Assembly (NCBI RefSeq): GCF_900142175.1 | Contig: NZ_FQZX01000001.1 | Location: 682,001-746,000 of the forward strand | Reading direction: 5' to 3' | Length of the DNA stretch: 64,000 nt | DNA from: Maribacter aquivivus | GTDB taxonomy: Bacteria > Bacteroidota > Bacteroidia > Flavobacteriales > Flavobacteriaceae | Shown: positions 1 through 64,000 of the stretch, piece by piece | How the letters are laid out: each line of letters begins with the position of its first letter | Position numbering within the stretch: position 1 is the first letter of the stretch | Notes under the pieces: generated by a model | Told to the model about the DNA's origin: nothing | The model's database searches: none | What the model saw: the letters and a program-made list of their open reading frames with translations, nothing else | Translations under genes and position numbers: made by a program

Positions 1-884
1 TTAAAAACGAAGAAGGCGAAATGGTACCATATTCTGCTTTCATGTCTATGGAAAAGAAATTGGGACCTAATGAAATTACTAGATACAATCTTTACAATTC
101 TGCTTCAATTAGAGGTTTACCCGCAGAAGGGTTTACCAGTGGCGATGCAATTGCTGCAATTAATGAGGTTGCTGAGCAAACATTACCTAGAGGGTTTGAC
201 GTTGCCTGGGAAGGTTTATCCTATGATGAAGCGCAGAGAGGTAATGAATCTATTTACATCTTTCTAGTCGTATTAATCTTTGTGTATTTCGTTTTAGCTG
301 CACAGTATGAAAGTTTTTTACTGCCGTTTGCTATACTTCTATCCTTGCCTATTGGTATTCTTGGCTCTTTCTTTATGCTAAAAGCAATGGGATTAGCAAA
401 TGATGTGTATGCTCAAATCGGACTAATAATGCTGGTAGGTCTTCTAGGTAAAAACGGGGTACTTATTGTAGAATTCGCCGTTCAAAAACGAAGACAAGGC
501 AGCACTATTTTAGAAGCTGCTATTGAGGGTGCTAAAGTGAGATTTAGACCTATTTTAATGACATCTTTTGCCTTTATCGCAGGTCTTATTCCTTTGGTTG
601 TAGCACATGGTGCCGGAGCAATCGCGAACAAAACCATTGGTGGATCTGCTATGGGCGGTATGCTTATGGGTACTTTAATTGGGGTACTTATTATACCAGG
701 GCTATATTACATTTTTGCAACAATGGCAGATGGTCGCGGACTCATAAAAGGGGAATCTGACGAACCTATTTCTGAAGAATTTGTAAGAATAAGCGAAGGC
801 GAAAGTAAAACACGCCAAAAACTTCGCGAATTAAAGCAAATGATTAAAAAACTAACCAAAAAAGAAGAAGATGATCAAAAATAA
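1..884 (+). CDS. RND efflux transporter, inner-membrane pump (3' part only)
   Basis: This is the C-terminal end of an AcrB/MexB-type proton-driven multidrug pump. The frame is open to the left edge of the window, so the start lies outside. After a periplasmic segment come a membrane helix ending in VLAAQYES, the family motif around GKNGVLIVEFA, and RFRPILMTSFAF, followed by the last transmembrane helices and a charged cytoplasmic tail rich in Lys and Glu. The last 14 bases overlap the next gene, an outer-membrane channel, so the two are surely co-transcribed as parts of one tripartite pump. The adaptor protein is probably just upstream. Substrate cannot be told from this fragment. Confidence 0.95.
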   Translation, partial: KNEEGEMVPYSAFMSMEKKLGPNEITRYNLYNSASIRGLPAEGFTSGDAIAAINEVAEQTLPRGFDVAWEGLSYDEAQRGNESIYIFLVVLIFVYFVLAAQYESFLLPFAILLSLPIGILGSFFMLKAMGLANDVYAQIGLIMLVGLLGKNGVLIVEFAVQKRRQGSTILEAAIEGAKVRFRPILMTSFAFIAGLIPLVVAHGAGAIANKTIGGSAMGGMLMGTLIGVLIIPGLYYIFATMADGRGLIKGESDEPISEEFVRISEGESKTRQKLRELKQMIKKLTKKEEDDQK

Positions 885-2319
885 AAAAACCATAAAACAT
901 GGAAAACTACTTTTGGTGGCTCTTATTAACGTAGGTTTATTCTATTCTTGCGTACCTACTAAAGACTTGAAAGAGGTAAATACAAATATGCCATCAAAGT
1001 ATGTTGATCAAGCAACAGATTCAACCAATAGTGCTCAATTAAAATGGAAGGATTTCTTTAAAGATGAAAACCTCACAAAACTGATTGATACAGCATTAAC
1101 TAACAACCAAGAATTACGCATTATGATGCAGCAGATTGATGTTGCACAAAATGAGGTAAAAGCTAGAAAGGGAGAATATCTTCCTTTCATAACCTATGGT
1201 GCTGGTGCTGAAGTTGAAAAAGTAGGCGAGTATACTAGAAATGGTGCGGTAGAGAAAAATCTAGAGGTAAAGGAAGGCGAAGAATTCCCTGAACCCTTAA
1301 CAGATTACTCAGCCGGACTTTTCGCTACTTGGGAGCTAGATGTGTGGAAAAAACTACGCAACTCTAAAAAAGCAGCCGCTCTAGAGTACCTATCTACCAT
1401 TGAGGGTAAAAACTTTATGGTCACTAGATTAATTGCTGAAATTGCCAATTCTTATTATGAGCTTATCGCTTTAGACAATCAACTAGCATTTATAGAGCAA
1501 AACCTTGAACTGCAAGGCAATGCGTTAAAAATGGTTCGCTTACAGAAAGAAGCTGCAAGAGCTACAGAACTTGCAGTTAAGAGATTCGAGGCAGAGGTTT
1601 TAAAAAATCAAAGTCACAAATTTGAAGTACAACAAGAAATTGTTGAAATGGAAAACAAACTAAATTTCTTAATTGGACGTCAACCGCAATCTATTACTCG
1701 TAATTCTGATGGATTTATCGAAACTGAAATGGATACAATTTATGCCGGATTACCATCTCAACTTCTTTTGAACAGACCAGATATTAAACAAGCTGAATAT
1801 GAATTAGAAGCTGCGAAACTTAATATTAAAGTAGCAAGAGCCAACTTTTACCCAACTATTGGATTGAAGGCAGGATTAGGACTTCAGGCATTTAAACCTA
1901 AGTACTTGACCGAAACCCCAGCTTCTTTAATATATAGTGCAGTTGGTGATATTGTTGGTCCATTAATCAATAGAAATGCGATTAAAGCTGATTATAACAC
2001 CGCAAATTCTAAGCAAATACAAGCAGTGTATGAATACGAAAAAGCCATTTTAAGTGGATACATTGAGGTTGTAAACCAGTTGTCTAAAATGGAGAATCTT
2101 AAGCAGAGCTACGCCCTGAAGGAAAGCCAAGTAAAGGCATTGACAGAATCTATTGATTTGTCTACACGATTGTTTCAATCGGCAAGAATTGAATACATCG
2201 AAGTATTGCTAACACAACGTGAAGCCTTAGAATCTAAAATGGAATTGGTAGAAACGAAAAAAGACCAATTAATGGCCAGAGTAAATGTATATCAAGCCTT
2301 AGGTGGCGGATGGAACTAA
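871..2319 (+). CDS. TolC/NodT-type outer-membrane efflux lipoprotein
   Basis: Outer-membrane channel partner of the RND pump encoded immediately upstream (14-base overlap). The 482-residue length fits the NodT/OprM family. The N-terminus is a lipoprotein signal ending in FYSC, with the modified cysteine at about residue 27. The rest shows the duplicated outer-membrane efflux repeat: a long alpha-helical coiled-coil region around residues 160-265, the motif LLLNRPDIKQAE near the middle, then a second helical repeat. A strong terminator follows about 30 bases after the stop, so this closes the operon. Substrate specificity is unknown. Confidence 0.93.
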   Translation: MIKNKKTIKHGKLLLVALINVGLFYSCVPTKDLKEVNTNMPSKYVDQATDSTNSAQLKWKDFFKDENLTKLIDTALTNNQELRIMMQQIDVAQNEVKARKGEYLPFITYGAGAEVEKVGEYTRNGAVEKNLEVKEGEEFPEPLTDYSAGLFATWELDVWKKLRNSKKAAALEYLSTIEGKNFMVTRLIAEIANSYYELIALDNQLAFIEQNLELQGNALKMVRLQKEAARATELAVKRFEAEVLKNQSHKFEVQQEIVEMENKLNFLIGRQPQSITRNSDGFIETEMDTIYAGLPSQLLLNRPDIKQAEYELEAAKLNIKVARANFYPTIGLKAGLGLQAFKPKYLTETPASLIYSAVGDIVGPLINRNAIKADYNTANSKQIQAVYEYEKAILSGYIEVVNQLSKMENLKQSYALKESQVKALTESIDLSTRLFQSARIEYIEVLLTQREALESKMELVETKKDQLMARVNVYQALGGGWN

Positions 2320-2351
2320 CATCATTTTAATAATTGAAAATTAATTATCTC

Positions 2352-2386
2352 AACCCTAACAGAATAGATTTCTGTTAGGGTTTTTT
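2352..2386 (+). terminator. Rho-independent terminator of efflux operon
   Basis: Bases AACCCTAACAGAA and TTCTGTTAGGGTT form a 13-bp stem with a 4-base loop, followed by a run of T. It lies 33 bases after the TolC-like gene and before the PAS gene. Confidence 0.9.
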
Positions 2387-2584
2387 CTGATTTTAAGTAT
2401 TTTACAAGAAAAAACAGCTCTTTTGTGTTCAACTTTTGCAATCACTTTTTGAAGTATAACCAACGAACACTTAAACATTTATGCTAATCCTCTCTTAAAA
2501 TTATAACTGTTTCAGGTAAAATTTTAGCTTTACAGCAAATTGCTATGAAAAAGAAATTTTAATTATTACTCTAAACTTTACAGA

Positions 2585-3109
2585 ATGATAGATTTAAAAG
2601 ATTACGATAACGCCGTAATCAAGTTTAGAAAGAGCTTAAACTTTACAATGTTACCTATTCTCTCTTGGGATTTTTATGCTTCTAATTATGAAGAAATAAA
2701 ACAGACCGAAGAAGATTCTGTTGCGCTTTTAAGTTTAGTTTCTGCCAATTCTTGGAATATTGATACCGAGATTCTCGATACTAGATTAAAAGAAGATAAA
2801 AATGTTATAGTGGTAACCGATGCCAAATTAAACATTGTTTTTGCTACCAAGAACATGTGGAATATGAGTCAATATTACCCAGAAGAAATTATAGGAAAAA
2901 GCCCTAAAATGTTTCAAGGTAACATGACATCAAAATCTACCTTAAAAATTATCTCTGAAGCAGTAAAAGAAAAGAAACCTTTTGAAGTGACTGTAGTCAA
3001 TTATAGAAAAGACGGATCTACCTATAAATGTTGGATACAAGGGCAACCTATGTTTGACAACAAAGGCGATGTTGTTAATTTTATAGCCTTTGAAAAAGAA
3101 GTTGCTTAA
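2585..3109 (+). CDS. PAS-domain protein, LOV-like without the photoactive cysteine
   Basis: A 174-residue cytoplasmic protein. The first 75 residues match nothing I recognise. Residues about 75-172 form one PAS domain whose second half reads like a LOV domain: GKSPKMFQG sits where LOV proteins have GRNCRFLQG, followed by a helix with EAVKEKKPFEV, then NYRKDGSTYKCW and a final strand VVNFIAFEKEV. The cysteine that forms the flavin adduct is replaced by Pro (S-P instead of N-C), so blue-light chemistry of the classical kind is not expected. There is no output domain; it may act by protein-protein contact. It stands alone between two terminators. Confidence 0.8.
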   Translation: MIDLKDYDNAVIKFRKSLNFTMLPILSWDFYASNYEEIKQTEEDSVALLSLVSANSWNIDTEILDTRLKEDKNVIVVTDAKLNIVFATKNMWNMSQYYPEEIIGKSPKMFQGNMTSKSTLKIISEAVKEKKPFEVTVVNYRKDGSTYKCWIQGQPMFDNKGDVVNFIAFEKEVA

Positions 3110-3134
3110 CTATTCTTGTTAAAGTATAAAAAAA

Positions 3135-3160
3135 GGGTCGCTAGTTAGCGACCCTTTTTT
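3135..3160. terminator. Bidirectional terminator
   Basis: GGGTCGCT and AGCGACCC form an 8-bp stem with loop AGTT. There is an A-run on the left and a T-run on the right, so it can end both the PAS gene and the convergent pyruvate kinase gene. Confidence 0.9.
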
Positions 3161-3183
3161 TATGAATTATATTTTAAATCTGA

Positions 3184-4626
3184 CTAAATATCGCCTGATT
3201 CTATTTCACTAACTCTTAATGTATTTACCATACCCTTATCTTTAATAGGCATTGCGGCAAGGCTAATAATCATATCGCCTACTTGCAAATATCCTTTATT
3301 GAAAGCTATACGGTTTACATCATCTACAGTATCATCTGTAGAGACAAATTTATCATAGTAAAAAGCTTTTACACCCCACAATAGATTCAACTGTGTAAGT
3401 ATTCTTTTGTTTGATGTAAACACAAGAATATGTGCACTTGGTCTCCATGCAGAAATTTGAAAAGCAGTATACCCACTATTCGTTAAAGTAGAAATTGCCT
3501 TTGCCTTAATATCATTGGCCATTGTAGCTGCATGATAACAAATAGATTTAGTAATGAATCTCTTTGTACGAATATGTGGTGGATCATGCGGTACATGTAT
3601 TAAATCTGAACCTTCAACACTTTCTAAAATACTTGCCATTTTTTCAATAACCTGTACTGGATAATTACCAACAGAAGTTTCACCAGATAACATTACTGCA
3701 TCTGCACCATCCATAACAGAGTTTGCTACATCATTTACTTCTGCTCTTGTTGGTGTAAGGCTGGTAATCATTGTCTCCATCATTTGGGTAGCAATAATTA
3801 CCGGTATTCTAGCTTTCTTAGCTTTTAAAACTAATTGCTTTTGAATTAATGGTACTTCATGAGCAGGAACTTCTACTCCTAAATCTCCACGAGCAACCAT
3901 TAAACCATCACAATAAGCAACAATCTTATCTATATTTTCAACAGCCTCTGGCTTTTCAATTTTAGCAATGATCGGAATTTTATGATCAGAGTGCTTATTG
4001 ATGATGTTCTGTAAATCAATTAAATCTTGACTAAAACGTACAAAAGATAGTGCAATCCAATCTACCTCTAAAGAAATAGCGAACTCTGCATCTTTGATAT
4101 CTTTTGGGGTAAGTGCCGGTAAAGAGATATTTGTATTCGGTAAGTTAACACCCTTCTTAGATTTCAATGGTCCACCTTGTATTACCTTGGCTAAAACTTC
4201 ATCATTTCCATTGGTTGTTACTACCTCGAACATTAATTTACCATCATCTAAAAGAATACGCTCCCCAGCTTTTACATCTCTAGGAAATTCTTTGTAATTC
4301 ATGTAAACACGTTCTGCAGAACCTTCAAAAGGCTCACCAGTTACAAATGTTATTTCATCACCTGGGCTAACTACAACGTCACCAGCCATTACGCCTACAC
4401 GTAATTTAGGTCCTTGTAAATCTGCTAAAATAGATGTGTACATATCCATTTCATCATTTAACTCACGGATCATTTTTACACGCTCTTTAACATCATCGTA
4501 ATCGGCATGAGAAAAATTTATTCTGAATACATCTACTCCTGCATCAATCATGCTCCTGAGTACCTCTTTCTTGCTAGTTGCAGGCCCTAAGGTGGCTACA
4601 ATTTTCGTCTTTTTTACAGTTGGCAT
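3184..4626 (-). CDS. pyk: Pyruvate kinase
   Basis: Catalyses the last step of glycolysis, phosphoenolpyruvate + ADP to pyruvate + ATP, in the cytoplasm. The 480-residue length is normal. Diagnostic segments are KIVATLGPATS at the N-terminus, DVFRINFSHAD (substrate and potassium site), the pyruvate kinase signature IIAKIEKPEAVENID with the catalytic lysine, ARGDLGVE, and MDGADAVMLSGETSVG. The beta-barrel B domain lies around residues 70-170. Two bases separate it from the upstream IPExxxVDY gene, so they form a unit transcribed leftward toward the shared terminator at about 3150. Confidence 0.98.
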   Translation of the reverse strand: MPTVKKTKIVATLGPATSKKEVLRSMIDAGVDVFRINFSHADYDDVKERVKMIRELNDEMDMYTSILADLQGPKLRVGVMAGDVVVSPGDEITFVTGEPFEGSAERVYMNYKEFPRDVKAGERILLDDGKLMFEVVTTNGNDEVLAKVIQGGPLKSKKGVNLPNTNISLPALTPKDIKDAEFAISLEVDWIALSFVRFSQDLIDLQNIINKHSDHKIPIIAKIEKPEAVENIDKIVAYCDGLMVARGDLGVEVPAHEVPLIQKQLVLKAKKARIPVIIATQMMETMITSLTPTRAEVNDVANSVMDGADAVMLSGETSVGNYPVQVIEKMASILESVEGSDLIHVPHDPPHIRTKRFITKSICYHAATMANDIKAKAISTLTNSGYTAFQISAWRPSAHILVFTSNKRILTQLNLLWGVKAFYYDKFVSTDDTVDDVNRIAFNKGYLQVGDMIISLAAMPIKDKGMVNTLRVSEIESGDI

Positions 4627-4628
4627 AT

Positions 4629-5093
4629 TTAAAAAATTAGATTGTTCTTTGATTTTAGTTTGTCTGTACTTATTTCATAAGCCGCCATAACTCTAGGCAA
4701 CATTAATATGTTTTTTATTAAGGAATTTATATCAAAATCCTTCTCAGTTTCTATTTTCAATAGATAGTCGACATCCTTATACTCAGGTATGAGCCTAGGT
4801 GTCTTATATGTTGTTTCGTTCTTAAATAAATCGTCTCGTACAATGAGCTCTTTTTCACTGCTATGATTAGCAACTAATACCCAATACATATCATTATACT
4901 CATCTTCCCATTCAAAAATGGGAAACGATTTATTTTCAGCAAGAATAAAATTCTTTTTCGCTCTTACAAATTTTGCTTTTATACTTTGGTTTAATCCGTA
5001 GGCTAAAGCAAAATCTTCTAAGGTAGTGTGTAAAGCTATAAGGCTAAAAGATTCATCATAAAAATCATCATTTATTTTATAAGTCGTAGCCAT
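4629..5093 (-). CDS. IPExxxVDY family protein
   Basis: A 154-residue protein carrying the motif that names its family, IPEYKDVDY, at residues 102-110. The family is known to me only from Bacteroidota and has no assigned function. The protein is mixed charged and hydrophobic, with no signal peptide or membrane segment, so it is probably cytoplasmic. It lies directly upstream of pyk (2-base gap) and downstream of rnc (115-base gap with its own likely promoter). A regulatory or structural role tied to pyk would be a guess from position only. Confidence 0.85.
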   Translation of the reverse strand: MATTYKINDDFYDESFSLIALHTTLEDFALAYGLNQSIKAKFVRAKKNFILAENKSFPIFEWEDEYNDMYWVLVANHSSEKELIVRDDLFKNETTYKTPRLIPEYKDVDYLLKIETEKDFDINSLIKNILMLPRVMAAYEISTDKLKSKNNLIF

Positions 5094-5108
5094 ACTTCAA
5101 CAAAACGG

Positions 5109-5116
5109 TAAATATA
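5109..5116 (-). promoter_or_regulatory. Putative -7 box of IPExxxVDY-pyk unit
   Basis: On the minus strand the sequence reads TATATTTA, one mismatch from the Bacteroidota consensus TAnnTTTG, about 15 bases before the start codon of the IPExxxVDY gene. No clear TTG is seen at -33. Confidence 0.45.
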
Positions 5117-5208
5117 GAACTTCTAAGCTATAAAGCCTAGTTAGATAAATTGATAAAAACACATTAAAAGTTAATAAAATGTTAGCTTTTTATCATTTTG
5201 TGAAATGA

Positions 5209-5943
5209 TTAATTTTCCATCTTGTCCTGCAAAGCAAAAAAAGCTCTTTTTGAGGCTCTTTCTTCTGCTTTCTTCTTTGAAGTTGCTCTAGCTTTTGCTA
5301 CAACATTACCGCCAATTGAAAGTTTAACGGCAAAATGTTTTAATGGATCATTGCCCGTATCTTCATAAACGTCAAAATCAAAAGATTTCTTTTTCTTCTG
5401 ACACCATTCTATTACTAAACTCTTATAACTTATGACCCTACCTTCTAATTGCTCAATATCAACATAGGGCTCTACTACCCTTTTGTAAATAAATTTTTCG
5501 CAATATTTATAACCACGATCAAGGTAAATTGCACCTACCAATGCTTCAAATACATTACCATGTATATTTTGGCCAAAGTGAGATTTAGGTATTCTACTTT
5601 CAACATAATTAATTAACCCTAAATCTTTACCTAATTCATTTAAATGCTCTCTACTAACAATTTTAGATCGCATTTTAGTGAGGTAACCTTCGTCACCTTC
5701 TGGCACTTCACTATAAAGATGCTTAGAAATTATGGTGCCTAGCATAGAATCTCCTAAGAATTCTAGCCGCTCATAATTCATAGCATTACCCTTTTCATCT
5801 TTTACATTCATTGACCTGTGTAGAAAGGCCTTTTTATAAAAAGACAATGTTTTAGGTCTAAAACCTAAGATTTTGGTTATTCCCAAAAAAAAATCCCCAT
5901 CCTCTTTTGGATGGGAATTAAATAAGTTTGTGGGAAATGACAT
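5209..5943 (-). CDS. rnc: Ribonuclease III
   Basis: Double-strand-specific RNase that processes rRNA precursors and structured mRNAs, and would also cut sRNA duplexes. The 244 residues contain the RNase III signature NYERLEFLGDSML (residues 56-68, with the catalytic Glu and Asp) and a second acidic motif in GNVFEALVGAIYLD. A C-terminal double-stranded RNA binding domain ends in KKKAEERASKRAFFAL. It starts 9 bases after fabF, giving the order acpP-fabF-rnc, an arrangement common in bacteria. Confidence 0.97.
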   Translation of the reverse strand: MSFPTNLFNSHPKEDGDFFLGITKILGFRPKTLSFYKKAFLHRSMNVKDEKGNAMNYERLEFLGDSMLGTIISKHLYSEVPEGDEGYLTKMRSKIVSREHLNELGKDLGLINYVESRIPKSHFGQNIHGNVFEALVGAIYLDRGYKYCEKFIYKRVVEPYVDIEQLEGRVISYKSLVIEWCQKKKKSFDFDVYEDTGNDPLKHFAVKLSIGGNVVAKARATSKKKAEERASKRAFFALQDKMEN

Positions 5944-5952
5944 AAATACTAA

Positions 5953-7203
5953 TTAATCAATTTTTTTAAAAACCACACATGCATTGTGCCCGCCAAAACC
6001 AAATGTGTTACTCATGGCAACTTTTACATCTCGTTTTTGAGCTTTATTCAATGTAAGGTTTAAACTAGGATCTATATTCTCATCTACCGTAGTATGGTTA
6101 ATAGTTGGTGGTACTATACCATGTTCCATTGCCAAAATCGATGCAATTGCTTCAATAGCTCCGGCTGCACCTAATAGGTGACCGGTCATAGACTTGGTAG
6201 AATTTATATTTATATCTTTTGCATGTTCACCAAATACTTTGGTAATTGCTTTTAGCTCTGCAACATCACCTAAAGGTGTAGAAGTACCATGTGTATTAAT
6301 AGCATCTACATCTTCAATTGATAGACCTGCATCTTTTAAACAGTTTTGCATTACTCTAACTACTCCTATCCCATCTGGGTGTGGTGCAGTCATATGGTAA
6401 GCATCACTTGTCATACCACCACCTGCTACTTCTGCATAAATTTTTGCTCCTCTAGCAACTGCATGCTCATATTCTTCAAGAACCAAAGCCCCTGCTCCTT
6501 CGCCTAAAACGAAACCATCTCTAGTTGCATCAAAAGGTCTTGAAGCTGTTTCTGGACTATCATTTCTTGTAGATAATGCGTGCATTGCCCCAAAACCACC
6601 CATACCTGCAATAGTTACGGCCGCCTCGCTACCACCTGTTACAATGACATCACAATGACCCAAACGTATATAGTTCAAGGCATCTATCATCGCATTTGCC
6701 GAAGAGGCACATGCTGAAACAGTTGTATAGTTAGGTCCCATAAAACCATGCTTTATAGAAATGTTTCCTGGTGCTATATCTGCAATCATCTTTGGTATAA
6801 AGAATGGATTGAATCTTGGTGTACCATCACCATTAGCAAAATTCATGACTTCGTTCTGGAAAGTTTCCAATCCTCCGATTCCTGCTCCCCAAATAACACC
6901 AACACGAAATTTATCAAGTTTTTCTAAATCTAATTTAGAATCAAGAATAGCTTCGTCAGAAGATACAAGTGCATATTGTGCAAATCTATCTAGCTTACGC
7001 CCTTCTTTTCTTTCAAAGTGATCTTCGGTTTTGTAGTTCTTCAACTCACATGCGAATTTTACTTTAAATTTTTCTGTATCGTAATAAGTAATTGGTGCCG
7101 ATCCGCTTTTACCGCTAATCAAGGCATTCCAATACTCTTCAATATTATTACCTATTGGGGTAAGTGCCCCCAAACCTGTAACTACAACTCGCTTTAACTG
7201 CAT
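5953..7203 (-). CDS. fabF: 3-oxoacyl-[ACP] synthase II
   Basis: Condensing enzyme of fatty-acid elongation: acyl-enzyme + malonyl-ACP to 3-oxoacyl-ACP + CO2. The 416 residues show the KAS II thiolase fold, with active-site Cys165 in VSACASSANA and the two catalytic histidines in NTHGTSTPLGD and SMTGHLLGAAGAIEA. It lies downstream of acpP, the gene for its substrate carrier, and 9 bases upstream of rnc. A perfect 12-bp inverted repeat with a T-run separates acpP from fabF and probably lowers fabF expression relative to acpP. Confidence 0.98.
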   Translation of the reverse strand: MQLKRVVVTGLGALTPIGNNIEEYWNALISGKSGSAPITYYDTEKFKVKFACELKNYKTEDHFERKEGRKLDRFAQYALVSSDEAILDSKLDLEKLDKFRVGVIWGAGIGGLETFQNEVMNFANGDGTPRFNPFFIPKMIADIAPGNISIKHGFMGPNYTTVSACASSANAMIDALNYIRLGHCDVIVTGGSEAAVTIAGMGGFGAMHALSTRNDSPETASRPFDATRDGFVLGEGAGALVLEEYEHAVARGAKIYAEVAGGGMTSDAYHMTAPHPDGIGVVRVMQNCLKDAGLSIEDVDAINTHGTSTPLGDVAELKAITKVFGEHAKDININSTKSMTGHLLGAAGAIEAIASILAMEHGIVPPTINHTTVDENIDPSLNLTLNKAQKRDVKVAMSNTFGFGGHNACVVFKKID

Positions 7204-7247
7204 TTAACTTTTGTTTGTTTAAATCTAAACCAAGCGTAAATTAAAAA

Positions 7248-7285
7248 AAATTATCCATGCGGAGTGTTTACCACATGGATAATTT
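7248..7285 (-). terminator. Intercistronic hairpin between acpP and fabF
   Basis: AAATTATCCATG and CATGGATAATTT form a perfect 12-bp stem with a 14-base loop. Read on the minus strand it is followed by a run of eight T. It lies 25 bases after the acpP stop and 45 bases before the fabF start, so it may be a partial terminator or an mRNA-stabilising 3' end for acpP. Confidence 0.75.
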
Positions 7286-7309
7286 GAATTCTATTTAAGA
7301 AAACATGCT

Positions 7310-7543
7310 TTACTTCGCTTCTTCTATGTAGCTGATCGCTTGACCAACAGTTGCGATATTCTCAGCTTGATCGTCTGGAATTTGGATATCAAATTCTTTT
7401 TCGAACTCCATTATCAACTCTACCGTGTCTAATGAATCTGCGCCTAAATCGTTAGTAAAGCTAGCTTCGGTTACCACTTCGTTTTCATCAACTCCTAATT
7501 TATCAACGATGATAGCTTTAACTCTTGATGCAATGTCTGACAT
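7310..7543 (-). CDS. acpP: Acyl carrier protein
   Basis: Small acidic carrier that holds growing fatty acids on a 4'-phosphopantetheine arm. It has 77 residues, and the attachment serine is Ser37 in [12 protein letters not shown]. It is the first gene of the leftward unit acpP-fabF-rnc. A perfect TAnnTTTG box lies about 34 bases upstream, and a strong hairpin follows the stop. Both fit the very high ACP demand compared with its enzymes. Confidence 0.98.
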
Positions 7544-7576
7544 AATAATATTTGTTTTAAAAATTTAAATTGAAGG

Positions 7577-7584
7577 CAAAAATA
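7577..7584 (-). promoter_or_regulatory. -7 promoter box for acpP
   Basis: The minus strand reads TATTTTTG, a perfect TAnnTTTG, 34 bases before the acpP start. The 290-base divergent region up to purN also holds an inverted repeat, TTACCTCA (7663-7670) and TGAGGTAA (7717-7724), a possible operator; nothing else is evident there. Confidence 0.6.
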
Positions 7585-7834
7585 AAAAACTTTGGTTTAA
7601 TTACACTAATTGTCGTTAAAATGTATGGTAATTTAATAAAATTAAAGACATGTGCTGTAATTTTACCTCATTAATATTTTGTTTCGGTAACGTTGATAAA
7701 AGGTATTGAAAAGTAGTGAGGTAATTAGAACTGTAAATGATAATCGTTTTTTTTCTAAATTCTGACAAGCTTTAAATTTGCTTTATTTGCCGAACTTTAA
7801 TTTAATTGTTTGCTCTCTTAAAAGACCACTTGTA

Positions 7835-8410
7835 TTGAAAACCAAAAAAATTATTCTTTTTGCCTCAGGTTCTGGATCTAATGTTGAAAACATTGCCAAC
7901 TATTTTAAACTCCGCAAAGATGTTACTATATGCTGTGTATTAACTAACAAAAGCGATGCCAAAGTCATAGAACGGTGTAATAGACTTGAAATAAACGCTT
8001 TGTTCTTTAACCGCCAAGCGTTTTCTAAAAGTGACTTTATTTTAAATATGTTACAGTCTTTAGAGCCAGACCTTATTGTATTAGCTGGTTTTTTATGGAA
8101 AATACCAGAAGCTATCACGAATGCATTTCCAAAGCAAATCATTAATATTCATCCTGCACTATTACCTAAATACGGTGGCAAAGGTATGTATGGTATGAAC
8201 GTTCATAATGCTGTTAAAAAACAAAAAGAGACTGAAACTGGCATTACCATACACTATGTAAATGCACAATACGATGAAGGCGCAATCATTAAACAAGCAA
8301 AAGCATCAATCGCTAATAACGATACCGCAGAAGATATTGCATCTAAAGTTCACCAATTAGAATATGAGTATTTCCCTAAAGTTATTGACGAAATTTTATC
8401 GAAACAGTAA
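7835..8410 (+). CDS. purN: Phosphoribosylglycinamide formyltransferase
   Basis: Third step of purine synthesis: transfers a formyl group from 10-formyl-THF to GAR. I chose the TTG at 7835 because the product then begins MKTKKIILFASGSGSN, the usual PurN N-terminus (191 residues). An earlier in-frame TTG at 7778 would add 19 atypical residues. Catalytic segments are INIHPALLPKYGG (Asn and His) and GITIHYVNAQYDEG (Asp). The stop codon overlaps the start of the RNase H gene by one base. It belongs to a loose purine cluster with purF 2 kb downstream. Confidence 0.93.
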   Translation: MKTKKIILFASGSGSNVENIANYFKLRKDVTICCVLTNKSDAKVIERCNRLEINALFFNRQAFSKSDFILNMLQSLEPDLIVLAGFLWKIPEAITNAFPKQIINIHPALLPKYGGKGMYGMNVHNAVKKQKETETGITIHYVNAQYDEGAIIKQAKASIANNDTAEDIASKVHQLEYEYFPKVIDEILSKQ

Positions 8411-9045
8411 TGGCTAAAAAAGGAAAATTCTATGTCGTCTGGAAAGGTAAAAAGCCAGGTATTTTCGATTCTTGGAAGGAATGCAAAAAATCTATTGCAA
8501 ACTATGCCGGTGCAGAATACAAATCTTTTGAATCTTTTGACGTCGCCAAAAAAGCCTACAATGGTAATTATGCTGATTTTAAAGGAAAGAAAAAAATAGC
8601 ACCTTCATTATCTAAAGAGGAGTTGGCAAGAATAGGTCAACCTAATTATCATTCTATTTCTGTTGATGCTGCTTCTAGCGGAAACCCCGGCGTTATGGAA
8701 TACCAAGGTGTAGATACTAAAACGGGTAAAAAATTATTTAAACAAGGTCCTTTTCCACAAGGCACTAATAATATTGGGGAGTTTTTAGCACTGGTTCACG
8801 GGCTAGCATTTTTAAAAGAGCGTAATAGTGACCGTATTATCTACACAGATTCTAGAACAGCCATGAGTTGGGTGCGCAAAAAGAAATGCAACACAAAGCT
8901 AACAGTATCTGCCAAAAACAAAAATCTCTTTGAACTTGTTGATAGGGCTGTTGAATGGTTAAAGAAAAACCAATATAGTACTGTTATCGTAAAATGGGAA
9001 ACAAAAGCTTGGGGAGAAATTCCTGCCGATTTTGGTAGGAAATAG
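8410..9045 (+). CDS. Viroplasmin-domain ribonuclease H
   Basis: Removes RNA from RNA-DNA hybrids. The 211 residues hold an N-terminal viroplasmin (caulimovirus-type RNA/DNA hybrid-binding) domain, KFYVVWKGKKPGIFDSW to about residue 50. A linker follows, then an RNase H domain from about residue 75. Acidic active-site residues are in DAASSGNPG, IGEFLALVHGL and IYTDSRTAMSWV, with a last Asp near the C-terminus in PADFGRK. It is translationally coupled to purN (TAATG overlap). This domain pairing is usual in Bacteroidota RNase HI. Confidence 0.92.
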   Translation: MAKKGKFYVVWKGKKPGIFDSWKECKKSIANYAGAEYKSFESFDVAKKAYNGNYADFKGKKKIAPSLSKEELARIGQPNYHSISVDAASSGNPGVMEYQGVDTKTGKKLFKQGPFPQGTNNIGEFLALVHGLAFLKERNSDRIIYTDSRTAMSWVRKKKCNTKLTVSAKNKNLFELVDRAVEWLKKNQYSTVIVKWETKAWGEIPADFGRK

Positions 9046-9129
9046 CCGGCATTTCATATCAACAATTCACCTTTGATAACTATTACCATTTGTATTTGAA
9101 AAACCATTTTAATTAGCCCTTCAAAATCG

Positions 9130-9137
9130 TATATTTG
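9130..9137 (+). promoter_or_regulatory. -7 promoter box for PfkB kinase gene
   Basis: TATATTTG is a perfect TAnnTTTG, 22 bases before the start codon at 9160. There is no clear TTG at the right distance upstream. Confidence 0.6.
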
Positions 9138-9159
9138 CAGCTTAAATTTTTACAATTTT

Positions 9160-10086
9160 ATGGGCAAGCTTTTAATAGTAGGTACTGTCGCTTTTGACGC
9201 CATCGAAACTCCTTTTGGAAAAACAGATAAAATATTGGGCGGCGCAGCTACCTATATTGGCTTAGCAGCATCTCAATTCGATGTAGATTCAGCTATTATT
9301 TCTATTGTAGGTGATGATTTACCACAAGAATATTTAAATCTTTTAACTGACAGAGGTATTGACATTTCTGGCTTGGAAATCGTAAAAGGTGGCAAAACTT
9401 TCTTCTGGAAAGGTAAATACCATAACGATTTAAATTCTAGAGATACTCTTGTTACAGAATTGAACACCCTAGAAGATTTCAACCCTGTAGTTCCTGAAGA
9501 TTATAATGATGCCGATGTTGTTATGCTAGGTAATCTCCACCCAATTGTTCAATTAGGTGTAATTAATCAGATGAAAAAACGACCAAAATTAATCATATTG
9601 GACACCATGAATTTTTGGATGGACAATGCTTTGAATGATTTAATGGAGGTCATTAAACATATAGATGTATTAACTATTAATGATGAGGAAGCTAGACAAT
9701 TAACTGGCGAATACTCATTAGTTAAAGCAGCTCAAAAGATTTTTACCATGGGGCCTAAATATGTGGTCATCAAAAAAGGAGAACACGGTGCTTTGTTATT
9801 TAATGAAGACCAAATATTCTTTGCACCGGCATTACCTTTAGAAGAGGTATTTGACCCAACTGGTGCAGGTGATACTTTTGCTGGTGGATTTTCAGGCTAC
9901 TTAGCAGCAAGCGATGATAGTTCTTTTGAGAATATGAAGAAGGCTATTATACACGGATCCAATTTGGCATCCTTTAGTGTTGAAAAATTTGGCACAGAAA
10001 GAATGGTTGACTTAGATCGTAAAGAAATTAGAGAGAGACTACATCAGTTTAAAAGACTGACTCAGTTTGATATAGAATTACAATAA
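9160..10086 (+). CDS. PfkB/ribokinase-family kinase
   Basis: Sugar or nucleoside kinase of 308 residues. The N-terminal GGAATYIGLAASQ is the substrate-side glycine motif. The C-terminal DPTGAGDTFAGGFSGY is PfkB signature 2, with the catalytic Asp and anion hole. Substrate is not determined by the motifs; its place just upstream of purF suggests a ribose- or nucleoside-related substrate, but this is inference. purF follows after 44 bases, so the two are probably co-transcribed from the box at 9130. Confidence 0.9.
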   Translation: MGKLLIVGTVAFDAIETPFGKTDKILGGAATYIGLAASQFDVDSAIISIVGDDLPQEYLNLLTDRGIDISGLEIVKGGKTFFWKGKYHNDLNSRDTLVTELNTLEDFNPVVPEDYNDADVVMLGNLHPIVQLGVINQMKKRPKLIILDTMNFWMDNALNDLMEVIKHIDVLTINDEEARQLTGEYSLVKAAQKIFTMGPKYVVIKKGEHGALLFNEDQIFFAPALPLEEVFDPTGAGDTFAGGFSGYLAASDDSSFENMKKAIIHGSNLASFSVEKFGTERMVDLDRKEIRERLHQFKRLTQFDIELQ

Positions 10087-10130
10087 TCCCCTTGCCTCAA
10101 TTTTTTGGGGCTTTTTTAATACCAAAAACA

Positions 10131-12029
10131 ATGAGTGACGCAATTAAGCATGAGTGTGGTATTTCTGTAATACGGTTATTAAAACCACTAGAGTATTACA
10201 AGGAAAAATATGGAACAGCATTTTATGGTGTAAATAAAATGTATCTAATGATGGAAAAACAGCACAATCGCGGTCAAGATGGTGCAGGTTTTGCTAGTAT
10301 AAAATTAGATGTAGAAGCTGGGGAACGTTACATGAGCCGTGTACGCTCATGTCAACAACAACCTATACAAGATATTTTTGCCCAAATCAACGACCGTATC
10401 AATTCTGAGCTTAAAGAGCATCCGGAGTATGAAGATGATGTTGCTTTGCAAAAAAAGCACATACCTTATATAGGAGAATTACTTTTAGGGCATGTACGTT
10501 ATGGAACTTTTGGTAAAAACAGTATTGAAAGTGTTCACCCATTTTTAAGACAAAACAATTGGATGCACCGTAACCTTATTGTTGCAGGTAACTTCAACAT
10601 GACCAATGTTCACGAACTGTTCGATAATTTAATTCAGTTAGGGCAACATCCAAAAGAAATGGCCGATACGGTGACCGTAATGGAAAAGATAGGTCATTTT
10701 CTAGATGATGCGGTTGCCAAACTATACAAGCAAATTAAAAAAGAAGGATACACTAAACAAGAAGCTTCTCCCCTTATAGCCGAACGTTTAAAGGTGTACA
10801 AAATATTAAGAAGGGCTGCCAAAAATTTTGATGGTGGTTACGCAATGGCCGGTTTACTTGGTCATGGTGATGCTTTTGTATTAAGAGATCCAAGCGGCAT
10901 TAGACCTGCATACTACTATAGAGATGACGAAGTTGTTGTTGTAGCATCAGAAAGACCAGCAATACAAACCGTATTCAATGTACCTTACGACGAGGTGAAA
11001 GAATTGGATCCCGGTGCTGCTATCATTATTAAAAAGAATGGTACAAGCGATATTAAACAAATACTAGAACCTAAAGAGCGAAAGGCATGTTCTTTTGAAC
11101 GTATCTATTTCTCTAGAGGTAGTGATAAAGAAATTTACCAAGAGCGTAAAGCTTTAGGTAAGTTGGTATTCCCTCAAATATTAGAAGCAATTAACGAGGA
11201 TATAAAGAATACCGTTTTTTCTTATATCCCAAATACAGCCGAAACTTCTTTCTACGGAATGGTAAAAGAAGCTCAAAATTACCTGAACAAGAAAAAGGAA
11301 GAGCAAATACTAGCTCTAGGTACAGGTATTACAGGTGAACAATTGCATGAAATACTAGATGTACGCCCTAGAATAGAGAAAGTTGCCATTAAAGATGCGA
11401 AGCTTAGAACATTTATTACTCAAGATAGTAGTAGAGATGATCTTGTAGCGCACGTCTATGACATTTCTTATGGATCAGTAAAGAAAGGTGATAACCTAGT
11501 TATTATAGATGATAGTATTGTTCGTGGTACTACGCTTAAAAAGAGTATCCTAAGAATATTAGATAGATTATCACCTAAGAAAATTATCGTTGTATCATCT
11601 GCACCGCAAATTAGATACCCAGATTGTTATGGTATTGATATGGCCAAGCTAGAAGACTTTATTGCCTTCAAAGCAGCTTTAGCTTTACACGAAGACAATA
11701 ATTCTATGCATTTTGTAGAAGATATCTACAAAAAGTGCTTAACACAGGTTAATAGTCATGATAACGATGTAATTAACTACGTTAAAGAATTCTATGCTCC
11801 GTTTACAGCGAAACAAATTTCTAAGAAAACTGGAGAATTACTTAGCCCTGAGGGAATAAACGCTGAAGTGTCTATTATTTACCAAACCATTGAAAACCTA
11901 CATGAGGCTTGCCCTAAAAACTTAGGAGATTGGTATTTTACCGGTAACTACCCAACACCAGGAGGAAATAGAGTAGTAAATAAGGCATTTATAAACTTTT
12001 ATGAAGGCAACAACGAACGCGCATATTAA
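10131..12029 (+). CDS. purF: Amidophosphoribosyltransferase
   Basis: Commits PRPP to purine synthesis: PRPP + glutamine to phosphoribosylamine. I start it at the ATG at 10131 (632 residues, MSDAIKHECGIS) rather than an in-frame TTG 39 bases earlier. The N-terminal nucleophile cysteine of the glutaminase domain is Cys9, exposed after propeptide removal. The C-terminal half has the PRPP loop VIIDDSIVRGTTLKK. At 632 residues it is well over the usual 470-500; the longer form is, to my knowledge, typical of Bacteroidota. It is followed by the small RNA array. Confidence 0.96.
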   Translation: MSDAIKHECGISVIRLLKPLEYYKEKYGTAFYGVNKMYLMMEKQHNRGQDGAGFASIKLDVEAGERYMSRVRSCQQQPIQDIFAQINDRINSELKEHPEYEDDVALQKKHIPYIGELLLGHVRYGTFGKNSIESVHPFLRQNNWMHRNLIVAGNFNMTNVHELFDNLIQLGQHPKEMADTVTVMEKIGHFLDDAVAKLYKQIKKEGYTKQEASPLIAERLKVYKILRRAAKNFDGGYAMAGLLGHGDAFVLRDPSGIRPAYYYRDDEVVVVASERPAIQTVFNVPYDEVKELDPGAAIIIKKNGTSDIKQILEPKERKACSFERIYFSRGSDKEIYQERKALGKLVFPQILEAINEDIKNTVFSYIPNTAETSFYGMVKEAQNYLNKKKEEQILALGTGITGEQLHEILDVRPRIEKVAIKDAKLRTFITQDSSRDDLVAHVYDISYGSVKKGDNLVIIDDSIVRGTTLKKSILRILDRLSPKKIIVVSSAPQIRYPDCYGIDMAKLEDFIAFKAALALHEDNNSMHFVEDIYKKCLTQVNSHDNDVINYVKEFYAPFTAKQISKKTGELLSPEGINAEVSIIYQTIENLHEACPKNLGDWYFTGNYPTPGGNRVVNKAFINFYEGNNERAY

Positions 12030-12036
12030 ATAATAT

Positions 12037-12073
12037 ATCGATGAAATGCACTCTATTTATGTATTTCATCGAT
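12037..12073 (+). terminator. Inverted repeat after purF, possible terminator
   Basis: ATCGATGAAAT and ATTTCATCGAT form a perfect 11-bp stem with a 15-base loop just after the purF stop. There is no good T-run, so it may be an mRNA end structure or a weak terminator. Confidence 0.5.
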
Positions 12074-12121
12074 GAATATAGTATTTTAACGACTGAATGG
12101 TCGATTTGAATTAACCAGCTT

Positions 12122-12206
12122 TACATTTAGAGCTACCATAGCATAAGTAGGTTAAGTTCATGGTAAGATTTGGGGCAAAAAAGGTGGAGGTTTCTCCACC
12201 TTTTTT
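12122..12206 (+). ncRNA. Family 1 small RNA, copy 1 of 5
   Basis: Self-contained small RNA unit. A TACATTTA box (12122-12129) resembles the TAnnTTTG promoter. A 41-base core follows at 12135-12175, then a terminator stem GGTGGAG/CTCCACC (12183-12200) and a T-run. Core positions 1-5 (ACCAT) and 26-30 (ATGGT) can pair around a 20-base loop that shows GTAGGTTAAG; a tail with AAGATTTGGGG follows. Transcription should start near the core, giving an RNA of about 70-75 bases. There is no open reading frame with a plausible start. The terminator stem differs from copies 2-4 while the core is identical. Confidence 0.8.
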
Positions 12207-12319
12207 ATTTGTCATATTTTTCCTCTCTACCAAGTTGTAATCCGTTTCTTCACAAAGCTCTTTTTAACGTTATTACGAGACTTTCAGCCAATACCTTTTA
12301 CATTCACTACCAAGCCTAT

Positions 12320-12402
12320 TACATTTACAGAACCATAGCATAAGTAGGTTAAGTTCATGGTAAGATTTGGGGAAAAGGACGGAGCAATGCTCCGTCTTTT
12401 TA
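12320..12402 (+). ncRNA. Family 1 small RNA, copy 2 of 5
   Basis: Box TACATTTA at 12320-12327, with TTTT 20 bases upstream. The core at 12332-12372 is identical to copy 1. The terminator stem GACGGAGC/GCTCCGTC (12378-12396) is followed by T. It lies 197 bases from copy 1. Its upstream region contains TGTAATCCGTTTC (12236), close to an element upstream of both family 2 copies but at a different distance. Copies 2, 3 and 4 also share sequence after the terminator, so they arose by duplication of a unit of about 200 bases. Confidence 0.8.
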
Positions 12403-12521
12403 TTTTACAGCCATTTCTAACTTCTCAACAACACAAAATCTTCCTAAACTTTCAATTCTAGCATTACAACTTAAGTTTGCGACGTACAACGAATAGCTTT
12501 TTGTAATACCCCGTATGCATA

Positions 12522-12603
12522 TACATTTACAGAACCATAGCATAAGTAGGTTAAGTTCATGGTAAGATTTGGGGAAAAGACGGAGCAATGCTCCGTCTTT
12601 TTA
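12522..12603 (+). ncRNA. Family 1 small RNA, copy 3 of 5
   Basis: Box TACATTTA at 12522-12529 with TTTG 18 bases upstream, the best promoter of the five. The core at 12534-12574 is identical to copies 1, 2 and 4. Terminator stem GACGGAGC/GCTCCGTC (12579-12597), then T-run. It lies 202 bases from copy 2. Upstream blocks TTACAAC (12464) and ACAACGAATAG (12486) recur at nearly the same distances in front of family 2 copy A. Confidence 0.82.
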
Positions 12604-12720
12604 TTTTACAGCCATTTCTAACTTCTCATCCACAAAATCTTCCTGAATTTTTAATTCTAGTAGTACAACCTAAGTTTGTGACGTACAACGAATAGCTTTT
12701 TATAAAACCCCGTATGCCTA

Positions 12721-12802
12721 TATATTTACAGAACCATAGCATAAGTAGGTTAAGTTCATGGTAAGATTTGGGGAAAAGACGGAGCAATGCTCCGTCTTTT
12801 TA
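12721..12802 (+). ncRNA. Family 1 small RNA, copy 4 of 5
   Basis: Box TATATTTA at 12721-12728. The core at 12733-12773 is identical to copies 1-3. Terminator stem GACGGAGC/GCTCCGTC (12778-12796). It lies 199 bases from copy 3. Its upstream region, including AATAGCTTTTTATAAAAC, closely follows copy 3 and also family 2 copy A (AATAGTTTTATAAAAC). Confidence 0.82.
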
Positions 12803-12806
12803 TTTT

Positions 12807-12927
12807 ATACCAATTGGCTTATAAAACAACTAGTTAGCCCCAATGACCCACCCCTAGTAAAACATCTTCGTTGAAATAAAAGTTTATATTTTTCTTAAAA
12901 ATCCTTTTTTTATTTACTCAATACCAG
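12807..12927. other. Spacer between sRNA copies 4 and 5
   Basis: AT-rich sequence without a gene, apart from the weak -33 region of copy 5. The whole 12030-13092 gap holds only the five RNA units, the purF 3' hairpin, the sodA terminator and such spacers; no credible protein gene is present on either strand. Confidence 0.6.
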
Positions 12928-13011
12928 TAATTTAGTCTCGCCATAGCATAAGTAGGTTAAGTTTATGGTAAGATTTGGGACGAAAAGGGTGGAGACTTCT
13001 CCGCCCTTTTC
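12928..13011 (+). ncRNA. Family 1 small RNA, copy 5 of 5 (divergent)
   Basis: The most diverged copy, 207 bases from copy 4. The promoter box is weaker (TAATTTAG). The core at 12940-12980 has three changes: A1 to G (keeping a G-U pair in the ACCAT/ATGGT stem), C25 to T in the loop, and the last G to A. GTAGGTTAAG and AAGATTTGGG are untouched. The terminator stem GGGTGGAG/CTCCGCCC (12987-13006) differs from all other copies but still pairs, with one G-U. This supports selection on RNA rather than simple repeat copying. Confidence 0.75.
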
Positions 13012-13021
13012 TATTTTAAAA

Positions 13022-13058
13022 CCAAAAAAACCACCCATGAATAATTCATAAGTGGTTT
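13022..13058 (-). terminator. Terminator of sodA
   Basis: Read on the minus strand, AAACCAC plus ATGAAT pair with ATTCAT plus GTGGTTT, followed by a T-run. It lies 35 bases after the sodA stop and faces the terminator of sRNA copy 5. Confidence 0.8.
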
Positions 13059-13092
13059 CCTACAAGATAGTTAAGAATATTTCTACTCTTTA

Positions 13093-13701
13093 TTATTTGT
13101 TACTTGCGTATCTTTTTGAAACTTCATCCCAGTTAATGATATTGAAAAATGCTTCAATATAATCTGGTCTCTTGTTTTGATAATTTAGGTAATAAGCATG
13201 TTCCCATACATCTAAACCTAAGATTGGTTGACCTCCACATTCAACTCCTGGCATTAATGGATTGTCTTGATTTGGTGTAGAACATACTTCTACTTTACCC
13301 CCTTTATGAACACATAACCATGCCCAACCAGAACCAAATCTTGTACCTGCAGCAGTTGTAAACTTATTTTTGAATTCTTCGAAAGAACCAAAAGCACTAT
13401 CAATTGCAGTTGCTAATTCGCCACTTGGCTTTCCACCACCGTTTGGTGATAAGATTGTCCAGAATAATGAGTGATTGTAAAATCCACCACCGTTATTTCT
13501 AACCGCACCATTGCTCATATCCAAGCCAGTTAAAATAGCCTCTATAGACTTCCCTGCAAGATCGGTACCTTCTATAGCAGCATTTAATTTAGATGTATAT
13601 CCTTGGTGATGTTTTGTATGATGTATTTCCATTGTCCTTGCATCAATATGAGGCTCAAGAGCATCATAGGCGTAAGGCAATTTTGGTAGTTCAAAAGCCA
13701 T
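13093..13701 (-). CDS. sodA: Superoxide dismutase, Fe/Mn type
   Basis: Converts superoxide to hydrogen peroxide and oxygen, probably in the cytoplasm since no signal peptide is seen. The 202-residue length is usual. Metal ligands are His in [12 protein letters not shown], His in [13 protein letters not shown], and Asp plus His in [12 protein letters not shown]. Sequence alone does not settle iron versus manganese, so the symbol is provisional. It has its own promoter (perfect TAnnTTTG box) and terminator, and sits next to the small RNA array. Confidence 0.96.
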
Positions 13702-13737
13702 AATTTATGTATTTTTAGATTAATATTAATTGTATCT

Positions 13738-13745
13738 CAAAGTTA
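13738..13745 (-). promoter_or_regulatory. -7 promoter box for sodA
   Basis: The minus strand reads TAACTTTG, a perfect TAnnTTTG, 37 bases before the sodA start codon. Confidence 0.6.
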
Positions 13746-13820
13746 CGTATTTTAACATTTATATTCATGTAATAATTTGTTAAGAACTGTACAGGAATCC
13801 TTAATTTGCGGTAAAAATCA

Positions 13821-16800
13821 GTGTCAAGTAATTCTTTTACCATATACAATGCTTCTGCCGGATCAGGCAAAACCTATGCTCTTGCTAAGGTTTACTTGAA
13901 AATTATACTAGCCTCTCCGCAAAATTTCAGAAAAATATTAGCTATTACATTTACTAACAAAGCAGTAAATGAGATGAAACATAGAATATTGAACAGCCTG
14001 TTCGAGTTTTCTAAAATCACTTCTACGGAAGATGCCAATCCGTTATTTAATGACATCCTAAACGAAACCAGTTATACTTTTGAAGAACTACCAGCGTTAA
14101 GCAAACTTCGCTTAAAGCAAATACTACATAACTACGCCTTTTTTGATATTTCTACCATAGATAAGTTTACCCACAGACTCATTAGAACTTTCGCTAAAGA
14201 TTTGAAGATCCCTCAGAATTTTGAGGTTGTTCTTGATGTAGATCTACTTTTACAAGAAGCTGTTGAGCGTGTTATTAGTAAAGCTGGTGAGGACCCTGAG
14301 TTTACCAAAGTACTTTTAGATTTTGCCATTGAAAAAATTGAGGATGACAGAAGTTGGGATATTGGGTTTGATCTTTTAAAAATCGGTAAACTGATATTTG
14401 ATGAAAACAACGCCGAACATTTAAAACATTTACAAGAAATAGAATTAGGAGATTTTCTAAAGTTGCAAACGCATCTTAAAAAAGAAACCAAAACTTTAGA
14501 GAAAAAAATTGTAGACCTTGCTACTGCTGCTCTTGACGTAATCACTTCATCTGGCTTAGATTTAAAAGATTTCCCTAGAGAAACATTACCAAATCACTTT
14601 AAAAAAATAGTGGCTGGCAACTTTACACCTACACAACTCTACAATAACAAACTAGAGGATAATTTAATTGAGGGGAAAATAGTAAAAGCCACCGTTAAAA
14701 ATGCACCAGCAGAATTAGCACCTCAGCTACTTCATCATTATCAAGCTATAAAACAGCTTATTTATAAAAGGGGATTGTATGCGAACATCAACAGAAACAT
14801 TATTCCTTTTGCGTTACTAAATGCGATACAAAAAGAACTGAAGATTATTCAAGAAGAAAAAGACCAATTGTCTATTTCTGAATTTAATACCTTAATTGCA
14901 AAAGAGGTCAAAGACCAACCTGCACCTTTTATTTATGAGCGACTTGGAGAAAAGTATCGTCATTATTTCATTGACGAATTTCAAGATACTTCGCAAATGC
15001 AATGGGAAAACCTTATTCCTTTAATTGGTAGCGCCATGGAGGGTGAAGATGAATTAGGCGGTACAGGATCTTTGTTTTTGGTGGGCGACCCAAAACAAGC
15101 AATTTATAGATGGCGTGGTGGTAAAGCTGAACAATTTCTTGAATTGGCAACACACCAAGCACACCCATTCACCATTCAATCAGACCTGGTTACTTTGCCA
15201 AAAAACTACAGAAGTTATGCAGAGATCATTAACTTCAATAACAACTTTTTTCAAAGTATTAGTCCGTTTTTAGAGAACGACATTTATCAAGAATTCTTTA
15301 AAATTGGCAATACACAAGAAACCAATCAGAAAGAAGGTGGCTACGTAAATATTTCATTATTAGAAGAAGACACCGATGAAGAATATGCAGCGAACACATT
15401 GGCAACTATTCAACAATGTTTAAGCCAAGGGTATACCTATAGCGATATCTGTATTATTATAAGAAAGAAAAAGCATGGTCTTCTGCTGGCAGATTTTTTA
15501 ATGCAGCATAAAATTCCTGTTGTTTCTTCAGATTCCTTATTGCTTAGTGAAAGTGCCAAAGCTATTTTCTTGGTACAATTAATAAGGTATATGGTTCAAC
15601 CTACAGAACTAGAGATCCAATATGAGATTTTGAATTTTCTGTCGGAAGGAAAAAATGATAAGCATGCCTATATCTATGAGAATTTAGGAAAACTTAATTC
15701 GCACCTTTTTGAATCTTATGGTTTTGATGCATCTAAACTAAGACAAGCGTCAGTTTTTGACGGATTGGCTTATGCCATAAAAACCTTTGATCTTATCCCT
15801 ACTTCAGATGCTCACCTTTCTGCTTTTATGGATCTCGTTTTTGATGTAGAGCAAAAATATGGCTCAGATATGCAGTCCTTTTTAGATTATTGGGACAAGA
15901 AAGGCAACTCGGCAAGCATCAGCACACCCGAAAATATTGAATCGGTACAGATTATGACCATTCATAAATCTAAAGGGTTAGAGTTTCCGGTAGTTATTTT
16001 CCCTTATGCAAATTCAAACGTGTATGAAGAGATCGATCCAAAATTATGGCTTCCGGTAAACAAAGAAGAATTCCTTGGCTTTTCCGAAGTACTTATCAAT
16101 AAAAAACAAGAAGTTCAAGAATACGGTGAACTTGAATCATTGCTGTATGAAATAGACCATCAGAAATTGCAGCTAGATGCTTTCAACCTTTTATATGTAG
16201 TGCTTACAAGAGCGGTTAATGCCCTGTTTATTATTAGCGCCAACAAACTTGACAGAAAAGGAGAACACAATACCAATAGTTACTCTGGTCTGTTCATACA
16301 TTTTTTAAAGAGTATAGGCGAATATCAACAAGACAAACTATCATACGACTTTGGTAAATTAATACCACAGACATCTAAAAAACAAACCAGTACAGATCAA
16401 CTTACTATACCTTATATATATACTAACATAAATAGACCGGATTTTAAGATACTTGCATTAGCTGGTACTTTATGGGATGAAGGCTTAGATGTTGCCATTA
16501 ATCAAGGCAATGTTATACATTATATATTAGGTGCTATTTTCACAACTACAGATTTAGATAGAGCTGTACAAATGGCGCTACAAAAAGGATTGATAAAAGA
16601 GCAAGAAGTAAACGGGATAAAGGAAATTGTAAAAAAGGTCATCTTTCATAAAGATTTGACGCAATTTTACCAGAATGATGTTGAAGTACTAAATGAACGT
16701 GATTTATTAATGGCAGATGGTACGGTTCAAAGACCAGATAGGGTGGTGATTAAAAATAACCACGCTACCATTATAGATTATAAGACAGGCGAACAAAACC

Positions 16801-16916
16801 CAAAATACCATCATCAAATAAATACGTATGCCCAGAGTTTTTCAAATATGGGCTACACCATAGATCATAAGATCATTGTGTATATTAATACTGAAATAGA
16901 ACTAGATTATATATAA
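13821..16916 (+). CDS. AddA-like helicase-nuclease (UvrD/RecB family)
   Basis: Likely large subunit of an AddAB-type enzyme that processes double-strand breaks for recombination and degrades foreign linear DNA. It has 1031 residues from a GTG start. Helicase motifs in order: NASAGSGKTYAL (Walker A), ITFTNKAVNEMKHR (Ia), YFIDEFQDTSQMQ (Walker B), DPKQAIYRWRGG (III), and IMTIHKSKGLEFPVVIF with LLYVVLTRA (V-VI). A PD-(D/E)XK nuclease motif lies near the C-terminus: RPDRVV then IIDYKTGEQ. The AddB-like partner lies 2.7 kb downstream, after kbl and ompA. kbl follows after 6 bases, so addA and kbl are co-transcribed. Confidence 0.92.
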   Translation: MSSNSFTIYNASAGSGKTYALAKVYLKIILASPQNFRKILAITFTNKAVNEMKHRILNSLFEFSKITSTEDANPLFNDILNETSYTFEELPALSKLRLKQILHNYAFFDISTIDKFTHRLIRTFAKDLKIPQNFEVVLDVDLLLQEAVERVISKAGEDPEFTKVLLDFAIEKIEDDRSWDIGFDLLKIGKLIFDENNAEHLKHLQEIELGDFLKLQTHLKKETKTLEKKIVDLATAALDVITSSGLDLKDFPRETLPNHFKKIVAGNFTPTQLYNNKLEDNLIEGKIVKATVKNAPAELAPQLLHHYQAIKQLIYKRGLYANINRNIIPFALLNAIQKELKIIQEEKDQLSISEFNTLIAKEVKDQPAPFIYERLGEKYRHYFIDEFQDTSQMQWENLIPLIGSAMEGEDELGGTGSLFLVGDPKQAIYRWRGGKAEQFLELATHQAHPFTIQSDLVTLPKNYRSYAEIINFNNNFFQSISPFLENDIYQEFFKIGNTQETNQKEGGYVNISLLEEDTDEEYAANTLATIQQCLSQGYTYSDICIIIRKKKHGLLLADFLMQHKIPVVSSDSLLLSESAKAIFLVQLIRYMVQPTELEIQYEILNFLSEGKNDKHAYIYENLGKLNSHLFESYGFDASKLRQASVFDGLAYAIKTFDLIPTSDAHLSAFMDLVFDVEQKYGSDMQSFLDYWDKKGNSASISTPENIESVQIMTIHKSKGLEFPVVIFPYANSNVYEEIDPKLWLPVNKEEFLGFSEVLINKKQEVQEYGELESLLYEIDHQKLQLDAFNLLYVVLTRAVNALFIISANKLDRKGEHNTNSYSGLFIHFLKSIGEYQQDKLSYDFGKLIPQTSKKQTSTDQLTIPYIYTNINRPDFKILALAGTLWDEGLDVAINQGNVIHYILGAIFTTTDLDRAVQMALQKGLIKEQEVNGIKEIVKKVIFHKDLTQFYQNDVEVLNERDLLMADGTVQRPDRVVIKNNHATIIDYKTGEQNPKYHHQINTYAQSFSNMGYTIDHKIIVYINTEIELDYI

Positions 16917-16922
16917 AGGAAT

Positions 16923-18116
16923 ATGTACGGAAAAATTAAAGAACATCTGCAGCAAGAAATTGAGAACATTAAAAATGACGGACTCTTTAAAGAGGAAAGA
17001 ATTATTGTTTCTCCGCAAGATGCTGTTATCAAAATCAATACCGGGCAAGAGGTTATCAATTTTTGTGCTAATAATTATTTAGGGCTTTCATCTCACCCAG
17101 ATGTTATACAGGCGGCTAAAGATGCTATGGATACGCATGGCTTCGGTATGTCTTCTGTTAGATTTATTTGTGGTACTCAAGATATACATAAGACATTAGA
17201 AGCAAAGATCGCTCATTTCTATGGTACAGAAGACACCATATTATATGCCGCTGCTTTTGATGCCAATGGCGGGGTGTTTGAACCTTTGCTAAATGCAGAA
17301 GATGCTATTATTTCTGATTCTTTAAACCACGCCTCTATTATTGACGGTGTGCGTTTGTGTAAAGCAAAGCGTTACCGTTATGCGAATAGTGACATGCAAG
17401 ATTTAGAAGCACAACTTATTAAAGCGAATGAAGACTGCGCACGATTTAAAATTATTGTTACCGACGGTGTGTTCTCTATGGATGGTATTGTAGCTCCACT
17501 AGATAAAATTTGTGATCTAGCCGATAAGTACGATGCTTTAGTTATGATAGATGAATGCCATGCTACCGGATTTATAGGTGAAAAAGGAAAAGGCACCTTA
17601 GAGGAAAAAGGAGTGATGGGCAGAATTGACATTATTACCGGTACACTTGGTAAAGCATTAGGTGGTGCCATGGGCGGTTACACTACTGGTAAAAAAGAAA
17701 TAATTACATTACTTAGACAACGATCTAGACCGTATTTGTTCTCTAACTCTTTAGCGCCAGCTATAGTAGGGGCATCTATTAAGGTATTTGATATGTTAGA
17801 AAACGACACTTCGTTACGAGATAAATTGCAAGAAAATACTGCATACTTCAAAAAAGGCATTAAAAACGCAGGTTTCGACATTGTTGACGGAGATTCTGCA
17901 ATAGTACCTGTAATGTTGTACGATGCCAAATTATCACAAGACATGGCAAATAAGTTGTTGGAAAGAGGAATTTATGTGATTGGTTTTTTCTATCCTGTAG
18001 TACCAAAAGATAAGGCTCGCATTAGAGTGCAACTATCTGCTGCGCATACAAAAGAACACTTAGATGCAGCCATCAAAGCATTTACAGAAGTCGGAAAAGA
18101 ATTAAAAATCGTTTAA
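16923..18116 (+). CDS. kbl: Glycine C-acetyltransferase (2-amino-3-ketobutyrate CoA ligase)
   Basis: PLP enzyme that splits 2-amino-3-oxobutyrate with CoA into glycine and acetyl-CoA, the second step of threonine breakdown. It has 397 residues. Key segments are [23 protein letters not shown] and the PLP-lysine motif [15 protein letters not shown], typical of alpha-oxoamine synthases. The close match to [16 protein letters not shown] at the N-terminus and to the motif spacing favours Kbl over BioF or serine palmitoyltransferase. No threonine dehydrogenase gene is in this window. Confidence 0.93.
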
Positions 18117-18165
18117 ATGCAATATTTAATCTATTAAATGCATTAAAAAAAATAGGAAATTGATT

Positions 18166-18195
18166 TTGTTAATAATATTTAACAAGTTACATTTG
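18166..18195 (+). promoter_or_regulatory. Promoter of ompA-like gene
   Basis: TTG at 18166-18168, 19 bases, then TACATTTG at 18188-18195. This is an exact match to the TTG-N19-TAnnTTTG Bacteroidota promoter, followed by a leader of about 30 bases. Confidence 0.8.
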
Positions 18196-18229
18196 CAGCT
18201 AATAAACACTTAAACTTAAAATTTAATAC

Positions 18230-19573
18230 ATGAAACATCTTAGCAAATTATTGGCAGTTGCCCTACTTGTAGTAGGTATCAACAGCATACAAGCGCAAGA
18301 CGAGAATAACCCTTGGCAAGTGCAATTTGGGGTTAATGCCATTGACGTATATCCAACTTCGGATGTAAGTTCTTTCGGTAACGAATTCTTCAATGTGAAC
18401 GATCACTGGAACATTTTACCTTCTATCTCTTATGTAGGAGTATCTAAGTCAATTGGAGATGGTTTCTCTGTTGGAGCTAGAGGTTCTCTTAACAAGATTA
18501 GCAAATTTGGTGATACTAGCGTTGACGACCTTTCTCACTACGCTATAGATGGTACAATTAAATATGATATCATAAAAAGACAAACTGTTATTGATCCTTT
18601 CGTAGAGATCGGTGGTGGTTATACTTGGATCGATGAAATCGGTGCTGGTACTGCAAATGGTGGTATTGGTGTTAATATCTGGTTTACTGAAAACTTAGGT
18701 CTTACATTACAATCTTCTTATAAGCATGCTTTCGAAGATTACTTAGCTCCTCACTTCCAACACTTAGCTGGTATTTCAGTTAAATTTGGTGGTACTGATA
18801 CTGACGGTGATGGTATCTATGATAAAGATGATGCTTGTCCAGAAGTTGCTGGTCTTGAAGCATTCAACGGTTGTCCTGATTCTGACGGCGATGGTATCGA
18901 AGACAGCAAAGATGCTTGTCCTAACGAAGCTGGTTCTAAAGAAATGAACGGATGTCCTGATGCTGACGGTGACGGTGTTGCTGATAAAGATGATGCTTGT
19001 CCTAACGAAGCTGGTCTTCCTGCTTTAGCTGGTTGTCCTGATGCTGATGGCGATGGTGTTGCTGATAAAGATGACGCTTGTCCTTCTGAAGCTGGTCCTG
19101 CTGAAAACAAAGGTTGTCCTTGGGCTGATAAAGACGGTGACGGTGTACTTGACAAAGATGATCAATGTCCAGATGTTGCTGGTACAGTAGCTAACGCTGG
19201 TTGTCCTGAAGTAACTGAAGAAGTTCAAAAGCAATTGAATGATTATGCTAGAACTATCTTATTTGATACTGGTAAATCTTCTATCAAAGCTGAGTCTACT
19301 TCTGTAATGGTTGACATTATCACAATCCTTAAAGAATACCCTAACGCTAAGTTTACTGTTGAAGGTCATACTGACAGCGTAGGTAGCGAAAAATTAAACC
19401 AAAGCCTTTCTGAGTCAAGAGCTCTTTCTGTAAAAGAATTCTTAGTAGACAAAGGAATTGAAGAGTTTAGATTATCTGCTGTAGGTTACGGTGAGTCTAA
19501 GCCAATGGCTACAAACAATACAAGAGCTGGTAGAGCTCAAAACAGAAGGGTAGAAATCAACTTAGTAAAATAA
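18230..19573 (+). CDS. OmpA-family outer-membrane protein with TSP type 3 repeats
   Basis: Abundant structural outer-membrane protein that ties the outer membrane to peptidoglycan. It has 447 residues: signal peptide (about 1-22, ending IQAQ), a beta-barrel to about residue 185, then five calcium-binding thrombospondin type 3 repeats of the form DxDGDGxxDxDDxCP. The C-terminal OmpA/MotB domain runs from about 335, with [14 protein letters not shown] and [10 protein letters not shown]. It has an exact consensus promoter and a very strong terminator, and codon use is markedly uniform in the repeats, all consistent with high expression. Confidence 0.96.
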
Positions 19574-19606
19574 GTTTATAAAAACCTAAGTGTTTTAATA
19601 ACTAAA

Positions 19607-19632
19607 AGCCCCGCAATATTGCGGGGCTTTTT
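19607..19632 (+). terminator. Terminator of ompA-like gene
   Basis: AGCCCCGCAAT and ATTGCGGGGCT form a perfect 11-bp palindrome followed by a T-run. The AddB-like start codon is only 15 bases further on. Confidence 0.92.
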
Positions 19633-19646
19633 TATTTTTACACTAT

Positions 19647-22391
19647 ATGCAGAGTTTTATACAAGATGTAGTACTAGACGTTTTAAAAAATAACCCAGAT
19701 ACTGGTAAAGTAGTATTTATTCTACCCAGTAAAAGAGCGGGTGTATTTCTGAAAAAAATACTATCAAAATCACTTACACAAACAGTACTTGCCCCTGAAA
19801 TCTATAGTATTGAAGATTTCATTGAAAAGGTTTCTAACCTTGTCACCGCAAACACTACAACACAATTATTTGAACTCTATAATGCCTATTTAAAAGTGGG
19901 TGATTATGAAAAGGAATCTTTCGATTCTTTTTTAAAATGGGGACAAATATTATTACAAGATTTTAATGAAATAGATCGTTACTTAGTTGACGCTTCTACC
20001 CTATACCAAAATGTTGCCGCTATACAGGAAGTCAACCATTGGTCGTTGAATCCTGATAAATCTGAAATGATTGAAAACTACCTTCATTTTTGGAGGTATT
20101 TAGAAGACATCTACAAACAATTTAATGGGAGATTATTAGAGCAGGGACTTGGTCACCAGGGACTCATCTATAAAACCTCGGTTGCAGAATTACCTAATTA
20201 CCTTGAAAACACGAATAAGAAACACATTTTTCTTGGCTTTAATGCCTTGAACACTGCAGAGAGTATTCTTATACAGACTATTCTTGAAAAAACAGATGCT
20301 AACATTTATTGGGATATTGACCCCTACTTTTTACAAGACAATATTCATGATGCTGGTTTCTTTATAAGAAATTATCAAAGCACATGGAATGTTTTAAAGG
20401 GAAAACCTCTTGCAGGACTTACCAATTACTACAATACCGAAAAGCATATTGAAATTATTGGGGTGCCTAAAAACATCTCTCAAGTAAATTATGTGGGCGA
20501 TTTACTGTACAAAATTCAGAATGATTCGCCAGATGCGTTACGCAATGCAGCCATTGTACTTGGTAATGAAGAATTACTGAATCCGTTATTAAATTCTATT
20601 CCAGATAATATACCGGCTACCAATATTACCATGGGTCAAAAGTTAGCATCTACCACCTTGGCCAGCTTTTTCACCAACCTTATTGAGTTTCATGAACAAA
20701 AGACAGAAAAAGGATGGTTCTACAAGCACTTACTTAATCTTTTGACACATTCATATGCCGTACTTTTATTTGACGCAAATGAAGTCTCTACAGACAGTTT
20801 AATATCAAAAATTAAAACAAATAACTGGTCATACATTACCAATACACAAATACGCGAACTTTTACCAGAAAATGCAGCAATCAACTTACTGTTTGAAGAT
20901 GTAAAGAATAACCCGAATAGACTTATAGATAATTTTTTAGCTCTTATTGAAGCTATAAGAGTTATTGACGTGGTAAAAGAAAATTCGCTTTTATTAGAAC
21001 AGCTTTATAAATTCTTTACACTATTCAATCAGCTAAAGGACCTTTGTAACAGCTTTAAGTATATCAATAATCTTAAAAGTTTAAAACATCTGTTTTCACA
21101 GCTATTAAGCTCAGAAACTTTAGATTTTCAAGGTAACCCTATTGAAGGCATCCAAATTATGGGAATGCTAGAAAGTCGCTTGTTAGATTTTGAGACTATA
21201 ATTATTACTTCTGTTAACGAAGGCGTATTACCATCGGGTAAATCTAACAACTCATTTATTCCATACGACCTAAAAATCAAAAACGGATTACCAACCTATA
21301 AAGAGAAAGATGCTGTTTATACCTATCACTTCTATCGCTTATTACAACGTGCCAAAAATGTATATATACTGTACAATACGGAGCCAGACGCATTGGAAGG
21401 TGGCGAGCGTAGCCGATTGATTACACAGTTATTAACTGACGATAATAGAACAAATATTAAATCATTTATAGCTACACCTACTATACAACCTATTACCAAA
21501 GAAATTGAACAGGTTGAAAAATCCATTTCACTGGTTGACCTTATTAAAGACAAAGCCAGAAAAGGTTTTTCACCTAGCTCACTCAGCAATTACATTAGAA
21601 ACCCTATAGATTTTTACAAACAGAATTTATTAAATATTAATGAGGTATTGCAAGTAGAAGAAACCTTGGCGCCCAATACTTTCGGTACCATTGTTCATGA
21701 TAGTTTAGAAGAACTGTATACACCTTTAATTGGTAAACCCCTTACAGCAGATTTACTTAATGGAATTCGAAAAGGTATACCTACGATTGTAGCACAGAAT
21801 TTTGAAAAAACCTTCAAAGATGGAAACATCAGTTCTGGTAAAAACTATATTTCTTTTCATGTTATTCTTAAATACATACAAACGTTTATTGATGTTGAGG
21901 TAAAAGAACTTGCGGACCATAGTATTTCCATTGTTGCATTAGAGCAAGCACTATCAGTGCCTTTAGAAGTCGCCGGATTAGATTTCCCTATCATCTTAAA
22001 AGGAAAATTAGACCGTGTAGATGAATATGACGGTATTACCCGTATCATCGATTACAAAACAGGGAAAGTAGAACGCCGAAATGTAGAAATTGTAGAATGG
22101 GATATTTTGACTGAAGAATATCAGTTCAGTAAAGCGTTTCAGTTGCTTTGCTACGGATTAATGTATTCTAAAACACATCCTACAGAAAATCTATCTATTC
22201 AAGCAGGTATTATCTCTTTGAAGAATTTTGCAGAAGGCACGTTGTTATTTGCACAAAAAGAATCTGCCCGATCAACCAGTAAAAATCACATCATTACTAA
22301 TGAGGTCATTTCTGATTTCGAGCAGATACTTGGTCAGCTAATTACAGAAATCTGTAATGCTGACATTCCGTTCACAGAAAAAGAAGTATAA
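19647..22391 (+). CDS. AddB-like PD-(D/E)XK nuclease subunit
   Basis: Likely partner of the AddA-like protein at 13821. The 914 residues start with an inactivated helicase-like fold (FILPSKRAGVFLKK where an active enzyme would have a Walker A motif). They end in a RecB-type nuclease: FSPSSLSNYIRNP, TFGTIVHDSLEELY, KLDRVDEYDG and IIDYKTGKVERR. I do not see the four cysteines that hold an iron-sulfur cluster in Bacillus AddB. Translation starts directly after the ompA terminator, so it depends on read-through or on a promoter inside that region. Confidence 0.88.
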   Translation: MQSFIQDVVLDVLKNNPDTGKVVFILPSKRAGVFLKKILSKSLTQTVLAPEIYSIEDFIEKVSNLVTANTTTQLFELYNAYLKVGDYEKESFDSFLKWGQILLQDFNEIDRYLVDASTLYQNVAAIQEVNHWSLNPDKSEMIENYLHFWRYLEDIYKQFNGRLLEQGLGHQGLIYKTSVAELPNYLENTNKKHIFLGFNALNTAESILIQTILEKTDANIYWDIDPYFLQDNIHDAGFFIRNYQSTWNVLKGKPLAGLTNYYNTEKHIEIIGVPKNISQVNYVGDLLYKIQNDSPDALRNAAIVLGNEELLNPLLNSIPDNIPATNITMGQKLASTTLASFFTNLIEFHEQKTEKGWFYKHLLNLLTHSYAVLLFDANEVSTDSLISKIKTNNWSYITNTQIRELLPENAAINLLFEDVKNNPNRLIDNFLALIEAIRVIDVVKENSLLLEQLYKFFTLFNQLKDLCNSFKYINNLKSLKHLFSQLLSSETLDFQGNPIEGIQIMGMLESRLLDFETIIITSVNEGVLPSGKSNNSFIPYDLKIKNGLPTYKEKDAVYTYHFYRLLQRAKNVYILYNTEPDALEGGERSRLITQLLTDDNRTNIKSFIATPTIQPITKEIEQVEKSISLVDLIKDKARKGFSPSSLSNYIRNPIDFYKQNLLNINEVLQVEETLAPNTFGTIVHDSLEELYTPLIGKPLTADLLNGIRKGIPTIVAQNFEKTFKDGNISSGKNYISFHVILKYIQTFIDVEVKELADHSISIVALEQALSVPLEVAGLDFPIILKGKLDRVDEYDGITRIIDYKTGKVERRNVEIVEWDILTEEYQFSKAFQLLCYGLMYSKTHPTENLSIQAGIISLKNFAEGTLLFAQKESARSTSKNHIITNEVISDFEQILGQLITEICNADIPFTEKEV

Positions 22392-22393
22392 GC

Positions 22394-23104
22394 TTATTTC
22401 TTATCTGGTCTTGTAGGCCTTACCTCAATTTTACTAGGTAAGGTTCTTTCGTTCATTTGTAAAAGATCCAACACCAATTCGCCAATATCTTCTGGCTGAA
22501 TTTTCCATGCATCCTTTTCATCTGGTTCATTATGGTTAAAATGTGTTGCCACAGAACCTGGCATAATGGTAGAAACCTTAATACCGTATTGTCTTAAATC
22601 TAACATTGCAGCTTGCGTAAAACCAACTACACCAAATTTAGAAGCATTGTACCCTGCACCTTGCGCAAAGAAATTAGTACCTGCCAAACTAGCCAGCGTA
22701 ATGTAATAGCCTTCTGTTTTCTTTAAACTTTCTACAGATGCCTTTAGCGTATGAAACACTCCACTTAGGTTAATATCTATCATCTGGTGCCACTCCTCTT
22801 CGGTCATTTGATCAATTGGCGCAAAATTACCAACACCGGCATTTGCCAAAACAACATCTAACTGACCCCATTTGTCCATAATTTTAGAGACAGCATTTTT
22901 CTCATCTGCAATTTTAGCAACATCAGAAACAATTCCTAAAACTGCATCAGTATTAAAATCTTTAAGTGCCTTGTCTACACTTTCCTGAGATCTACCACTA
23001 ATTGCAACTCTCATACCTTGGTTTAACAATGTTTGTGCAACTGCAAAACCAATACCTTTAGTGCCTCCCGTAATGTAGGCTACTTTATTTTTCAAATCTT
23101 TCAT
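22394..23104 (-). CDS. Short-chain dehydrogenase/reductase
   Basis: NAD(P)-dependent oxidoreductase of the classical SDR family, 236 residues. It has the cofactor motif TGGTKGIGFAVA at the N-terminus, NAGVGNF, a serine in YITLASLAG and the catalytic YNASK. Substrate is unknown; the ending PTRPDKK and general form resemble 3-ketoacyl-ACP reductase-like SDRs. It converges on the AddB-like gene with only 2 bases between their stop codons and is divergent from the sugar transporter at 23220. Confidence 0.9.
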   Translation of the reverse strand: MKDLKNKVAYITGGTKGIGFAVAQTLLNQGMRVAISGRSQESVDKALKDFNTDAVLGIVSDVAKIADEKNAVSKIMDKWGQLDVVLANAGVGNFAPIDQMTEEEWHQMIDINLSGVFHTLKASVESLKKTEGYYITLASLAGTNFFAQGAGYNASKFGVVGFTQAAMLDLRQYGIKVSTIMPGSVATHFNHNEPDEKDAWKIQPEDIGELVLDLLQMNERTLPSKIEVRPTRPDKK

Positions 23105-23219
23105 CGTTCAATTTTATAATTATCACAAGTTACCAATTCTTTGATTTTCTTGTTAACCCAAAAGGTTACGATTTTGTGGTTTTCATTCATTATATTTAAC
23201 AACAACTTAACACTCAACA

Positions 23220-24560
23220 ATGAACAGAATTATCGTATGGTCCATTACCGTGGCCCTCGCCGGATTTTTATTTGGATTTGATACCGTAGTTATCAGTGGA
23301 GCAAATGAACCTATAAAGCAATTGTGGAACACTTCTCCGCTTTTTCATGGAACTTTTATCATGAGTATGGCCCTTTGGGGTACCGTTGCGGGATCACTTT
23401 TTGGTGGTATCCCAACAAAAAATCTTGGTCGTAAAAAGACCTTATTATGGGTGGGAATATTATTTTTCGTTTCTGCATTAGGTTCCGCATTAGCACAAGA
23501 TCCTTACTCTTTTTCAGTATTTCGTTTTATTGGCGGTGTTGGTGTAGGTATATCCTCTGTTGCAGCACCTATCTACATTTCTGAAATTACATCTAAAGAG
23601 AATCGTGGAAAACTAGGCGGATTGTATCAATTCTGGTTAGTGTTCGGTATTTTACTTGCCTTTGTATCTAACTGGTTGCTAAAAGGATTTGATGGTGCAA
23701 ATGATTGGCGTTGGATGCTAGGTGTTGAAGCCATACCTGCTTTCATATATACCATAATGGTATTTACAGTTCCAGAAAGCCCAAGATGGTTGGCATTGCA
23801 CAAAAAAGACGATGCTGCCGCGTTAAAAATATTAGAGATCATACACTCTAAAGAAAAAGCCGCTCTGCAATTGACAGAGATAAAGACCGATTTACAACAC
23901 TCCACCAAAAGTGAGAGTCTTTTTCAAAAGAAATACTCCAAAGTACTTTGGCTTGCTTTCTTTATAGCATTTTTCAATCAATTGTCAGGTATCAACTTTG
24001 TACTGTATTACGCGCCAGAAATTTTGGAACAAGCAGGTCTTGGTGGTAAAGAATCACTTTTCAATTCCATTGCCATTGGTATCGTAAACCTCGTATTTAC
24101 CTTTATAGGTATTCGTTTATTGGATAAATTGGGTAGGCGCCAACTGATCATCATTGGATCTATTGGTTACATTATTAGTTTAATCATGGTTGGTCTCTGT
24201 TTTCAAATGAATTTAGGATCTACACTTACCATTATCTTCATTTGTACTTTTGTTGCCTCTCACGCCATTGGCCAAGGTGCCGTAATTTGGGTATTTATCT
24301 CAGAGATATTCCCTAACAGCGTACGTGCATACGGGCAATCTTGGGGTGTTAGTGTTCACTGGGTATTTGCTGCGATCATAACTTTGATTACTCCGTTTTT
24401 CTTAGATGCTACCCAAGGTGTTCTTAAAGACCATGTTTGGTATATCTATTACTTCTTCTGTGCTATGATGGTGTTGCAACTCATTTGGGCAATTACCAAA
24501 ATGCCTGAAACAAAAGGGGTTTCTCTTGAGGAATTGAGTAAGGAGTTGGTGAAAGAATAA
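23220..24560 (+). CDS. Sugar porter family MFS transporter
   Basis: Twelve-helix sugar:proton symporter of 446 residues, inner membrane. Family markers are FGFDTVVISGA in helix 1, GRKKTLLWVG in the helix 2-3 loop, PESPRWL at the end of the first half, GRRQL in the second half and PETKGVSLEEL at the C-terminus. These match the XylE/GalP/AraE group; the sugar cannot be fixed by eye. A TATATTTA box lies shortly upstream and a 14-bp terminator follows. Confidence 0.94.
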   Translation: MNRIIVWSITVALAGFLFGFDTVVISGANEPIKQLWNTSPLFHGTFIMSMALWGTVAGSLFGGIPTKNLGRKKTLLWVGILFFVSALGSALAQDPYSFSVFRFIGGVGVGISSVAAPIYISEITSKENRGKLGGLYQFWLVFGILLAFVSNWLLKGFDGANDWRWMLGVEAIPAFIYTIMVFTVPESPRWLALHKKDDAAALKILEIIHSKEKAALQLTEIKTDLQHSTKSESLFQKKYSKVLWLAFFIAFFNQLSGINFVLYYAPEILEQAGLGGKESLFNSIAIGIVNLVFTFIGIRLLDKLGRRQLIIIGSIGYIISLIMVGLCFQMNLGSTLTIIFICTFVASHAIGQGAVIWVFISEIFPNSVRAYGQSWGVSVHWVFAAIITLITPFFLDATQGVLKDHVWYIYYFFCAMMVLQLIWAITKMPETKGVSLEELSKELVKE

Positions 24561-24590
24561 AGAATTATAACCCATTATTACATTAAAAAA

Positions 24591-24627
24591 GACAGGCAAA
24601 CTATTGTTATAGTTTGCCTGTCTTTTT
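24591..24627. terminator. Bidirectional terminator
   Basis: GACAGGCAAACTAT and ATAGTTTGCCTGTC form a perfect 14-bp stem with loop TGTT. A-run and T-run flank it, so it serves the transporter gene and the convergent five-gene unit. Confidence 0.93.
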
Positions 24628-24658
24628 CTTGATACTTTTTCAATAAAAATTATAATAA

Positions 24659-24958
24659 TTATTTGTTTTCAAAAACCGTTTCATAATGGTTTACGGTTGG
24701 AAATGGTTCGTAATAGTCGTGTAACAGTTCTTTCCATTTTAGGTAGCCTTTAGATTTTCGAAAGCCTATTTCATGACTTTCAACATCTATCCAATCTACT
24801 AATAATATGTATTGCCCATCATTCTCAATACATTTACGCAAGGTATGTGAACAATATCCATCAATTGCCTGAATGTATTCACTAGCGAGTGCAAAGTCTG
24901 CTACAAACTTATCTTGTAAATTTGGCTTAACATATAATATGGCGACTTCTAGTATCAT
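24659..24958 (-). CDS. Antibiotic biosynthesis monooxygenase-domain protein
   Basis: A 99-residue dimeric alpha-beta barrel (ABM) protein: EVAILYVKPNLQDKFVADF, then an IDGYCSHTLRKC turn and ILLVDWIDVESHE. Such small enzymes often oxidise quinones or aromatic compounds or detoxify reactive aldehydes, but the substrate here is unknown. It overlaps the upstream gene by 4 bases and ends the leftward operon with the AraC regulator. Confidence 0.85.
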   Translation of the reverse strand: MILEVAILYVKPNLQDKFVADFALASEYIQAIDGYCSHTLRKCIENDGQYILLVDWIDVESHEIGFRKSKGYLKWKELLHDYYEPFPTVNHYETVFENK

Positions 24959-25290
24959 ATTTCTTCTATTATCGAGTTTCCTTTAGATTGGTCGCCAGAA
25001 GTCCATTGCCAAGTTTCATGAAGTCTTATTTTTCCGTTTTCCATAATTTCGGGAACAGAGACACACCTACCTGTCATTAACGCTCCTTTTATATTCACCT
25101 GATGATAACGCATGTCAATAGTACCGTCTAAAGATACCACCCCTATTAAATGCCCTTCGAGTATTTCTCCGCCACAATAACTAGCGGTAAGTATATTATC
25201 TTTTTGTGTATACTTAAAAAGGGTTTCATGGCTAGTTTCACCATTCTTAGTATTGGCTACCGGTCTAAATGTTTTATTATTATAATTCAT
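24955..25290 (-). CDS. Small conserved protein, often mislabelled N-acetylglutamate synthase
   Basis: A 111-residue beta-rich protein beginning NNKTFRPVANTKNGETS and ending with ETWQWTSGDQSKGNSIIEE. Close relatives are common in Flavobacteriaceae and often carry the name n-acetylglutamate synthase. I see no GNAT fold, acetyl-CoA motif or amino-acid kinase domain to support that name. Function unknown. Translationally coupled to the ABM gene. Confidence 0.75.
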   Translation of the reverse strand: MNYNNKTFRPVANTKNGETSHETLFKYTQKDNILTASYCGGEILEGHLIGVVSLDGTIDMRYHQVNIKGALMTGRCVSVPEIMENGKIRLHETWQWTSGDQSKGNSIIEEI

Positions 25291-25324
25291 GCTGTATCGG
25301 ATTAGCTTTTTATATACCTATACT

Positions 25325-26236
25325 TTAATTCACACTAAACTTCTCACGATATGCCGTTGGGCTTATACCTTCTTTCTTTTTAAACAACCTTGAGAAATAG
25401 TGCGGATATTCAAAACCCAATTCATATGCTACCTCAGCAATACTTTTACTGGGATGCAACAACATATTCTTGGCCTCATCAATTAACAACAATTGCAAAT
25501 GCTCAGTGGTTGTTTTTCCGGTTTCTTTCTTTAAGGTATCGCTCAAATAACGCTGGGAAATTCCCATTTTATCTGCAATCTGTTCTATACTCGGTATACC
25601 GTTCTTCTGTAGCTGACCAGATTCTACATATTGGGATAATTGCTCATTAAACTGTTCTAACAAACTCGTAGAAAGTTCTTTTCTGTTCAAAAATTGTCGC
25701 TCATAAAAGCGATTAGCATATTTAAGCAAGGTGCTTAGTTGAGAAATAATGATGTCTTTACTGAACTCATCTTGGTTGTTTTGGTATTCTATTTCAATAT
25801 TTGCTACAATAGATGCTATCTGCTTTTCTTCTTTTGGAGATAGGTGCAACGCTTCATTGACGGAATATGAAAAGAATCCGTATTTTTTGATCTGATGCGC
25901 CAACTCGGTTCCTTTTAAAAAGTCTTTGTGAAAGTTGATAGAGAAGCCTTTTTGCTCAAATACAGCACTATTATCCCATTGTAAGACCTGCCTAGGTGCT
26001 ATAAAAAATAGCACACCATTGGTAAAGTCATAGGTTGTTCTACCGTAGTTTAAATCTCCTTTTATGATTTTTTTAAAACTGATGGAATAACAATCATTTG
26101 TTATAGGTGGCGAACTTTCTTTATGGCATGGCAAAAAACCTTCTCCTATTGCAGGAAATACACTTAACATAGGGTGTTCCGGACTAGGAAGTTCTAGATA
26201 TTCCAAATAAGCGGATAATGTTTTAAAGTGCTGCAT
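25325..26236 (-). CDS. AraC-family transcriptional regulator
   Basis: A 303-residue regulator with an N-terminal cupin-like sensor domain and a C-terminal double helix-turn-helix: SIEQIADKMGISQRYLSDTLKK, then AEVAYELGFEYPHYFSRLFKKKEG. It sits inside the five-gene leftward unit (SDR, membrane protein, this regulator, NAGS-like, ABM), one base from the gene before it, so it probably controls its own operon in response to a small molecule handled by the SDR or ABM enzymes. Confidence 0.93.
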   Translation of the reverse strand: MQHFKTLSAYLEYLELPSPEHPMLSVFPAIGEGFLPCHKESSPPITNDCYSISFKKIIKGDLNYGRTTYDFTNGVLFFIAPRQVLQWDNSAVFEQKGFSINFHKDFLKGTELAHQIKKYGFFSYSVNEALHLSPKEEKQIASIVANIEIEYQNNQDEFSKDIIISQLSTLLKYANRFYERQFLNRKELSTSLLEQFNEQLSQYVESGQLQKNGIPSIEQIADKMGISQRYLSDTLKKETGKTTTEHLQLLLIDEAKNMLLHPSKSIAEVAYELGFEYPHYFSRLFKKKEGISPTAYREKFSVN

Positions 26237-26237
26237 A

Positions 26238-26750
26238 TTATTTCTTCATTTCTTTAGCTGCCAACTGTAATTCCTTATTATAACTGTCAATTCTTGCTTG
26301 GGCCGTACCATCTACCAACAGAATAACAACTAACATAGCTATAGTGGTGATCATGCTTGCCCTCCAAATAGGTGTACTTACAAATAATAAAACCAGAGCA
26401 CAAACCACTATAATTATCGGTATGGCTTTAAAAACAACAGTATTATATTCCTTTAAAGTAGCTTCTGCACGTGCTAATTCTGATGCCACGAATGCCGGTG
26501 CATCTACTTGGTAGGCTTTTTCAAATTGGGGAATTCTTGATTTGTTGGTAAAAAATAATCCCAATCCTATAATTAAAAGTAAGCTACCTGCTACCAAGGT
26601 GGGTAAGATGTAAGCTCTAGCCATATCGGTCTTGCCTAATTGCCAAAAACCGAAGCTTGCCACTAAAAATGCCAAACCGAAGAGCATGAAAAACGGTGTT
26701 GAAAAAAGTTCGGCCTTTGCCCAGTCTGTTGCTGCTTTCAATATATCCAT
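26238..26750 (-). CDS. Four-helix inner-membrane protein of unknown function
   Basis: A 170-residue protein with membrane helices at roughly 18-40, 45-67, 108-126 and 130-147, and a charged helix between and after. I do not recognise the family. It lies between the SDR gene (26-base gap) and the AraC regulator (1-base gap), so it is part of the same operon. Confidence 0.8.
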   Translation of the reverse strand: MDILKAATDWAKAELFSTPFFMLFGLAFLVASFGFWQLGKTDMARAYILPTLVAGSLLLIIGLGLFFTNKSRIPQFEKAYQVDAPAFVASELARAEATLKEYNTVVFKAIPIIIVVCALVLLFVSTPIWRASMITTIAMLVVILLVDGTAQARIDSYNKELQLAAKEMKK

Positions 26751-26776
26751 TACTATAATTTTTGTCGTTTACTAAT

Positions 26777-27727
26777 TTACAAATTCCAAGTTACACCGGT
26801 TTCTTTTTCAGAAAGCTCCCAAAGCCTTTTCATTACCGATTTATCTTTCGCGTGCGGTTCTAGTTTACACTCACCTACGGCCCCTGTCCAATAATTTTTT
26901 CCTGTTGGCCCGTAAAATCCTTCTTGATCCAAATCTGGTTCGGTGGCACACATCAATTCTGGGTACGCCCCTTTCTCTGCAGATTGTACCATGGGCGTTA
27001 ATTTCATGATCTGCCAAATAAATCTTGTCAACAAGCTACCGCTGGTCTTGATCAATGATGTTGAAGATGCACCAGGGTGGCATGCGTATGATTTCACACC
27101 TGTTTTGCCCGCCGCCTTAAGTCTATCTTGCAATTCATAAACGGTCATGATCTGTGCCAATTTACTTTGACTATATACGCCGTTAGGGCTGTAGTTCTTG
27201 TCCCAGTTCATATCATCGAATTGTATGGTCTTAATGCCTAAATTGTAGCCCATACTGCCCACGGTTACTATTCGCCCGTTTGACTCTTCTATACGTGGGT
27301 ATAGCAATGCTTGCAATAAGAAATTACCGTAATGGTTTACCCCTAACTGACTTTCAAATCCATCTTCGGTAAAGGTTTGTTTGGGTACTTGGGCAATGGC
27401 TGCATTGCACATTAAGGCATCTATTTGCGGTACAGTTTTAAGTATTTCATCTGCAGCTTTTTTAACGGATGCTAATGATGCCAAGTCCATCTCTATATTG
27501 CTTACCGGTATGGCATTACCTAGCTCTTGCTTTAAGGCTGCTATAGTATCGGCAGATTTTTGTGGGTTACGGTTAAGCATCACCACTTTTGCCCCTTTTT
27601 TCAAAAGTATTTTTGCAGCTTCAAAACCAGTGCCACTGGTTGTACCAGTAATAATGAATGTTTTGCCTTCAAGGCTGTTTATTCTATTTGGTGTCCACCC
27701 ATTGTTACCAAATTGTGTTGTACTCAT
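26777..27727 (-). CDS. SDR oxidoreductase, protochlorophyllide reductase/retinol dehydrogenase-like
   Basis: A 316-residue atypical SDR. It has the NADP-binding TGTTSGTGFEAAKIL at residues 27-41, CNAAIAQ, and the active-site YSQSK. The long C-terminal part and NRNPQK after strand 2 are like the retinol dehydrogenase/WWOX-type SDRs. First gene of the operon with the AraC regulator and ABM protein; together they suggest inducible handling of a small lipophilic or aldehyde compound, which is inference. Confidence 0.88.
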   Translation of the reverse strand: MSTTQFGNNGWTPNRINSLEGKTFIITGTTSGTGFEAAKILLKKGAKVVMLNRNPQKSADTIAALKQELGNAIPVSNIEMDLASLASVKKAADEILKTVPQIDALMCNAAIAQVPKQTFTEDGFESQLGVNHYGNFLLQALLYPRIEESNGRIVTVGSMGYNLGIKTIQFDDMNWDKNYSPNGVYSQSKLAQIMTVYELQDRLKAAGKTGVKSYACHPGASSTSLIKTSGSLLTRFIWQIMKLTPMVQSAEKGAYPELMCATEPDLDQEGFYGPTGKNYWTGAVGECKLEPHAKDKSVMKRLWELSEKETGVTWNL

Positions 27728-27838
27728 ATCGCCTATTATTTAAGTGTCTAAAAGAATAGGACAAAGGTATATGCGAAGATGCCGAGAGCACTTACACGCA
27801 TTTTCGAATCTTGTGTACTTTTTGGTGGGAATTAGTTT

Positions 27839-27870
27839 GATAGTGGGATAGTGGGATAGTGGGATAGTGA
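27839..27870. repeat. Octamer tandem repeat GATAGTGG x4
   Basis: Three exact GATAGTGG units and a fourth ending in A, between the start of the SDR operon and the end of the lipoyl-like gene. Noncoding. Confidence 0.9.
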
Positions 27871-27879
27871 GTTTAGGAA

Positions 27880-28287
27880 TTACTGCTCTATACCTTCAAT
27901 TTTATATAGCTCATCTCCTGGGACTAAGTCTTTTTTATGTTCACAAATCCAAATGATTTTACCATTATAGAAACTTTCACATTCCATGGTAACAGCTTCG
28001 TTCCCAATTGCACATAATACATCACCCGATTTTACCCTATCACCAACTTTTACATACCACTTTTCTAAAACCAGAGGCATCTGATTTCCTAAATCTGGAG
28101 ATGTACACACACTTACTTCTCCTTTTTTGAGCTCTGGAGCGACAAAAGCACTAGATTTTAGGTCTTCTTTGTTCATTTCTTCAGTAGTCCTAAAATGAGG
28201 ATTAGCTTTAAGATCCTCCATATATTGGGCGCTTTTCTTATTATATTCAAAAAGCTTAGTTAAATATGCTTCTATTATTTTTATCAA
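27880..28287 (-). CDS. Biotinyl/lipoyl-like domain protein lacking the modified lysine
   Basis: A 135-residue protein. The N-terminal 60 residues are helical and unknown. Residues about 60-133 fold like a biotinyl/lipoyl domain: PLVLEKWYVKVGDRVKSGDVLC, then the hairpin EAVTMECES and KIIWICEHKKDLVPGDELYKI. In biotin carriers the turn reads AMKM; here it reads AVTM, so the lysine that takes the cofactor is missing. It may act as a structural or regulatory relative. The LRR gene ends the neighbouring unit just upstream (33-base gap), same strand. Confidence 0.7.
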   Translation of the reverse strand: MIKIIEAYLTKLFEYNKKSAQYMEDLKANPHFRTTEEMNKEDLKSSAFVAPELKKGEVSVCTSPDLGNQMPLVLEKWYVKVGDRVKSGDVLCAIGNEAVTMECESFYNGKIIWICEHKKDLVPGDELYKIEGIEQ

Positions 28288-28320
28288 ATTGTTGATGGTT
28301 TACTGTTGATCTTAAATGCA

Positions 28321-30042
28321 CTAATAGTTGCTTACCTTGATCTTTCTTTTTCTTAATTCTTTCACCAGATCTTTATTAAAAAATAAATTATTGGTTCGTT
28401 TTAAGCGTGGTAGATATTCAATATCAGCTATGCTTTTCACATCAAAACAGTCATCTTCACCGTCCCAAAAAGGATACAGCTGACTGTAAATTTCACTGCC
28501 TCCGTCCGGAGATAATTCTTCAATATCTATTAATAAGCTAGACGGTATTTTTATGTTTTCAAAATACTCTACCGCTTCCGGAAGTATGTCATAGCCCCTT
28601 TCCTCAATGTCGATATCATATGTTTTGGCAAAATCATAAATATTAAACTTTGGCAGCAGCACCTCATCTTCATACATTAATTTCTGAATGACCAATAGCT
28701 TAAAATTAAGGTCAGATTCAAATAAGAAGTCTCCTTCTGGGTATTCAGAAAGCTTTTGATTTGCCTTGGCATCAAACAACGCCCTGTTTCTCAATTCCAA
28801 ATCTAAAACGCGTTTTGGAATCTTGCCCATAATTTTTGGCAATGTCTCAAACGGATTCTTCTTCAGCCCCAATACTTTTAATTGGGTCAATTGACCAATA
28901 CTTTCTGGTAGTGTTCTTAACTGCGTTTGTTCTAAATGAAGCTCTTCAAGCTGGGTAAGTTCACCCAACCAACTCGGTATTTCTTGTAACGGGTTTTTGC
29001 TAAGAATCAGCACCTTCAACTGACTCAGTTCTTTTAAGGCTACCGGTAATTCCGTTATGGCATTGTTCGCCAAATTCAACACCGTAACGTGCTTCAGATC
29101 CGCTATACCTTCCAAATTAGTAAACTGGTTATTGTATACACTCAAGGTTTTTAAATGTGATAATTTACTTATCTCTGAAAAATCGGTAAGTTGATTGCCA
29201 TCTAAATTCAGGTATTTTAGATTTTGTAACGCAACTAAATTCTCAGGTAAAGTTTTGAGCTGATATTGGTGATCTAATGCGTTCGATGAATGCCTGCCCA
29301 ATGTAAGGCTTACCAAATTTGGCAACGTATGTAAATTATTTAAAAAGGCATCTGGAATGCTATGCATATTATACACGCTTACATTACTCAGCTGCTGTAA
29401 TTTAGAAATTTGCTCGTTTAAAAAATTGCCAAATTCGTTCCAGACCGATAAATCTTGAAGGTTTATGCACTCGTACAATTTCTCTTTTACAGCGCTATCT
29501 TCCCTGCCGTAACCCCAATATAATTTTTGAATATAAAAAGGCGGCTTATCACCAATATTGTCTATCTCGGTAAGGTCAGTAAGTGTATCTTCATTAAAAG
29601 TACACTCTTGCAATAGCTTTTCGTAAAAAGCGTCACTAGGCAAGGTGTAAAAAGCCTCTATATCATCTAGATTACTTAGGTAGGCATTGGCTATATAAAC
29701 TTCGTTCGGTTTTTTAGCTAGTTTCTTTTCTAGAGTTTCAAGCAGTCCATCACGCAACATTAGCGCCTCGTGTAATTCTTTTTGTTCTGCCGTTCTAAAC
29801 AAACCCTTACCGCTTAAAAATTGCTTGTATTGTTTTGCGCTATTGCCCAGTAGGTGTTGCCTAAAGTAAAATGCATACTCCCTGTTTGTATTGTTATTGT
29901 TTATATAAATCTGCAATACAGCATAACAATCGCCTTGGGTATTTGTTGTTTTAAAGAGGATATCACCGAAGGAATTTATAGCTAGTATTTCTCTTGGTTT
30001 CTGGTCCTGAAATACTGCTTGTAGTAGCTTTTGTTGGCTCAT
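28321..30042 (-). CDS. Leucine-rich repeat protein
   Basis: A 573-residue cytoplasmic protein (no signal peptide). The first 210 residues are unassigned. Residues about 215-425 hold around nine leucine-rich repeats of the bacterial LPxxLxxLxxLxxLxLxxNxL type, such as LPENLVALQNLKYLNLDGN and LPESIGQLTQLKVLGLKKN. A C-terminal acidic region of about 150 residues follows. Probably a protein-binding scaffold. Partners are unknown, but it sits in a cluster of same-strand accessory genes. Confidence 0.85.
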   Translation of the reverse strand: MSQQKLLQAVFQDQKPREILAINSFGDILFKTTNTQGDCYAVLQIYINNNNTNREYAFYFRQHLLGNSAKQYKQFLSGKGLFRTAEQKELHEALMLRDGLLETLEKKLAKKPNEVYIANAYLSNLDDIEAFYTLPSDAFYEKLLQECTFNEDTLTDLTEIDNIGDKPPFYIQKLYWGYGREDSAVKEKLYECINLQDLSVWNEFGNFLNEQISKLQQLSNVSVYNMHSIPDAFLNNLHTLPNLVSLTLGRHSSNALDHQYQLKTLPENLVALQNLKYLNLDGNQLTDFSEISKLSHLKTLSVYNNQFTNLEGIADLKHVTVLNLANNAITELPVALKELSQLKVLILSKNPLQEIPSWLGELTQLEELHLEQTQLRTLPESIGQLTQLKVLGLKKNPFETLPKIMGKIPKRVLDLELRNRALFDAKANQKLSEYPEGDFLFESDLNFKLLVIQKLMYEDEVLLPKFNIYDFAKTYDIDIEERGYDILPEAVEYFENIKIPSSLLIDIEELSPDGGSEIYSQLYPFWDGEDDCFDVKSIADIEYLPRLKRTNNLFFNKDLVKELRKRKIKVSNY

Positions 30043-30133
30043 ACTTTAAAGAATTTGCTTAGGGATGTGTTAAAATTTAAAGCGGTGCTATTGAAGTTTT
30101 ATTGCTTTAAAAGACATTTAGAATACGTTTTAT

Positions 30134-30751
30134 TTATGCCAGTTCTTCGGATACTAACTCAACAGCCTCACCGTTGGTATTAGTCGCCCAAATTTGTAAT
30201 GTGTCATAGCCATTTCGTTTTACACTTTCAAAATCCATTTTGGTACCATCAATAAGTTCTAGCAAACCATTGGTATCAACCTCTTCTCTAAACTCATCTT
30301 CATAATCAATACCATAATATGTGCTTATGATTATTTCAAAAACTTCGTTTCCTTTACTATCCTTATATTGGTTTGCTAATGGTCTATTTGTAATTTGTTC
30401 AGGTGTAAAAGTATCGCAAAACATAGCATTGTACCCGTGTTTACACCCGTCAAACAAGAGAATTTCTTCACCAGTAACTATATCAACTGCATATACTAAA
30501 GCAGGTGCAAAATCTGTCTCAACAATAAGATTGCTATAATCCTCATGAAGCGCTCCGTAAAATTTGATTTTGAATTTTCTGTTCGCTGAGGCAGTCCTTA
30601 GTTTTCTGCGCCATTCATGTGAATGCAAGTCTTTGGGATTTTCAAAATGTTCAGTAAAGCCTTTAAGAAATGTTGGTCCTAATATTCCGTTGTCTGTATT
30701 TAAGATATCGGACTTATTATCCCCTTTGTTAAACAGGTCGAAAATTCCCAT
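30134..30751 (-). CDS. Hypothetical protein, unknown family
   Basis: A 205-residue acidic cytoplasmic protein starting MGIFDLFNKGDNKSD. The middle contains ALVYAVDIVTGEEILLFDG and the end is rich in Glu and Asp. No domain recognised. Its start overlaps the stop of the membrane-protein gene upstream by one base, so the two are coupled. Size, acidity and the small membrane partner would fit an immunity-type protein, but nothing proves this. Confidence 0.7.
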   Translation of the reverse strand: MGIFDLFNKGDNKSDILNTDNGILGPTFLKGFTEHFENPKDLHSHEWRRKLRTASANRKFKIKFYGALHEDYSNLIVETDFAPALVYAVDIVTGEEILLFDGCKHGYNAMFCDTFTPEQITNRPLANQYKDSKGNEVFEIIISTYYGIDYEDEFREEVDTNGLLELIDGTKMDFESVKRNGYDTLQIWATNTNGEAVELVSEELA

Positions 30752-31323
30752 TATTTTATTTTTATTTGTTTTATCACAGATGTAAGAGGTATTGCAAAAA
30801 CACCGTCATCATTTAATAAGAAAACAATATCCTTTGTCTTGCCAATTAGCTTACCCTTTTTTATTTCGTTATCTACCATAGTAATGGTAATATCTCTTTG
30901 ATTGGTTATTTTCTTCATCGTGTATTTTCCATAAAACCCAGCAGATAAAAACAAGTATATAACAAAACTTATCGCTATTACTGTAATTCTGTATTGTTTA
31001 AACCACTTCTTTTTATCGCGCCCAAAATTCATTTTTGAATATGATTTAGGCCATCTTTTTAACCAAACATAATCAAGGTAAAACAGTATAGAAATAAACA
31101 ACGTGGATGCCGCTGCAAAAAGAATGATATAAACATCTGCAAATGGAGCTATTAAAAAATCAAAAACGTCTCCGTAATCAAAAATATTTATACCAAACTC
31201 AGCATATTTTTTATAATTAAAAATCATACCTATACCAACAGCCAGAAGATAACAAACCGTAATCACGGTTTGAATTTCCTTTATAATTAATTCATAGGTA
31301 TCTTTTATTAAGCCTTCTTTCAT
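30751..31323 (-). CDS. Small membrane protein of unknown function
   Basis: A 190-residue protein with three likely membrane helices (about 16-36, 57-82 and 109-128) and a C-terminal soluble tail of about 60 residues that looks beta-rich (ITITMVDNEIKKGKLIGK, then IVFLLNDDGVFAIPL). Not recognised. Translationally coupled to the 205-residue protein that follows. Confidence 0.75.
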   Translation of the reverse strand: MKEGLIKDTYELIIKEIQTVITVCYLLAVGIGMIFNYKKYAEFGINIFDYGDVFDFLIAPFADVYIILFAAASTLFISILFYLDYVWLKRWPKSYSKMNFGRDKKKWFKQYRITVIAISFVIYLFLSAGFYGKYTMKKITNQRDITITMVDNEIKKGKLIGKTKDIVFLLNDDGVFAIPLTSVIKQIKIK

Positions 31324-31384
31324 TATTTAAAAATAAGGATTAAGGTTGAGTGAAGTACTTTGTCTTGATACATATAATAAAAAA

Positions 31385-31416
31385 GCTCAAAGAATCTGAT
31401 TTTAGAATCTATGAGC
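31385..31416 (-). terminator. Terminator of DUF4145 gene
   Basis: On the minus strand GCTCATAGA pairs with TTCTTTGAGC (one mismatch), followed by a T-run. It lies about 75 bases after the DUF4145 stop codon. Confidence 0.65.
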
Positions 31417-31490
31417 CTAGAATAATATTGTCTCAGATTAAAGAAGAATTTGTTTGTTTTTTATCTCAGTTCTTTGTTGGTGTGTCGTTT

Positions 31491-32168
31491 TTATTTCATT
31501 TCTGGTTTTCCGATCGATTTCAGTTTTTCATTCAGTGCAACTTTTCTGGCTTTCATTTTAGCAGGTTGGATATAGAAAAAATCAAATAATGATTCAATTA
31601 CATCTAAATTCCAATCAGCTTCTCCTGGTTCAACTTCTACTACAGCTCCTGAATTAGTGTCCTTCATTGGATGAGCTGCAAAATTTCCTATATTCCTAAT
31701 TGCATCTAATGAGTCAGTTATGTGAGATGGTAATTTATTACTATCAATCGCATCCTGTATCTCTTGCGCCAAACTTTTATGACTGAAACCTTGTTCTCTT
31801 AAAACACTCTGTAAGCATCTACGACTTAAGGCTGCACTTGCTTTTGGGCTATCACTTAAAACTAAACATGCTTCTTCATAGTCACTTGATAAAATTTCTG
31901 GAATTTCAGTTAAATCAAAATTCCGAGTTGTTTGTTTTGGATAGACTAAAATATTCTTTTCTTCATGCCATATAGAGTGATTATTACAATGTGTGCATTT
32001 CGAAAAAAGAAATCCTTCAACATCTCCAGTCCATTTCTTATCTCCTCTAATTTGAGCCGAATACATATCGTATCCGTATCCGTAGCTCCATTCTTGTTTT
32101 GCAAATGCTCCACATAGCGGACAGTTAAAAGCTTCTTTTCCTAATTCAGGGTTTACATGTTCAGCCAT
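31491..32168 (-). CDS. DUF4145-domain protein with zinc ribbon
   Basis: A 225-residue protein. A zinc ribbon is formed by CPLC (about residue 15) and CTHC (about 58). The helical DUF4145 domain covers about 95-170, with ALSRRCLQSVLREQG and IRNIGNFAAHPMKD. DUF4145 is found alone or fused to restriction and other defence nucleases and may bind nucleic acid or nucleotides; alone its role is unknown. It is separated from the next accessory gene by a structured inverted-repeat element. Confidence 0.85.
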   Translation of the reverse strand: MAEHVNPELGKEAFNCPLCGAFAKQEWSYGYGYDMYSAQIRGDKKWTGDVEGFLFSKCTHCNNHSIWHEEKNILVYPKQTTRNFDLTEIPEILSSDYEEACLVLSDSPKASAALSRRCLQSVLREQGFSHKSLAQEIQDAIDSNKLPSHITDSLDAIRNIGNFAAHPMKDTNSGAVVEVEPGEADWNLDVIESLFDFFYIQPAKMKARKVALNEKLKSIGKPEMK

Positions 32169-32189
32169 AATTTTATTTATTTTTTATAA

Positions 32190-32390
32190 TGAACGCCAAC
32201 GGTCTAGCATATGAAACGTAGCGTGTAAATAGACGCTGATTTTTCGGATTATACACAAGCCAAATTTTTATGTTTTGTTTTTATCTTTTTAATCTTAAAA
32301 GGTAAATTTAAAAATTTGGCGACTTTGCAAATACACAACAACCTTGCGTAAAGCCTATAATAGCTATGTTTTATATACATTGTTGGCAAC
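32190..32390. repeat. Structured inverted-repeat element between accessory genes
   Basis: A noncoding segment of about 200 bases bounded by CGCCAAC on the left and GTTGGCA on the right. It contains a perfect nested inverted repeat, CCAAATTTTTA (32260-32270) and TAAAAATTTGG (32309-32319), with further patchy complementarity between GCGTGTAAATAGACGC and the GCGTAAAGCC side. It could extrude as one long imperfect hairpin. The same end sequence, TGCCAACAACGGTATAAAGC, occurs again at 33499-33518 beyond the next gene, in inverted orientation to TTGTTGGCA here. Confidence 0.7.
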
Positions 32391-32398
32391 TGGCTTTT

Positions 32399-33481
32399 CT
32401 AAAAGTAACTTCTTCCGCAATCAGAAACTACTTTAATAATAAGTTGCATCATTTCTTCGATGTTAATTTTCCCCTTTCTTTCGGCAACATAGTTCTCCAT
32501 TGTTTTTACATAGTAAGCAGTAGAACTTTGTGGTGGGTAAAATCCTAAAAACTTGCGGTGCAATTCATAAAATGTTTCATTACATTTTGTAATAATTTGA
32601 TTTAATTGATGCATTGCAATGCGATGAAATAATAATTTCCTTTGCTTATCAGAGTTTATTCCAATTCTCAATTCATTCTCTAGTTGGCTTGAAATAATGC
32701 AGGCAACATTATCTTCAATTATTGAAGTTAAGAATTCAGGTATTTCATCGCTGGATATTTTCTTAAAATCAAAAATTATTGATAATCTATTTAACAGAAT
32801 AAAATACGGATTTACGGAATTATCAATTAAAAGTCCATTATCTGACAAACGTTCTTCATCTTGAATAAAATAGTTAAGAGCAAAATCGAAATCGGTAATC
32901 TCATCGGCAAACTCTTTGGTTTTATCATTAATCGAATTTAAATCTCCGATTAAAGTTTTGTCGATAAAACTTCTCAAATATTCCTCTTGTTCATCAGTTA
33001 GTTTCCAATTGTCGTAATTTGAAGCAGAAGCTCTCCACACATTAATTATTACAAATTGTAGAGCAATAAGTTTTTTATCTTCAAATACGATATAATTACA
33101 AGTATCTTTTTTGAGTTCTTCATTACTCTTTTTGACAATTTTTGAATAAATATCTTGAACGAAAGCTGTCTCTATTGGGTTAAACCTTTTTTCACAGTCT
33201 CTACAGACTAACTTTTTGTTTATTATTTCATTTTCGTTTCCTGCAATTTGTTCGTCCGTGACAGGTTTTCCTGTTATTTCCTCAATTTTTTCTGGCTGTA
33301 TTGCAGAACCAAAGAAGTCTAAACCAACTTTATTCACTGATATTTCAAACATAAGTTCTTTATCAGCTCGTTTCGTAAATCCATCTTCATTTAACGCAGT
33401 TCGTATAATACTCTCCGTGAATATATGAGAACCTACGTCTTCTAAATCATTCGTCTTACAAAGTTTGCATTTCGTGTTCAT
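32399..33481 (-). CDS. HNH-like zinc-finger protein, unknown function
   Basis: A 360-residue protein starting at the ATG at 33481 (MNTKCKLCKTNDLEDVG); an upstream in-frame start at 33523 falls in the repeat end and is less likely. CKLC, then SHIFTESIIR, then CRDCEKRF with Pro-Ile-Glu form an HNH-like zinc module seen in many uncharacterised and defence-linked proteins. The remaining 260 residues are helical and unassigned. The gene is bounded on both sides by CCAAC/GTTGG repeat ends, so it looks like a discrete movable cassette. Confidence 0.75.
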   Translation of the reverse strand: MNTKCKLCKTNDLEDVGSHIFTESIIRTALNEDGFTKRADKELMFEISVNKVGLDFFGSAIQPEKIEEITGKPVTDEQIAGNENEIINKKLVCRDCEKRFNPIETAFVQDIYSKIVKKSNEELKKDTCNYIVFEDKKLIALQFVIINVWRASASNYDNWKLTDEQEEYLRSFIDKTLIGDLNSINDKTKEFADEITDFDFALNYFIQDEERLSDNGLLIDNSVNPYFILLNRLSIIFDFKKISSDEIPEFLTSIIEDNVACIISSQLENELRIGINSDKQRKLLFHRIAMHQLNQIITKCNETFYELHRKFLGFYPPQSSTAYYVKTMENYVAERKGKINIEEMMQLIIKVVSDCGRSYF

Positions 33482-33498
33482 AGGTTTCTTTAGCTCAC

Positions 33499-33518
33499 TG
33501 CCAACAACGGTATAAAGC
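33499..33518. repeat. Repeat end TGCCAACAACGGTATAAAGC
   Basis: Matches the outer end of the element at 32190-32390 (TGCCAACAA is the exact reverse complement of TTGTTGGCA at 32380-32388). It marks the other edge of the HNH-like gene. No matching second arm is seen before the DUF4386 gene. Confidence 0.6.
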
Positions 33519-33666
33519 AACAAGTCCCATTATACCCAAATATTAATTTATATAATAACACTCTAAAACGGCAGGGGAAGTTGTGTTTTAGAACCGACCA
33601 ACAAGGTAGTATTTTTCTTCAATGCAGCATTACGGGAAAGCGTAATTCATAAAAAACAGTTATACT

Positions 33667-34365
33667 TTATTCTTTTAAACGTGCTACGCCAAAGTTAGTT
33701 TCTAACCATTTTGTATTCAACCCTTTTACCAATAACCACAGCGGTAAAATCAATTGAATTAAACCCATTGGTAACAACATATTCATACTAATACCTTCGC
33801 CTAAAATAGAAGCCAGTATCTCAATAAACATTAGTAGTACGGCAAGCATACCAAAGCCAGAAAGTACTCTAGGTATCAAATTTGTTCTGTAAAATGTGAA
33901 ATAGAGAACAAATACAGAAAAGCAAGATGTCAATAAACTCAAATAATGTGTCCACCAATGTTTTTGAAAGTATATGGGAGCCATTGACTCAAGCATATTA
34001 GCGTTAGCCTCCACAGTAGTCATGTATTCTTTACTTAACTCTAGCATAGCCAAAACACTGGTATTATCTATACTTATTGCAACAAAATCTAGAATACTAA
34101 ATGCTAAGTATAGCACGGCTAGTGTAATGCTATATTTTTTAAAAACAGGAAATAGCATTGCCGCAATACCAATAGAGAATAGGCCACTTAAACTTCCAAG
34201 CAATACGGAGGTAATTAATTTTGGAGCATTTGGCGTAGCATTAATTAAAAAGTCATCTGAAAATAAAATGGGTCCCTGTAGAAATTGATACACAAGAATA
34301 CCCATGACAAAAATGAGTAGAAATAGTAATCCTATTATCCTACCTACAGTGTTGGTCGATTTCAT
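33667..34365 (-). CDS. DUF4386-type membrane protein
   Basis: A 232-residue protein with six likely membrane helices, beginning KSTNTVGRIIGLLFLLIFV and containing the long loop ILFSDDFLINATPN between helices 1 and 2, typical of DUF4386. Function is unknown. It stands alone, leftward, between the HNH-like cassette and a small lipoprotein gene. Confidence 0.8.
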   Translation of the reverse strand: MKSTNTVGRIIGLLFLLIFVMGILVYQFLQGPILFSDDFLINATPNAPKLITSVLLGSLSGLFSIGIAAMLFPVFKKYSITLAVLYLAFSILDFVAISIDNTSVLAMLELSKEYMTTVEANANMLESMAPIYFQKHWWTHYLSLLTSCFSVFVLYFTFYRTNLIPRVLSGFGMLAVLLMFIEILASILGEGISMNMLLPMGLIQLILPLWLLVKGLNTKWLETNFGVARLKE

Positions 34366-34477
34366 GATTGTGATTTTTGATTGATTGACAATAGGACGTT
34401 TACGCCATGCAATTGTTACAAAAACAGAGAGGAAATAGTTATAAGTCTTAAATACTGAGTATTGAATATACGCAGTG

Positions 34478-34843
34478 CTATCTATCTACCGGGAAGCTGC
34501 ATTGTGAGTTTTCTGGCAACCATAGCAGTTGATCATTGGTGAATTGCCCTCTAAAATCTCCAGTAAAGCCTATTACTTTCCCCTGGCAATCATATAAAAT
34601 AGAGACATAGTTTACCAAAGGATTACAGTTGATATTATAGAAAACATCATCGCCCAAATAACGCGCACTTCGTATATACTCAAATTCTGAAAGTGTGGCA
34701 ACCCATTCATTTAACCATGGTAATTCTTCTACAGGGTCTTCAACAGAACAAATTAGGTTACTATCATCATCATTGCTACAAGAATATAAAACCATTACCA
34801 AAATCATACAACCAATGACCCTAAATAACATACCGATGTTCAT
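34478..34843 (-). CDS. Small lipoprotein
   Basis: A 121-residue lipoprotein: signal with lipobox LYSC (Cys at about 22) and a short Asp-rich tether SNDDDSN. The C-terminal domain contains LPWLNEWVATLSEFEYI and ILYDCQGKVIGFTGDF. The form resembles the DUF6970 group, though I am not sure of it. Function unknown. Confidence 0.75.
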   Translation of the reverse strand: MNIGMLFRVIGCMILVMVLYSCSNDDDSNLICSVEDPVEELPWLNEWVATLSEFEYIRSARYLGDDVFYNINCNPLVNYVSILYDCQGKVIGFTGDFRGQFTNDQLLWLPENSQCSFPVDR

Positions 34844-34903
34844 AGTTTTACTATTAGAATATACTAGATAGATACGTTACAGATAATTGGTTGCTTCTGC
34901 TGT

Positions 34904-35788
34904 TTATATCTCTATGTTCAATTCATTGGCTACAACTCCTTTTCCGCCAGCCATGAGTCCGGTTATTGTTTCATTTTCTAAACGTAACTGTACTTCAAGC
35001 GCACTTGATGATGGCGGACTCATATATTTACCTTGCTGAATTTTAAAATTGGTTTGCTTTTGCTGCAAGACATCAAACAAATAACTAGCTAAAGGACCTG
35101 CGGCCATACCCGTTGCTGCTTCTTCTAAAATACCGTAGCGTGGCGCGAACATTCTTGTTGTCGCATCTATTTCATGTGCTGCAGCATCTGTAGTGAATAC
35201 GTAATATCCTATTAAATCATATGCTTCACTGATATTTTCTATGGCATCAAAATGTGGGGTAATAGCTTCTAGCGTTTTTACATCTTTCACGGGAATCAAT
35301 AGAAAAGAATTACCGGTATTGACTACTTGAATTGGTGCGTTTGGCAGCAAATCTGCTTTTGTTAATCCTATTGATTTTAGAATTTCGTTTTCATCTTTAG
35401 ATGGGTCTACATAACTGGGCGCCAATTGCTCCATAAAAGCCAAATCTCCCTGTATTTCTATTTTTCTATTTCCGTCTATGGTCTCTTTTGATGACGAATT
35501 ACCCTTTAACAACCCCAATTGTTTCAGGTATGAAAAAGCGGCAATGGTGGCATGTCCGCAATGTGCTATTTGCTTTGTTGGCGTATAGAAATCTAATTTA
35601 AAATCTGCCGTTTTGGAACGAGATACAAATGCGGTTTCTGAGAGCCCCACTTTTTGGGCTATGGCTAATTTATTTTCATGAGATAAGGCATCGGCATGTA
35701 GAACAACACCTGCAGGATTGCCGCCTTGATCATTCTCGGTAAAGGCATTTAATATTTGTACGGTTACTTTTTTTTGATCATCCATCAT
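34904..35788 (-). CDS. PhzF-family isomerase
   Basis: A 294-residue epimerase/isomerase-like enzyme of the diaminopimelate-epimerase fold. Motifs are GNPAGVVLHA near the N-terminus, CGHATIAAFSYL about residue 76, and EAATGMAAGPLASYL in the second half. The reaction is not defined; most family members have unknown substrates and do not make phenazine. It follows the sigma-factor gene by 53 bases on the same strand, so the sigma-phzF pair, or the trio with the serine hydrolase, is probably one operon. Confidence 0.9.
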   Translation of the reverse strand: MMDDQKKVTVQILNAFTENDQGGNPAGVVLHADALSHENKLAIAQKVGLSETAFVSRSKTADFKLDFYTPTKQIAHCGHATIAAFSYLKQLGLLKGNSSSKETIDGNRKIEIQGDLAFMEQLAPSYVDPSKDENEILKSIGLTKADLLPNAPIQVVNTGNSFLLIPVKDVKTLEAITPHFDAIENISEAYDLIGYYVFTTDAAAHEIDATTRMFAPRYGILEEAATGMAAGPLASYLFDVLQQKQTNFKIQQGKYMSPPSSSALEVQLRLENETITGLMAGGKGVVANELNIEI

Positions 35789-35841
35789 AACTTATTTAAG
35801 GTTTATAACAGATAGACGTGGTACATTATTAAAAGACGTAG

Positions 35842-36378
35842 CTATTCTTCATTATTATCAAAATCGAGCAATTTACCTGTTTGGTCAGACGCCACATTTG
35901 GGCAACTAAGTAACTGTATTTTTAATATGTCCCTAGCTTTTTGAACTCTAGATTTTGTACCCGAATATGATATGTTCAAGTGCTTTGCCAACTCTTTTTG
36001 AGAATATTCTTGAAACGTAGTCAATACAATAGCTTCTTTATGCTGGGCAGATAACTGTTCTATTTTCTGGTTGATGCAATTGGTCAATTTTGAATAGTCA
36101 AAATCGCCCGACTGTTCTTCTGGCATATCAAAATCAGTTATGGAAACGGTGTTAGAATTTGGCTTGCGAAAATGGTCGATTATGGTATTTCTTGTAATCT
36201 GATATACCCAAGAGGTTAACTTAGAAGTATGTTGCAGCTGATGGATCTTGGTCTGTATTTTCAAGAACACCTCTTGATGAATGTCTTTTGCTACCTGCTC
36301 GTCTTTGATCTTCCCTAAAATAAAATGATACAATTCTTCATTGAGATCTAGCCAAATGGTATGTATTTCATTTTTCAT
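35842..36378 (-). CDS. sigZ: SigZ-like ECF sigma factor
   Basis: A 178-residue RNA polymerase sigma factor with only regions 2 and 4. Region 2 is about 5-75 (ELYHFILGKIKDEQVAKDIHQEVFLK in outline, then SWVYQITRNTIIDHFRK). Region 4 is about 105-160, with YSQKELAKHLNISYSGTKSR as helix-turn-helix. The cysteine-containing C-terminal tail is normal for SigZ. No anti-sigma gene is seen next to it; the 15-base gap from the serine hydrolase gene suggests co-transcription. Confidence 0.9.
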   Translation of the reverse strand: MKNEIHTIWLDLNEELYHFILGKIKDEQVAKDIHQEVFLKIQTKIHQLQHTSKLTSWVYQITRNTIIDHFRKPNSNTVSITDFDMPEEQSGDFDYSKLTNCINQKIEQLSAQHKEAIVLTTFQEYSQKELAKHLNISYSGTKSRVQKARDILKIQLLSCPNVASDQTGKLLDFDNNEE

Positions 36379-36392
36379 AACACCTCTTTTTG

Positions 36393-37598
36393 TTAGAACT
36401 CATTTTCATGAGCAATTAATGCCCGCCAAATAGCTATGAAATCTTGTACACTTTCTTTATCTAATTCTGTGTTGACCAATAACAGTTTTCCGACCTTGGT
36501 CTTTTCATTGAAAAACATATGGGTGACTACGCTTGGATCACCTCCTGTATGCCCAATTTGCCCTTTTGTAGACATGCCCATAAAAACCCCCATATTGTAT
36601 TCGTCATTATATTCACTATCACTCCGGTCTTTATGGTTTTCGTCAGTTAACTGAGGTGTAAATAAGACCTTATAGCTTTCTGCGGATAAAATAACACCAT
36701 TACCTGCATAGCCTTTTATAATTTCAGATAGGTATTTCGCCAAATCGTGGGAGGAAGTAATCAGTCCGCCATCTGGGTAATTCACCAATTTGTAAAATGC
36801 CAGTTCGGTATCTTGATCAACATATAATTTTGAATGCATAGAGAAATCTATGGTATCAAAAGACCATCCAGAACTTGTCATTTCTAAGGGGTCAAAAATA
36901 TGTTTTTGGGTAAATTCTGGAAATGATTCTCCCGTTGCTTGTTCCAGAACCAGTGCCGCCAACCCTGCCCCAATATTAGAATAGTTAAACATACCACCTG
37001 GAGAATATTTCGAAAATGTTTTCTTTTTATACCACTTACCATCTTCACTCAAAATGGCTTCAAGATAATCGCCCAAAGACATCATTTCATCTGGACTACG
37101 GAAATTGCCGTTTACTTTGGCGTCTCCGTTTTCCGCCTCTTTAAGAACATAACCCTTGCTCTCATATTCTGCCGGGTCTTTTATACCTGAGGTATGACTT
37201 GCCAATTGACGAATGGTAATAGGTGTATTTTTAAATTTAGGATGCACAACTTTAAAAGGTAGGTAGTCGTTTATATCATCATCTAAATTTAGCTTACCCA
37301 ATTCCTGCGCTTTCAACAATGCAACGCCAATAAAGGTTTTGGAAATGGACCCTATATTTTGAAGCGAATTTTCGGTGTATTTTATGTTTGCTTTTTTATC
37401 TGCAAATCCGAATCCGTTTTCATACAAGGTGCCTTCTTCATTAACGATGGCTACCGAAAAACCGACTAAAGAGCCATCTGTAGCAATTTTGTTTAACTCA
37501 TTGGTGAGTTTTTTAGAAATGGAATCATTGGTTTGTGCGTAGGTTGTACCCACAAATAATGTAAACAGAATTAGTTGACTGATTTTTTTTACTATCAT
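36393..37598 (-). CDS. Secreted serine hydrolase, class C beta-lactamase family
   Basis: A 401-residue periplasmic enzyme of the penicillin-binding/beta-lactamase-like family. I start it at the ATG at 37598 because MIVKKISQLILFTLF-VGTTYAQ is a normal signal peptide; an earlier start would add 13 odd residues. Catalytic motifs are SISK (Ser-x-x-Lys), YSNIG (Tyr-x-Asn) and HTGG near the C-terminus. It may be a D-aminopeptidase, esterase or cell-wall hydrolase rather than a true beta-lactamase. First gene of the unit with sigZ and phzF. Confidence 0.9.
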   Translation of the reverse strand: MIVKKISQLILFTLFVGTTYAQTNDSISKKLTNELNKIATDGSLVGFSVAIVNEEGTLYENGFGFADKKANIKYTENSLQNIGSISKTFIGVALLKAQELGKLNLDDDINDYLPFKVVHPKFKNTPITIRQLASHTSGIKDPAEYESKGYVLKEAENGDAKVNGNFRSPDEMMSLGDYLEAILSEDGKWYKKKTFSKYSPGGMFNYSNIGAGLAALVLEQATGESFPEFTQKHIFDPLEMTSSGWSFDTIDFSMHSKLYVDQDTELAFYKLVNYPDGGLITSSHDLAKYLSEIIKGYAGNGVILSAESYKVLFTPQLTDENHKDRSDSEYNDEYNMGVFMGMSTKGQIGHTGGDPSVVTHMFFNEKTKVGKLLLVNTELDKESVQDFIAIWRALIAHENEF

Positions 37599-37732
37599 GA
37601 TTGTAAACGATTTGATTGATTGATTGATGAATAACAAGTCCCAATTTAACCATTATAAATCAGATACTTAGTTTAGGGTATCAAACGATATCTTTCATTT
37701 CATATAACACGACCAATAGTTTAGAAATAAAA

Positions 37733-37757
37733 AAGGCTCCCATCTCTGGAAGCCTTA
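37733..37757 (-). terminator. Terminator of lipoprotein gene
   Basis: On the minus strand AAGGCTTCC, loop AGAGAT, GGGAGCCTT, then a T-run. A near-identical hairpin follows the tRNA gene at 38737-38760. Confidence 0.8.
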
Positions 37758-37776
37758 TCTAAAACTTATTATTTTT

Positions 37777-38505
37777 TTAATTTCCTACATAAACTACGTT
37801 ATCACCAGAGTAATTAGAAAAATATAATAATCCATCTTGATCTATCTGAACTACTAGACCTTCTGAATTAGTTTGGTATACTGGATAATTATCTGGATTA
37901 GGTTCTATAGTAACCAATTCTAAATAACCATTTTCTTGTAATTTAAAATGTAATTGATACGCTATACCTTCATACGTTTCATATGAAGTGGCAGTAAACT
38001 CTTTGTTGATGGATAAAAACACTTTATCTGTTCTTTCTTCATTATCATTGTTAATATGCTCATAAGATAGAAAAGACCAATTGCCAACTAACCTTCTATT
38101 GTCTTTCATGTACACCGCAGAATAAAACTCATTGGTGTTTGCAGTATAAAACTTTATAATATTAGAAGTGTCAACATCTAAATCTGTTACTTGCCAATTA
38201 CTTAACACTTTATCTTCTGTATAAATATCTACATAGTAACTCTTTTCCTCTAAATTTTCTGAAATTGAAATTTTACCACTAGCATCTATACTGCCAGAAA
38301 ACACAGCATTTACTTCACTGAAATAATCTTCTTTAGAACCGTATACCGCTACCCTGAAATCTGTATAGTCATAGGCATCTGAGTATTCCTCTACTTGATC
38401 TAAGTCTAATTGAATATTTATAAAGTTTAATTGTTCTTCAGAATCATTTTGTGAGCAACTGAATAAACAAATAATAGATAGATATGTGAAAATAATTTTC
38501 TTCAT
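37777..38505 (-). CDS. Lipoprotein of unknown function
   Basis: A 242-residue lipoprotein with signal KKIIFTYLSIICLFSC (Cys17) and a beta-rich mature part starting SQNDSEEQLNF. The second half (GNWSFLSYEHI onward) looks like a lipocalin-type domain of the sort found in many Bacteroidota lipoproteins. Not recognised further. It stands alone with its own terminator. Confidence 0.8.
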   Translation of the reverse strand: MKKIIFTYLSIICLFSCSQNDSEEQLNFINIQLDLDQVEEYSDAYDYTDFRVAVYGSKEDYFSEVNAVFSGSIDASGKISISENLEEKSYYVDIYTEDKVLSNWQVTDLDVDTSNIIKFYTANTNEFYSAVYMKDNRRLVGNWSFLSYEHINNDNEERTDKVFLSINKEFTATSYETYEGIAYQLHFKLQENGYLELVTIEPNPDNYPVYQTNSEGLVVQIDQDGLLYFSNYSGDNVVYVGN

Positions 38506-38733
38506 TTTAATGATTTTCTTTTGGGGGTTGTATATATATCATCAATAATCTTGTTCTAATAACATTTTAATAATCATGATATTGTATATCTGAAGAAATT
38601 CGTGAAATAGCTTTAGGTGGAAGTTATGTGCAGACTAGTGTTTATAAATGGAGTTTTAATTGCGGCGAAGCCCTATTCTTTTTTATACTATGAAATAAAA
38701 TATTAGATATATGCTTTGAAATTGTATAAAACA
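38506..38733. other. Intergenic sequence without a recognised gene
   Basis: Between the lipoprotein gene and the tRNA terminator. AT-rich, with no open frame or strong hairpin that I can support. The gap as a whole (38506-38977) holds the tRNA-Ala gene and its terminator. Confidence 0.5.
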
Positions 38734-38736
38734 AAA

Positions 38737-38760
38737 AAGGCTCCCATAACTGGAAACCTT
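38737..38760 (-). terminator. Terminator after tRNA-Ala
   Basis: On the minus strand AAGGTTTCC, loop AGTTAT, GGGAGCCTT, then a run of T. It starts only a few bases after the tRNA 3' end. Confidence 0.8.
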
Positions 38761-38766
38761 TTTACG

Positions 38767-38840
38767 TGGAGAATACCGGATTCGAACCGGTGACCTCTTG
38801 CCTGCCAGGCAAGCGCTCTAGCCAACTGAGCTAATCCCCC
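38767..38840 (-). tRNA. tRNA-Ala (anticodon GGC)
   Basis: A 74-base cloverleaf on the minus strand. The acceptor stem GGGGGAT/ATTCTCC has the alanine identity pair G3-U70 (third base pair is G-U), with discriminator A. The D arm is TAGCTCAGTTGGCTAGAGC, the anticodon loop CTGGCAG between CTTGC and GCAAG (anticodon GGC, reading GCC), and the T arm CCGGTTCGAATCCGG. CCA is not encoded. Confidence 0.97.
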
Positions 38841-38977
38841 TTTATTTTATCTTTCCTTCAATTTAATTAGGAATGATTTTCCCAAATGCTTTCGGAACGC
38901 ACAAGAAAACTATGCTAATCCCCCGCTTTTCAAGAAGTTCAAAGAAAATACATTTTAGTATGCTAACAAAGTACTAC

Positions 38978-39775
38978 TTAATCTTTCTTTACACTAAGCA
39001 CCAATACCGGTACAGGGGCATAAAACTCTGATTTTGAAATGGTACTCTTTTCCCATAATTTCTTGAAAAAACCACGTTTTCTTCTAAAAACACACAATAA
39101 ATCGGGTTGTTTTGCTTGAAAATGCTCTAAAACGCCATGATACGTTGTTGAGTTTTCTGTAAAGGTCAACTGCGAAGAAATGTCCATCAATGCCGTATTT
39201 ATCTTTAAATCGTCATCTGAATATCCGGGAGTTTTCACCATCAATAAATTTACATTGGCGTTGTGCTTATTCTTCATCTCAATTAATGGATCAAGAATTC
39301 TCTTTCTTTTTAGAATACCAGATTTAAAAGCAACCAATATATTTTTAAACGACTTATACGCTGTTCCTTTTGGTACGATCAATGTTGGTATGTTTGTTCT
39401 TTTTATAATGGCTCCTGAAGTTTGCCCTAAATAATTCTCTTCTTTAATATCATTACTTCTAGGCGCCAGTATAATTAAATCTATACCAATACCCTTATCA
39501 ATTTCTTTTAGTCCGTCTTTTAGCTCACCGTTAAAACTTGCTATTTTTATAGAGACGTCTTTTGTATCTACTGTACCGACTATTTCCTTTAATCTTTCCT
39601 TTGAATTATCGGCTACCTTTTGTGTTATATTGGCAAGCGTTCCTGTTTTTCCGCTGACATTAAAAACTTCCATTACATATATTTCTGCACCAAAGTCTTG
39701 TGCAAAATCTACTGCATATTGTAATGTTTGATTCGCATTTGAGGAGGTCCCGATCGGAACAAGAATATTCATCAT
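38978..39775 (-). CDS. Universal stress protein, two Usp-like halves
   Basis: A 265-residue cytoplasmic protein. The first half is a UspA domain (NILVPIGTSSNANQTLQYAV to IIKRTNIPTLIVP). The second half starts YKSFKNILVAFKSG and is a degenerate Usp repeat ending STISKSEFYAPVPVLVL. I do not see a complete ATP-binding G-2x-G-9x-G(S/T) motif. Probably involved in stress survival; partners unknown. Divergent from the GNAT gene at 39829. Confidence 0.9.
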   Translation of the reverse strand: MMNILVPIGTSSNANQTLQYAVDFAQDFGAEIYVMEVFNVSGKTGTLANITQKVADNSKERLKEIVGTVDTKDVSIKIASFNGELKDGLKEIDKGIGIDLIILAPRSNDIKEENYLGQTSGAIIKRTNIPTLIVPKGTAYKSFKNILVAFKSGILKRKRILDPLIEMKNKHNANVNLLMVKTPGYSDDDLKINTALMDISSQLTFTENSTTYHGVLEHFQAKQPDLLCVFRRKRGFFKKLWEKSTISKSEFYAPVPVLVLSVKKD

Positions 39776-39828
39776 GATAAAAAGTGTTGATTATACCTCT
39801 AAATTTACAATTTAATTAAATCGCTTTT

Positions 39829-40329
39829 ATGATAGCACCGGCAAAGATATCGCAAATACCCAAAATTCTTAAAATGACAGATGCTTGTAGAATTGCTATG
39901 GAAGCCAATGGTATTTACCAATGGACGACCGATTACCCTTCTAAACTGGCATTTGAAAATGACATAGGTCGCAATGAACTTTATGTGCTTCAAATTGATA
40001 ACGAAATAGTAGGTTGTATTGTTGTTTCTCTTCTTATGGATGAAGAATACACTTCTGTAAACTGGCTAACAGAAAATGTAAACAACTACTATATTCATCG
40101 CCTAGCAGTGCACCCTAAATATCAAAGCAAAGGTTTTGCCCAACGTTTAATGGACTTCGGCGAAAGTTTTGCCAGAGAAAACAATGCCGTATCCGTTAGG
40201 TTAGATACCTTTAGCCAGAACAAAAGAAATCAGAAATTTTACGAGCAACGTGGTTATACCAAATTAGGAGATATCTTTTTTCCAAAACAAAGTGAACATC
40301 CTTTTCATTGCTACGAACTTGTACTATAG
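39829..40329 (+). CDS. GNAT-family N-acetyltransferase
   Basis: A 166-residue acetyl-CoA-dependent acetyltransferase. The acetyl-CoA binding motif is HRLAVHPKYQSKGFAQRLMD, followed by helix 4 and NQKFYEQRGYTKLG. Substrate unknown. The MATE transporter gene begins 12 bases after its stop, so they are co-transcribed. Confidence 0.92.
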   Translation: MIAPAKISQIPKILKMTDACRIAMEANGIYQWTTDYPSKLAFENDIGRNELYVLQIDNEIVGCIVVSLLMDEEYTSVNWLTENVNNYYIHRLAVHPKYQSKGFAQRLMDFGESFARENNAVSVRLDTFSQNKRNQKFYEQRGYTKLGDIFFPKQSEHPFHCYELVL

Positions 40330-40341
40330 AAACTATATTTT

Positions 40342-41676
40342 TTGAAAACTTCCGTTAACTTCAAATCTATAAATGCTTTAGCTATTCCCGCTACTATTGC
40401 CGGTATTGCCGAACCTTTATTGTCCATTACAGATACAGCCATTGTAGGGAACATTCCTGTTGACGGATTAGAGTCTCTTGCCGCAGCAGGTATTGTAGGT
40501 TCTTTTCTTTCTATGCTAATCTGGATTCTTGGGCAAACGCGTAGTGCTATATCTTCCATTATTTCACAGTACTTAGGTGCCGGTAAATTAGAAGCCGTTA
40601 AAACCCTGCCCGCGCAGGCTATTTACCTCAACATTGCTTTGAGTATTCTGGTTTTGCTATCTACCATTTTTGTTGTTCAAGAAATCTTTGAACTTTTAAA
40701 TGCTAAAGGAAAAATATTGCAATACTGTATTAGTTACTACTCCATTCGAGTTTGGGGATTTCCATTAACCTTATTCGTTTTCGCGGTGATGGGTATTTTC
40801 CGCGGATTACAGAACACCTATTGGCCCATGGTCATTGCTATTACAGGAGCGGTCTTGAACGTTATTCTTGATTTTGCCTTTGTATATGGTATTGAAGGAT
40901 TCATCCCTGCCATGTATTTAGAAGGTGCCGCCTATGCCAGTTTGTTGGCACAAGCGATAATGGCAATCATGGCATTCTATTTACTTTTAACGAAGACCGA
41001 TATTAGCCTAAAACTAAAATTACCTGTTCACCAAGAACTTGGTCGTTTGGTAGTCATGAGCTTAAATTTATTTGTTCGTGCCATTGCCTTGAACACTGCG
41101 CTTATTCTTGCCGTTAGAGAAGCTACCGCACTTGGTGATAAATACATAGGGGCGCATACCATTGCCATAAACCTATGGCTTTTCTCCGCATTTTTTATAG
41201 ATGGCTACGGTGCGGCAGGTAATATTATGGGCGGCAGGTTATTAGGGGAACGCAATTATGACGGACTCTGGTTATTGGCTAAAAAGATTACGAAATACGG
41301 TCTCATTGTTAGCCTGGTCATTATGGCTTTGGCTACTATTTTCTACAAACCATTGGGTAGCTTATTTTCTAATGAGCCTTTGGTGCTTTCTGCTTTTTAC
41401 GGCATCTTCTATATTATTATTCTGGGGCTTCCGTTTAATAGCACTGCCTTTGTTTTAGATGGAGTTTTTAAAGGTCTTGGTGAAATGAAATATTTACGAA
41501 ATACCTTGCTTGTAGCTACTTTTTTAGGCTTTGTGCCCATGCTATTTTTAGGCAAATATCTTCACTGGGGATTAACAGGCATATGGCTTGCTTTCACCGT
41601 TTGGATGTTTATTAGAGGTGGTGCATTAGTATGGAAATTCAGAAACAAATTCAAACCTTTATTGCAAAATCCGTAA
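40342..41676 (+). CDS. MATE-family efflux transporter
   Basis: A 444-residue inner-membrane antiporter with twelve predicted helices in two pseudo-repeats; SITDTAIVGNIP in helix 1 and the second half starting near LFVRAIALNTALI are MATE-like. It exports cationic drugs or metabolites in exchange for Na+ or H+. It begins at a TTG (KTSVNFKSINALAIPATIAG) 12 bases after the acetyltransferase gene; no ATG lies at a suitable place. Confidence 0.93.
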   Translation: MKTSVNFKSINALAIPATIAGIAEPLLSITDTAIVGNIPVDGLESLAAAGIVGSFLSMLIWILGQTRSAISSIISQYLGAGKLEAVKTLPAQAIYLNIALSILVLLSTIFVVQEIFELLNAKGKILQYCISYYSIRVWGFPLTLFVFAVMGIFRGLQNTYWPMVIAITGAVLNVILDFAFVYGIEGFIPAMYLEGAAYASLLAQAIMAIMAFYLLLTKTDISLKLKLPVHQELGRLVVMSLNLFVRAIALNTALILAVREATALGDKYIGAHTIAINLWLFSAFFIDGYGAAGNIMGGRLLGERNYDGLWLLAKKITKYGLIVSLVIMALATIFYKPLGSLFSNEPLVLSAFYGIFYIIILGLPFNSTAFVLDGVFKGLGEMKYLRNTLLVATFLGFVPMLFLGKYLHWGLTGIWLAFTVWMFIRGGALVWKFRNKFKPLLQNP

Positions 41677-41745
41677 TTTTGTATCAGCTACTTCAAGACA
41701 AATCTCGAAGTATGTAATCTCGATTATCGAGTAAAATAAAATGCT

Positions 41746-42513
41746 ATGGTCACTTCAAGAAAAAATGGAAGTTTATATACACGAATAGATGGTAAAGTTG
41801 CTCATGTAGAGTTTGGGCATCCTGCTAGTAATTCATTCGTTTCTGAACTTCTAGAACGCTTAACAGACACTATTAATGAGCTTTCTGAAGATGAGGTCGT
41901 ATCTGTTATCCTATTAAAATCTGAAGGAGAAAAAGCTTTTTGTGCCGGTGCTTCTTTTGATGAGTTACTTGAAGTTTCTAATCTTGAAGAAGGTAAAGCA
42001 TTTTTTAGCGGTTTTGCCCATGTCATTAATGCCATGCGTACGTGTAAAAAGGTAATTGTAGGTCGTGTACATGGTAAAACTGTTGGTGGTGGCGTAGGTC
42101 TTGCCGCTGCTTGTGATTATGTGTATTCTAATGTAAATGCATCAATTAAACTATCAGAACTTAGTATTGGTATTGCTCCTTTAGTAATTGCCCCTGCTGT
42201 AGCTCGTAAAATAGGTACTGCCGCTATGGGCGAAATGTCTTTAGCACCTACCGAATGGAAAAGCGCATATTGGGCTCAAGAAAAAGGCTTGTTCAATAAA
42301 GTGTACGACTCTGCACAAGAAATGGACAAGGAACTTGATTTCTTCATTCACAAATTGGCCAGCTATAATGCTGATGCTTTAACTGAATGGAAGAAAGTTT
42401 TATGGGAAGGTACCGACCATTGGGATACCTTATTGACAGAACGCGCAGCGATCACCGGAAAATTAGCCCTTTCTGATTTTACTAGAAACGCTCTGTCAAA
42501 ATTTAAAAAATAA
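41746..42513 (+). CDS. Enoyl-CoA hydratase/isomerase family protein
   Basis: A 255-residue crotonase-fold enzyme. Oxyanion-hole segments are CAGASFDELLE and GRVHGKTVGGGVGLAAACD, with an active-site glutamate in KLSELSIGIAP. The C-terminal part is more divergent. It acts on acyl-CoA thioesters, perhaps in fatty-acid or amino-acid breakdown, with the exact substrate unknown. It is followed after 44 bases by a small membrane-protein gene. Confidence 0.9.
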   Translation: MVTSRKNGSLYTRIDGKVAHVEFGHPASNSFVSELLERLTDTINELSEDEVVSVILLKSEGEKAFCAGASFDELLEVSNLEEGKAFFSGFAHVINAMRTCKKVIVGRVHGKTVGGGVGLAAACDYVYSNVNASIKLSELSIGIAPLVIAPAVARKIGTAAMGEMSLAPTEWKSAYWAQEKGLFNKVYDSAQEMDKELDFFIHKLASYNADALTEWKKVLWEGTDHWDTLLTERAAITGKLALSDFTRNALSKFKK

Positions 42514-42557
42514 ACAATAACTGAAACAGCCTTTCGTTCTGTTTCTAAATAATTAGT

Positions 42558-42671
42558 ATGGATTTCTTTCAATTTTTAAACGGTAACCTAGTATTTCCAG
42601 TTCTTGCACTATCTGTTTTGATCATTTATTTCGTAAACAAAATGCGCGCAAAGAAGAAATACAAGAGGTAA
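42558..42671 (+). CDS. Small single-helix membrane protein (37 residues)
   Basis: A short open frame starting ATG at 42558. The product MDFFQFLNGNL is followed by a hydrophobic helix VFPVLALSVLIIYFV and a basic tail NKMRAKKKYKR, ideal for a single-pass protein with the C-terminus inside. It sits in a 213-base gap between the crotonase and lipoprotein genes, same strand. Coding status rests on the clean topology and basic tail; no family is recognised. Confidence 0.6.
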   Translation: MDFFQFLNGNLVFPVLALSVLIIYFVNKMRAKKKYKR

Positions 42672-42726
42672 TTCAACACCCTACGCAACTAATCGGTATT
42701 CGAGCATCTTGTAAAAAACCAGTTTT

Positions 42727-43155
42727 ATGTTCGCAAAAATCACATTAGTTTTTCTATCTATATTTCTTGTTGCCTGTAACGACAAAGACGATTCTATTGA
42801 ACAACAAGATTGTTCTACGGCTATATGCACCCTAAATTTTGTTACCATTACGGTCAGTGTAATAGACGCATCGGGCGAAGCTATTGCATTAGATAGTTAT
42901 GAGGTCATAGATACTGAAACAGGTAAAAACATAGCTGAAGATTTTAACGGCGAAGAATATCAATACCTTAAAGAGCAAGGTTTCTACCCTATTCTTAGTG
43001 ATGCCAATCGTATTCAATACCAAAATACTACGGCAACACTTACTTTCAAAGGCTTTATTGCTGCTGAAGAGGTCATCACTGAAGATTATGAAGTTGGTGC
43101 AGACTGTTGCCACGTTAGCTTAATCACTGGAAATACCGAGATTGTTTTAGAATGA
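42727..43155 (+). CDS. Small lipoprotein of unknown function
   Basis: A 142-residue lipoprotein: signal FAKITLVFLSIFLVAC (Cys17), acidic tether NDKDDSIEQQ, then a beta-rich domain with cysteines in DCSTAIC and DCCHVSL that may form disulfides in the periplasm. The order FVTITVSVIDASGEAI suggests an Ig-like or carboxypeptidase-regulatory fold. Function unknown. Confidence 0.8.
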   Translation: MFAKITLVFLSIFLVACNDKDDSIEQQDCSTAICTLNFVTITVSVIDASGEAIALDSYEVIDTETGKNIAEDFNGEEYQYLKEQGFYPILSDANRIQYQNTTATLTFKGFIAAEEVITEDYEVGADCCHVSLITGNTEIVLE

Positions 43156-43186
43156 TTTCTCTATATAAATCCTTTTAAAGATTCCC

Positions 43187-43194
43187 TACCTTTG
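43187..43194 (+). promoter_or_regulatory. -7 promoter box for QueD-like gene
   Basis: TACCTTTG, a perfect TAnnTTTG, 17 bases before the start codon at 43212. Confidence 0.55.
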
Positions 43195-43211
43195 CCATAT
43201 AATTATAGGCT

Positions 43212-43661
43212 ATGAGCAATATTCGTATTACCAAACAATTCAATTTTGAAACGGGACATGCACTTTACGGTTATGACGGTAAATGTAGAAATGTGCACGG
43301 TCATAGCTATAAATTATCCGTAACCGTTATTGGCAGACCTATTACAGACACCAGCCACGTAAAATTAGGAATGGTGATAGATTTTGGTGATCTAAAGAAA
43401 ATAGTCAAAGAAGATATCGTTGATATTTTTGATCATTCTACGGTATTCAATAAAAACACACCTCATGTTGAACTTGCCAAAGAATTAACTGATAGAGGAC
43501 ACAGTGTTATTTTGGCAGATTACCAACCTACTAGTGAGAATATGGTAATCGATTTTGCAGCGAAAATTAAATCTCGCCTTCCAGAGAACATTTCATTATT
43601 CTCTTTAAAACTGCAAGAAACAGATACTTCTTTTGCAGAATGGTATGCTAGTGATAATTAA
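43212..43661 (+). CDS. queD: 6-carboxytetrahydropterin synthase (QueD/PTPS family)
   Basis: Makes 6-carboxytetrahydropterin from dihydroneopterin triphosphate, an early step to queuosine in tRNA. It has 149 residues; the zinc ligands are His16, His29 and His31 in ETGHALYG and VHGHSYKL, and Cys25 is the catalytic cysteine. SLKLQETDTSFAEWY near the end holds the conserved Glu of the pterin site. No other queuosine gene is nearby, so a broader PTPS-like role is possible. Confidence 0.9.
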   Translation: MSNIRITKQFNFETGHALYGYDGKCRNVHGHSYKLSVTVIGRPITDTSHVKLGMVIDFGDLKKIVKEDIVDIFDHSTVFNKNTPHVELAKELTDRGHSVILADYQPTSENMVIDFAAKIKSRLPENISLFSLKLQETDTSFAEWYASDN

Positions 43662-43744
43662 GTTCAACAAAACTTAACCTTTTACTTTCTTTACAAGCTT
43701 ATAAATTGTTTTATTTTTAGGGTAATTCCTTAATATATAACAAC

Positions 43745-44731
43745 ATGACCAAGCATCATATTTACTGGTGGAATCTTGAAAACCTGTTCGATGTAGAAAA
43801 TTCTCCCAGACGAAGTGAATTTTTAAACAACCACTTGGGTAAGGAACTCGACGGATGGAGTGCTGCTATTCTAGACCAAAAAATAGCCAATCTAACAGCT
43901 GTTATTTCAAAATTCAATAACGGTGAAGGTCCAGATATATTGGGTGTTTGTGAGGTAGAAAACGAGTATGTTATTGAGCTACTTATAGATGCCATGAGTG
44001 CTGCCTTAAATAAGAACTACGGTTTTGTAATTTCTGAAGGTGATGATAAAAGAGGTATTGACACTGCCCTTATTTATGATAAAACCAAATACGGACCAGA
44101 ACAGCAAACGTTTAGTCTACGTATTATAAAAAAAAATACGACCAGAGATTTGTTTCAAGTTCATATCAATACTGCCAATGGCAATAAGCTGGTATGTGTA
44201 CTTAACCATTGGCCATCTAGATCTGGTGGTGAACTCGAAAGCGAGCCATTTAGAATTATGGTTGCCGAAAATTTATCATATTGGATAGAGAGAATTTACG
44301 AAGAGCAAGGCGATGATGCCAATATTATATTAATGGGCGATTTTAATGATAACCCATATAACAAGAGTATTACAGCATATTTAAAGGCTATTAATAACAA
44401 AGCCTTGGTGAAAAGTAATAGAGTGCGCCTAAAGTACTTCTATAATGTAATGCATAGATTTTTAGATGCTCAAATAGGCACATTCGTATTCGGTAATGAA
44501 TACAACATGCTTGATCAGTTTATGATTTCTAAAAGTATTTTATCAGAGAAATCAGAATTACCTTTTAAATTAAGTACTGCAGAAATCATTGCCTACCCTG
44601 AGCTCACTTCTGGATCTTACCAAAAACCGGTAAAGTTTGGTAGACCAAATTCATCTACATTTAACGAAAAAGGATTTAGTGATCACCTACCAATAAAAAT
44701 GGTATTGAACGAGAAAGATACTGCCGTTTAA
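43745..44731 (+). CDS. Endonuclease/exonuclease/phosphatase family protein
   Basis: A 328-residue metal-dependent phosphodiesterase of the EEP fold. Motifs in order: WWNLENLFD, GVCEVENEYV (metal-binding Glu), NHWPSRSGG, MGDFNDNP (Asp and Asn) and SDHLPI (final Asp-His). No signal peptide is seen. It could act on DNA, RNA or a phosphorylated small molecule; the substrate is not clear from sequence. Confidence 0.9.
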   Translation: MTKHHIYWWNLENLFDVENSPRRSEFLNNHLGKELDGWSAAILDQKIANLTAVISKFNNGEGPDILGVCEVENEYVIELLIDAMSAALNKNYGFVISEGDDKRGIDTALIYDKTKYGPEQQTFSLRIIKKNTTRDLFQVHINTANGNKLVCVLNHWPSRSGGELESEPFRIMVAENLSYWIERIYEEQGDDANIILMGDFNDNPYNKSITAYLKAINNKALVKSNRVRLKYFYNVMHRFLDAQIGTFVFGNEYNMLDQFMISKSILSEKSELPFKLSTAEIIAYPELTSGSYQKPVKFGRPNSSTFNEKGFSDHLPIKMVLNEKDTAV

Positions 44732-44805
44732 TTTAGAATAGCATTCTCTTATTTTGATGTGTGTATTCCCTAGGTACGCAAAACAGTTATTATATTTACA
44801 TCCTG

Positions 44806-45570
44806 ATGACGAATATTGAACTTCCTGCAGGAAAAAAAGTATATTTTGCTAGTGATAACCACCTAGGTGCACCTACTATGGAAGAAAGTAGGTTGAGAGA
44901 ATTGAAGTTTATTCGCTGGCTAGATACGATCAAGTCTGATGCCGGAGTGATTTTCTTAATGGGCGATTTGTTCGATTTTTGGTTTGAATACACCACCGTT
45001 ATCCCAAAAGGATTTACTAGAACACTTGGGAAACTTGCAGAACTTTCTGATGCCGGCATTCAAATACAGTACTTTGTAGGTAACCACGATCTTTGGATGA
45101 ATGGTTACTTTGAAGAAGAATTAAATATACCTGTATACCACAAACCTCAGCAGTATTCTATAAACGGAGCTTCCTTCTTTGTTGGGCATGGTGACGGACT
45201 AGGACCGGACGATAAGGGCTTTAAAAGAATGAAGAAGGTATTTACCAACCCTCTAGCCAAATGGTTCTTTAAATGGCTTCACCCAGATATTGGTGTTCGT
45301 TTAGCAAAACACCTTTCTGTAAGCAATAAATTAATCAGTGGTGATGATGATGCCAAGTTCTTAGGTGAAGACAAAGAATGGCTGGTGCTATATGCCAAAC
45401 GAAAGTTAGAAACTCAACATTATGACCATTTCATTTTTGGTCATAGACATCTTCCTTTAGAAATAGAATTGAAAGAAAATTCAAAATATACCAATCTTGG
45501 AGATTGGATCAATTACTACACCTATGCAGAGTTTGACGGCAAGCAACTTTCATTGAAAGAATTCAGCTAA
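44806..45570 (+). CDS. lpxH: UDP-2,3-diacylglucosamine diphosphatase
   Basis: Peripheral membrane phosphoesterase of lipid A synthesis: hydrolyses UDP-2,3-diacylglucosamine to lipid X and UMP. I start it at the ATG at 44806 (254 residues, MTNIELPAGKK) because the preceding 15 codons lie over the promoter-like TATATTTA. Calcineurin-type metal motifs: ASDNHLGAP, LMGDLFDFW, VGNHDLWM, GHGDGLG and IFGHRHLP. A 640-base noncoding region with the family 2 small RNAs follows. Confidence 0.92.
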   Translation: MTNIELPAGKKVYFASDNHLGAPTMEESRLRELKFIRWLDTIKSDAGVIFLMGDLFDFWFEYTTVIPKGFTRTLGKLAELSDAGIQIQYFVGNHDLWMNGYFEEELNIPVYHKPQQYSINGASFFVGHGDGLGPDDKGFKRMKKVFTNPLAKWFFKWLHPDIGVRLAKHLSVSNKLISGDDDAKFLGEDKEWLVLYAKRKLETQHYDHFIFGHRHLPLEIELKENSKYTNLGDWINYYTYAEFDGKQLSLKEFS

Positions 45571-45608
45571 ATTTCAGCAAAAACATCGACAAAATACACA
45601 AATTTAAT

Positions 45609-45686
45609 TGTAATCCTTTTCTTACAACATAAATTAAGCAGTTCACAACAATAGTTTTATAAAACTAGTTCTTCGTTATATCTTTA
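45609..45686 (+). promoter_or_regulatory. Promoter and upstream blocks of family 2 copy A
   Basis: TGTAATCCTTTTC (45609), TTACAAC (45622), TTCACAACAATAGTT (45642) and the TATCTTTA box (45679-45686). The TGTAATCC and TTCACAAC blocks lie exactly 70 and 37 bases before the box, the same distances as in copy B. The TTACAAC and ACAAC-ATAG blocks also match the regions in front of family 1 copies 3 and 4. A shared activator site is likely. Confidence 0.65.
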
Positions 45687-45809
45687 CAGTGTTATTAAGT
45701 TTAAGTGTTGAACCCAAATCTTCGCATTACCTACAAGTTTCCCTAGCTTAAAACCCAAATTTTAAGTGTACCTATTTTAAAGAATAGCCCCTATTTTAGG
45801 GGCTTTTTC
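45679..45809 (+). ncRNA. Family 2 small RNA, copy A
   Basis: Transcription should start near 45691, giving about 118 bases. The 5' part reads GTTATTAAG-TTTAAGTGTTGA, then CCCAAATCTT (45713-45722), six bases later ACCTAC, then a hairpin with stem CTTAAAA (45747-45753) and TTTTAAG (45760-45766) showing CCCAAA in its loop, then ACCTA again. The terminator stem AGCCCCTA/TAGGGGCT (45786-45804) plus T-run ends it. No protein-coding frame fits. Confidence 0.8.
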
Positions 45810-45810
45810 G

Positions 45811-45989
45811 TTGTTTTAATTTTTTTTCTTAAATGATAATTATTCAAGTTTAAAAAAATCTTATGCATTTTTAAAAAGGGATATGGTATACAATCACACT
45901 TCAGAAAAACAAATAATTTACATTTTTTATATGATGTCTTTTTTTTACAAAATCAGACTAATTAAAGTTAAAAATACTATCAAACAACA
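45811..45989. other. Spacer between family 2 copies
   Basis: Very AT-rich sequence with no gene or hairpin that I can support; it separates the terminator of copy A from the conserved upstream blocks of copy B. Confidence 0.5.
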
Positions 45990-46067
45990 TGTAATCCTTT
46001 TCCTACATGTTAAAAATGACACTTCACAACAAAAGTTAGTGTAAACTACCAATTGATGATACCTTTA
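45990..46067 (+). promoter_or_regulatory. Promoter and upstream blocks of family 2 copy B
   Basis: TGTAATCCTTTTC (45990), TTCACAACAAAAGTT (46023) and the TACCTTTA box (46060-46067), at the same spacing as in copy A. Conservation at fixed distance amid diverged sequence points to protein-binding sites. Confidence 0.65.
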
Positions 46068-46190
46068 CATTGTTGTTAAGATTAAGTGTTGATTCCCAAA
46101 TCTACAGTTACCTAAAAGTTCCCCCGCTTAATGACCCAAACATTAAGCATCACCTACAATAAAAAAAGCCCCTAATTAGGGGCTTTTTTT
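46060..46190 (+). ncRNA. Family 2 small RNA, copy B
   Basis: Same plan as copy A. CCCAAATCT at 46095-46103, six bases, ACCTA; then a perfect 8-bp hairpin GCTTAATG (46126-46133)/CATTAAGC (46141-46148) with loop ACCCAAA; then ACCTAC; then the palindromic terminator AGCCCCTAATTAGGGGCT (46167-46184) and T-run. Compared with copy A, the stem bases have changed on both sides so that pairing is kept while the loop is constant. The terminator's A-run side may also end the MFS gene on the other strand. Confidence 0.82.
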
Positions 46191-46210
46191 ATGATATGAA
46201 TCTAAGTTCT

Positions 46211-47473
46211 TTAACTCTCATGGTCTTCTACATCTTTCTGCAAATCTAGCTTTCTAAACTTAGGCGAAACGATGGCAGTAAGTCCGACCGTTAATAAAGT
46301 CATGGTACCACCAAAAACAACAGCTGTTACCGTTCCCATTAATTTAGCAGTGAGTCCGCTCTCGAAAGCTCCAAGCTCATTAGATGATCCTACAAACATA
46401 GAATTTACAGAGGCTACACGCCCACGCATATTATCAGGTGTCTTTAATTGCAATATCGTTTGTCTTATAATCATGGACACCCCGTCTACTGCACCACTTA
46501 AAAATAATGCTATAACCGATAACCAGAAATAGGTAGATAGACCAAATACAATCATACATACTCCAAAGCCAAATACGGCGAATAATAATTTCTTACCTGC
46601 ATTTTTATGTAACGGAAACCTAGTAGACCCCAACATTGTTATGGCTGCCCCAACAGCAGGTGCCGCTCTTAACACACCAAAACCTTCTGAACCTACGTTT
46701 AGAATATCTTGTGCAAAAATAGGTAACAGTGCTACGGCTCCACCAAAGAGTACGGCAATCATATCTAAGGTCAACGCACCTAATACTGCTCTTGTTTTAA
46801 ACACAAAGTTTAACCCTTCTTTTAAACTCTGAAAGACCGGCTCCCCAATTTTAGGATTTAGTATTGGTTTCTTTGAAATATTAAATAATGCCGTCAATGC
46901 AAGCAACGAAAAGCCAAAAATGACGCACATAGACCAATGCACTCCTATAAGACTAATAGAAAACCCTGCTAATGCCGGACCAAGAACTGATGCCATTTGC
47001 CACGTAGTACTGCTCCAAGTTGCAGCATTGGGGTATATTTTTTTGGGAACGATCAAAGCGATAAGAGAAAAAATAGTTGGTCCTAAAAATGCTCTTACCA
47101 ATCCACCAAAAAATACGAGGGTATAGATACCGTATAGAATTACTTTGGTTTCATAAGTCTCTAAAACCGAAGGTAGGCTCAACATAAACAAACCGAAGCT
47201 AATTACAGAAAAGCCACAAATACATTTTATTAAAAGGTTCCGTTTTTCTTTTTGATCCACAATGTGTCCGGCAAAAAGTGCCATACTCACTGCGGGTATT
47301 ACTTCCATTAAACCAATTATACCTAATGATAATGGGTCTTTTGTCATGGAATACACTTGCCACTCTATGACAATGAACTGCATTGACCAAGCAAAAACCA
47401 TGGCAAAACGAACTAGAAGAAAAATATTGAATTCTTTAAATCTTAAAGCAGCATAGGGATCATTAACGCTCAT
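46211..47473 (-). CDS. MFS exporter, enterobactin-exporter/EntS-like
   Basis: A 420-residue twelve-helix major facilitator of the MFS_3 type. Markers are IVEWQVYSMTKDPLSLGIIGL in helix 2, HIVDQKEKRNLL in the 2-3 loop and RQTILQLKTPDNMRGRVASVN in the second half, which are typical of EntS-like exporters. Substrate unknown. Its 3' end meets the family 2 small RNA terminator, which probably works for both. Confidence 0.9.
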   Translation of the reverse strand: MSVNDPYAALRFKEFNIFLLVRFAMVFAWSMQFIVIEWQVYSMTKDPLSLGIIGLMEVIPAVSMALFAGHIVDQKEKRNLLIKCICGFSVISFGLFMLSLPSVLETYETKVILYGIYTLVFFGGLVRAFLGPTIFSLIALIVPKKIYPNAATWSSTTWQMASVLGPALAGFSISLIGVHWSMCVIFGFSLLALTALFNISKKPILNPKIGEPVFQSLKEGLNFVFKTRAVLGALTLDMIAVLFGGAVALLPIFAQDILNVGSEGFGVLRAAPAVGAAITMLGSTRFPLHKNAGKKLLFAVFGFGVCMIVFGLSTYFWLSVIALFLSGAVDGVSMIIRQTILQLKTPDNMRGRVASVNSMFVGSSNELGAFESGLTAKLMGTVTAVVFGGTMTLLTVGLTAIVSPKFRKLDLQKDVEDHES

Positions 47474-47577
47474 AGTGTAATCGCTAAATAGATTCCAAAT
47501 ATATTTAATAAAATACAGTGCATATGGCGATTCACTAACTAATTACTTAATAGAATGAATATGTTATTTATTGAATA

Positions 47578-47940
47578 CTAATCAATTCCTAATTCACCAA
47601 AAAAGGAATCTAATTCAAGCTTGAATAATGTACCATTTATTAAATCTCTTACCTCAATAGCTTCTTGATAACTTACGGCAAAAGTTACTTGGTGAGCGGG
47701 AGTATTCAATAATAATGACCTACAAGTCTCTTTAGTTTTACAATCACCACAGAGATTTCCCTTTCCGTTTTCTATAGTATCTTTTATGCAAGTGGAAAAA
47801 TAACGTAATTCGCTTTGGGTAAGCAATAGTCCAATATCCCTAAAAATCACTTGTACTTTATTAGATTGGGTGGGTTTCTCTTTTTTCCATTGAAAGGCTA
47901 TTCCAAAGTCATTCTGGTAAATAGGATGTATATCGTTCAT
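47578..47940 (-). CDS. Small conserved cytoplasmic protein
   Basis: A 120-residue protein with the cysteine cluster CGDCKTKETC in the middle (perhaps metal-binding) and VQVIFRDIGLLLTQSELRYF in the first half. It looks like the Bacteroidota DUF6686 group, but I am not certain. No signal peptide. Own transcription unit between the MFS gene and the VOC-recJ pair. Confidence 0.7.
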   Translation of the reverse strand: MNDIHPIYQNDFGIAFQWKKEKPTQSNKVQVIFRDIGLLLTQSELRYFSTCIKDTIENGKGNLCGDCKTKETCRSLLLNTPAHQVTFAVSYQEAIEVRDLINGTLFKLELDSFFGELGID

Positions 47941-48002
47941 AAGAATCTACATATTTAATATAAATATATGAATCTTATTTAGAATAATTATAAATAGTAT
48001 TG

Positions 48003-48386
48003 TTAAATGGTGATTTCTATTTGATTTCCTTCTGGGTCTAGAATGACACTTTCATAGTATCCATCGCCTGTAGTTCTTGGCTCACCGGTTATTTTGTATC
48101 CATCTTTTCTTAGCTTTTCAGTTAACATATCTACCTGTTCTTTTGAACCTACTGACATGGCAAAATGTATAAATCCGATATTTACAGCCTTATCAGTAGA
48201 TGCATGAATAGATGGTTTATGCATGATCTCTAACCTTGCCCCATCAGTAAAACTTAAAAAGTAAGATGTAAACTGTTTAGCCGTATTATGATACTTTTCT
48301 CCTGCTAGCGCATTAAAATACGTTTCATAAAATGCACGCATTGCTTCTAAATCAGTCACCCAAATAGCAATATGCTCTATTCTCAT
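48003..48386 (-). CDS. VOC (glyoxalase/bleomycin-resistance) family protein
   Basis: A 127-residue metalloenzyme-like protein with two beta-alpha-beta-beta-beta modules: IEHIAIWVTDLEAMRAFYE at the start and VNIGFIHFAMSVGS, ending YESVILDPEGNQIEI. Metal ligands would be His near the N-terminus, Glu in ARLEIM, His in IHFAM and Glu in NQIEI. Substrate unknown. It overlaps the end of recJ by 4 bases, so the two are translated in tandem. Confidence 0.88.
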   Translation of the reverse strand: MRIEHIAIWVTDLEAMRAFYETYFNALAGEKYHNTAKQFTSYFLSFTDGARLEIMHKPSIHASTDKAVNIGFIHFAMSVGSKEQVDMLTEKLRKDGYKITGEPRTTGDGYYESVILDPEGNQIEITI

Positions 48387-50071
48387 TTAATGTCCCTTAA
48401 TTTTAATTGTAAACTAACATTGCCCTGCCATTCATTTTCATCAATAGAAAAAACAGCGCTAAAAGGTTTTCTGCCAGTTACCAATGAAAGTTTATCACCC
48501 ATATTAAAACCAATACCGTCAATTCTATGACTGCCTTGCTGTACCACCGAAACTTTTAAATGTGCTTCTTCTTTCCCAACACCTTTTGCATAACCGGCAT
48601 CTTTTAAATCTTCGGCCATAAATACCGGTGACATATTACCTGGACCAAAAGGAGCAAATTGTTTTAAAATCCGCATTAATTTTGCATTAATATCTTTTAA
48701 CTCAATTACGGTATCAATACTAATTTCAGGTATCAACATTTGTGGGTCGATACTCTCTTTCACCACTTTCTCAAATTGATGTTTGAAGTTGTTATACTGT
48801 TCTTCTAACATCGTTAATCCTGCCGCATATTTGTGTCCGCCAAACTGTTCTATATAGTCTGCACAACCTTCTAAAGCATTGTACACATCAAAACCTCTAA
48901 CCGATCTTGCCGATGCTGCCAACTTATCGCCGCTTTTGGTAAAAACGAGTGTTGGTCTATAGTAGGTTTCGGTTAATCTAGATGCTACTATACCAATAAC
49001 CCCTTTATGCCAAGTATCTTTATAAACGACAGAAGTAAACCCTTCTTCTTCTTGATTTTCTTGAATTTGCCCAAGTGCTTCTATCGTAATTTCCTGATCC
49101 AAGCCCCTTCTATCTGTATTGAATATTTCAATTTCGGCAGCGTATTTTATGGCTTGGTCAATATTGGTCTCGGTCAATAGATTTACCGCATACTGACCAT
49201 GTTTCATTCTACCGGCAGCATTAATTCTAGGCGCAATAATGAACACTACATCTGTAATCGTAAGTTCTGTTTTATTGATTTGATTAATAATAGCTTTAAA
49301 TCCGGCTCTAGGCTGCTGATTAATAACCTGTAAGCCATAAAAAGCCAATATTCGATTCTCTCCTGTTATCGGTACAATATCTGCCCCAATCGCAGTTGCC
49401 ACTAAATCAAGGTAATAGATAACATCGTCAATAGTTTCTCCTCTTTGAGATCCTAATGCCTGAATTAACTTAAAACCTACACCGCAACCACATAATTCAT
49501 CATAAGGATATGAACAATCTTCTCTTTTTGGATCTAAAACTGCTACTGCACTTGGTAATATTGTACCAGGTCTATGATGGTCACAGATAATGAAATCAAT
49601 TCCTTTTTCTTTTGCGTAGGCTACTTTGTCAATTGCCTTCACTCCACAATCCAACGCAACAATTAAGGTGAATCCGTTATCCTCTGCAAAGTCAATTCCT
49701 TTATATGATACTCCGTATCCCTCATCATACCGATCCGGAATATACGTTGCCACATTAGGATAGTAACTTAATAGGTACGACGACATTAAAGCAACAGCGG
49801 TTGTACCATCTACATCATAATCGCCATATACCAAGATATTCTCTCCGTTGGCAATGGCTTCTTCAATTCTGTTTACTGCAATATCCATGTCCTTCATTAG
49901 AAAAGGATCATGTAAATCTTCTAACTGCGGACGAAAGAAATCTTTCGCCTCTTCATACGTAGAAATTCCTCTTTGCAACAATAGCTGCGCCACCAAATCA
50001 TCGACCTTTAACGCACTCGCTAAAGTATCAATATCTTCTTGTTTCGGTTTTGGTTTAATTGTCCAGCGCAT
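48383..50071 (-). CDS. recJ: Single-stranded-DNA-specific exonuclease RecJ
   Basis: A 5'-3' single-strand DNA exonuclease of recombination and mismatch repair. The 562 residues show the DHH superfamily motifs VYGDYDVDGTTAVALM, VALDCGVKAID, ICDHHRPG (DHH) and PRINAAGRM, then the DHHA1 domain with GGHKYAAGLTM and a C-terminal OB fold. The upstream region is replaced by a run of GTTCAA hexamers and a four-helix-bundle gene. Confidence 0.96.
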   Translation of the reverse strand: MRWTIKPKPKQEDIDTLASALKVDDLVAQLLLQRGISTYEEAKDFFRPQLEDLHDPFLMKDMDIAVNRIEEAIANGENILVYGDYDVDGTTAVALMSSYLLSYYPNVATYIPDRYDEGYGVSYKGIDFAEDNGFTLIVALDCGVKAIDKVAYAKEKGIDFIICDHHRPGTILPSAVAVLDPKREDCSYPYDELCGCGVGFKLIQALGSQRGETIDDVIYYLDLVATAIGADIVPITGENRILAFYGLQVINQQPRAGFKAIINQINKTELTITDVVFIIAPRINAAGRMKHGQYAVNLLTETNIDQAIKYAAEIEIFNTDRRGLDQEITIEALGQIQENQEEEGFTSVVYKDTWHKGVIGIVASRLTETYYRPTLVFTKSGDKLAASARSVRGFDVYNALEGCADYIEQFGGHKYAAGLTMLEEQYNNFKHQFEKVVKESIDPQMLIPEISIDTVIELKDINAKLMRILKQFAPFGPGNMSPVFMAEDLKDAGYAKGVGKEEAHLKVSVVQQGSHRIDGIGFNMGDKLSLVTGRKPFSAVFSIDENEWQGNVSLQLKLRDIK

Positions 50072-50085
50072 TTTTTCAAATTAAA

Positions 50086-50134
50086 GTTCAAGTTCAAAAA
50101 TCAAGTTCAAGTTCAAGTTCAAGTTCAAGTTCAA
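50086..50134. repeat. GTTCAA hexamer repeats, left arm
   Basis: Two GTTCAA units at 50086-50097 and five more at 50105-50134, just upstream of the recJ start codon and after the four-helix-bundle stop. The right arm with the reverse complement lies at 50543-50576. Confidence 0.92.
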
Positions 50135-50182
50135 AAATGCTCAAATAGAATCTTTAAACCTCCTTTAAAATTTGAATTTCGG

Positions 50183-50536
50183 TTACTTTTTATTTTTAAT
50201 GATTGTTGCTATAATTCTTATTAATTGTTCTAATTCGTCTAATATTTCAAATCTTTTAGCTGCATTTCCATATTCTACTTTAGTCAAAATCTTAAGATTG
50301 ACCCTAGACTCCTTCAATTCTTTTAAAGATATAGAAGCTTTATTGATATAATCCTTAACCGTATTTGTTCCTTGCGCTTCACCAAAATTAAGCGCAGAAC
50401 TCCCTGCTGACCTTAATAGTTGATTACCATAATACTGACCGGTCATATCAGACGGCAAGTCCTTACAAAAAAGTACAATATTGGCAGCAAAATCAACCAA
50501 TCTATCTTCAAGGTCAAACTTTTTATCTGGCATCAT
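50183..50536 (-). CDS. Four-helix-bundle protein (S23/Avd-like)
   Basis: A 117-residue helical protein: DLEDRLVDFAANIVLFCKDLP, LLRSAGSSALNFGEAQG and SLKELKESRVNLKIL are the hallmarks of the 23S-intervening-sequence/diversity-generating-retroelement accessory family. Basic C-terminus. No reverse transcriptase or variable repeat is nearby. It sits between two inverted arms of GTTCAA hexamers just upstream of recJ, suggesting a small insertion cassette. Confidence 0.9.
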   Translation of the reverse strand: MMPDKKFDLEDRLVDFAANIVLFCKDLPSDMTGQYYGNQLLRSAGSSALNFGEAQGTNTVKDYINKASISLKELKESRVNLKILTKVEYGNAAKRFEILDELEQLIRIIATIIKNKK

Positions 50537-50542
50537 TTTTAT

Positions 50543-50576
50543 TTGAACTTGAACTTGTTACTTGCGATTGAACTTG
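50543..50576. repeat. GTTCAA hexamer repeats, right arm (inverted)
   Basis: TTGAACTTGAACTTG at 50543-50557 and TTGAACTTG at 50568-50576, the reverse complement of the left arm. It lies 7 bases upstream of the four-helix-bundle start codon and just after the osmC stop. Confidence 0.9.
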
Positions 50577-50581
50577 TAAAT

Positions 50582-51010
50582 TTATTTCTTATGAAAAACA
50601 GTCTTAATCTCTAGTTCAGCGAATTGTCTGAACATTTCCATTACTCCACAATATTTTTCAATAGATAAATCTACCGCTCTTTGTAGTTTTTTCTCGTTTA
50701 GGTTTTCACCATGAAAATGATATTCTATAACTACTTTATCATAAAACTTAGGATGCTCATCTGTTAGGTTTGCGATTGTTTCAATGTTGAACTCATCTAC
50801 CTCTAACTTCATCTTCTTAAACATTGCCGCTACATCTAAGCCAGAACAACCTGCCAATGAAGATAACATTAATGCTTTAGGTCTATAACCACTACCATCA
50901 CCACCGTCTTCTTTGGCGATATCCATTCTCAATGAATGCCCAGATGGGTTATTACTTTCAAAGGACATGTTACCCAGCCACTTTGTGCTAATATGATTTG
51001 TTGTACTCAT
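50582..51010 (-). CDS. OsmC-family protein
   Basis: A 142-residue peroxidase-like protein of the OsmC/Ohr fold. The two redox cysteines are in LAGCSGLDVAAMF and KYCGVMEMF, on the usual helices. It may reduce organic hydroperoxides. A perfect TAnnTTTG promoter box lies 24 bases upstream, and a heptamer repeat lies beyond it. Confidence 0.92.
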   Translation of the reverse strand: MSTTNHISTKWLGNMSFESNNPSGHSLRMDIAKEDGGDGSGYRPKALMLSSLAGCSGLDVAAMFKKMKLEVDEFNIETIANLTDEHPKFYDKVVIEYHFHGENLNEKKLQRAVDLSIEKYCGVMEMFRQFAELEIKTVFHKK

Positions 51011-51033
51011 AATTTTATGTTTTTTGTAGGCTA

Positions 51034-51041
51034 CAAAAATA
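51034..51041 (-). promoter_or_regulatory. -7 promoter box for osmC gene
   Basis: The minus strand reads TATTTTTG, a perfect TAnnTTTG, 24 bases before the start codon. Confidence 0.55.
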
Positions 51042-51099
51042 CAACAATATAGGCTGGGATGTTGTTTGGTAGATGGATGAAAAGAGCTAATGATTTAGG

Positions 51100-51162
51100 T
51101 GTTGGCTGTTGGCTGTTGGCTGTTGGCTGTTGGCTGTTGGCTGTTGGCTGTTGGCTGTTGGC
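51100..51162. repeat. Heptamer tandem repeat TGTTGGC x9
   Basis: Nine exact copies of TGTTGGC (63 bases) between the UDG stop and the osmC promoter. A seven-base unit can change length by slippage; it starts about 60 bases upstream of the osmC -7 box. Confidence 0.95.
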
Positions 51163-51201
51163 AAAATAAAAATCTGTCTTTGGAAGTGCAAGACAAACTG
51201 T

Positions 51202-51774
51202 TTATTTCAAAATATCAGCAACCAACTCCTTCAACTCCCCAACAACATCTTCCTCGAACCAAGGGTTCTTACTACGCCAAAAGCGATTTACTGGTGATGG
51301 ATGCGGTAAAAGAAAATACTTTGGCAAGTATTCTTTATAATGCAATACATTTTCGGTCAGGTTCTTTTTGGACTGCTTCCCTAAATATTGATCTTGAGAA
51401 TATTTACCGATTAAAAGAATCAATTTTACATTAGAAAACTGTTCCCAAACACGTGAATGCCACAAGGGAGCACATTCCTTTCTTGGTGGCAAATCGCCCG
51501 TTTTTCCTTTACCAGGATAACAGAAACCCATGGGCAATACAGCAAAATTATCGGGATTATAGAATACCTCTTCGCTTACACCTAGCCATTCCCTTAATTT
51601 TCCTCCGCTTGGGTCGTCCCAAGCTTTATTTTCTACATGTGCCTTTCTACCTGGTGCCTGACTTACTAATATAATTTTAGAATTAATAGTACCTGCAACA
51701 ATAGGTCTTGGTTCTAAAGGCAAATGTGCCTTACAAACCTCGCATCCTCTTATTTCAGATAATAAACCTTCCAT
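51202..51774 (-). CDS. Uracil-DNA glycosylase family protein
   Basis: A 190-residue base-excision repair enzyme of the UDG superfamily. CEVCKAHLP at the N-terminus and cysteines in MGFCYPGKG and RKECAPLWH could hold an iron-sulfur cluster. ILVSQAPGRKAH is motif 1 and LPHPSPVNRFW is motif 2 with the catalytic His. Closest by eye to the family 4/5-like group rather than Ung. Confidence 0.88.
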   Translation of the reverse strand: MEGLLSEIRGCEVCKAHLPLEPRPIVAGTINSKIILVSQAPGRKAHVENKAWDDPSGGKLREWLGVSEEVFYNPDNFAVLPMGFCYPGKGKTGDLPPRKECAPLWHSRVWEQFSNVKLILLIGKYSQDQYLGKQSKKNLTENVLHYKEYLPKYFLLPHPSPVNRFWRSKNPWFEEDVVGELKELVADILK

Positions 51775-51856
51775 CTTATTTATTTATGGTCATAACAGCC
51801 CCAATTATTGTAGACGGAAATAATTCGTACTAATTTGACAAGCCAAGGTTCGCCCC

Positions 51857-52201
51857 TTAAATCAATTGTAATGCCTCACCATCAAAGCTTAAACCTTCGA
51901 AACCAGTTTTTATAAAGTTTCTAATATTTTGGTGAGAGCTACCTTTAAGGTCAAGAAGTACTTCGTCAAAATAATACTGACCAAAACAAGCTAGAGTTTC
52001 TTCTTTATTAAGTCCTTCTTTAATAGCAAAAGAAAATAATTTGCACGAACCGGAATTCTGACCAACCTCGTTACTTACATTACCGTTAGTATATGCCGTT
52101 GGTGTAAAACTGTACTTAGAATCTATTACCGCCATAGTGTCTGAAAAGGAAATATCCTTTGGACTAGCAGCTAATTTTATCTTGAATTCTTGTATTGTCA
52201 T
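51857..52201 (-). CDS. HopJ-type protein
   Basis: A 114-residue protein matching the HopJ family in outline: MTIQEFKIKLAASPKDISFSD, YSFTPTAYTNG and CFGQYYFDEVLLD. The family was named for a Pseudomonas effector but is widespread in free-living bacteria; there is no secretion signal or type III system here. Function unknown. Six bases before the rsmI stop, on the same strand, it may be co-transcribed with rsmI. Confidence 0.88.
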   Translation of the reverse strand: MTIQEFKIKLAASPKDISFSDTMAVIDSKYSFTPTAYTNGNVSNEVGQNSGSCKLFSFAIKEGLNKEETLACFGQYYFDEVLLDLKGSSHQNIRNFIKTGFEGLSFDGEALQLI

Positions 52202-52206
52202 AATGT

Positions 52207-52878
52207 TTATTTATTCCCCCCAACTACAATTACTATTTCTCCTTTTGGTGGTTTTTCTGTGTAATGCTTCAGTACTTCTTCTGCAGTACCTCTAATTGTT
52301 TCTTCATAAAGTTTTGTCAACTCCCTTGAAACGGAAACAGGTCTTTCTGCTCCGAAGTATTCTACAAAATGAGCTAAGGTCTTCAATAATTTATGCGGAG
52401 ATTCATAAAATATAATGGTACGTGGTTCCTCTGCCAATAGTTTTAAACGGGTTTGTCGCCCTTTCTTAACCGGTAAAAATCCCTCAAAAACAAACTTATC
52501 ATTTGGCAAACCACTATTGACCAAAGCTGGTACAAAAGCCGTTGCACCTGGTAAACATTCTACCTCAATACCTGCTTCAACACAGGCACGTGTCAATAAA
52601 AATCCAGGATCAGAAATTGCCGGCGTACCTGCATCTGAAATCAAAGCAATGTTCTCACCCCCCTTTAATTTGCCCACCAAATAGTCTACCATATTATGCT
52701 CGTTGTGCATATGATGGCTTTTCATCTGGGTGCCAATCTCAAAATGATGCAATAATTTGCCGCTGGTACGTGTGTCTTCCGCCAGAATTAAATCTACTTC
52801 TTTAAGAATACGAATTGCCCTTAAGGTCATATCCTCTAAATTTCCGATCGGTGTAGGTACTAAATAAAGCTTTCCCAT
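52207..52878 (-). CDS. rsmI: 16S rRNA (cytidine-1402-2'-O)-methyltransferase
   Basis: Methylates the ribose of C1402 in the ribosomal decoding centre. I start it at the ATG at 52878 (223 residues, MGKLYLVPTPIGNLEDMTLRAI in outline) because the 40 codons upstream run back through the neighbouring terminator region and look noncoding. Motifs: AEDTRTSGKLL, ISDAGTPAISDPG and GLPNDKFVFEGFLP, all characteristic of RsmI. Confidence 0.95.
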   Translation of the reverse strand: MGKLYLVPTPIGNLEDMTLRAIRILKEVDLILAEDTRTSGKLLHHFEIGTQMKSHHMHNEHNMVDYLVGKLKGGENIALISDAGTPAISDPGFLLTRACVEAGIEVECLPGATAFVPALVNSGLPNDKFVFEGFLPVKKGRQTRLKLLAEEPRTIIFYESPHKLLKTLAHFVEYFGAERPVSVSRELTKLYEETIRGTAEEVLKHYTEKPPKGEIVIVVGGNK

Positions 52879-52983
52879 GTATTTAAAGTAAAAAACCTCA
52901 AGGCATGACCACGAGGCATTGAATTGAAAATTTAAATTAGATTTCGACGCAAACGCAAGAGCATTTAAATCTCTATTATCGAG

Positions 52984-53010
52984 CAAAAAACCCAACACCG
53001 TTGCTGGGTT
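52984..53010 (-). terminator. Terminator after the 53033-53725 gene
   Basis: On the minus strand AACCCAGCA, short loop, TGTTGGGTT and then a T-run. It lies 22 bases after the hypothetical gene and 106 bases before rsmI. Confidence 0.85.
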
Positions 53011-53032
53011 GCTGATACATAAATGATATTAA

Positions 53033-53725
53033 TTAAGAGAATCTACGAGATACCAATTCAATAAATCGCTCTTCATATGATTCTTTACCTGCCCAATTAT
53101 TATAGTCTGGTTTTACCATATTTTTTATAAAAGATATCGAACGCTCTTCTGTATCAATAGTATTTAACTGAGATAGCACACGGTTATAATCTTCCATGTT
53201 ATCATTGAACAAATGTTTTACAAATGCCAAGCGATCATTCAAATCTACTTTTACATTACTTTTTGCCAAACGGTCATTTAATGATTTTGGTGCGGCATCC
53301 TTTTGCTTTAAGTCTTCTTTAGATGGTGTAAAAAGCTCCATGTCATTTTTCATTAGATTAGGCTTAGACATAAATTCTGCCAACACATCTTCTAATTGAT
53401 CATTATCGGGCATTTCAGAAATAAATCCTTTAATGGTTTCCATGCCTGGATGCTTAACAATATCCTCATCATGTGGATTACTCTCTGGCACTCCTGTATT
53501 TCCCTTTAATACCGCATTTGCCATTTCTTCAAATTTTGCCGCAATAGCATTTTTAGAAACATCAACTTCCATATCATTGAGTTCTACCTCAATAAACTTA
53601 AGCACAGCAAGTTTCTCATATAGGTTTTTAGAAACCTCATACAAATTTGTTACATCATCTAAATTATCAGCAGTCAAAATTTCTGTAGATAACTTTCTCA
53701 ATTCCAGTTTCAACTTATTTTTCAT
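53033..53725 (-). CDS. Conserved hypothetical cytoplasmic protein
   Basis: A 230-residue, mostly helical, acidic protein. The first 80 residues (LKLELRKLSTEILTADNLDD onward) look like a coiled coil. The middle is rich in Asp and Pro, and the C-terminus has DRLAFVKHLFNDNMEDYNRVL and WAGKESYEERFIELV. Proteins like this occur next to rsmI in flavobacteria, but I know no function. Divergent from tdk, with its own terminator. Confidence 0.8.
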   Translation of the reverse strand: MKNKLKLELRKLSTEILTADNLDDVTNLYEVSKNLYEKLAVLKFIEVELNDMEVDVSKNAIAAKFEEMANAVLKGNTGVPESNPHDEDIVKHPGMETIKGFISEMPDNDQLEDVLAEFMSKPNLMKNDMELFTPSKEDLKQKDAAPKSLNDRLAKSNVKVDLNDRLAFVKHLFNDNMEDYNRVLSQLNTIDTEERSISFIKNMVKPDYNNWAGKESYEERFIELVSRRFS

Positions 53726-53829
53726 CTCACAAATTTTACGGTAAAGACTTAAATAGTGGGTTTTTTAAATACCTTTATCATCTTTAAAGAATAAACGAAA
53801 AACCCATTATTTTCGTCTAAAATTACAAA

Positions 53830-54474
53830 ATGTTTCTTGAAAACACAGTTAATCATAAAGAACAATTCGGCTGGATAGAAGTCATTGCCGGGTCGATGTT
53901 TTCTGGAAAGACAGAAGAATTGATTCGTAGACTTAAAAGAGCGCAGTTTGCCAAATTAAAGGTTGAAATCTTTAAACCTATGGTAGATACCCGTTATGAT
54001 GATGAAATGGTGGTATCGCACGATGCCAACGAAATTCGTTCTACGCCAGTACCCGCAGCTGCAAATATTCGTATTCTAGCAGATACTTGCGACGTTATTG
54101 GTATAGATGAAGCCCAATTTTTTGATGATGAAATAGTCACTGTTTGCAATGACCTAGCAAATAAAGGTGTTAGAGTTATTGTTGCCGGACTAGACATGGA
54201 CTTTAAAGGTAAACCCTTCGGGCCTATGCCTGCTTTAATGGCTACCGCAGAATATGTTACCAAAGTACATGCCATTTGCACACGTACGGGCAACTTGGCA
54301 AATTATAGTTTTAGAAAATCTAACAACGATAAATTGGTCATGTTGGGCGAAGTAAATGAATATGAACCTTTAAGTAGAGGCGCATATTACAAAGCTATGC
54401 TTAAAGAAAAGGTGAAAACGATGGATGTAAAATCTGAGGAAATAGATACCATCAAAAAGAATGAAAATGGCTAA
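53830..54474 (+). CDS. tdk: Thymidine kinase
   Basis: Phosphorylates thymidine to dTMP in the salvage pathway. The 214 residues (type II TK) contain the P-loop AGSMFSGKTEELIRR, IGIDEAQFFDD (catalytic Glu) and GLDMDFKGKPFGPMP. In most type II TKs the lid holds zinc through CxxC pairs; here one site reads ICTRTGN and the other EPLSRG, so three of four cysteines are missing. The last 14 bases overlap alr. Confidence 0.95.
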   Translation: MFLENTVNHKEQFGWIEVIAGSMFSGKTEELIRRLKRAQFAKLKVEIFKPMVDTRYDDEMVVSHDANEIRSTPVPAAANIRILADTCDVIGIDEAQFFDDEIVTVCNDLANKGVRVIVAGLDMDFKGKPFGPMPALMATAEYVTKVHAICTRTGNLANYSFRKSNNDKLVMLGEVNEYEPLSRGAYYKAMLKEKVKTMDVKSEEIDTIKKNENG

Positions 54475-55573
54475 GGCAGAGGAAACCGTTTTAGAAATTG
54501 ACCTAAAAGCACTTGGTCATAACTACACTTTTTTACGCTCTAAAATAAAGCCTGAAACCAAATTTATGGCGGTAGTAAAAGCTTATGCTTATGGCAGTGA
54601 TTCTGTTGCTATTGCCACATACCTTCAAAATTTAGGTGTTGATTATTTTGCCGTTGCTTATGTAAATGAAGGCATAACGCTTAGAGAAGGTGGTATTACC
54701 GCTCCTATTTTAGTGCTTCACCCACAGAAAACTCATTTTAAAACGCTCATTGAAAACAATCTTGAGCCCAGCATATATTCTAAAGCTATTCTATCTGATT
54801 TTATAGCAACTGCCGAAGAAACGGGTAAGACAGATTACCCAATTCACTTAAAATTTAATACGGGACTCAATAGATTAGGTTTTTCTACGGAAGACTTACC
54901 TGAAATCTCAACGCTTATTGAGCAACAAAAAGCAGTTCAGGTAATTGCGTTGTTGTCACACTTAGCAGCTACTGAAGATGCTAACGAAACCGACTTTACC
55001 AACCTTCAATTAGAACGGTTTGATGCTATTTGCCAACAGGCAGATGCACTTTTTAAAACCAAGACTTTAAAGCATGTGCTCAATACCTCGGGTATTATCA
55101 ATTATGGAGATGCACAATATGATATGGTAAGAAGTGGAATCGGACTTTATGGTTATGGTAACGAACCACATGTAGATGCAGCGTTAAAACCAGTAATGAC
55201 CTTAAAAACGATTATTTCTCAAAAACATACGATACCTAAAGGTGAATCTGTTGGCTATAATCGTAAATACAAATCTGACCACAAAACCATAACAGCTACA
55301 TTGCCTTTGGGTCATGCAGATGGTATAGGTAGAGAATATGGCCATGGAAAAACATATGTAAGTATACATGGAAAACTAGCCCCAATTATTGGAAATGTTT
55401 GTATGGATATGATAATGGTAGACGTCACCAACATTGAATGTGAAGAAGGGGATGAAGTAGAGATTTTTGGAAAAAACCTGTCCGCAAACGAATTTGCGGA
55501 AACTGCCCAAACCATCACTTATGAAATACTTACGGGACTTTCTCAACGCATTAAGCGAATTATTAAAAATTGA
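54461..55573 (+). CDS. alr: Alanine racemase
   Basis: Makes D-alanine for peptidoglycan. The 370 residues have the PLP lysine in MAVVKAYAYGS (the usual form is VKANAYGHG), catalytic Tyr in SVGYNRKYKSD, and PLP-contact RSGIGLYGYG and PLGHADGIGR. A second ATG two codons later is an equal start candidate. It overlaps the tdk end by 14 bases, so the pair is co-transcribed. mscL follows after 85 bases. Confidence 0.95.
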   Translation: MKMAKAEETVLEIDLKALGHNYTFLRSKIKPETKFMAVVKAYAYGSDSVAIATYLQNLGVDYFAVAYVNEGITLREGGITAPILVLHPQKTHFKTLIENNLEPSIYSKAILSDFIATAEETGKTDYPIHLKFNTGLNRLGFSTEDLPEISTLIEQQKAVQVIALLSHLAATEDANETDFTNLQLERFDAICQQADALFKTKTLKHVLNTSGIINYGDAQYDMVRSGIGLYGYGNEPHVDAALKPVMTLKTIISQKHTIPKGESVGYNRKYKSDHKTITATLPLGHADGIGREYGHGKTYVSIHGKLAPIIGNVCMDMIMVDVTNIECEEGDEVEIFGKNLSANEFAETAQTITYEILTGLSQRIKRIIKN

Positions 55574-55658
55574 TTCGTTAACATTTCATTAAGGAATCGA
55601 TTTTTTTAGTAAATTGCGTTACTTTTTAAAATTAACCATTAATATAAATTAAGTAAAC

Positions 55659-56060
55659 ATGTTAAAAGAATTCAAGAATTTTATTTTGACGGGTAACGTC
55701 ATCGATTTTGCTGTAGCAGTTATTTTAGCTGGAGCAGTAGGGTTAGTAGTAAACGGATTTGTTGCTGATATCATCATGCCAATCGTAGGTCACTTCGCAG
55801 GTGGAGTTGATTTTGCAGATTTGAAATTAGTTTTAGATGAAGCTGTTGTTGGTGCAGATGGCGCAATTGCCAAGCCAGAAAATGCTATCCGTTGGGGTGC
55901 ATGGATCAACACTATTGTTAACTTATTAATCGTTGGATTTGTAATGTTCATAATCGTTAAAGCTTACAACAAAACTAAAACTCCTCCAGCTCCAGCTGCA
56001 CCAGCAGGACCAACTGCAGAAGAGTTATTAGCAGAAATTAGAGATTCTTTAAAGAAGTAA
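55659..56060 (+). CDS. mscL: Large-conductance mechanosensitive channel
   Basis: Releases small solutes when the inner membrane is stretched by osmotic downshock. The 133 residues hold FILTGNVIDFAVAVILAGAVGLVVNGF as helix 1 in outline, a periplasmic loop, helix 2 around INTIVNLLIVGFVMFIIV, and the cytoplasmic helix AEELLAEIRDSLKK. A proline/alanine-rich linker precedes the last helix. Length is normal. Confidence 0.97.
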   Translation: MLKEFKNFILTGNVIDFAVAVILAGAVGLVVNGFVADIIMPIVGHFAGGVDFADLKLVLDEAVVGADGAIAKPENAIRWGAWINTIVNLLIVGFVMFIIVKAYNKTKTPPAPAAPAGPTAEELLAEIRDSLKK

Positions 56061-56117
56061 TCCTAAATAATACTCCCTATTATAGGGTACCGTTGCACTG
56101 CAACTTACATTAATAAA

Positions 56118-56162
56118 AACCGTCAACTTTGTTACGCTAACATTGTTGACGGTTCTTTTTTT
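56118..56162 (+). terminator. Terminator of mscL
   Basis: AACCGTCAAC and GTTGACGGTT form a 10-bp stem with a 17-base loop, then a run of T. Confidence 0.88.
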
Positions 56163-56249
56163 TTGCACACTTTCCAAAATTACCTCCAAATAAACAATTG
56201 TTATAATTTAAACAATTTGTTATATTTTGATTATTCTTTTCTTTTTTAC

Positions 56250-56279
56250 TTGTGCAAGTACTAGTAATACCTATTTTTG
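56250..56279 (+). promoter_or_regulatory. Promoter of asd
   Basis: TTG at 56250-56252, 19 bases, TATTTTTG at 56272-56279: an exact TTG-N19-TAnnTTTG promoter, with the start codon 25 bases after the box. Confidence 0.8.
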
Positions 56280-56303
56280 CCGCTTAATATAATTGTTTTA
56301 CAA

Positions 56304-57293
56304 ATGAAAGTAGCTGTAATTGGTGCCACAGGCATGGTTGGCGAAGTAATGTTGAAAGTATTGGCTGAACGTAATTTTCCTTTAACGGAATTATTATTAG
56401 TTGCCTCTGAACGTTCTGTAGGTAAAAAGATGACCTTTAAAGGTAAAGAGCATACGGTTATAGGTTTAGCAGATGCTGTAGCCGCAAGACCAAATATTGC
56501 CATATTCTCTGCAGGTGGTGACACCTCTCTAGAATGGGCTCCAAAATTTGCTGAAGTAGGTACAACGGTAGTAGATAATTCTTCTGCTTGGAGAATGGAT
56601 CCGACCAAAAAATTGGTTGTTCCTGAAATCAATGCTCATGAGCTTACGGCCGAAGATAAAATTATAGCAAACCCAAATTGCTCTACTATTCAGTTAGTAA
56701 TGGCATTATACCCATTACACAAAAAATATAAGATGAAGCGTGTTGTTGTTTCTACCTATCAGTCGGTTTCTGGTACTGGGGTAAAAGCAGTTAAGCAACT
56801 AGAAAATGAAATTGCAGGTGTACAAGGCGAAATGGCATATCCTTACCCAATTGGTAGAAATGCATTGCCACATTGCGATGTTTTCATGGAAAACGGATAC
56901 ACTAAAGAAGAAATGAAATTGGCGCGTGAACCTCAAAAAATACTTGATGATCGTACATTTTCAATTAGCGCAACAGCAGTTAGAATTCCTACAGCTGGCG
57001 GACATTCAGAATCTGTAAACGTAGAGTTCGAAAATGACTTTGAGCTTAACGAAGTCCGTCGTTTGCTAAATGAAATGCCTGGTGTTACCGTTCAAGATAA
57101 TCCTGATACAAATACCTACCCAATGCCAATATATGCCCATGATAAAGATGAAGTTTTTGTTGGTCGTATACGTAGAGATGAAACACAAAGAAATACATTG
57201 AATATGTGGATCGTTGCAGATAACCTTAGAAAAGGTGCAGCAACAAACGCTGTTCAAATTTCAGAATACCTTGTAGAAAAAGGCTTAGTTTAA
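56304..57293 (+). CDS. asd: Aspartate-semialdehyde dehydrogenase
   Basis: Second step of the lysine, threonine and methionine pathway: aspartyl phosphate + NADPH to aspartate semialdehyde. I start it at the ATG at 56304 (MKVAVIGATGMVGEV, 329 residues), since the preceding nine codons lie over the promoter leader. Active-site Cys in NPNCSTIQLV, Gln in SVSGTGVKAV and the substrate His in PTAGGHSESVNVEF. A consensus promoter and a 12-bp terminator flank it. Confidence 0.97.
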   Translation: MKVAVIGATGMVGEVMLKVLAERNFPLTELLLVASERSVGKKMTFKGKEHTVIGLADAVAARPNIAIFSAGGDTSLEWAPKFAEVGTTVVDNSSAWRMDPTKKLVVPEINAHELTAEDKIIANPNCSTIQLVMALYPLHKKYKMKRVVVSTYQSVSGTGVKAVKQLENEIAGVQGEMAYPYPIGRNALPHCDVFMENGYTKEEMKLAREPQKILDDRTFSISATAVRIPTAGGHSESVNVEFENDFELNEVRRLLNEMPGVTVQDNPDTNTYPMPIYAHDKDEVFVGRIRRDETQRNTLNMWIVADNLRKGAATNAVQISEYLVEKGLV

Positions 57294-57315
57294 TTTATAC
57301 CCTTTACAACGTTAA

Positions 57316-57351
57316 AACCTTCAAAACTTAGCTGTTTTGAAGGTTTTTTTA
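57316..57351 (+). terminator. Terminator of asd
   Basis: AACCTTCAAAAC and GTTTTGAAGGTT form a perfect 12-bp stem with a 6-base loop, followed by T-run. Confidence 0.9.
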
Positions 57352-57379
57352 TGGTATTTTAGTGCAAACTGAACTACTC

Positions 57380-59536
57380 ATGAAAAAAATAATACCTGCG
57401 CTACTTGTCCTTGCGCTCATTTCTTCCTGTAAAAACGAACCAAAACCTGAACCCATTATTGTGAAATATCCTGTTACCGCAAAAGTTGATACTGTAGATA
57501 CTTATTTTGGCACTGAAGTTAAAGACCCTTATCGTTGGTTAGAAGATGATAGAAGCCCCGAAACCGAAGCCTGGGTAAAAGAACAGAACAAAACTACATT
57601 CGGTTATTTAGAACATATTCCATTTAGAACCGACTTAAAAAATCGATTAGAAAAATTGTGGAATTATGAAAAACTTGGCTCCCCATTCAAAAAGGGAGAT
57701 TATACCTATTTCTATAAAAACGATGGGTTACAGAACCAATATGTTGTCTATAGAACTAAAGGTGATGCCGCCGCTGAGGTATTTTTAGACCCAAACACAT
57801 TTTCTGAAGATGGCACAACTTCTCTAGCAGGTTTAAGCTTTACCAAAGATGGCTCACTAGCAGCCTACCTTATTTCTGAAGGTGGTAGTGATTGGCGAAA
57901 GGCTATAATACTGAATGCGGAAACCAAAGAGGTCGTAGAGGATACCTTGATCGATATTAAATTCAGCGGGCTCTCTTGGAAAGGTAAAGAAGGTTTTTAC
58001 TATTCTAGTTATGACAAACCAAAAGGTAGTGAGCTATCGGCTAAAACCGATCAGCACAAAGTCTACTATCATAAATTGGGTACTTCTCAAAAAGATGATA
58101 AACTCATATTTGGTGGTACACCATCTGAAAAGCATAGGTATATTGGTGCTTATGTTACTGAAGATAATAAGTACTTATTAATTAGTGCCTCTGTTTCCAC
58201 TTCTGGTAATAAACTATTTATAAAAGATTTAGAAGACCCTAACGGTTTACTTATTCCTTTGGTCGAAGATACTGACTCTGACAACTATGTAATTGACAAT
58301 GTCGGCTCTAAACTTTACATAGAAACGAACAGAAATGCACCGAACAAGAAAATAGTTACAGTCGATGCCAAAAACCCTGAAGCTAAAAATTGGGTTGATT
58401 TTATCCCTGAAACGGAAAATGTTCTAAGTGCTGATTTTGGTGGTGGATACTTCTTTGCAGATTATATGGTAGATGCTGTCTCTAAGATTTTTCAGTACGA
58501 TTATAATGGCAAACTTATACGTGAAGTTAACTTACCTGGTTTAGGTACTGCTAGTGGTTTTGGTGGCGAAAAAGAAGATAAAGAATTTTACTTCTCTTTT
58601 ACAAATTACAACACACCGGGTTCTACATATAAATACGATGTTGAATTGGGCACTTATGAATTATATTGGAAACCAGAGATAGATTTTAATCCGGCAGACT
58701 ATACTTCTGAACAAGTATTTTATGCGTCAAAAGATGGTACCAAAATACCTATGATCATCACGTATAAAAAGGGAACGGAATTAAACGGTAAAAACCCAAC
58801 TATTCTTTACGCCTATGGCGGATTCAATGTAAGTTTAACCCCGTCTTTCAGCATCGGTAATGCCGTTTGGATGGAACAAGGCGGAATATATGCTGTTCCC
58901 AATCTGCGTGGTGGTGGTGAATATGGAAAAAAATGGCATGATGCGGGTATAAAAACTAAAAAGCAAAATGTATTCGATGACTTTATTGCTGCTGCAGAAT
59001 ACTTAGTAGAAAATAAATATACTTCAAAAGAATATTTAGCTATTCGCGGAGGTTCTAATGGCGGATTGCTAGTTGGCGCCACAATGACCCAAAGACCAGA
59101 TTTAATGCAAGTAGCATTGCCTGCAGTTGGGGTTATGGATATGTTGCGCTATCATACATTTACGGCTGGCGCAGGATGGGCTTATGATTACGGTACTGCA
59201 GAGGACAATGACGAAATGTTTCAGTATTTAAAAGGATATTCTCCTGTACAGAATGTAAAAACAGGTACAGCTTACCCAGCTACTTTGGTTACAACAGGTG
59301 ACCATGACGACAGAGTAGTACCCGCCCATAGTTTTAAATTTGCGGCAGAGCTTCAAGAAAAACAAGAAGGTACAAACCCAACTTTAATACGAATTGAAAC
59401 AAATGCCGGTCATGGCGCAGGTACGCCTGTAAGCAAAACCATAGAGCAATATGCAGATATTTTTGGCTTTACACTTTACAATATGGGCTACACCGAGCTA
59501 CCTAATAAAAGTGTTTTGAAAGATTTTAAGGAGTAA
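57380..59536 (+). CDS. Prolyl oligopeptidase (S9A family), lipoprotein
   Basis: Serine peptidase cutting proline-containing peptides. I start it at the ATG at 57380 (718 residues) because the product then begins with a lipoprotein signal [16 protein letters not shown] (Cys17). The beta-propeller spans about 75-420. The hydrolase domain has [13 protein letters not shown] (nucleophile Ser), [13 protein letters not shown] (Asp) and NAGHGAGT (His). It is anchored outside the cytoplasm, so it probably takes part in peptide use rather than cytosolic turnover. Confidence 0.94.
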
Positions 59537-59560
59537 TTACCTTTTGAAATCAATAAATTA

Positions 59561-59600
59561 TTGAAAAATCCGTTTCAAATTGGAACGGATTTTTCAATTT
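59561..59600 (+). terminator. Terminator of S9 peptidase gene
   Basis: TTGAAAAATCCGTT and AACGGATTTTTCAA form a perfect 14-bp stem with a 9-base loop; T-rich on the 3' side. Confidence 0.85.
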
Positions 59601-59621
59601 TGCATTCCTAAGAATAAAAAC

Positions 59622-60611
59622 ATGTTACGAGTAGAAAATCTATCATTTTCATATGATAAACTTCCAGTATTAGAATCCATTAATTTACGAATTCAACGTG
59701 GAGAACATGTGGCTATAATTGGTGAAAGCGGGTGTGGTAAAAGTACTTTGCTGAAACTAATGTATGGTTTGATGGATTTAGAGCAGGGTGAAATTTTCTG
59801 GGAAGACGAACAAATTTTAGGTCCAGCATACAACTTAGTTCCTGGTGCTCCCTATATGAAATACCTGTCTCAAGATTTTGATTTGATGCCATTCATTACC
59901 GTATCTGAAAACATTAGCCAGTATCTTTCTGTCTTTTATCCTGAAGAACTTAAAGAAAGAACTGAAGAGCTATTAGAGATGATAGAGATGACTGAGTTTG
60001 CCGATAAGAAAGTAAAAACATTAAGCGGTGGTCAGCAACAACGTGTTGCTTTAGCAAGAGTATTGGCACAAAAACCACAAGTGCTACTTTTAGATGAGCC
60101 TTTTAGTCATATTGACAACTTTCTAAAAAACAGCTTGCGCAGAAATATGTTCAATTACTTAAAAGAGAATCTAATTACAACTATTGTCGCAACTCACGAT
60201 GTAAACGATGTTTTACCTTTTGCCGATCGCGCCGTTGTTTTACGCGATAAAGGCATTATAGCCAGAGCAAGGCCTATGGAGCTTTATAAAAATCCTAAAA
60301 ATTTGTATGTCGCCTCTCTTTTCGGTGAGGCAAGTATGATTTCTATAGATGTGCTTAAAACCTATGCGAATACAAAAAGGAAGATAATAGTCTATGCTCA
60401 CGAGTTTCGAGTTTCACCTTCATCAGGATTTCATGTTATTGTAGAAAAAGCATACCCTATGGGTGCTTATTACTTAACCGAAAGTAAAAGCGATGATGAT
60501 GAAACCATCTTTTTCAATGCCGATAAATTATACCCGAAGGGGAAAGAATTGTTTTTGAATGTGGCTATTGAAACTATCAATCAGCGTATACAAGAAGCTG
60601 CTGCAAATTAA
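59622..60611 (+). CDS. ABC transporter ATP-binding protein (no permease nearby)
   Basis: A 329-residue ATPase started at the ATG at 59622 (MLRVENLSFSYDKL). Walker A GESGCGKSTLL, signature LSGGQQQRVALARVL, Walker B VLLLDEPF and switch His in ATHDVND are all intact. A C-terminal extension of about 110 residues follows (FGEASMISIDVLKTYANTK onward), like the regulatory domain of sugar- or ion-type importers. No permease or binding protein is encoded in the window near it, so its partner must lie elsewhere. Confidence 0.92.
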   Translation: MLRVENLSFSYDKLPVLESINLRIQRGEHVAIIGESGCGKSTLLKLMYGLMDLEQGEIFWEDEQILGPAYNLVPGAPYMKYLSQDFDLMPFITVSENISQYLSVFYPEELKERTEELLEMIEMTEFADKKVKTLSGGQQQRVALARVLAQKPQVLLLDEPFSHIDNFLKNSLRRNMFNYLKENLITTIVATHDVNDVLPFADRAVVLRDKGIIARARPMELYKNPKNLYVASLFGEASMISIDVLKTYANTKRKIIVYAHEFRVSPSSGFHVIVEKAYPMGAYYLTESKSDDDETIFFNADKLYPKGKELFLNVAIETINQRIQEAAAN

Positions 60612-60699
60612 TTCTAAAAAACGAATAGGCATACAACTGTTGTTATCCCCTATAAAAACAGGAGCATTACTTTTTGTTTACTTATGTTAAAACCGTGTT

Positions 60700-61101
60700 G
60701 TGAACCAAGAACAAATTCTTACCGAGTTACAGTTTAAAGCCATTAGAAGTAGTGGTCCTGGTGGTCAGCATGCAAATAAAGTTTCTTCTAAAGTAGAGTT
60801 GTCTTTCCATATCCAATCTTCAGCCGGACTAACAGAACGCCAGAAAAAGAGGGCGTTTCTAAAATTAGAAAACAAACTGAGTAAAGAGGGGCTTCTAATA
60901 TTACAGTGCGATGAATCTCGTAGCCAGCACAAAAACAAAGAATTGGTTATTAAACGATTCTTGAAACTTCTAGAAAAATCTTTAGTAGTACCCAAAGCTC
61001 GAAAGAAAAGTAGACCCACCAGATCATCTATTGAAAAGAGATTGAAAGGCAAGAAAATTGCTTCACTCAAAAAGTTGAATCGCGGTAAGCCAGACTACTA
61101 A
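60700..61101 (+). CDS. arfB: Alternative ribosome-rescue factor ArfB
   Basis: Releases peptides from ribosomes stalled on broken mRNA. The 133 residues from a GTG start hold the GGQ loop in RSSGPGGQHANKVSSKVEL, the ribosome-binding basic tail ending KARKKSRPTRSSIEKR and KGKKIASLKKLNRGKP. It is short and lacks the other release-factor domains, as expected for ArfB. Confidence 0.94.
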   Translation: MNQEQILTELQFKAIRSSGPGGQHANKVSSKVELSFHIQSSAGLTERQKKRAFLKLENKLSKEGLLILQCDESRSQHKNKELVIKRFLKLLEKSLVVPKARKKSRPTRSSIEKRLKGKKIASLKKLNRGKPDY

Positions 61102-61114
61102 TAGCTGTATGGTT

Positions 61115-62443
61115 TTATGCGAAAATAGAATAGAATACAAACACGGTTATTGCACCTGTAAGACCAAGAACACCTGTACCTAAGCCGAAAAGACGATACC
61201 CTGTTTTTACATTCATGCCGCTCATTTGTGTTACCACCCAAAAGAAACTATCATTGGCATGAGAGATTACTGCAGAACCAGCCCCTATAACAACAACTAC
61301 CAGAGCTTTCTGTATTTCGGTATCAAAACCAAGTGACGACATCATAGGCATGATTATAGATGCTGTCGTTACCAATGCCACGGTTGAAGAACCTTGTGCT
61401 GTTTTCAACGCTGCAGCTAAAACAAATGGCAAGAAAATACCCATATTATAATCAGTCAGTGTTTGCCCTAAAATATCGGCAATACCTGAGTTTTGTAATA
61501 TTTTACCAAAAATTCCGCCAGCTCCCGTTATCAATAATATAGAAGCTGCATCTTTAATTGCTTTACCAACCCAACCCGAAGAAGAGAGCATATCATAATT
61601 TAATTTTTTAGGCAAGAGTAGACATAAGAAAACCCCTATCAATAGTGATATGACCGGTTCACCCACAAAATTGATAAAATCTAATAGTCCGTTTTCTTGT
61701 CCGATATCCATGGAGTTTAAAACAGACTTCAAGACAATTAGAAAAATAGGAACTAGAATAGGTATAGACGCTTTTAAGGCACTAGGCGAATCTTTAATTT
61801 CTTGTTCTGCTTCTAGTGCATCTTCAACATCAGGTTCTATCATAGTTTTAGAAGCATACTTTTTAGCGAATATAATTCCTACAATCAAAGCCACTATACT
61901 TGTTGGAAATCCGAAAGCGATTACTAAACCTAAATCTGCTCCAAGAATTCCTGCTGCTGCTATTGGACCGGGAGTTGGTGGCACCATCGTATGCGATGCC
62001 ATTAAGCCCAAACCTAATGCTATTGCAGGACCAGCAATAGAAATTTTGGCTTTCTTGGAAAGACTTTTATTTAAAGGGTGCAGCAACATAAATCCACTAT
62101 CTGCAAATACAGGTATTGATACAATATAACCGATAATACCCATTGCCGTGGGCACTCGTTTTCTACCTATTAAACCCAATACTTTTTCTGCAATGGCAAA
62201 TGCACCACCCGTATGCTCAAGAAACGCACCAATGATTACACCAAGTACTATAATCAACCCTATCTTACCAAGTGTACCGCCAAAACCTTCATTGATAGAT
62301 AAAATGATATCTGCATAGGGCATACCAGCAAATATTCCGTATAAAATTGAAATGATGAACAATGCCAAAAAAGCATGGATCTTAAGCTTTGTCGTCATTA
62401 TAATTATGGCAATGACTGCGATGAGTAAATAGAATATTTCCAT
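61115..62443 (-). CDS. Gluconate:proton symporter, GntP family
   Basis: A 442-residue inner-membrane permease with about 12-14 helices. ILGVIIGAFLEHTGGAFAIAE-type segment near residue 70, SHTMVPPTPGPIAAAGILG near 155 and SHANDSFFWVVTQMSGM near the C-terminus are characteristic of GntP. Takes up gluconate or a related sugar acid. No gluconate kinase is adjacent. It converges on arfB with 13 bases between stops. Confidence 0.93.
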   Translation of the reverse strand: MEIFYLLIAVIAIIIMTTKLKIHAFLALFIISILYGIFAGMPYADIILSINEGFGGTLGKIGLIIVLGVIIGAFLEHTGGAFAIAEKVLGLIGRKRVPTAMGIIGYIVSIPVFADSGFMLLHPLNKSLSKKAKISIAGPAIALGLGLMASHTMVPPTPGPIAAAGILGADLGLVIAFGFPTSIVALIVGIIFAKKYASKTMIEPDVEDALEAEQEIKDSPSALKASIPILVPIFLIVLKSVLNSMDIGQENGLLDFINFVGEPVISLLIGVFLCLLLPKKLNYDMLSSSGWVGKAIKDAASILLITGAGGIFGKILQNSGIADILGQTLTDYNMGIFLPFVLAAALKTAQGSSTVALVTTASIIMPMMSSLGFDTEIQKALVVVVIGAGSAVISHANDSFFWVVTQMSGMNVKTGYRLFGLGTGVLGLTGAITVFVFYSIFA

Positions 62444-62515
62444 GATCGGTGGTGGTAAAAGTGGTTAAGGGTATTTTTACTGGTTTAAGATAGCCAAATA
62501 AATAGCAGGATGTAT

Positions 62516-62986
62516 TTATTGAATGCCAACTATAACCAGCTCCTTACCATTAAAACTAAAAACATCGCCAACCGCTTTACCAAAAACAAGCTTACCAATA
62601 GGTGTTGCGGCAGATATACAGTATACTGATTTAGGTTTACTATTAAACTCCCCTGCTGATATAGCAATATAATACACAAATGAATCTGTAACGACCAAAC
62701 TACCTAAACCTACCGTTGGGGCATTTCTGTCTTTTGGCACTTTTGAAAGTAGTTGTTGGGTTTTTTCTAGTTCTGCAAGTTGTTGACCCAGTTTTTCACG
62801 CTCTAACTGAATCATAGCACGACCGGTTTCGTGTTTATCTCCAGCACTACTTTTTGTTTCTGACGTGAGCGCAGTTTCAAGCTCTTTAATTTGATTCTGT
62901 ATTCTTGTCAACCTATCGTTCACAAAAAGTACACAAAAATCGTAAGCCTCTTTTTTTAAAATATCAAGTGATTCAGTTTCCTTCAA
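62516..62986 (-). CDS. GreA/GreB-like factor
   Basis: A 156-residue protein with an N-terminal antiparallel coiled coil (about 15-85) and a C-terminal FKBP-like domain (about 90-155, VGLGSLVVTDSFVYYIAI then ISAATPIGKLVFGKAVGD). The tip of the coiled coil reads SSAGDKHETGRAMIQLE and has acidic residues, but not the exact GreA pattern, so it may bind RNA polymerase without the usual cleavage stimulation. Its start overlaps the neighbouring lipoprotein gene by 14 bases. Confidence 0.8.
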   Translation of the reverse strand: MKETESLDILKKEAYDFCVLFVNDRLTRIQNQIKELETALTSETKSSAGDKHETGRAMIQLEREKLGQQLAELEKTQQLLSKVPKDRNAPTVGLGSLVVTDSFVYYIAISAGEFNSKPKSVYCISAATPIGKLVFGKAVGDVFSFNGKELVIVGIQ

Positions 62987-63584
62987 TATGGTACAGATCT
63001 GCTAGTTTATAGATCAAGTAATTTACAATTTGATTATCACTTTCACCAGCACTTATCATCTTTTGAATCTCTATTTTATTTTCAGCTTTAAAATAATCTA
63101 AATCACCAGAACGGTCATCACTAAATATGTTCCAAGATTTAAGTCCGCTTAGCATTGCCTTATGTGCTTCATAACGTTTTGTAATAGACTGTACTCTCTT
63201 TTTGTCAACCTTTACGCTAGCTTCTTCATCATGCAATAATTTATAGTCTGCAGTGATTTTGGTATCAGCTTTTTCTGCTTCGGTAATGATTTTGAAATAT
63301 GCCTTAGACACTAATGATTCATATGTTTTATTGAAACCAGCATCTATAATCTCATCTTCAGCTAGAACAACATCGTTATCTGTACTTGCGTATAAATCGT
63401 CGTTGTCATATGAATTATCAGCTATTAAAGATTTTTTCCATGCTTCACTTTTAATATGCTCTTTCCAGACTTTTGCATATTCTCGTTGGTAGTCCGTTTT
63501 AGATACACCACAACTGGTAAGGCAAATACTAGCTATTACAACTGTTAGCACAGCTGTAGCAATTCTTCTTAAAAGTGTTCTCAT
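62973..63584 (-). CDS. Lipoprotein of unknown function
   Basis: A 203-residue lipoprotein started at the ATG at 63584 (MRTLLRRIATAV), giving a signal that ends LTSC (Cys25). The mature part is helical and charged, with a stretch of Asp and Lys and no recognised domain. Coupled by a 14-base overlap with the GreA-like gene downstream. Confidence 0.78.
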   Translation of the reverse strand: MRTLLRRIATAVLTVVIASICLTSCGVSKTDYQREYAKVWKEHIKSEAWKKSLIADNSYDNDDLYASTDNDVVLAEDEIIDAGFNKTYESLVSKAYFKIITEAEKADTKITADYKLLHDEEASVKVDKKRVQSITKRYEAHKAMLSGLKSWNIFSDDRSGDLDYFKAENKIEIQKMISAGESDNQIVNYLIYKLADLYHIEGN

Positions 63585-63757
63585 ATAGTTTATTATGCTA
63601 TTACAAACCATCTCAAAAGCCTACTGTTCTAGGTAAACTGATAAGTGCATTATTGGGTAATAGTTAAAATATGGGGATGTACAATTTATAAATAAAATTA
63701 AGAGTACCGTTGTCTTTTGGGTAAGATTTAAAAAAATCAGGTTAAAAAGAGCATATA

Positions 63758-64000
63758 TTAGTTCATCAAATTAGCCAACTTCTTACCAATTGTGCTGCCA
63801 ATGGCAATGCCCATACCGCCCAGTCGTACTCCACATGCTACATTACTAGACACTTGTTTTACAATGGGTTTCTTTTGGTGACCAACACCCATAATCCCAC
63901 TCCAGCTATAATCGATTTCAAAAGCGGTATTGGGTAAAATGACTGTATTTAATAGTTGCTTTAGTTTGTTTTTCACCAAGGTAGTAGTAGCAAATTCAGT
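63758..64000 (-). CDS. FAD-dependent oxidoreductase, C-terminal part
   Basis: Open to the right edge of the window, so only the last 80 residues are visible. IDYSWSGIMGVGHQKKPIV and CGVRLGGMGIAIGSTIGKKLANL are the C-terminal motifs of the D-amino-acid oxidase-like FAD family. The start and the FAD-binding GxGxxG lie outside. Substrate unknown. Confidence 0.85.
   Translation of the reverse strand, partial: TEFATTTLVKNKLKQLLNTVILPNTAFEIDYSWSGIMGVGHQKKPIVKQVSSNVACGVRLGGMGIAIGSTIGKKLANLMN

Follow-up and report, generated by a model that had tools for sequence, protein, structure and literature searches.

Two families of small intergenic units, designated F1 and F2, lie in a 64,000-nucleotide stretch of the Maribacter aquivivus genome (the window), and the question they raise is whether they encode RNAs that pair with each other and, if so, which of the two regulates and which is regulated. 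To our knowledge, little is known about post-transcriptional control in Flavobacteriaceae. Elements of F1 and F2 are also found in numerous related bacteria and correspond to no RNA family catalogued so far: at the Rfam gathering score, neither was matched, and the only match in the window was a tRNA. Sub-threshold Rfam matches (STnc40, sraA, Thr_leader, and others) were dropped, as on reading they covered mainly the terminator hairpin.

Architecture of F1 and F2

F1 is a putative RNA of approximately 70 nt, present in five tandem copies in the window (Table 1). As the initial annotation had noted, its core blocks are invariant: all five copies carry AAGATTTGGG (seed 2), and GTAGGT (seed 1) begins 18 bases upstream, which leaves 12 nt between the blocks. 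The extended seed 1, CATAAGTAGGT, is complementary to ACCTACTTATG. The same annotation placed GTAGGT in a 20-base loop, whereas RNAalifold and single-sequence folding both predict a longer hairpin with GTAGG in its apical loop of 5 nt. Across three tested copies, the predicted unpaired probability was 0.84–0.85 for GTAGGT and 0.98–0.99 for AAGATTTGGG. The −7 consensus of Bacteroidota is TAnnTTTG, and −7-like boxes precede the copies. Taken together with its conservation (described below), F1 appears to be an intergenic, terminator-bearing unit maintained as an RNA gene.

F2 consists of F1-target sites that lack a start codon, mostly arranged as two modules (range one to three), whose complementary blocks have predicted unpaired probabilities of 0.59–1.00. 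A promoter-like box, an upstream repeat, and a terminator are seen in the sequence of F2, which may be a separate transcript.

Table 1. Features of F1 and F2 in the window.
Feature	Positions	Strand	Remarks
F1 copy 1 −7-like element TACATTTA	12122..12129	+	From sequence; similar boxes precede other copies
F1 copy 1	12135..12206	+	5′ hairpin (GUAGG in loop), single-stranded AAGAUUUGGGG, terminator; 5′ end approximate
F1 seed 1 GTAGGT, copy 1	12147..12152	+	Other copies: 12344, 12546, 12745, 12952
F1 seed 2 AAGATTTGGG, copy 1	12165..12174	+	Other copies: 12362, 12564, 12763, 12970
F1 copy 2	12332..12401	+	From sequence and predicted structure
F1 copy 3	12534..12602	+	From sequence and predicted structure
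F1 copy 4	12733..12801	+	From sequence and predicted structure
F1 copy 5	12940..13010	+	TTTATGG variant; terminator of its own type
Direct repeat ACAACA-N12-TTCACAACA upstream of F2 copy A	45624..45650	+	Probable transcription-factor site
F2 copy A −7-like element TATCTTTA	45679..45686	+	From sequence
F2 copy A, putative sponge RNA	45688..45808	+	Terminator GCCCCTATTTTAGGGGCTTTTT; 5′ end approximate
F2-A module 1 CCCAAATCTT-n6-ACCTAC	45713..45734	+	ACCTAC at 45729
F2-A module 2 CCCAAATTTT-n6-ACCTA	45754..45774	+	CCCAAATTTT with one G-U against F1; ACCTA at 45770
TTCACAACA half-site upstream of F2 copy B	46023..46031	+	From sequence
F2 copy B −7-like element TACCTTTA	46060..46067	+	From sequence
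F2 copy B, putative sponge RNA	46069..46190	+	With terminator; 5′ end approximate
F2-B module 1 CCCAAATCT-n6-ACCTA	46095..46114	+	ACCTA at 46110
F2-B module 2 CCCAAA-n11-ACCTAC	46135..46157	+	ACCTAC at 46152

Complementarity between F1 and F2

The two collinear complementary blocks reported in the initial annotation are confirmed by exact matches in the window and were rarely equalled by shuffled sequences. In F2 copy A, CCCAAATCTT is the only exact complement of AAGATTTGGG elsewhere in the window and is followed, six bases on, by ACCTAC; the second module of this copy can also pair with F1, with one G-U, as had been proposed. Copy B has both blocks, but not at the same spacing as claimed (15 bases from start to start, compared with 16 in copy A). 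When F2 was dinucleotide-shuffled against the 39-nt F1 core, 8 of 2000 shuffles reached the 10-mer of copy A and 4 of 2000 reached its two-block match of 16 nt; for copy B, 27 of the 2000 shuffles reached the 9-mer and 25 reached 14 nt. The earlier estimate that a 10-base match would arise about once in a hundred such pairs is roughly right for the pair alone. The F1–F2 duplex energies are modest in the window alone (z of −2.4 and −1.9). The complementarity is real and beyond chance, and with the comparative data the case is far stronger than from the window pair by itself.

Distribution and conservation

Model R1 matched F1 in 240 of the 299 Flavobacteriaceae genomes sampled, and model R2 matched F2 in 34 of the same 299, a count that may miss distant F2 as the model derives solely from Maribacter sequences. 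R2 contains no base pairs, so its searches rely on sequence only. Two R1 matches outside Flavobacteriaceae (G052 and G418) seemed on reading to cover terminators alone, and viral contigs gave 0 matches to the exact F1 pattern. Within Maribacter, the F1 pattern was found in 35 of 36 genomes, as well as in the one genome of the sister genus; the genome G008 of this genus, with a completeness of 83%, carries F2 but gave no F1 match. The F1 core is near-constant in this genus, a single C/T being the sole difference among the 39-mers listed, with variable terminators and upstream DNA. A paralog, designated F1b, keeps both seeds with a linker that varies by species. In some genera, F1 exists in a deletion form, TAGATTTGGG; our overall impression is that these genera show no convincing F2, and one genome (G287) combines the deletion form with a weak R2 match.

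By blastn, F2 was found in only 26 of the 36 Maribacter genomes, a further match in G048 (L057) being spurious. Among 26 blastn loci of Maribacter, ACCTA is retained together with either CCCAAA or CCAAATC in 23. The departures were as follows: (i) in the other three loci, the first modules of L041 and L042 have GCCTA in place of ACCTA, and that of L045 has CTC in place of CCC, changes that would leave G-U pairs; (ii) L055 has a true mismatch in module 1 (CCCTAAT), with CCCAAAT and ACCTA kept in module 2; and (iii) the second modules of L038-B, L041-B, L047, and L048 are decayed with F1 unchanged. A block changing in one family without a matching change in the other, the case that the initial annotation had named as evidence against pairing, arises for single modules only. 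In alignment A1, conservation was 0.97, 0.95, 0.78, and 0.91 for blocks 1 to 4, 0.89 (mean column identity) for the F2 leader, 0.74 for the linkers, and 0.76 for the terminator; these figures are biased because most sequences were chosen by a pattern that required the blocks, and the 26-locus blastn count is less so.

Outside Maribacter, two or more F1-complementary blocks of 7 nt or longer were present in 23 of the 27 R2 matches examined, compared with 1 of 27 in the reversed control. The four others (L135, L150, L154, and L155) have fewer than two, and three of these, in G122, G188, and G131 (L150, L154, and L155), have at most one block and were treated as spurious. F2 of other genera contains in addition complements to the middle of F1, of up to 16 nt; part of this complement (e.g., TGAACTTAACC and CCATGAACTTAACCTA) is present in 17 of the 27 matches, as counted from the printed blocks, whereas the Maribacter alignment behind R2 lacks it in its consensus.

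F1-complementary sites at translation starts

Sites complementary to F1 occur at the translation starts of several unrelated mRNAs, above the control. The pattern CCCAAAT-n-ACCTACTTATGA, searched with a block spacing of 4–34 nt, gave 24 sites in 22 of the 299 genomes, and the reversed pattern gave 0 in 299. An A-ended form of the target pattern shut out all F1 variants, which a D-ended form did not. All 24 site ATGs open a reading frame, 23 of them of 100 aa or more, and the proteins fall into 11 BLAST groups. The candidate targets include lipoproteins, a Por-secretion-tail protein, a metallopeptidase, and CreD. A hydrophobic N-terminus was found in 24 of the 24 site ORFs, compared with 18 of 60 window ORFs, and a lipoprotein-like Cys in 17 of 24, compared with 6 of 60, by hydropathy and lipobox rules that are ad hoc rather than a published predictor and over 24 rows that are not independent. 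In homologous lipoproteins, the site is kept across genera. Since the strict target is present in 22 of the 299 genomes and F1 in 240, most F1-bearing genomes have no target at the strict pattern. The sequence ACCTACTTATG alone showed no clear enrichment in raw counts (9 in the own genome, 5 of which are F1 itself, vs 5 for the reversed sequence).

In a separate pattern search, 18 of the matches listed were not F1: 8 were F1b antisense, 7 opened ORFs of at least 100 aa, and 3 opened ORFs of 10, 29, and 33 aa. Starts of the form ...ACCATGAA with upstream CCCAAATC are a possible second class of F1 site.

A probable regulator and its probable sponge

F2 is complementary to the same region of F1 that is predicted to pair with mRNAs. 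The initial annotation had offered a regulator and its sponge as one reading, and this remains the best fit, now with a direction: as the site mimicked by F2 is also seen at start codons of envelope-protein genes that are unrelated to one another, F1 very probably acts in trans to repress mRNAs of envelope proteins, with F2 as its sponge. The conservation of both units, their complementarity, its recurrence at start codons, the modules of F2, and the upstream repeat are observed; transcription of both units, a duplex in the cell, the sign of regulation, and titration are inferred from there on. F1 would expose two seeds, CAUAAGUAGGU, which lies partly in the hairpin loop, and AAGAUUUGGGG in the single-stranded linker, and both would pair jointly with a bipartite site, CCCAAAUC...ACCUACUUAUG, that spans the mRNA start codon. 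On mRNAs of lipoproteins and other secreted or membrane proteins, this pairing would block the initiation of translation. F2 would be transcribed independently up to its own terminator, as one to three copies of the target site minus the AUG, and its binding would draw F1 off its mRNAs. F2 seems to be under its own promoter with the CACAACA direct repeat, and induction of F2 from this promoter would thus lift repression of the F1 regulon.

The closest alternative is that F2 is a second F1-controlled target with a task of its own. Pairing by itself does not prove titration, and the conserved 5′ leader of F2 may have another task; however, F2 repeats the target module and is equipped with a promoter-like region and a terminator of its own, and a dosage effect would agree with the additional F2-like RNAs that follow repeat boxes in G241 and in other genera, so that we consider this alternative unlikely. 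It is very unlikely that the roles are swapped, with F2 regulating mRNAs and the tandem F1 array acting as a multi-copy sponge. The five copies of F1 against two of F2 in the window do resemble a sponge array, but it is the mRNA start regions, scanned for F1-complementary sites, that hold F2-like sequence, i.e., the F1 complement, F1 is present in many genera with no detected F2 (240 vs 34 genomes), and the repeated modules are in F2 rather than in F1.

The minus strand of the F2 loci reads GTAGGT-n-AAGATTTGGG, with the blocks arranged as in F1, and could be taken for another F1-like RNA, in which case the families would resemble each other rather than pair. True F1 paralogs with altered linkers exist, and the copy B terminator is symmetric enough for either direction. 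Against this, the CACAACA repeat, the −7-like box, and the copy A terminator stand in plus-strand order, the AAGATTTGGG block on the minus strand is by reading followed by no terminator, unlike in F1 and F1b, and F2 has two or three modules without the F1 hairpin, which makes same-strand homology highly improbable. Least probable of all is that both RNAs and the mRNA leaders share sites for an RNA- or DNA-binding protein, with complementarity as a by-product. The Bacteroidota protein RbpB binds multicopy sRNAs as well as mRNAs, according to the available part of PMC11697453, but F1 carries the mRNA and F2 site in reverse-complemented form, and one single-strand motif cannot explain both. Moreover, the block spacing varies between F1, F2 (about 5–7 nt in Maribacter first modules), and the range searched in mRNAs; base pairing can accommodate such variation, but a fixed DNA site would not. 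F2 of other genera also extends the complement through the middle of F1.

With its predicted bipartite start-codon site, candidate targets, and predicted sponge, F1 makes surface tuning testable by reporters. The sponge may be younger than its sRNA and may have arisen in one clade through multiplication of target mimics. A wider proposal, which we put forward tentatively and hold to be doubtful, is that F1 is the two-seed, anti-start-codon core of a Flavobacteriaceae-wide envelope regulon, with a common ancestor with Bacteroides FopS and GibS, and that F2 of one clade is a modular, AUG-less target-repeat decoy whose dedicated regulator acts through the CACAACA repeat and controls envelope genes as well. 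If so, the F1:F2 ratio would set the whole envelope output.

Comparison with known RNAs

F1 scored 22.2 bits against FopS (RF04319; E of 0.093), below the gathering score of 56, and no match to FopS was obtained with six F1 loci from other genera at E values of up to 0.5. As described in the available text of PMC11697453, FopS and GibS of Bacteroides are multicopy paralogous sRNAs that prevent translation of SusC-like surface-protein mRNAs by binding close to the start codon. F1 is likewise a multicopy element of Bacteroidota with sites, in its case predicted, at the start codons of surface-protein mRNAs, and resembles FopS/GibS locally (UUCAUGGUA(UU)AGAUUU), but differs from the structure given there in its predicted 5′ hairpin and second seed. 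The word “sponge” occurs 0 times in the main text of that paper, as far as available (PMC11697453). The conserved sRNA Rfp18 of Flavobacterium psychrophilum, with predicted pairing to secreted-protease and adhesin mRNAs, resembles F1, when compared by description, in being a conserved flavobacterial sRNA with predicted surface or secreted targets; in the available part of PMC9723704, it differs in that the predicted pairing is via its third stem-loop and that loss of Rfp18 lowers two protease mRNAs.

The logic proposed for F1 and F2 resembles that of SisA-D and CrfA of Caulobacter crescentus, in which, in the portion of PMC12559287 available, sibling sRNAs act on many mRNAs and a sponge masks the interaction site. 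That system is from another phylum and Hfq-dependent (PMC12559287), and the comparison concerns its logic; in addition, F1 is arranged in tandem copies, and F2 comprises between one and three modules that mimic the target. Qrr and QrrX of Vibrio, mentioned in the same text (PMC12559287), similarly combine multicopy sRNA siblings with an RNA sponge, although phylum and RNAs are different and the comparison is by description. Like SroC, 3′ETS-leuZ, and AgvB/AsxR, which are named there as well, F2 would sequester an sRNA; these originate from mRNA or tRNA precursors or are phage-encoded, whereas F2 would be an intergenic chromosomal unit.

Complementarity of F1 and F2 in the window

The initial annotation described two collinear blocks of complementarity between F1, a predicted small RNA of about 70 nt with two putative seeds, and F2, a predicted RNA composed of target-site modules; its coordinates and blocks were correct, and its spacing of the blocks in F2 copy B and its size of the F1 loop were not. 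Judged from the window alone, the complementarity is suggestive and not overwhelming, because shuffles sometimes match the blocks and the duplex energies are modest. Among 2000 dinucleotide shuffles, the 10-mer of copy A was equalled in 8 and the 16 nt of its two collinear blocks together in 4; the corresponding numbers for copy B were 27 (single block) and 25 (two blocks). The F1–F2 duplex energies were moderately better than those of shuffles, with z of -2.4 for copy A (equalled by 9/500) and -1.9 for copy B (23/500).

Features in the window and, where prefixed, elsewhere (G000, source genome; C, contig). The purF-, sodA-, lpxH- and MFS-like labels come from reading of translations.
Feature	Position	Strand	Context or content
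F1, five direct repeats	about 12135-13010	+	between purF-like and sodA-like genes
FopS (RF04319) sub-threshold alignment to F1 copy 1	12157-12210	+	UUCAUGGUA(UU)AGAUUU
Asp-rich repeats	18792-19209		encoded by 81-base direct repeats
ACAACA-N12-TTCACAACA direct repeat	45624-45650		21-bp period; upstream of F2
F2 copy A	45688-45808	+	between lpxH-like and MFS-like genes
F2 copy B	46069-46190	+	between lpxH-like and MFS-like genes
TTGGCTG 7-base tandem repeat	51095-51169		several copies
Third F2-like unit (L222)	G000:C1:1030474-1030596	-	outside the window; adjoins hflX-like gene; CCCCAAATCG and CCCCAAATTTT blocks
CACAACA-repeat sites (L316)	G241:C3:620237-621194		four sites, about 300 bases apart

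Conservation of the F1 seeds and the F2 modules

Comparison across genomes points to F1 probably being a regulator and F2 its sponge; our confidence in this reading was slightly lowered because the Maribacter genome G008 (83% complete) has F2 without any match to the F1 pattern, and because the first module of the F2 locus L055 is mismatched, its second being intact. The two-block F1 pattern was present in 36 of 60 relatives: 35/36 Maribacter genomes, the one genome of the sister genus and 0/23 from other families. Among the matches listed, the F1 39-mers differed solely by one C/T, and a few extra copies, L003 and L029 among them, had other changes in the 5' part; terminators and upstream DNA vary among copies and species. 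RNAalifold predicted a hairpin at the 5' end whose loop contains GUAGG, then single-stranded AAGAUUUGGG, then the terminator. The F1 search model R1 matched 240/299 Flavobacteriaceae genomes (193/236 genera), with at most 7 matches per genome. In an order-level search it matched 13/119 genomes, 11 of them from Flavobacteriaceae; the other two matches resemble terminators and were rejected. The exact F1 pattern was absent from the viral contigs searched. By reading, about 21 of 30 loci (L158-L187; the first-listed loci of 30 genomes picked mostly for low scores) had a one-base deletion, GGTAAGATTTGG to GGTAGATTTGG, which offers a natural test for a matching change in the targets.

Matches to F2 copy A were found by blastn in 27/60 relatives, of which 26 were among the 36 Maribacter genomes and one, outside the genus, was rejected as spurious. 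CCAAATC or CCCAAA plus ACCTA were kept in the matched stretch of 23 of the 26 Maribacter loci; L041, L042 and L045 deviate by changes that leave G-U pairs. Most aligned copies contained two modules, and L053 and L054 one. The F2 model R2, built from Maribacter sequences, matched 34/299 genomes (29/236 genera), 32 of which also had an F1 match; the matches in the other two (G122 and G188) carried no F1 complement and were rejected as sponges. R2 matched 31 genomes outside Maribacter, and we compared one locus from each of 27 of them: at least two blocks of at least 7 nt complementary to F1 occurred in 23/27 loci versus 1/27 in the reversed control, with blocks of up to 16 nt. Because R2 itself contains CCCAAATC and ACCTA, just the blocks matching the F1 middle are independent of the search; part of this complement was included in 17/27 loci, counted from the printed blocks.

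Candidate F1 targets and proposed mechanism

The complement of F1 extends as CCCAAATCTT...ACCTACTTATG. Apart from those in F1, the source genome has four ACCTACTTATG sites. Three are preceded by CCCAAAT and begin genes, whose products are a lipoprotein of 125 aa, an SCSKDADLLSEYV lipoprotein and a secreted protein; the fourth opens just 22 aa. Homologs in four genomes (G003, G022, G024 and G033) are preceded by similar sites, as is that in G284, with CCCAAAG. The pattern CCCAAATN{4,34}ACCTACTTATGA occurred 24 times in 22 of 299 genomes (18 genera), versus 0 occurrences of its reversed control in the same genomes. All 24 ATGs open a frame, of at least 100 aa in 23 and 33 aa in one, and the proteins form 11 groups by BLAST links. 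By simple ad hoc rules, and with rows that are not independent, a hydrophobic N-terminus was called in 24/24 of these proteins versus 18/60 window ORFs of at least 100 aa, and a lipobox-like Cys in 17/24 versus 6/60. Pfam domains were found in six of nine proteins scanned (Big_9, CAP, Por_Secre_tail, Peptidase_M57, CreD and PKD) and in none of the other three. Against these sites being targets, the majority of F1-bearing genomes had no site at the strict pattern, and the 11-mer taken alone showed no clear enrichment in raw counts. The 64-kb window contained no target-type site besides F2.

The natural inference is that both F1 seeds would pair with the mRNA and block translation, since the paired seeds would cover the start codon, and that F2 would titrate F1, since it presents the same site without the AUG up to three times. 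Start-codon coverage has been shown to block translation for the Bacteroides sRNA FopS (PMC11697453), and SisA-D/CrfA are the closest studied logic to the titration (PMC12559287). Such sRNA–sponge logic is already known; its occurrence in this phylum, a bipartite arrangement of seeds against the start codon and a modular decoy that lacks the AUG appear new to us.

Related RNAs and the upstream repeat of F2

A paralog, F1b, retains both seeds with a changed linker, in the layout CATAAGTAGGTT, variable linker, AAATTTGGGGCGAAAA and terminator. It was carried by eight examined loci (L273, L275, L276, L281, L283, L285, L286 and L288) and, among the matches listed, by at least 13 genomes, in other Flavobacteriaceae genera. 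The linker is a predicted hairpin in 7/8 loci; in L275, the segment that was folded pairs differently at minimum energy.

Neither F1 nor F2 matched Rfam at gathering score, and neither was recognised in titles and abstract starts of the papers listed from the open PMC library on flavobacterial sRNAs and sponges, the seed sequences and Bacteroides sponges. F1 may be among the unnamed sRNAs of PMC9723704. F1 and FopS share a weak local likeness, with 15 identities interrupted by a gap of two bases. For this pair, which had been singled out by scanning 4227 families, 23/20000 shuffles did equally well; common ancestry is a lead.

With at most one mismatch, the repeat upstream of F2 outnumbered its reversed pattern in 8/8 genomes searched, clearly in seven (17 versus 9 in the source genome) and barely in G260 (7 versus 6), and same-spacer sites recur among Maribacter genomes. 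Downstream of repeat sites (source-genome sites, L295, L311 and L319) lie genes for LRR, RNase R-like and outer-membrane-type proteins, by reading of translations, and further F2-like RNAs; the sites perhaps represent the regulon of one transcription factor. At L302, L309 and L315, repeat sites precede leader regions in which stretches resembling CCCAAAT or CCTAC lie close to short frames; these may be additional F1 targets that share a regulator with F2. At L316, F2-like sequence comes after at least two of the four sites, which may mark a tandem array of F2 units in a different genus. The window also contains the TTGGCTG and Asp-rich repeats listed in the table.
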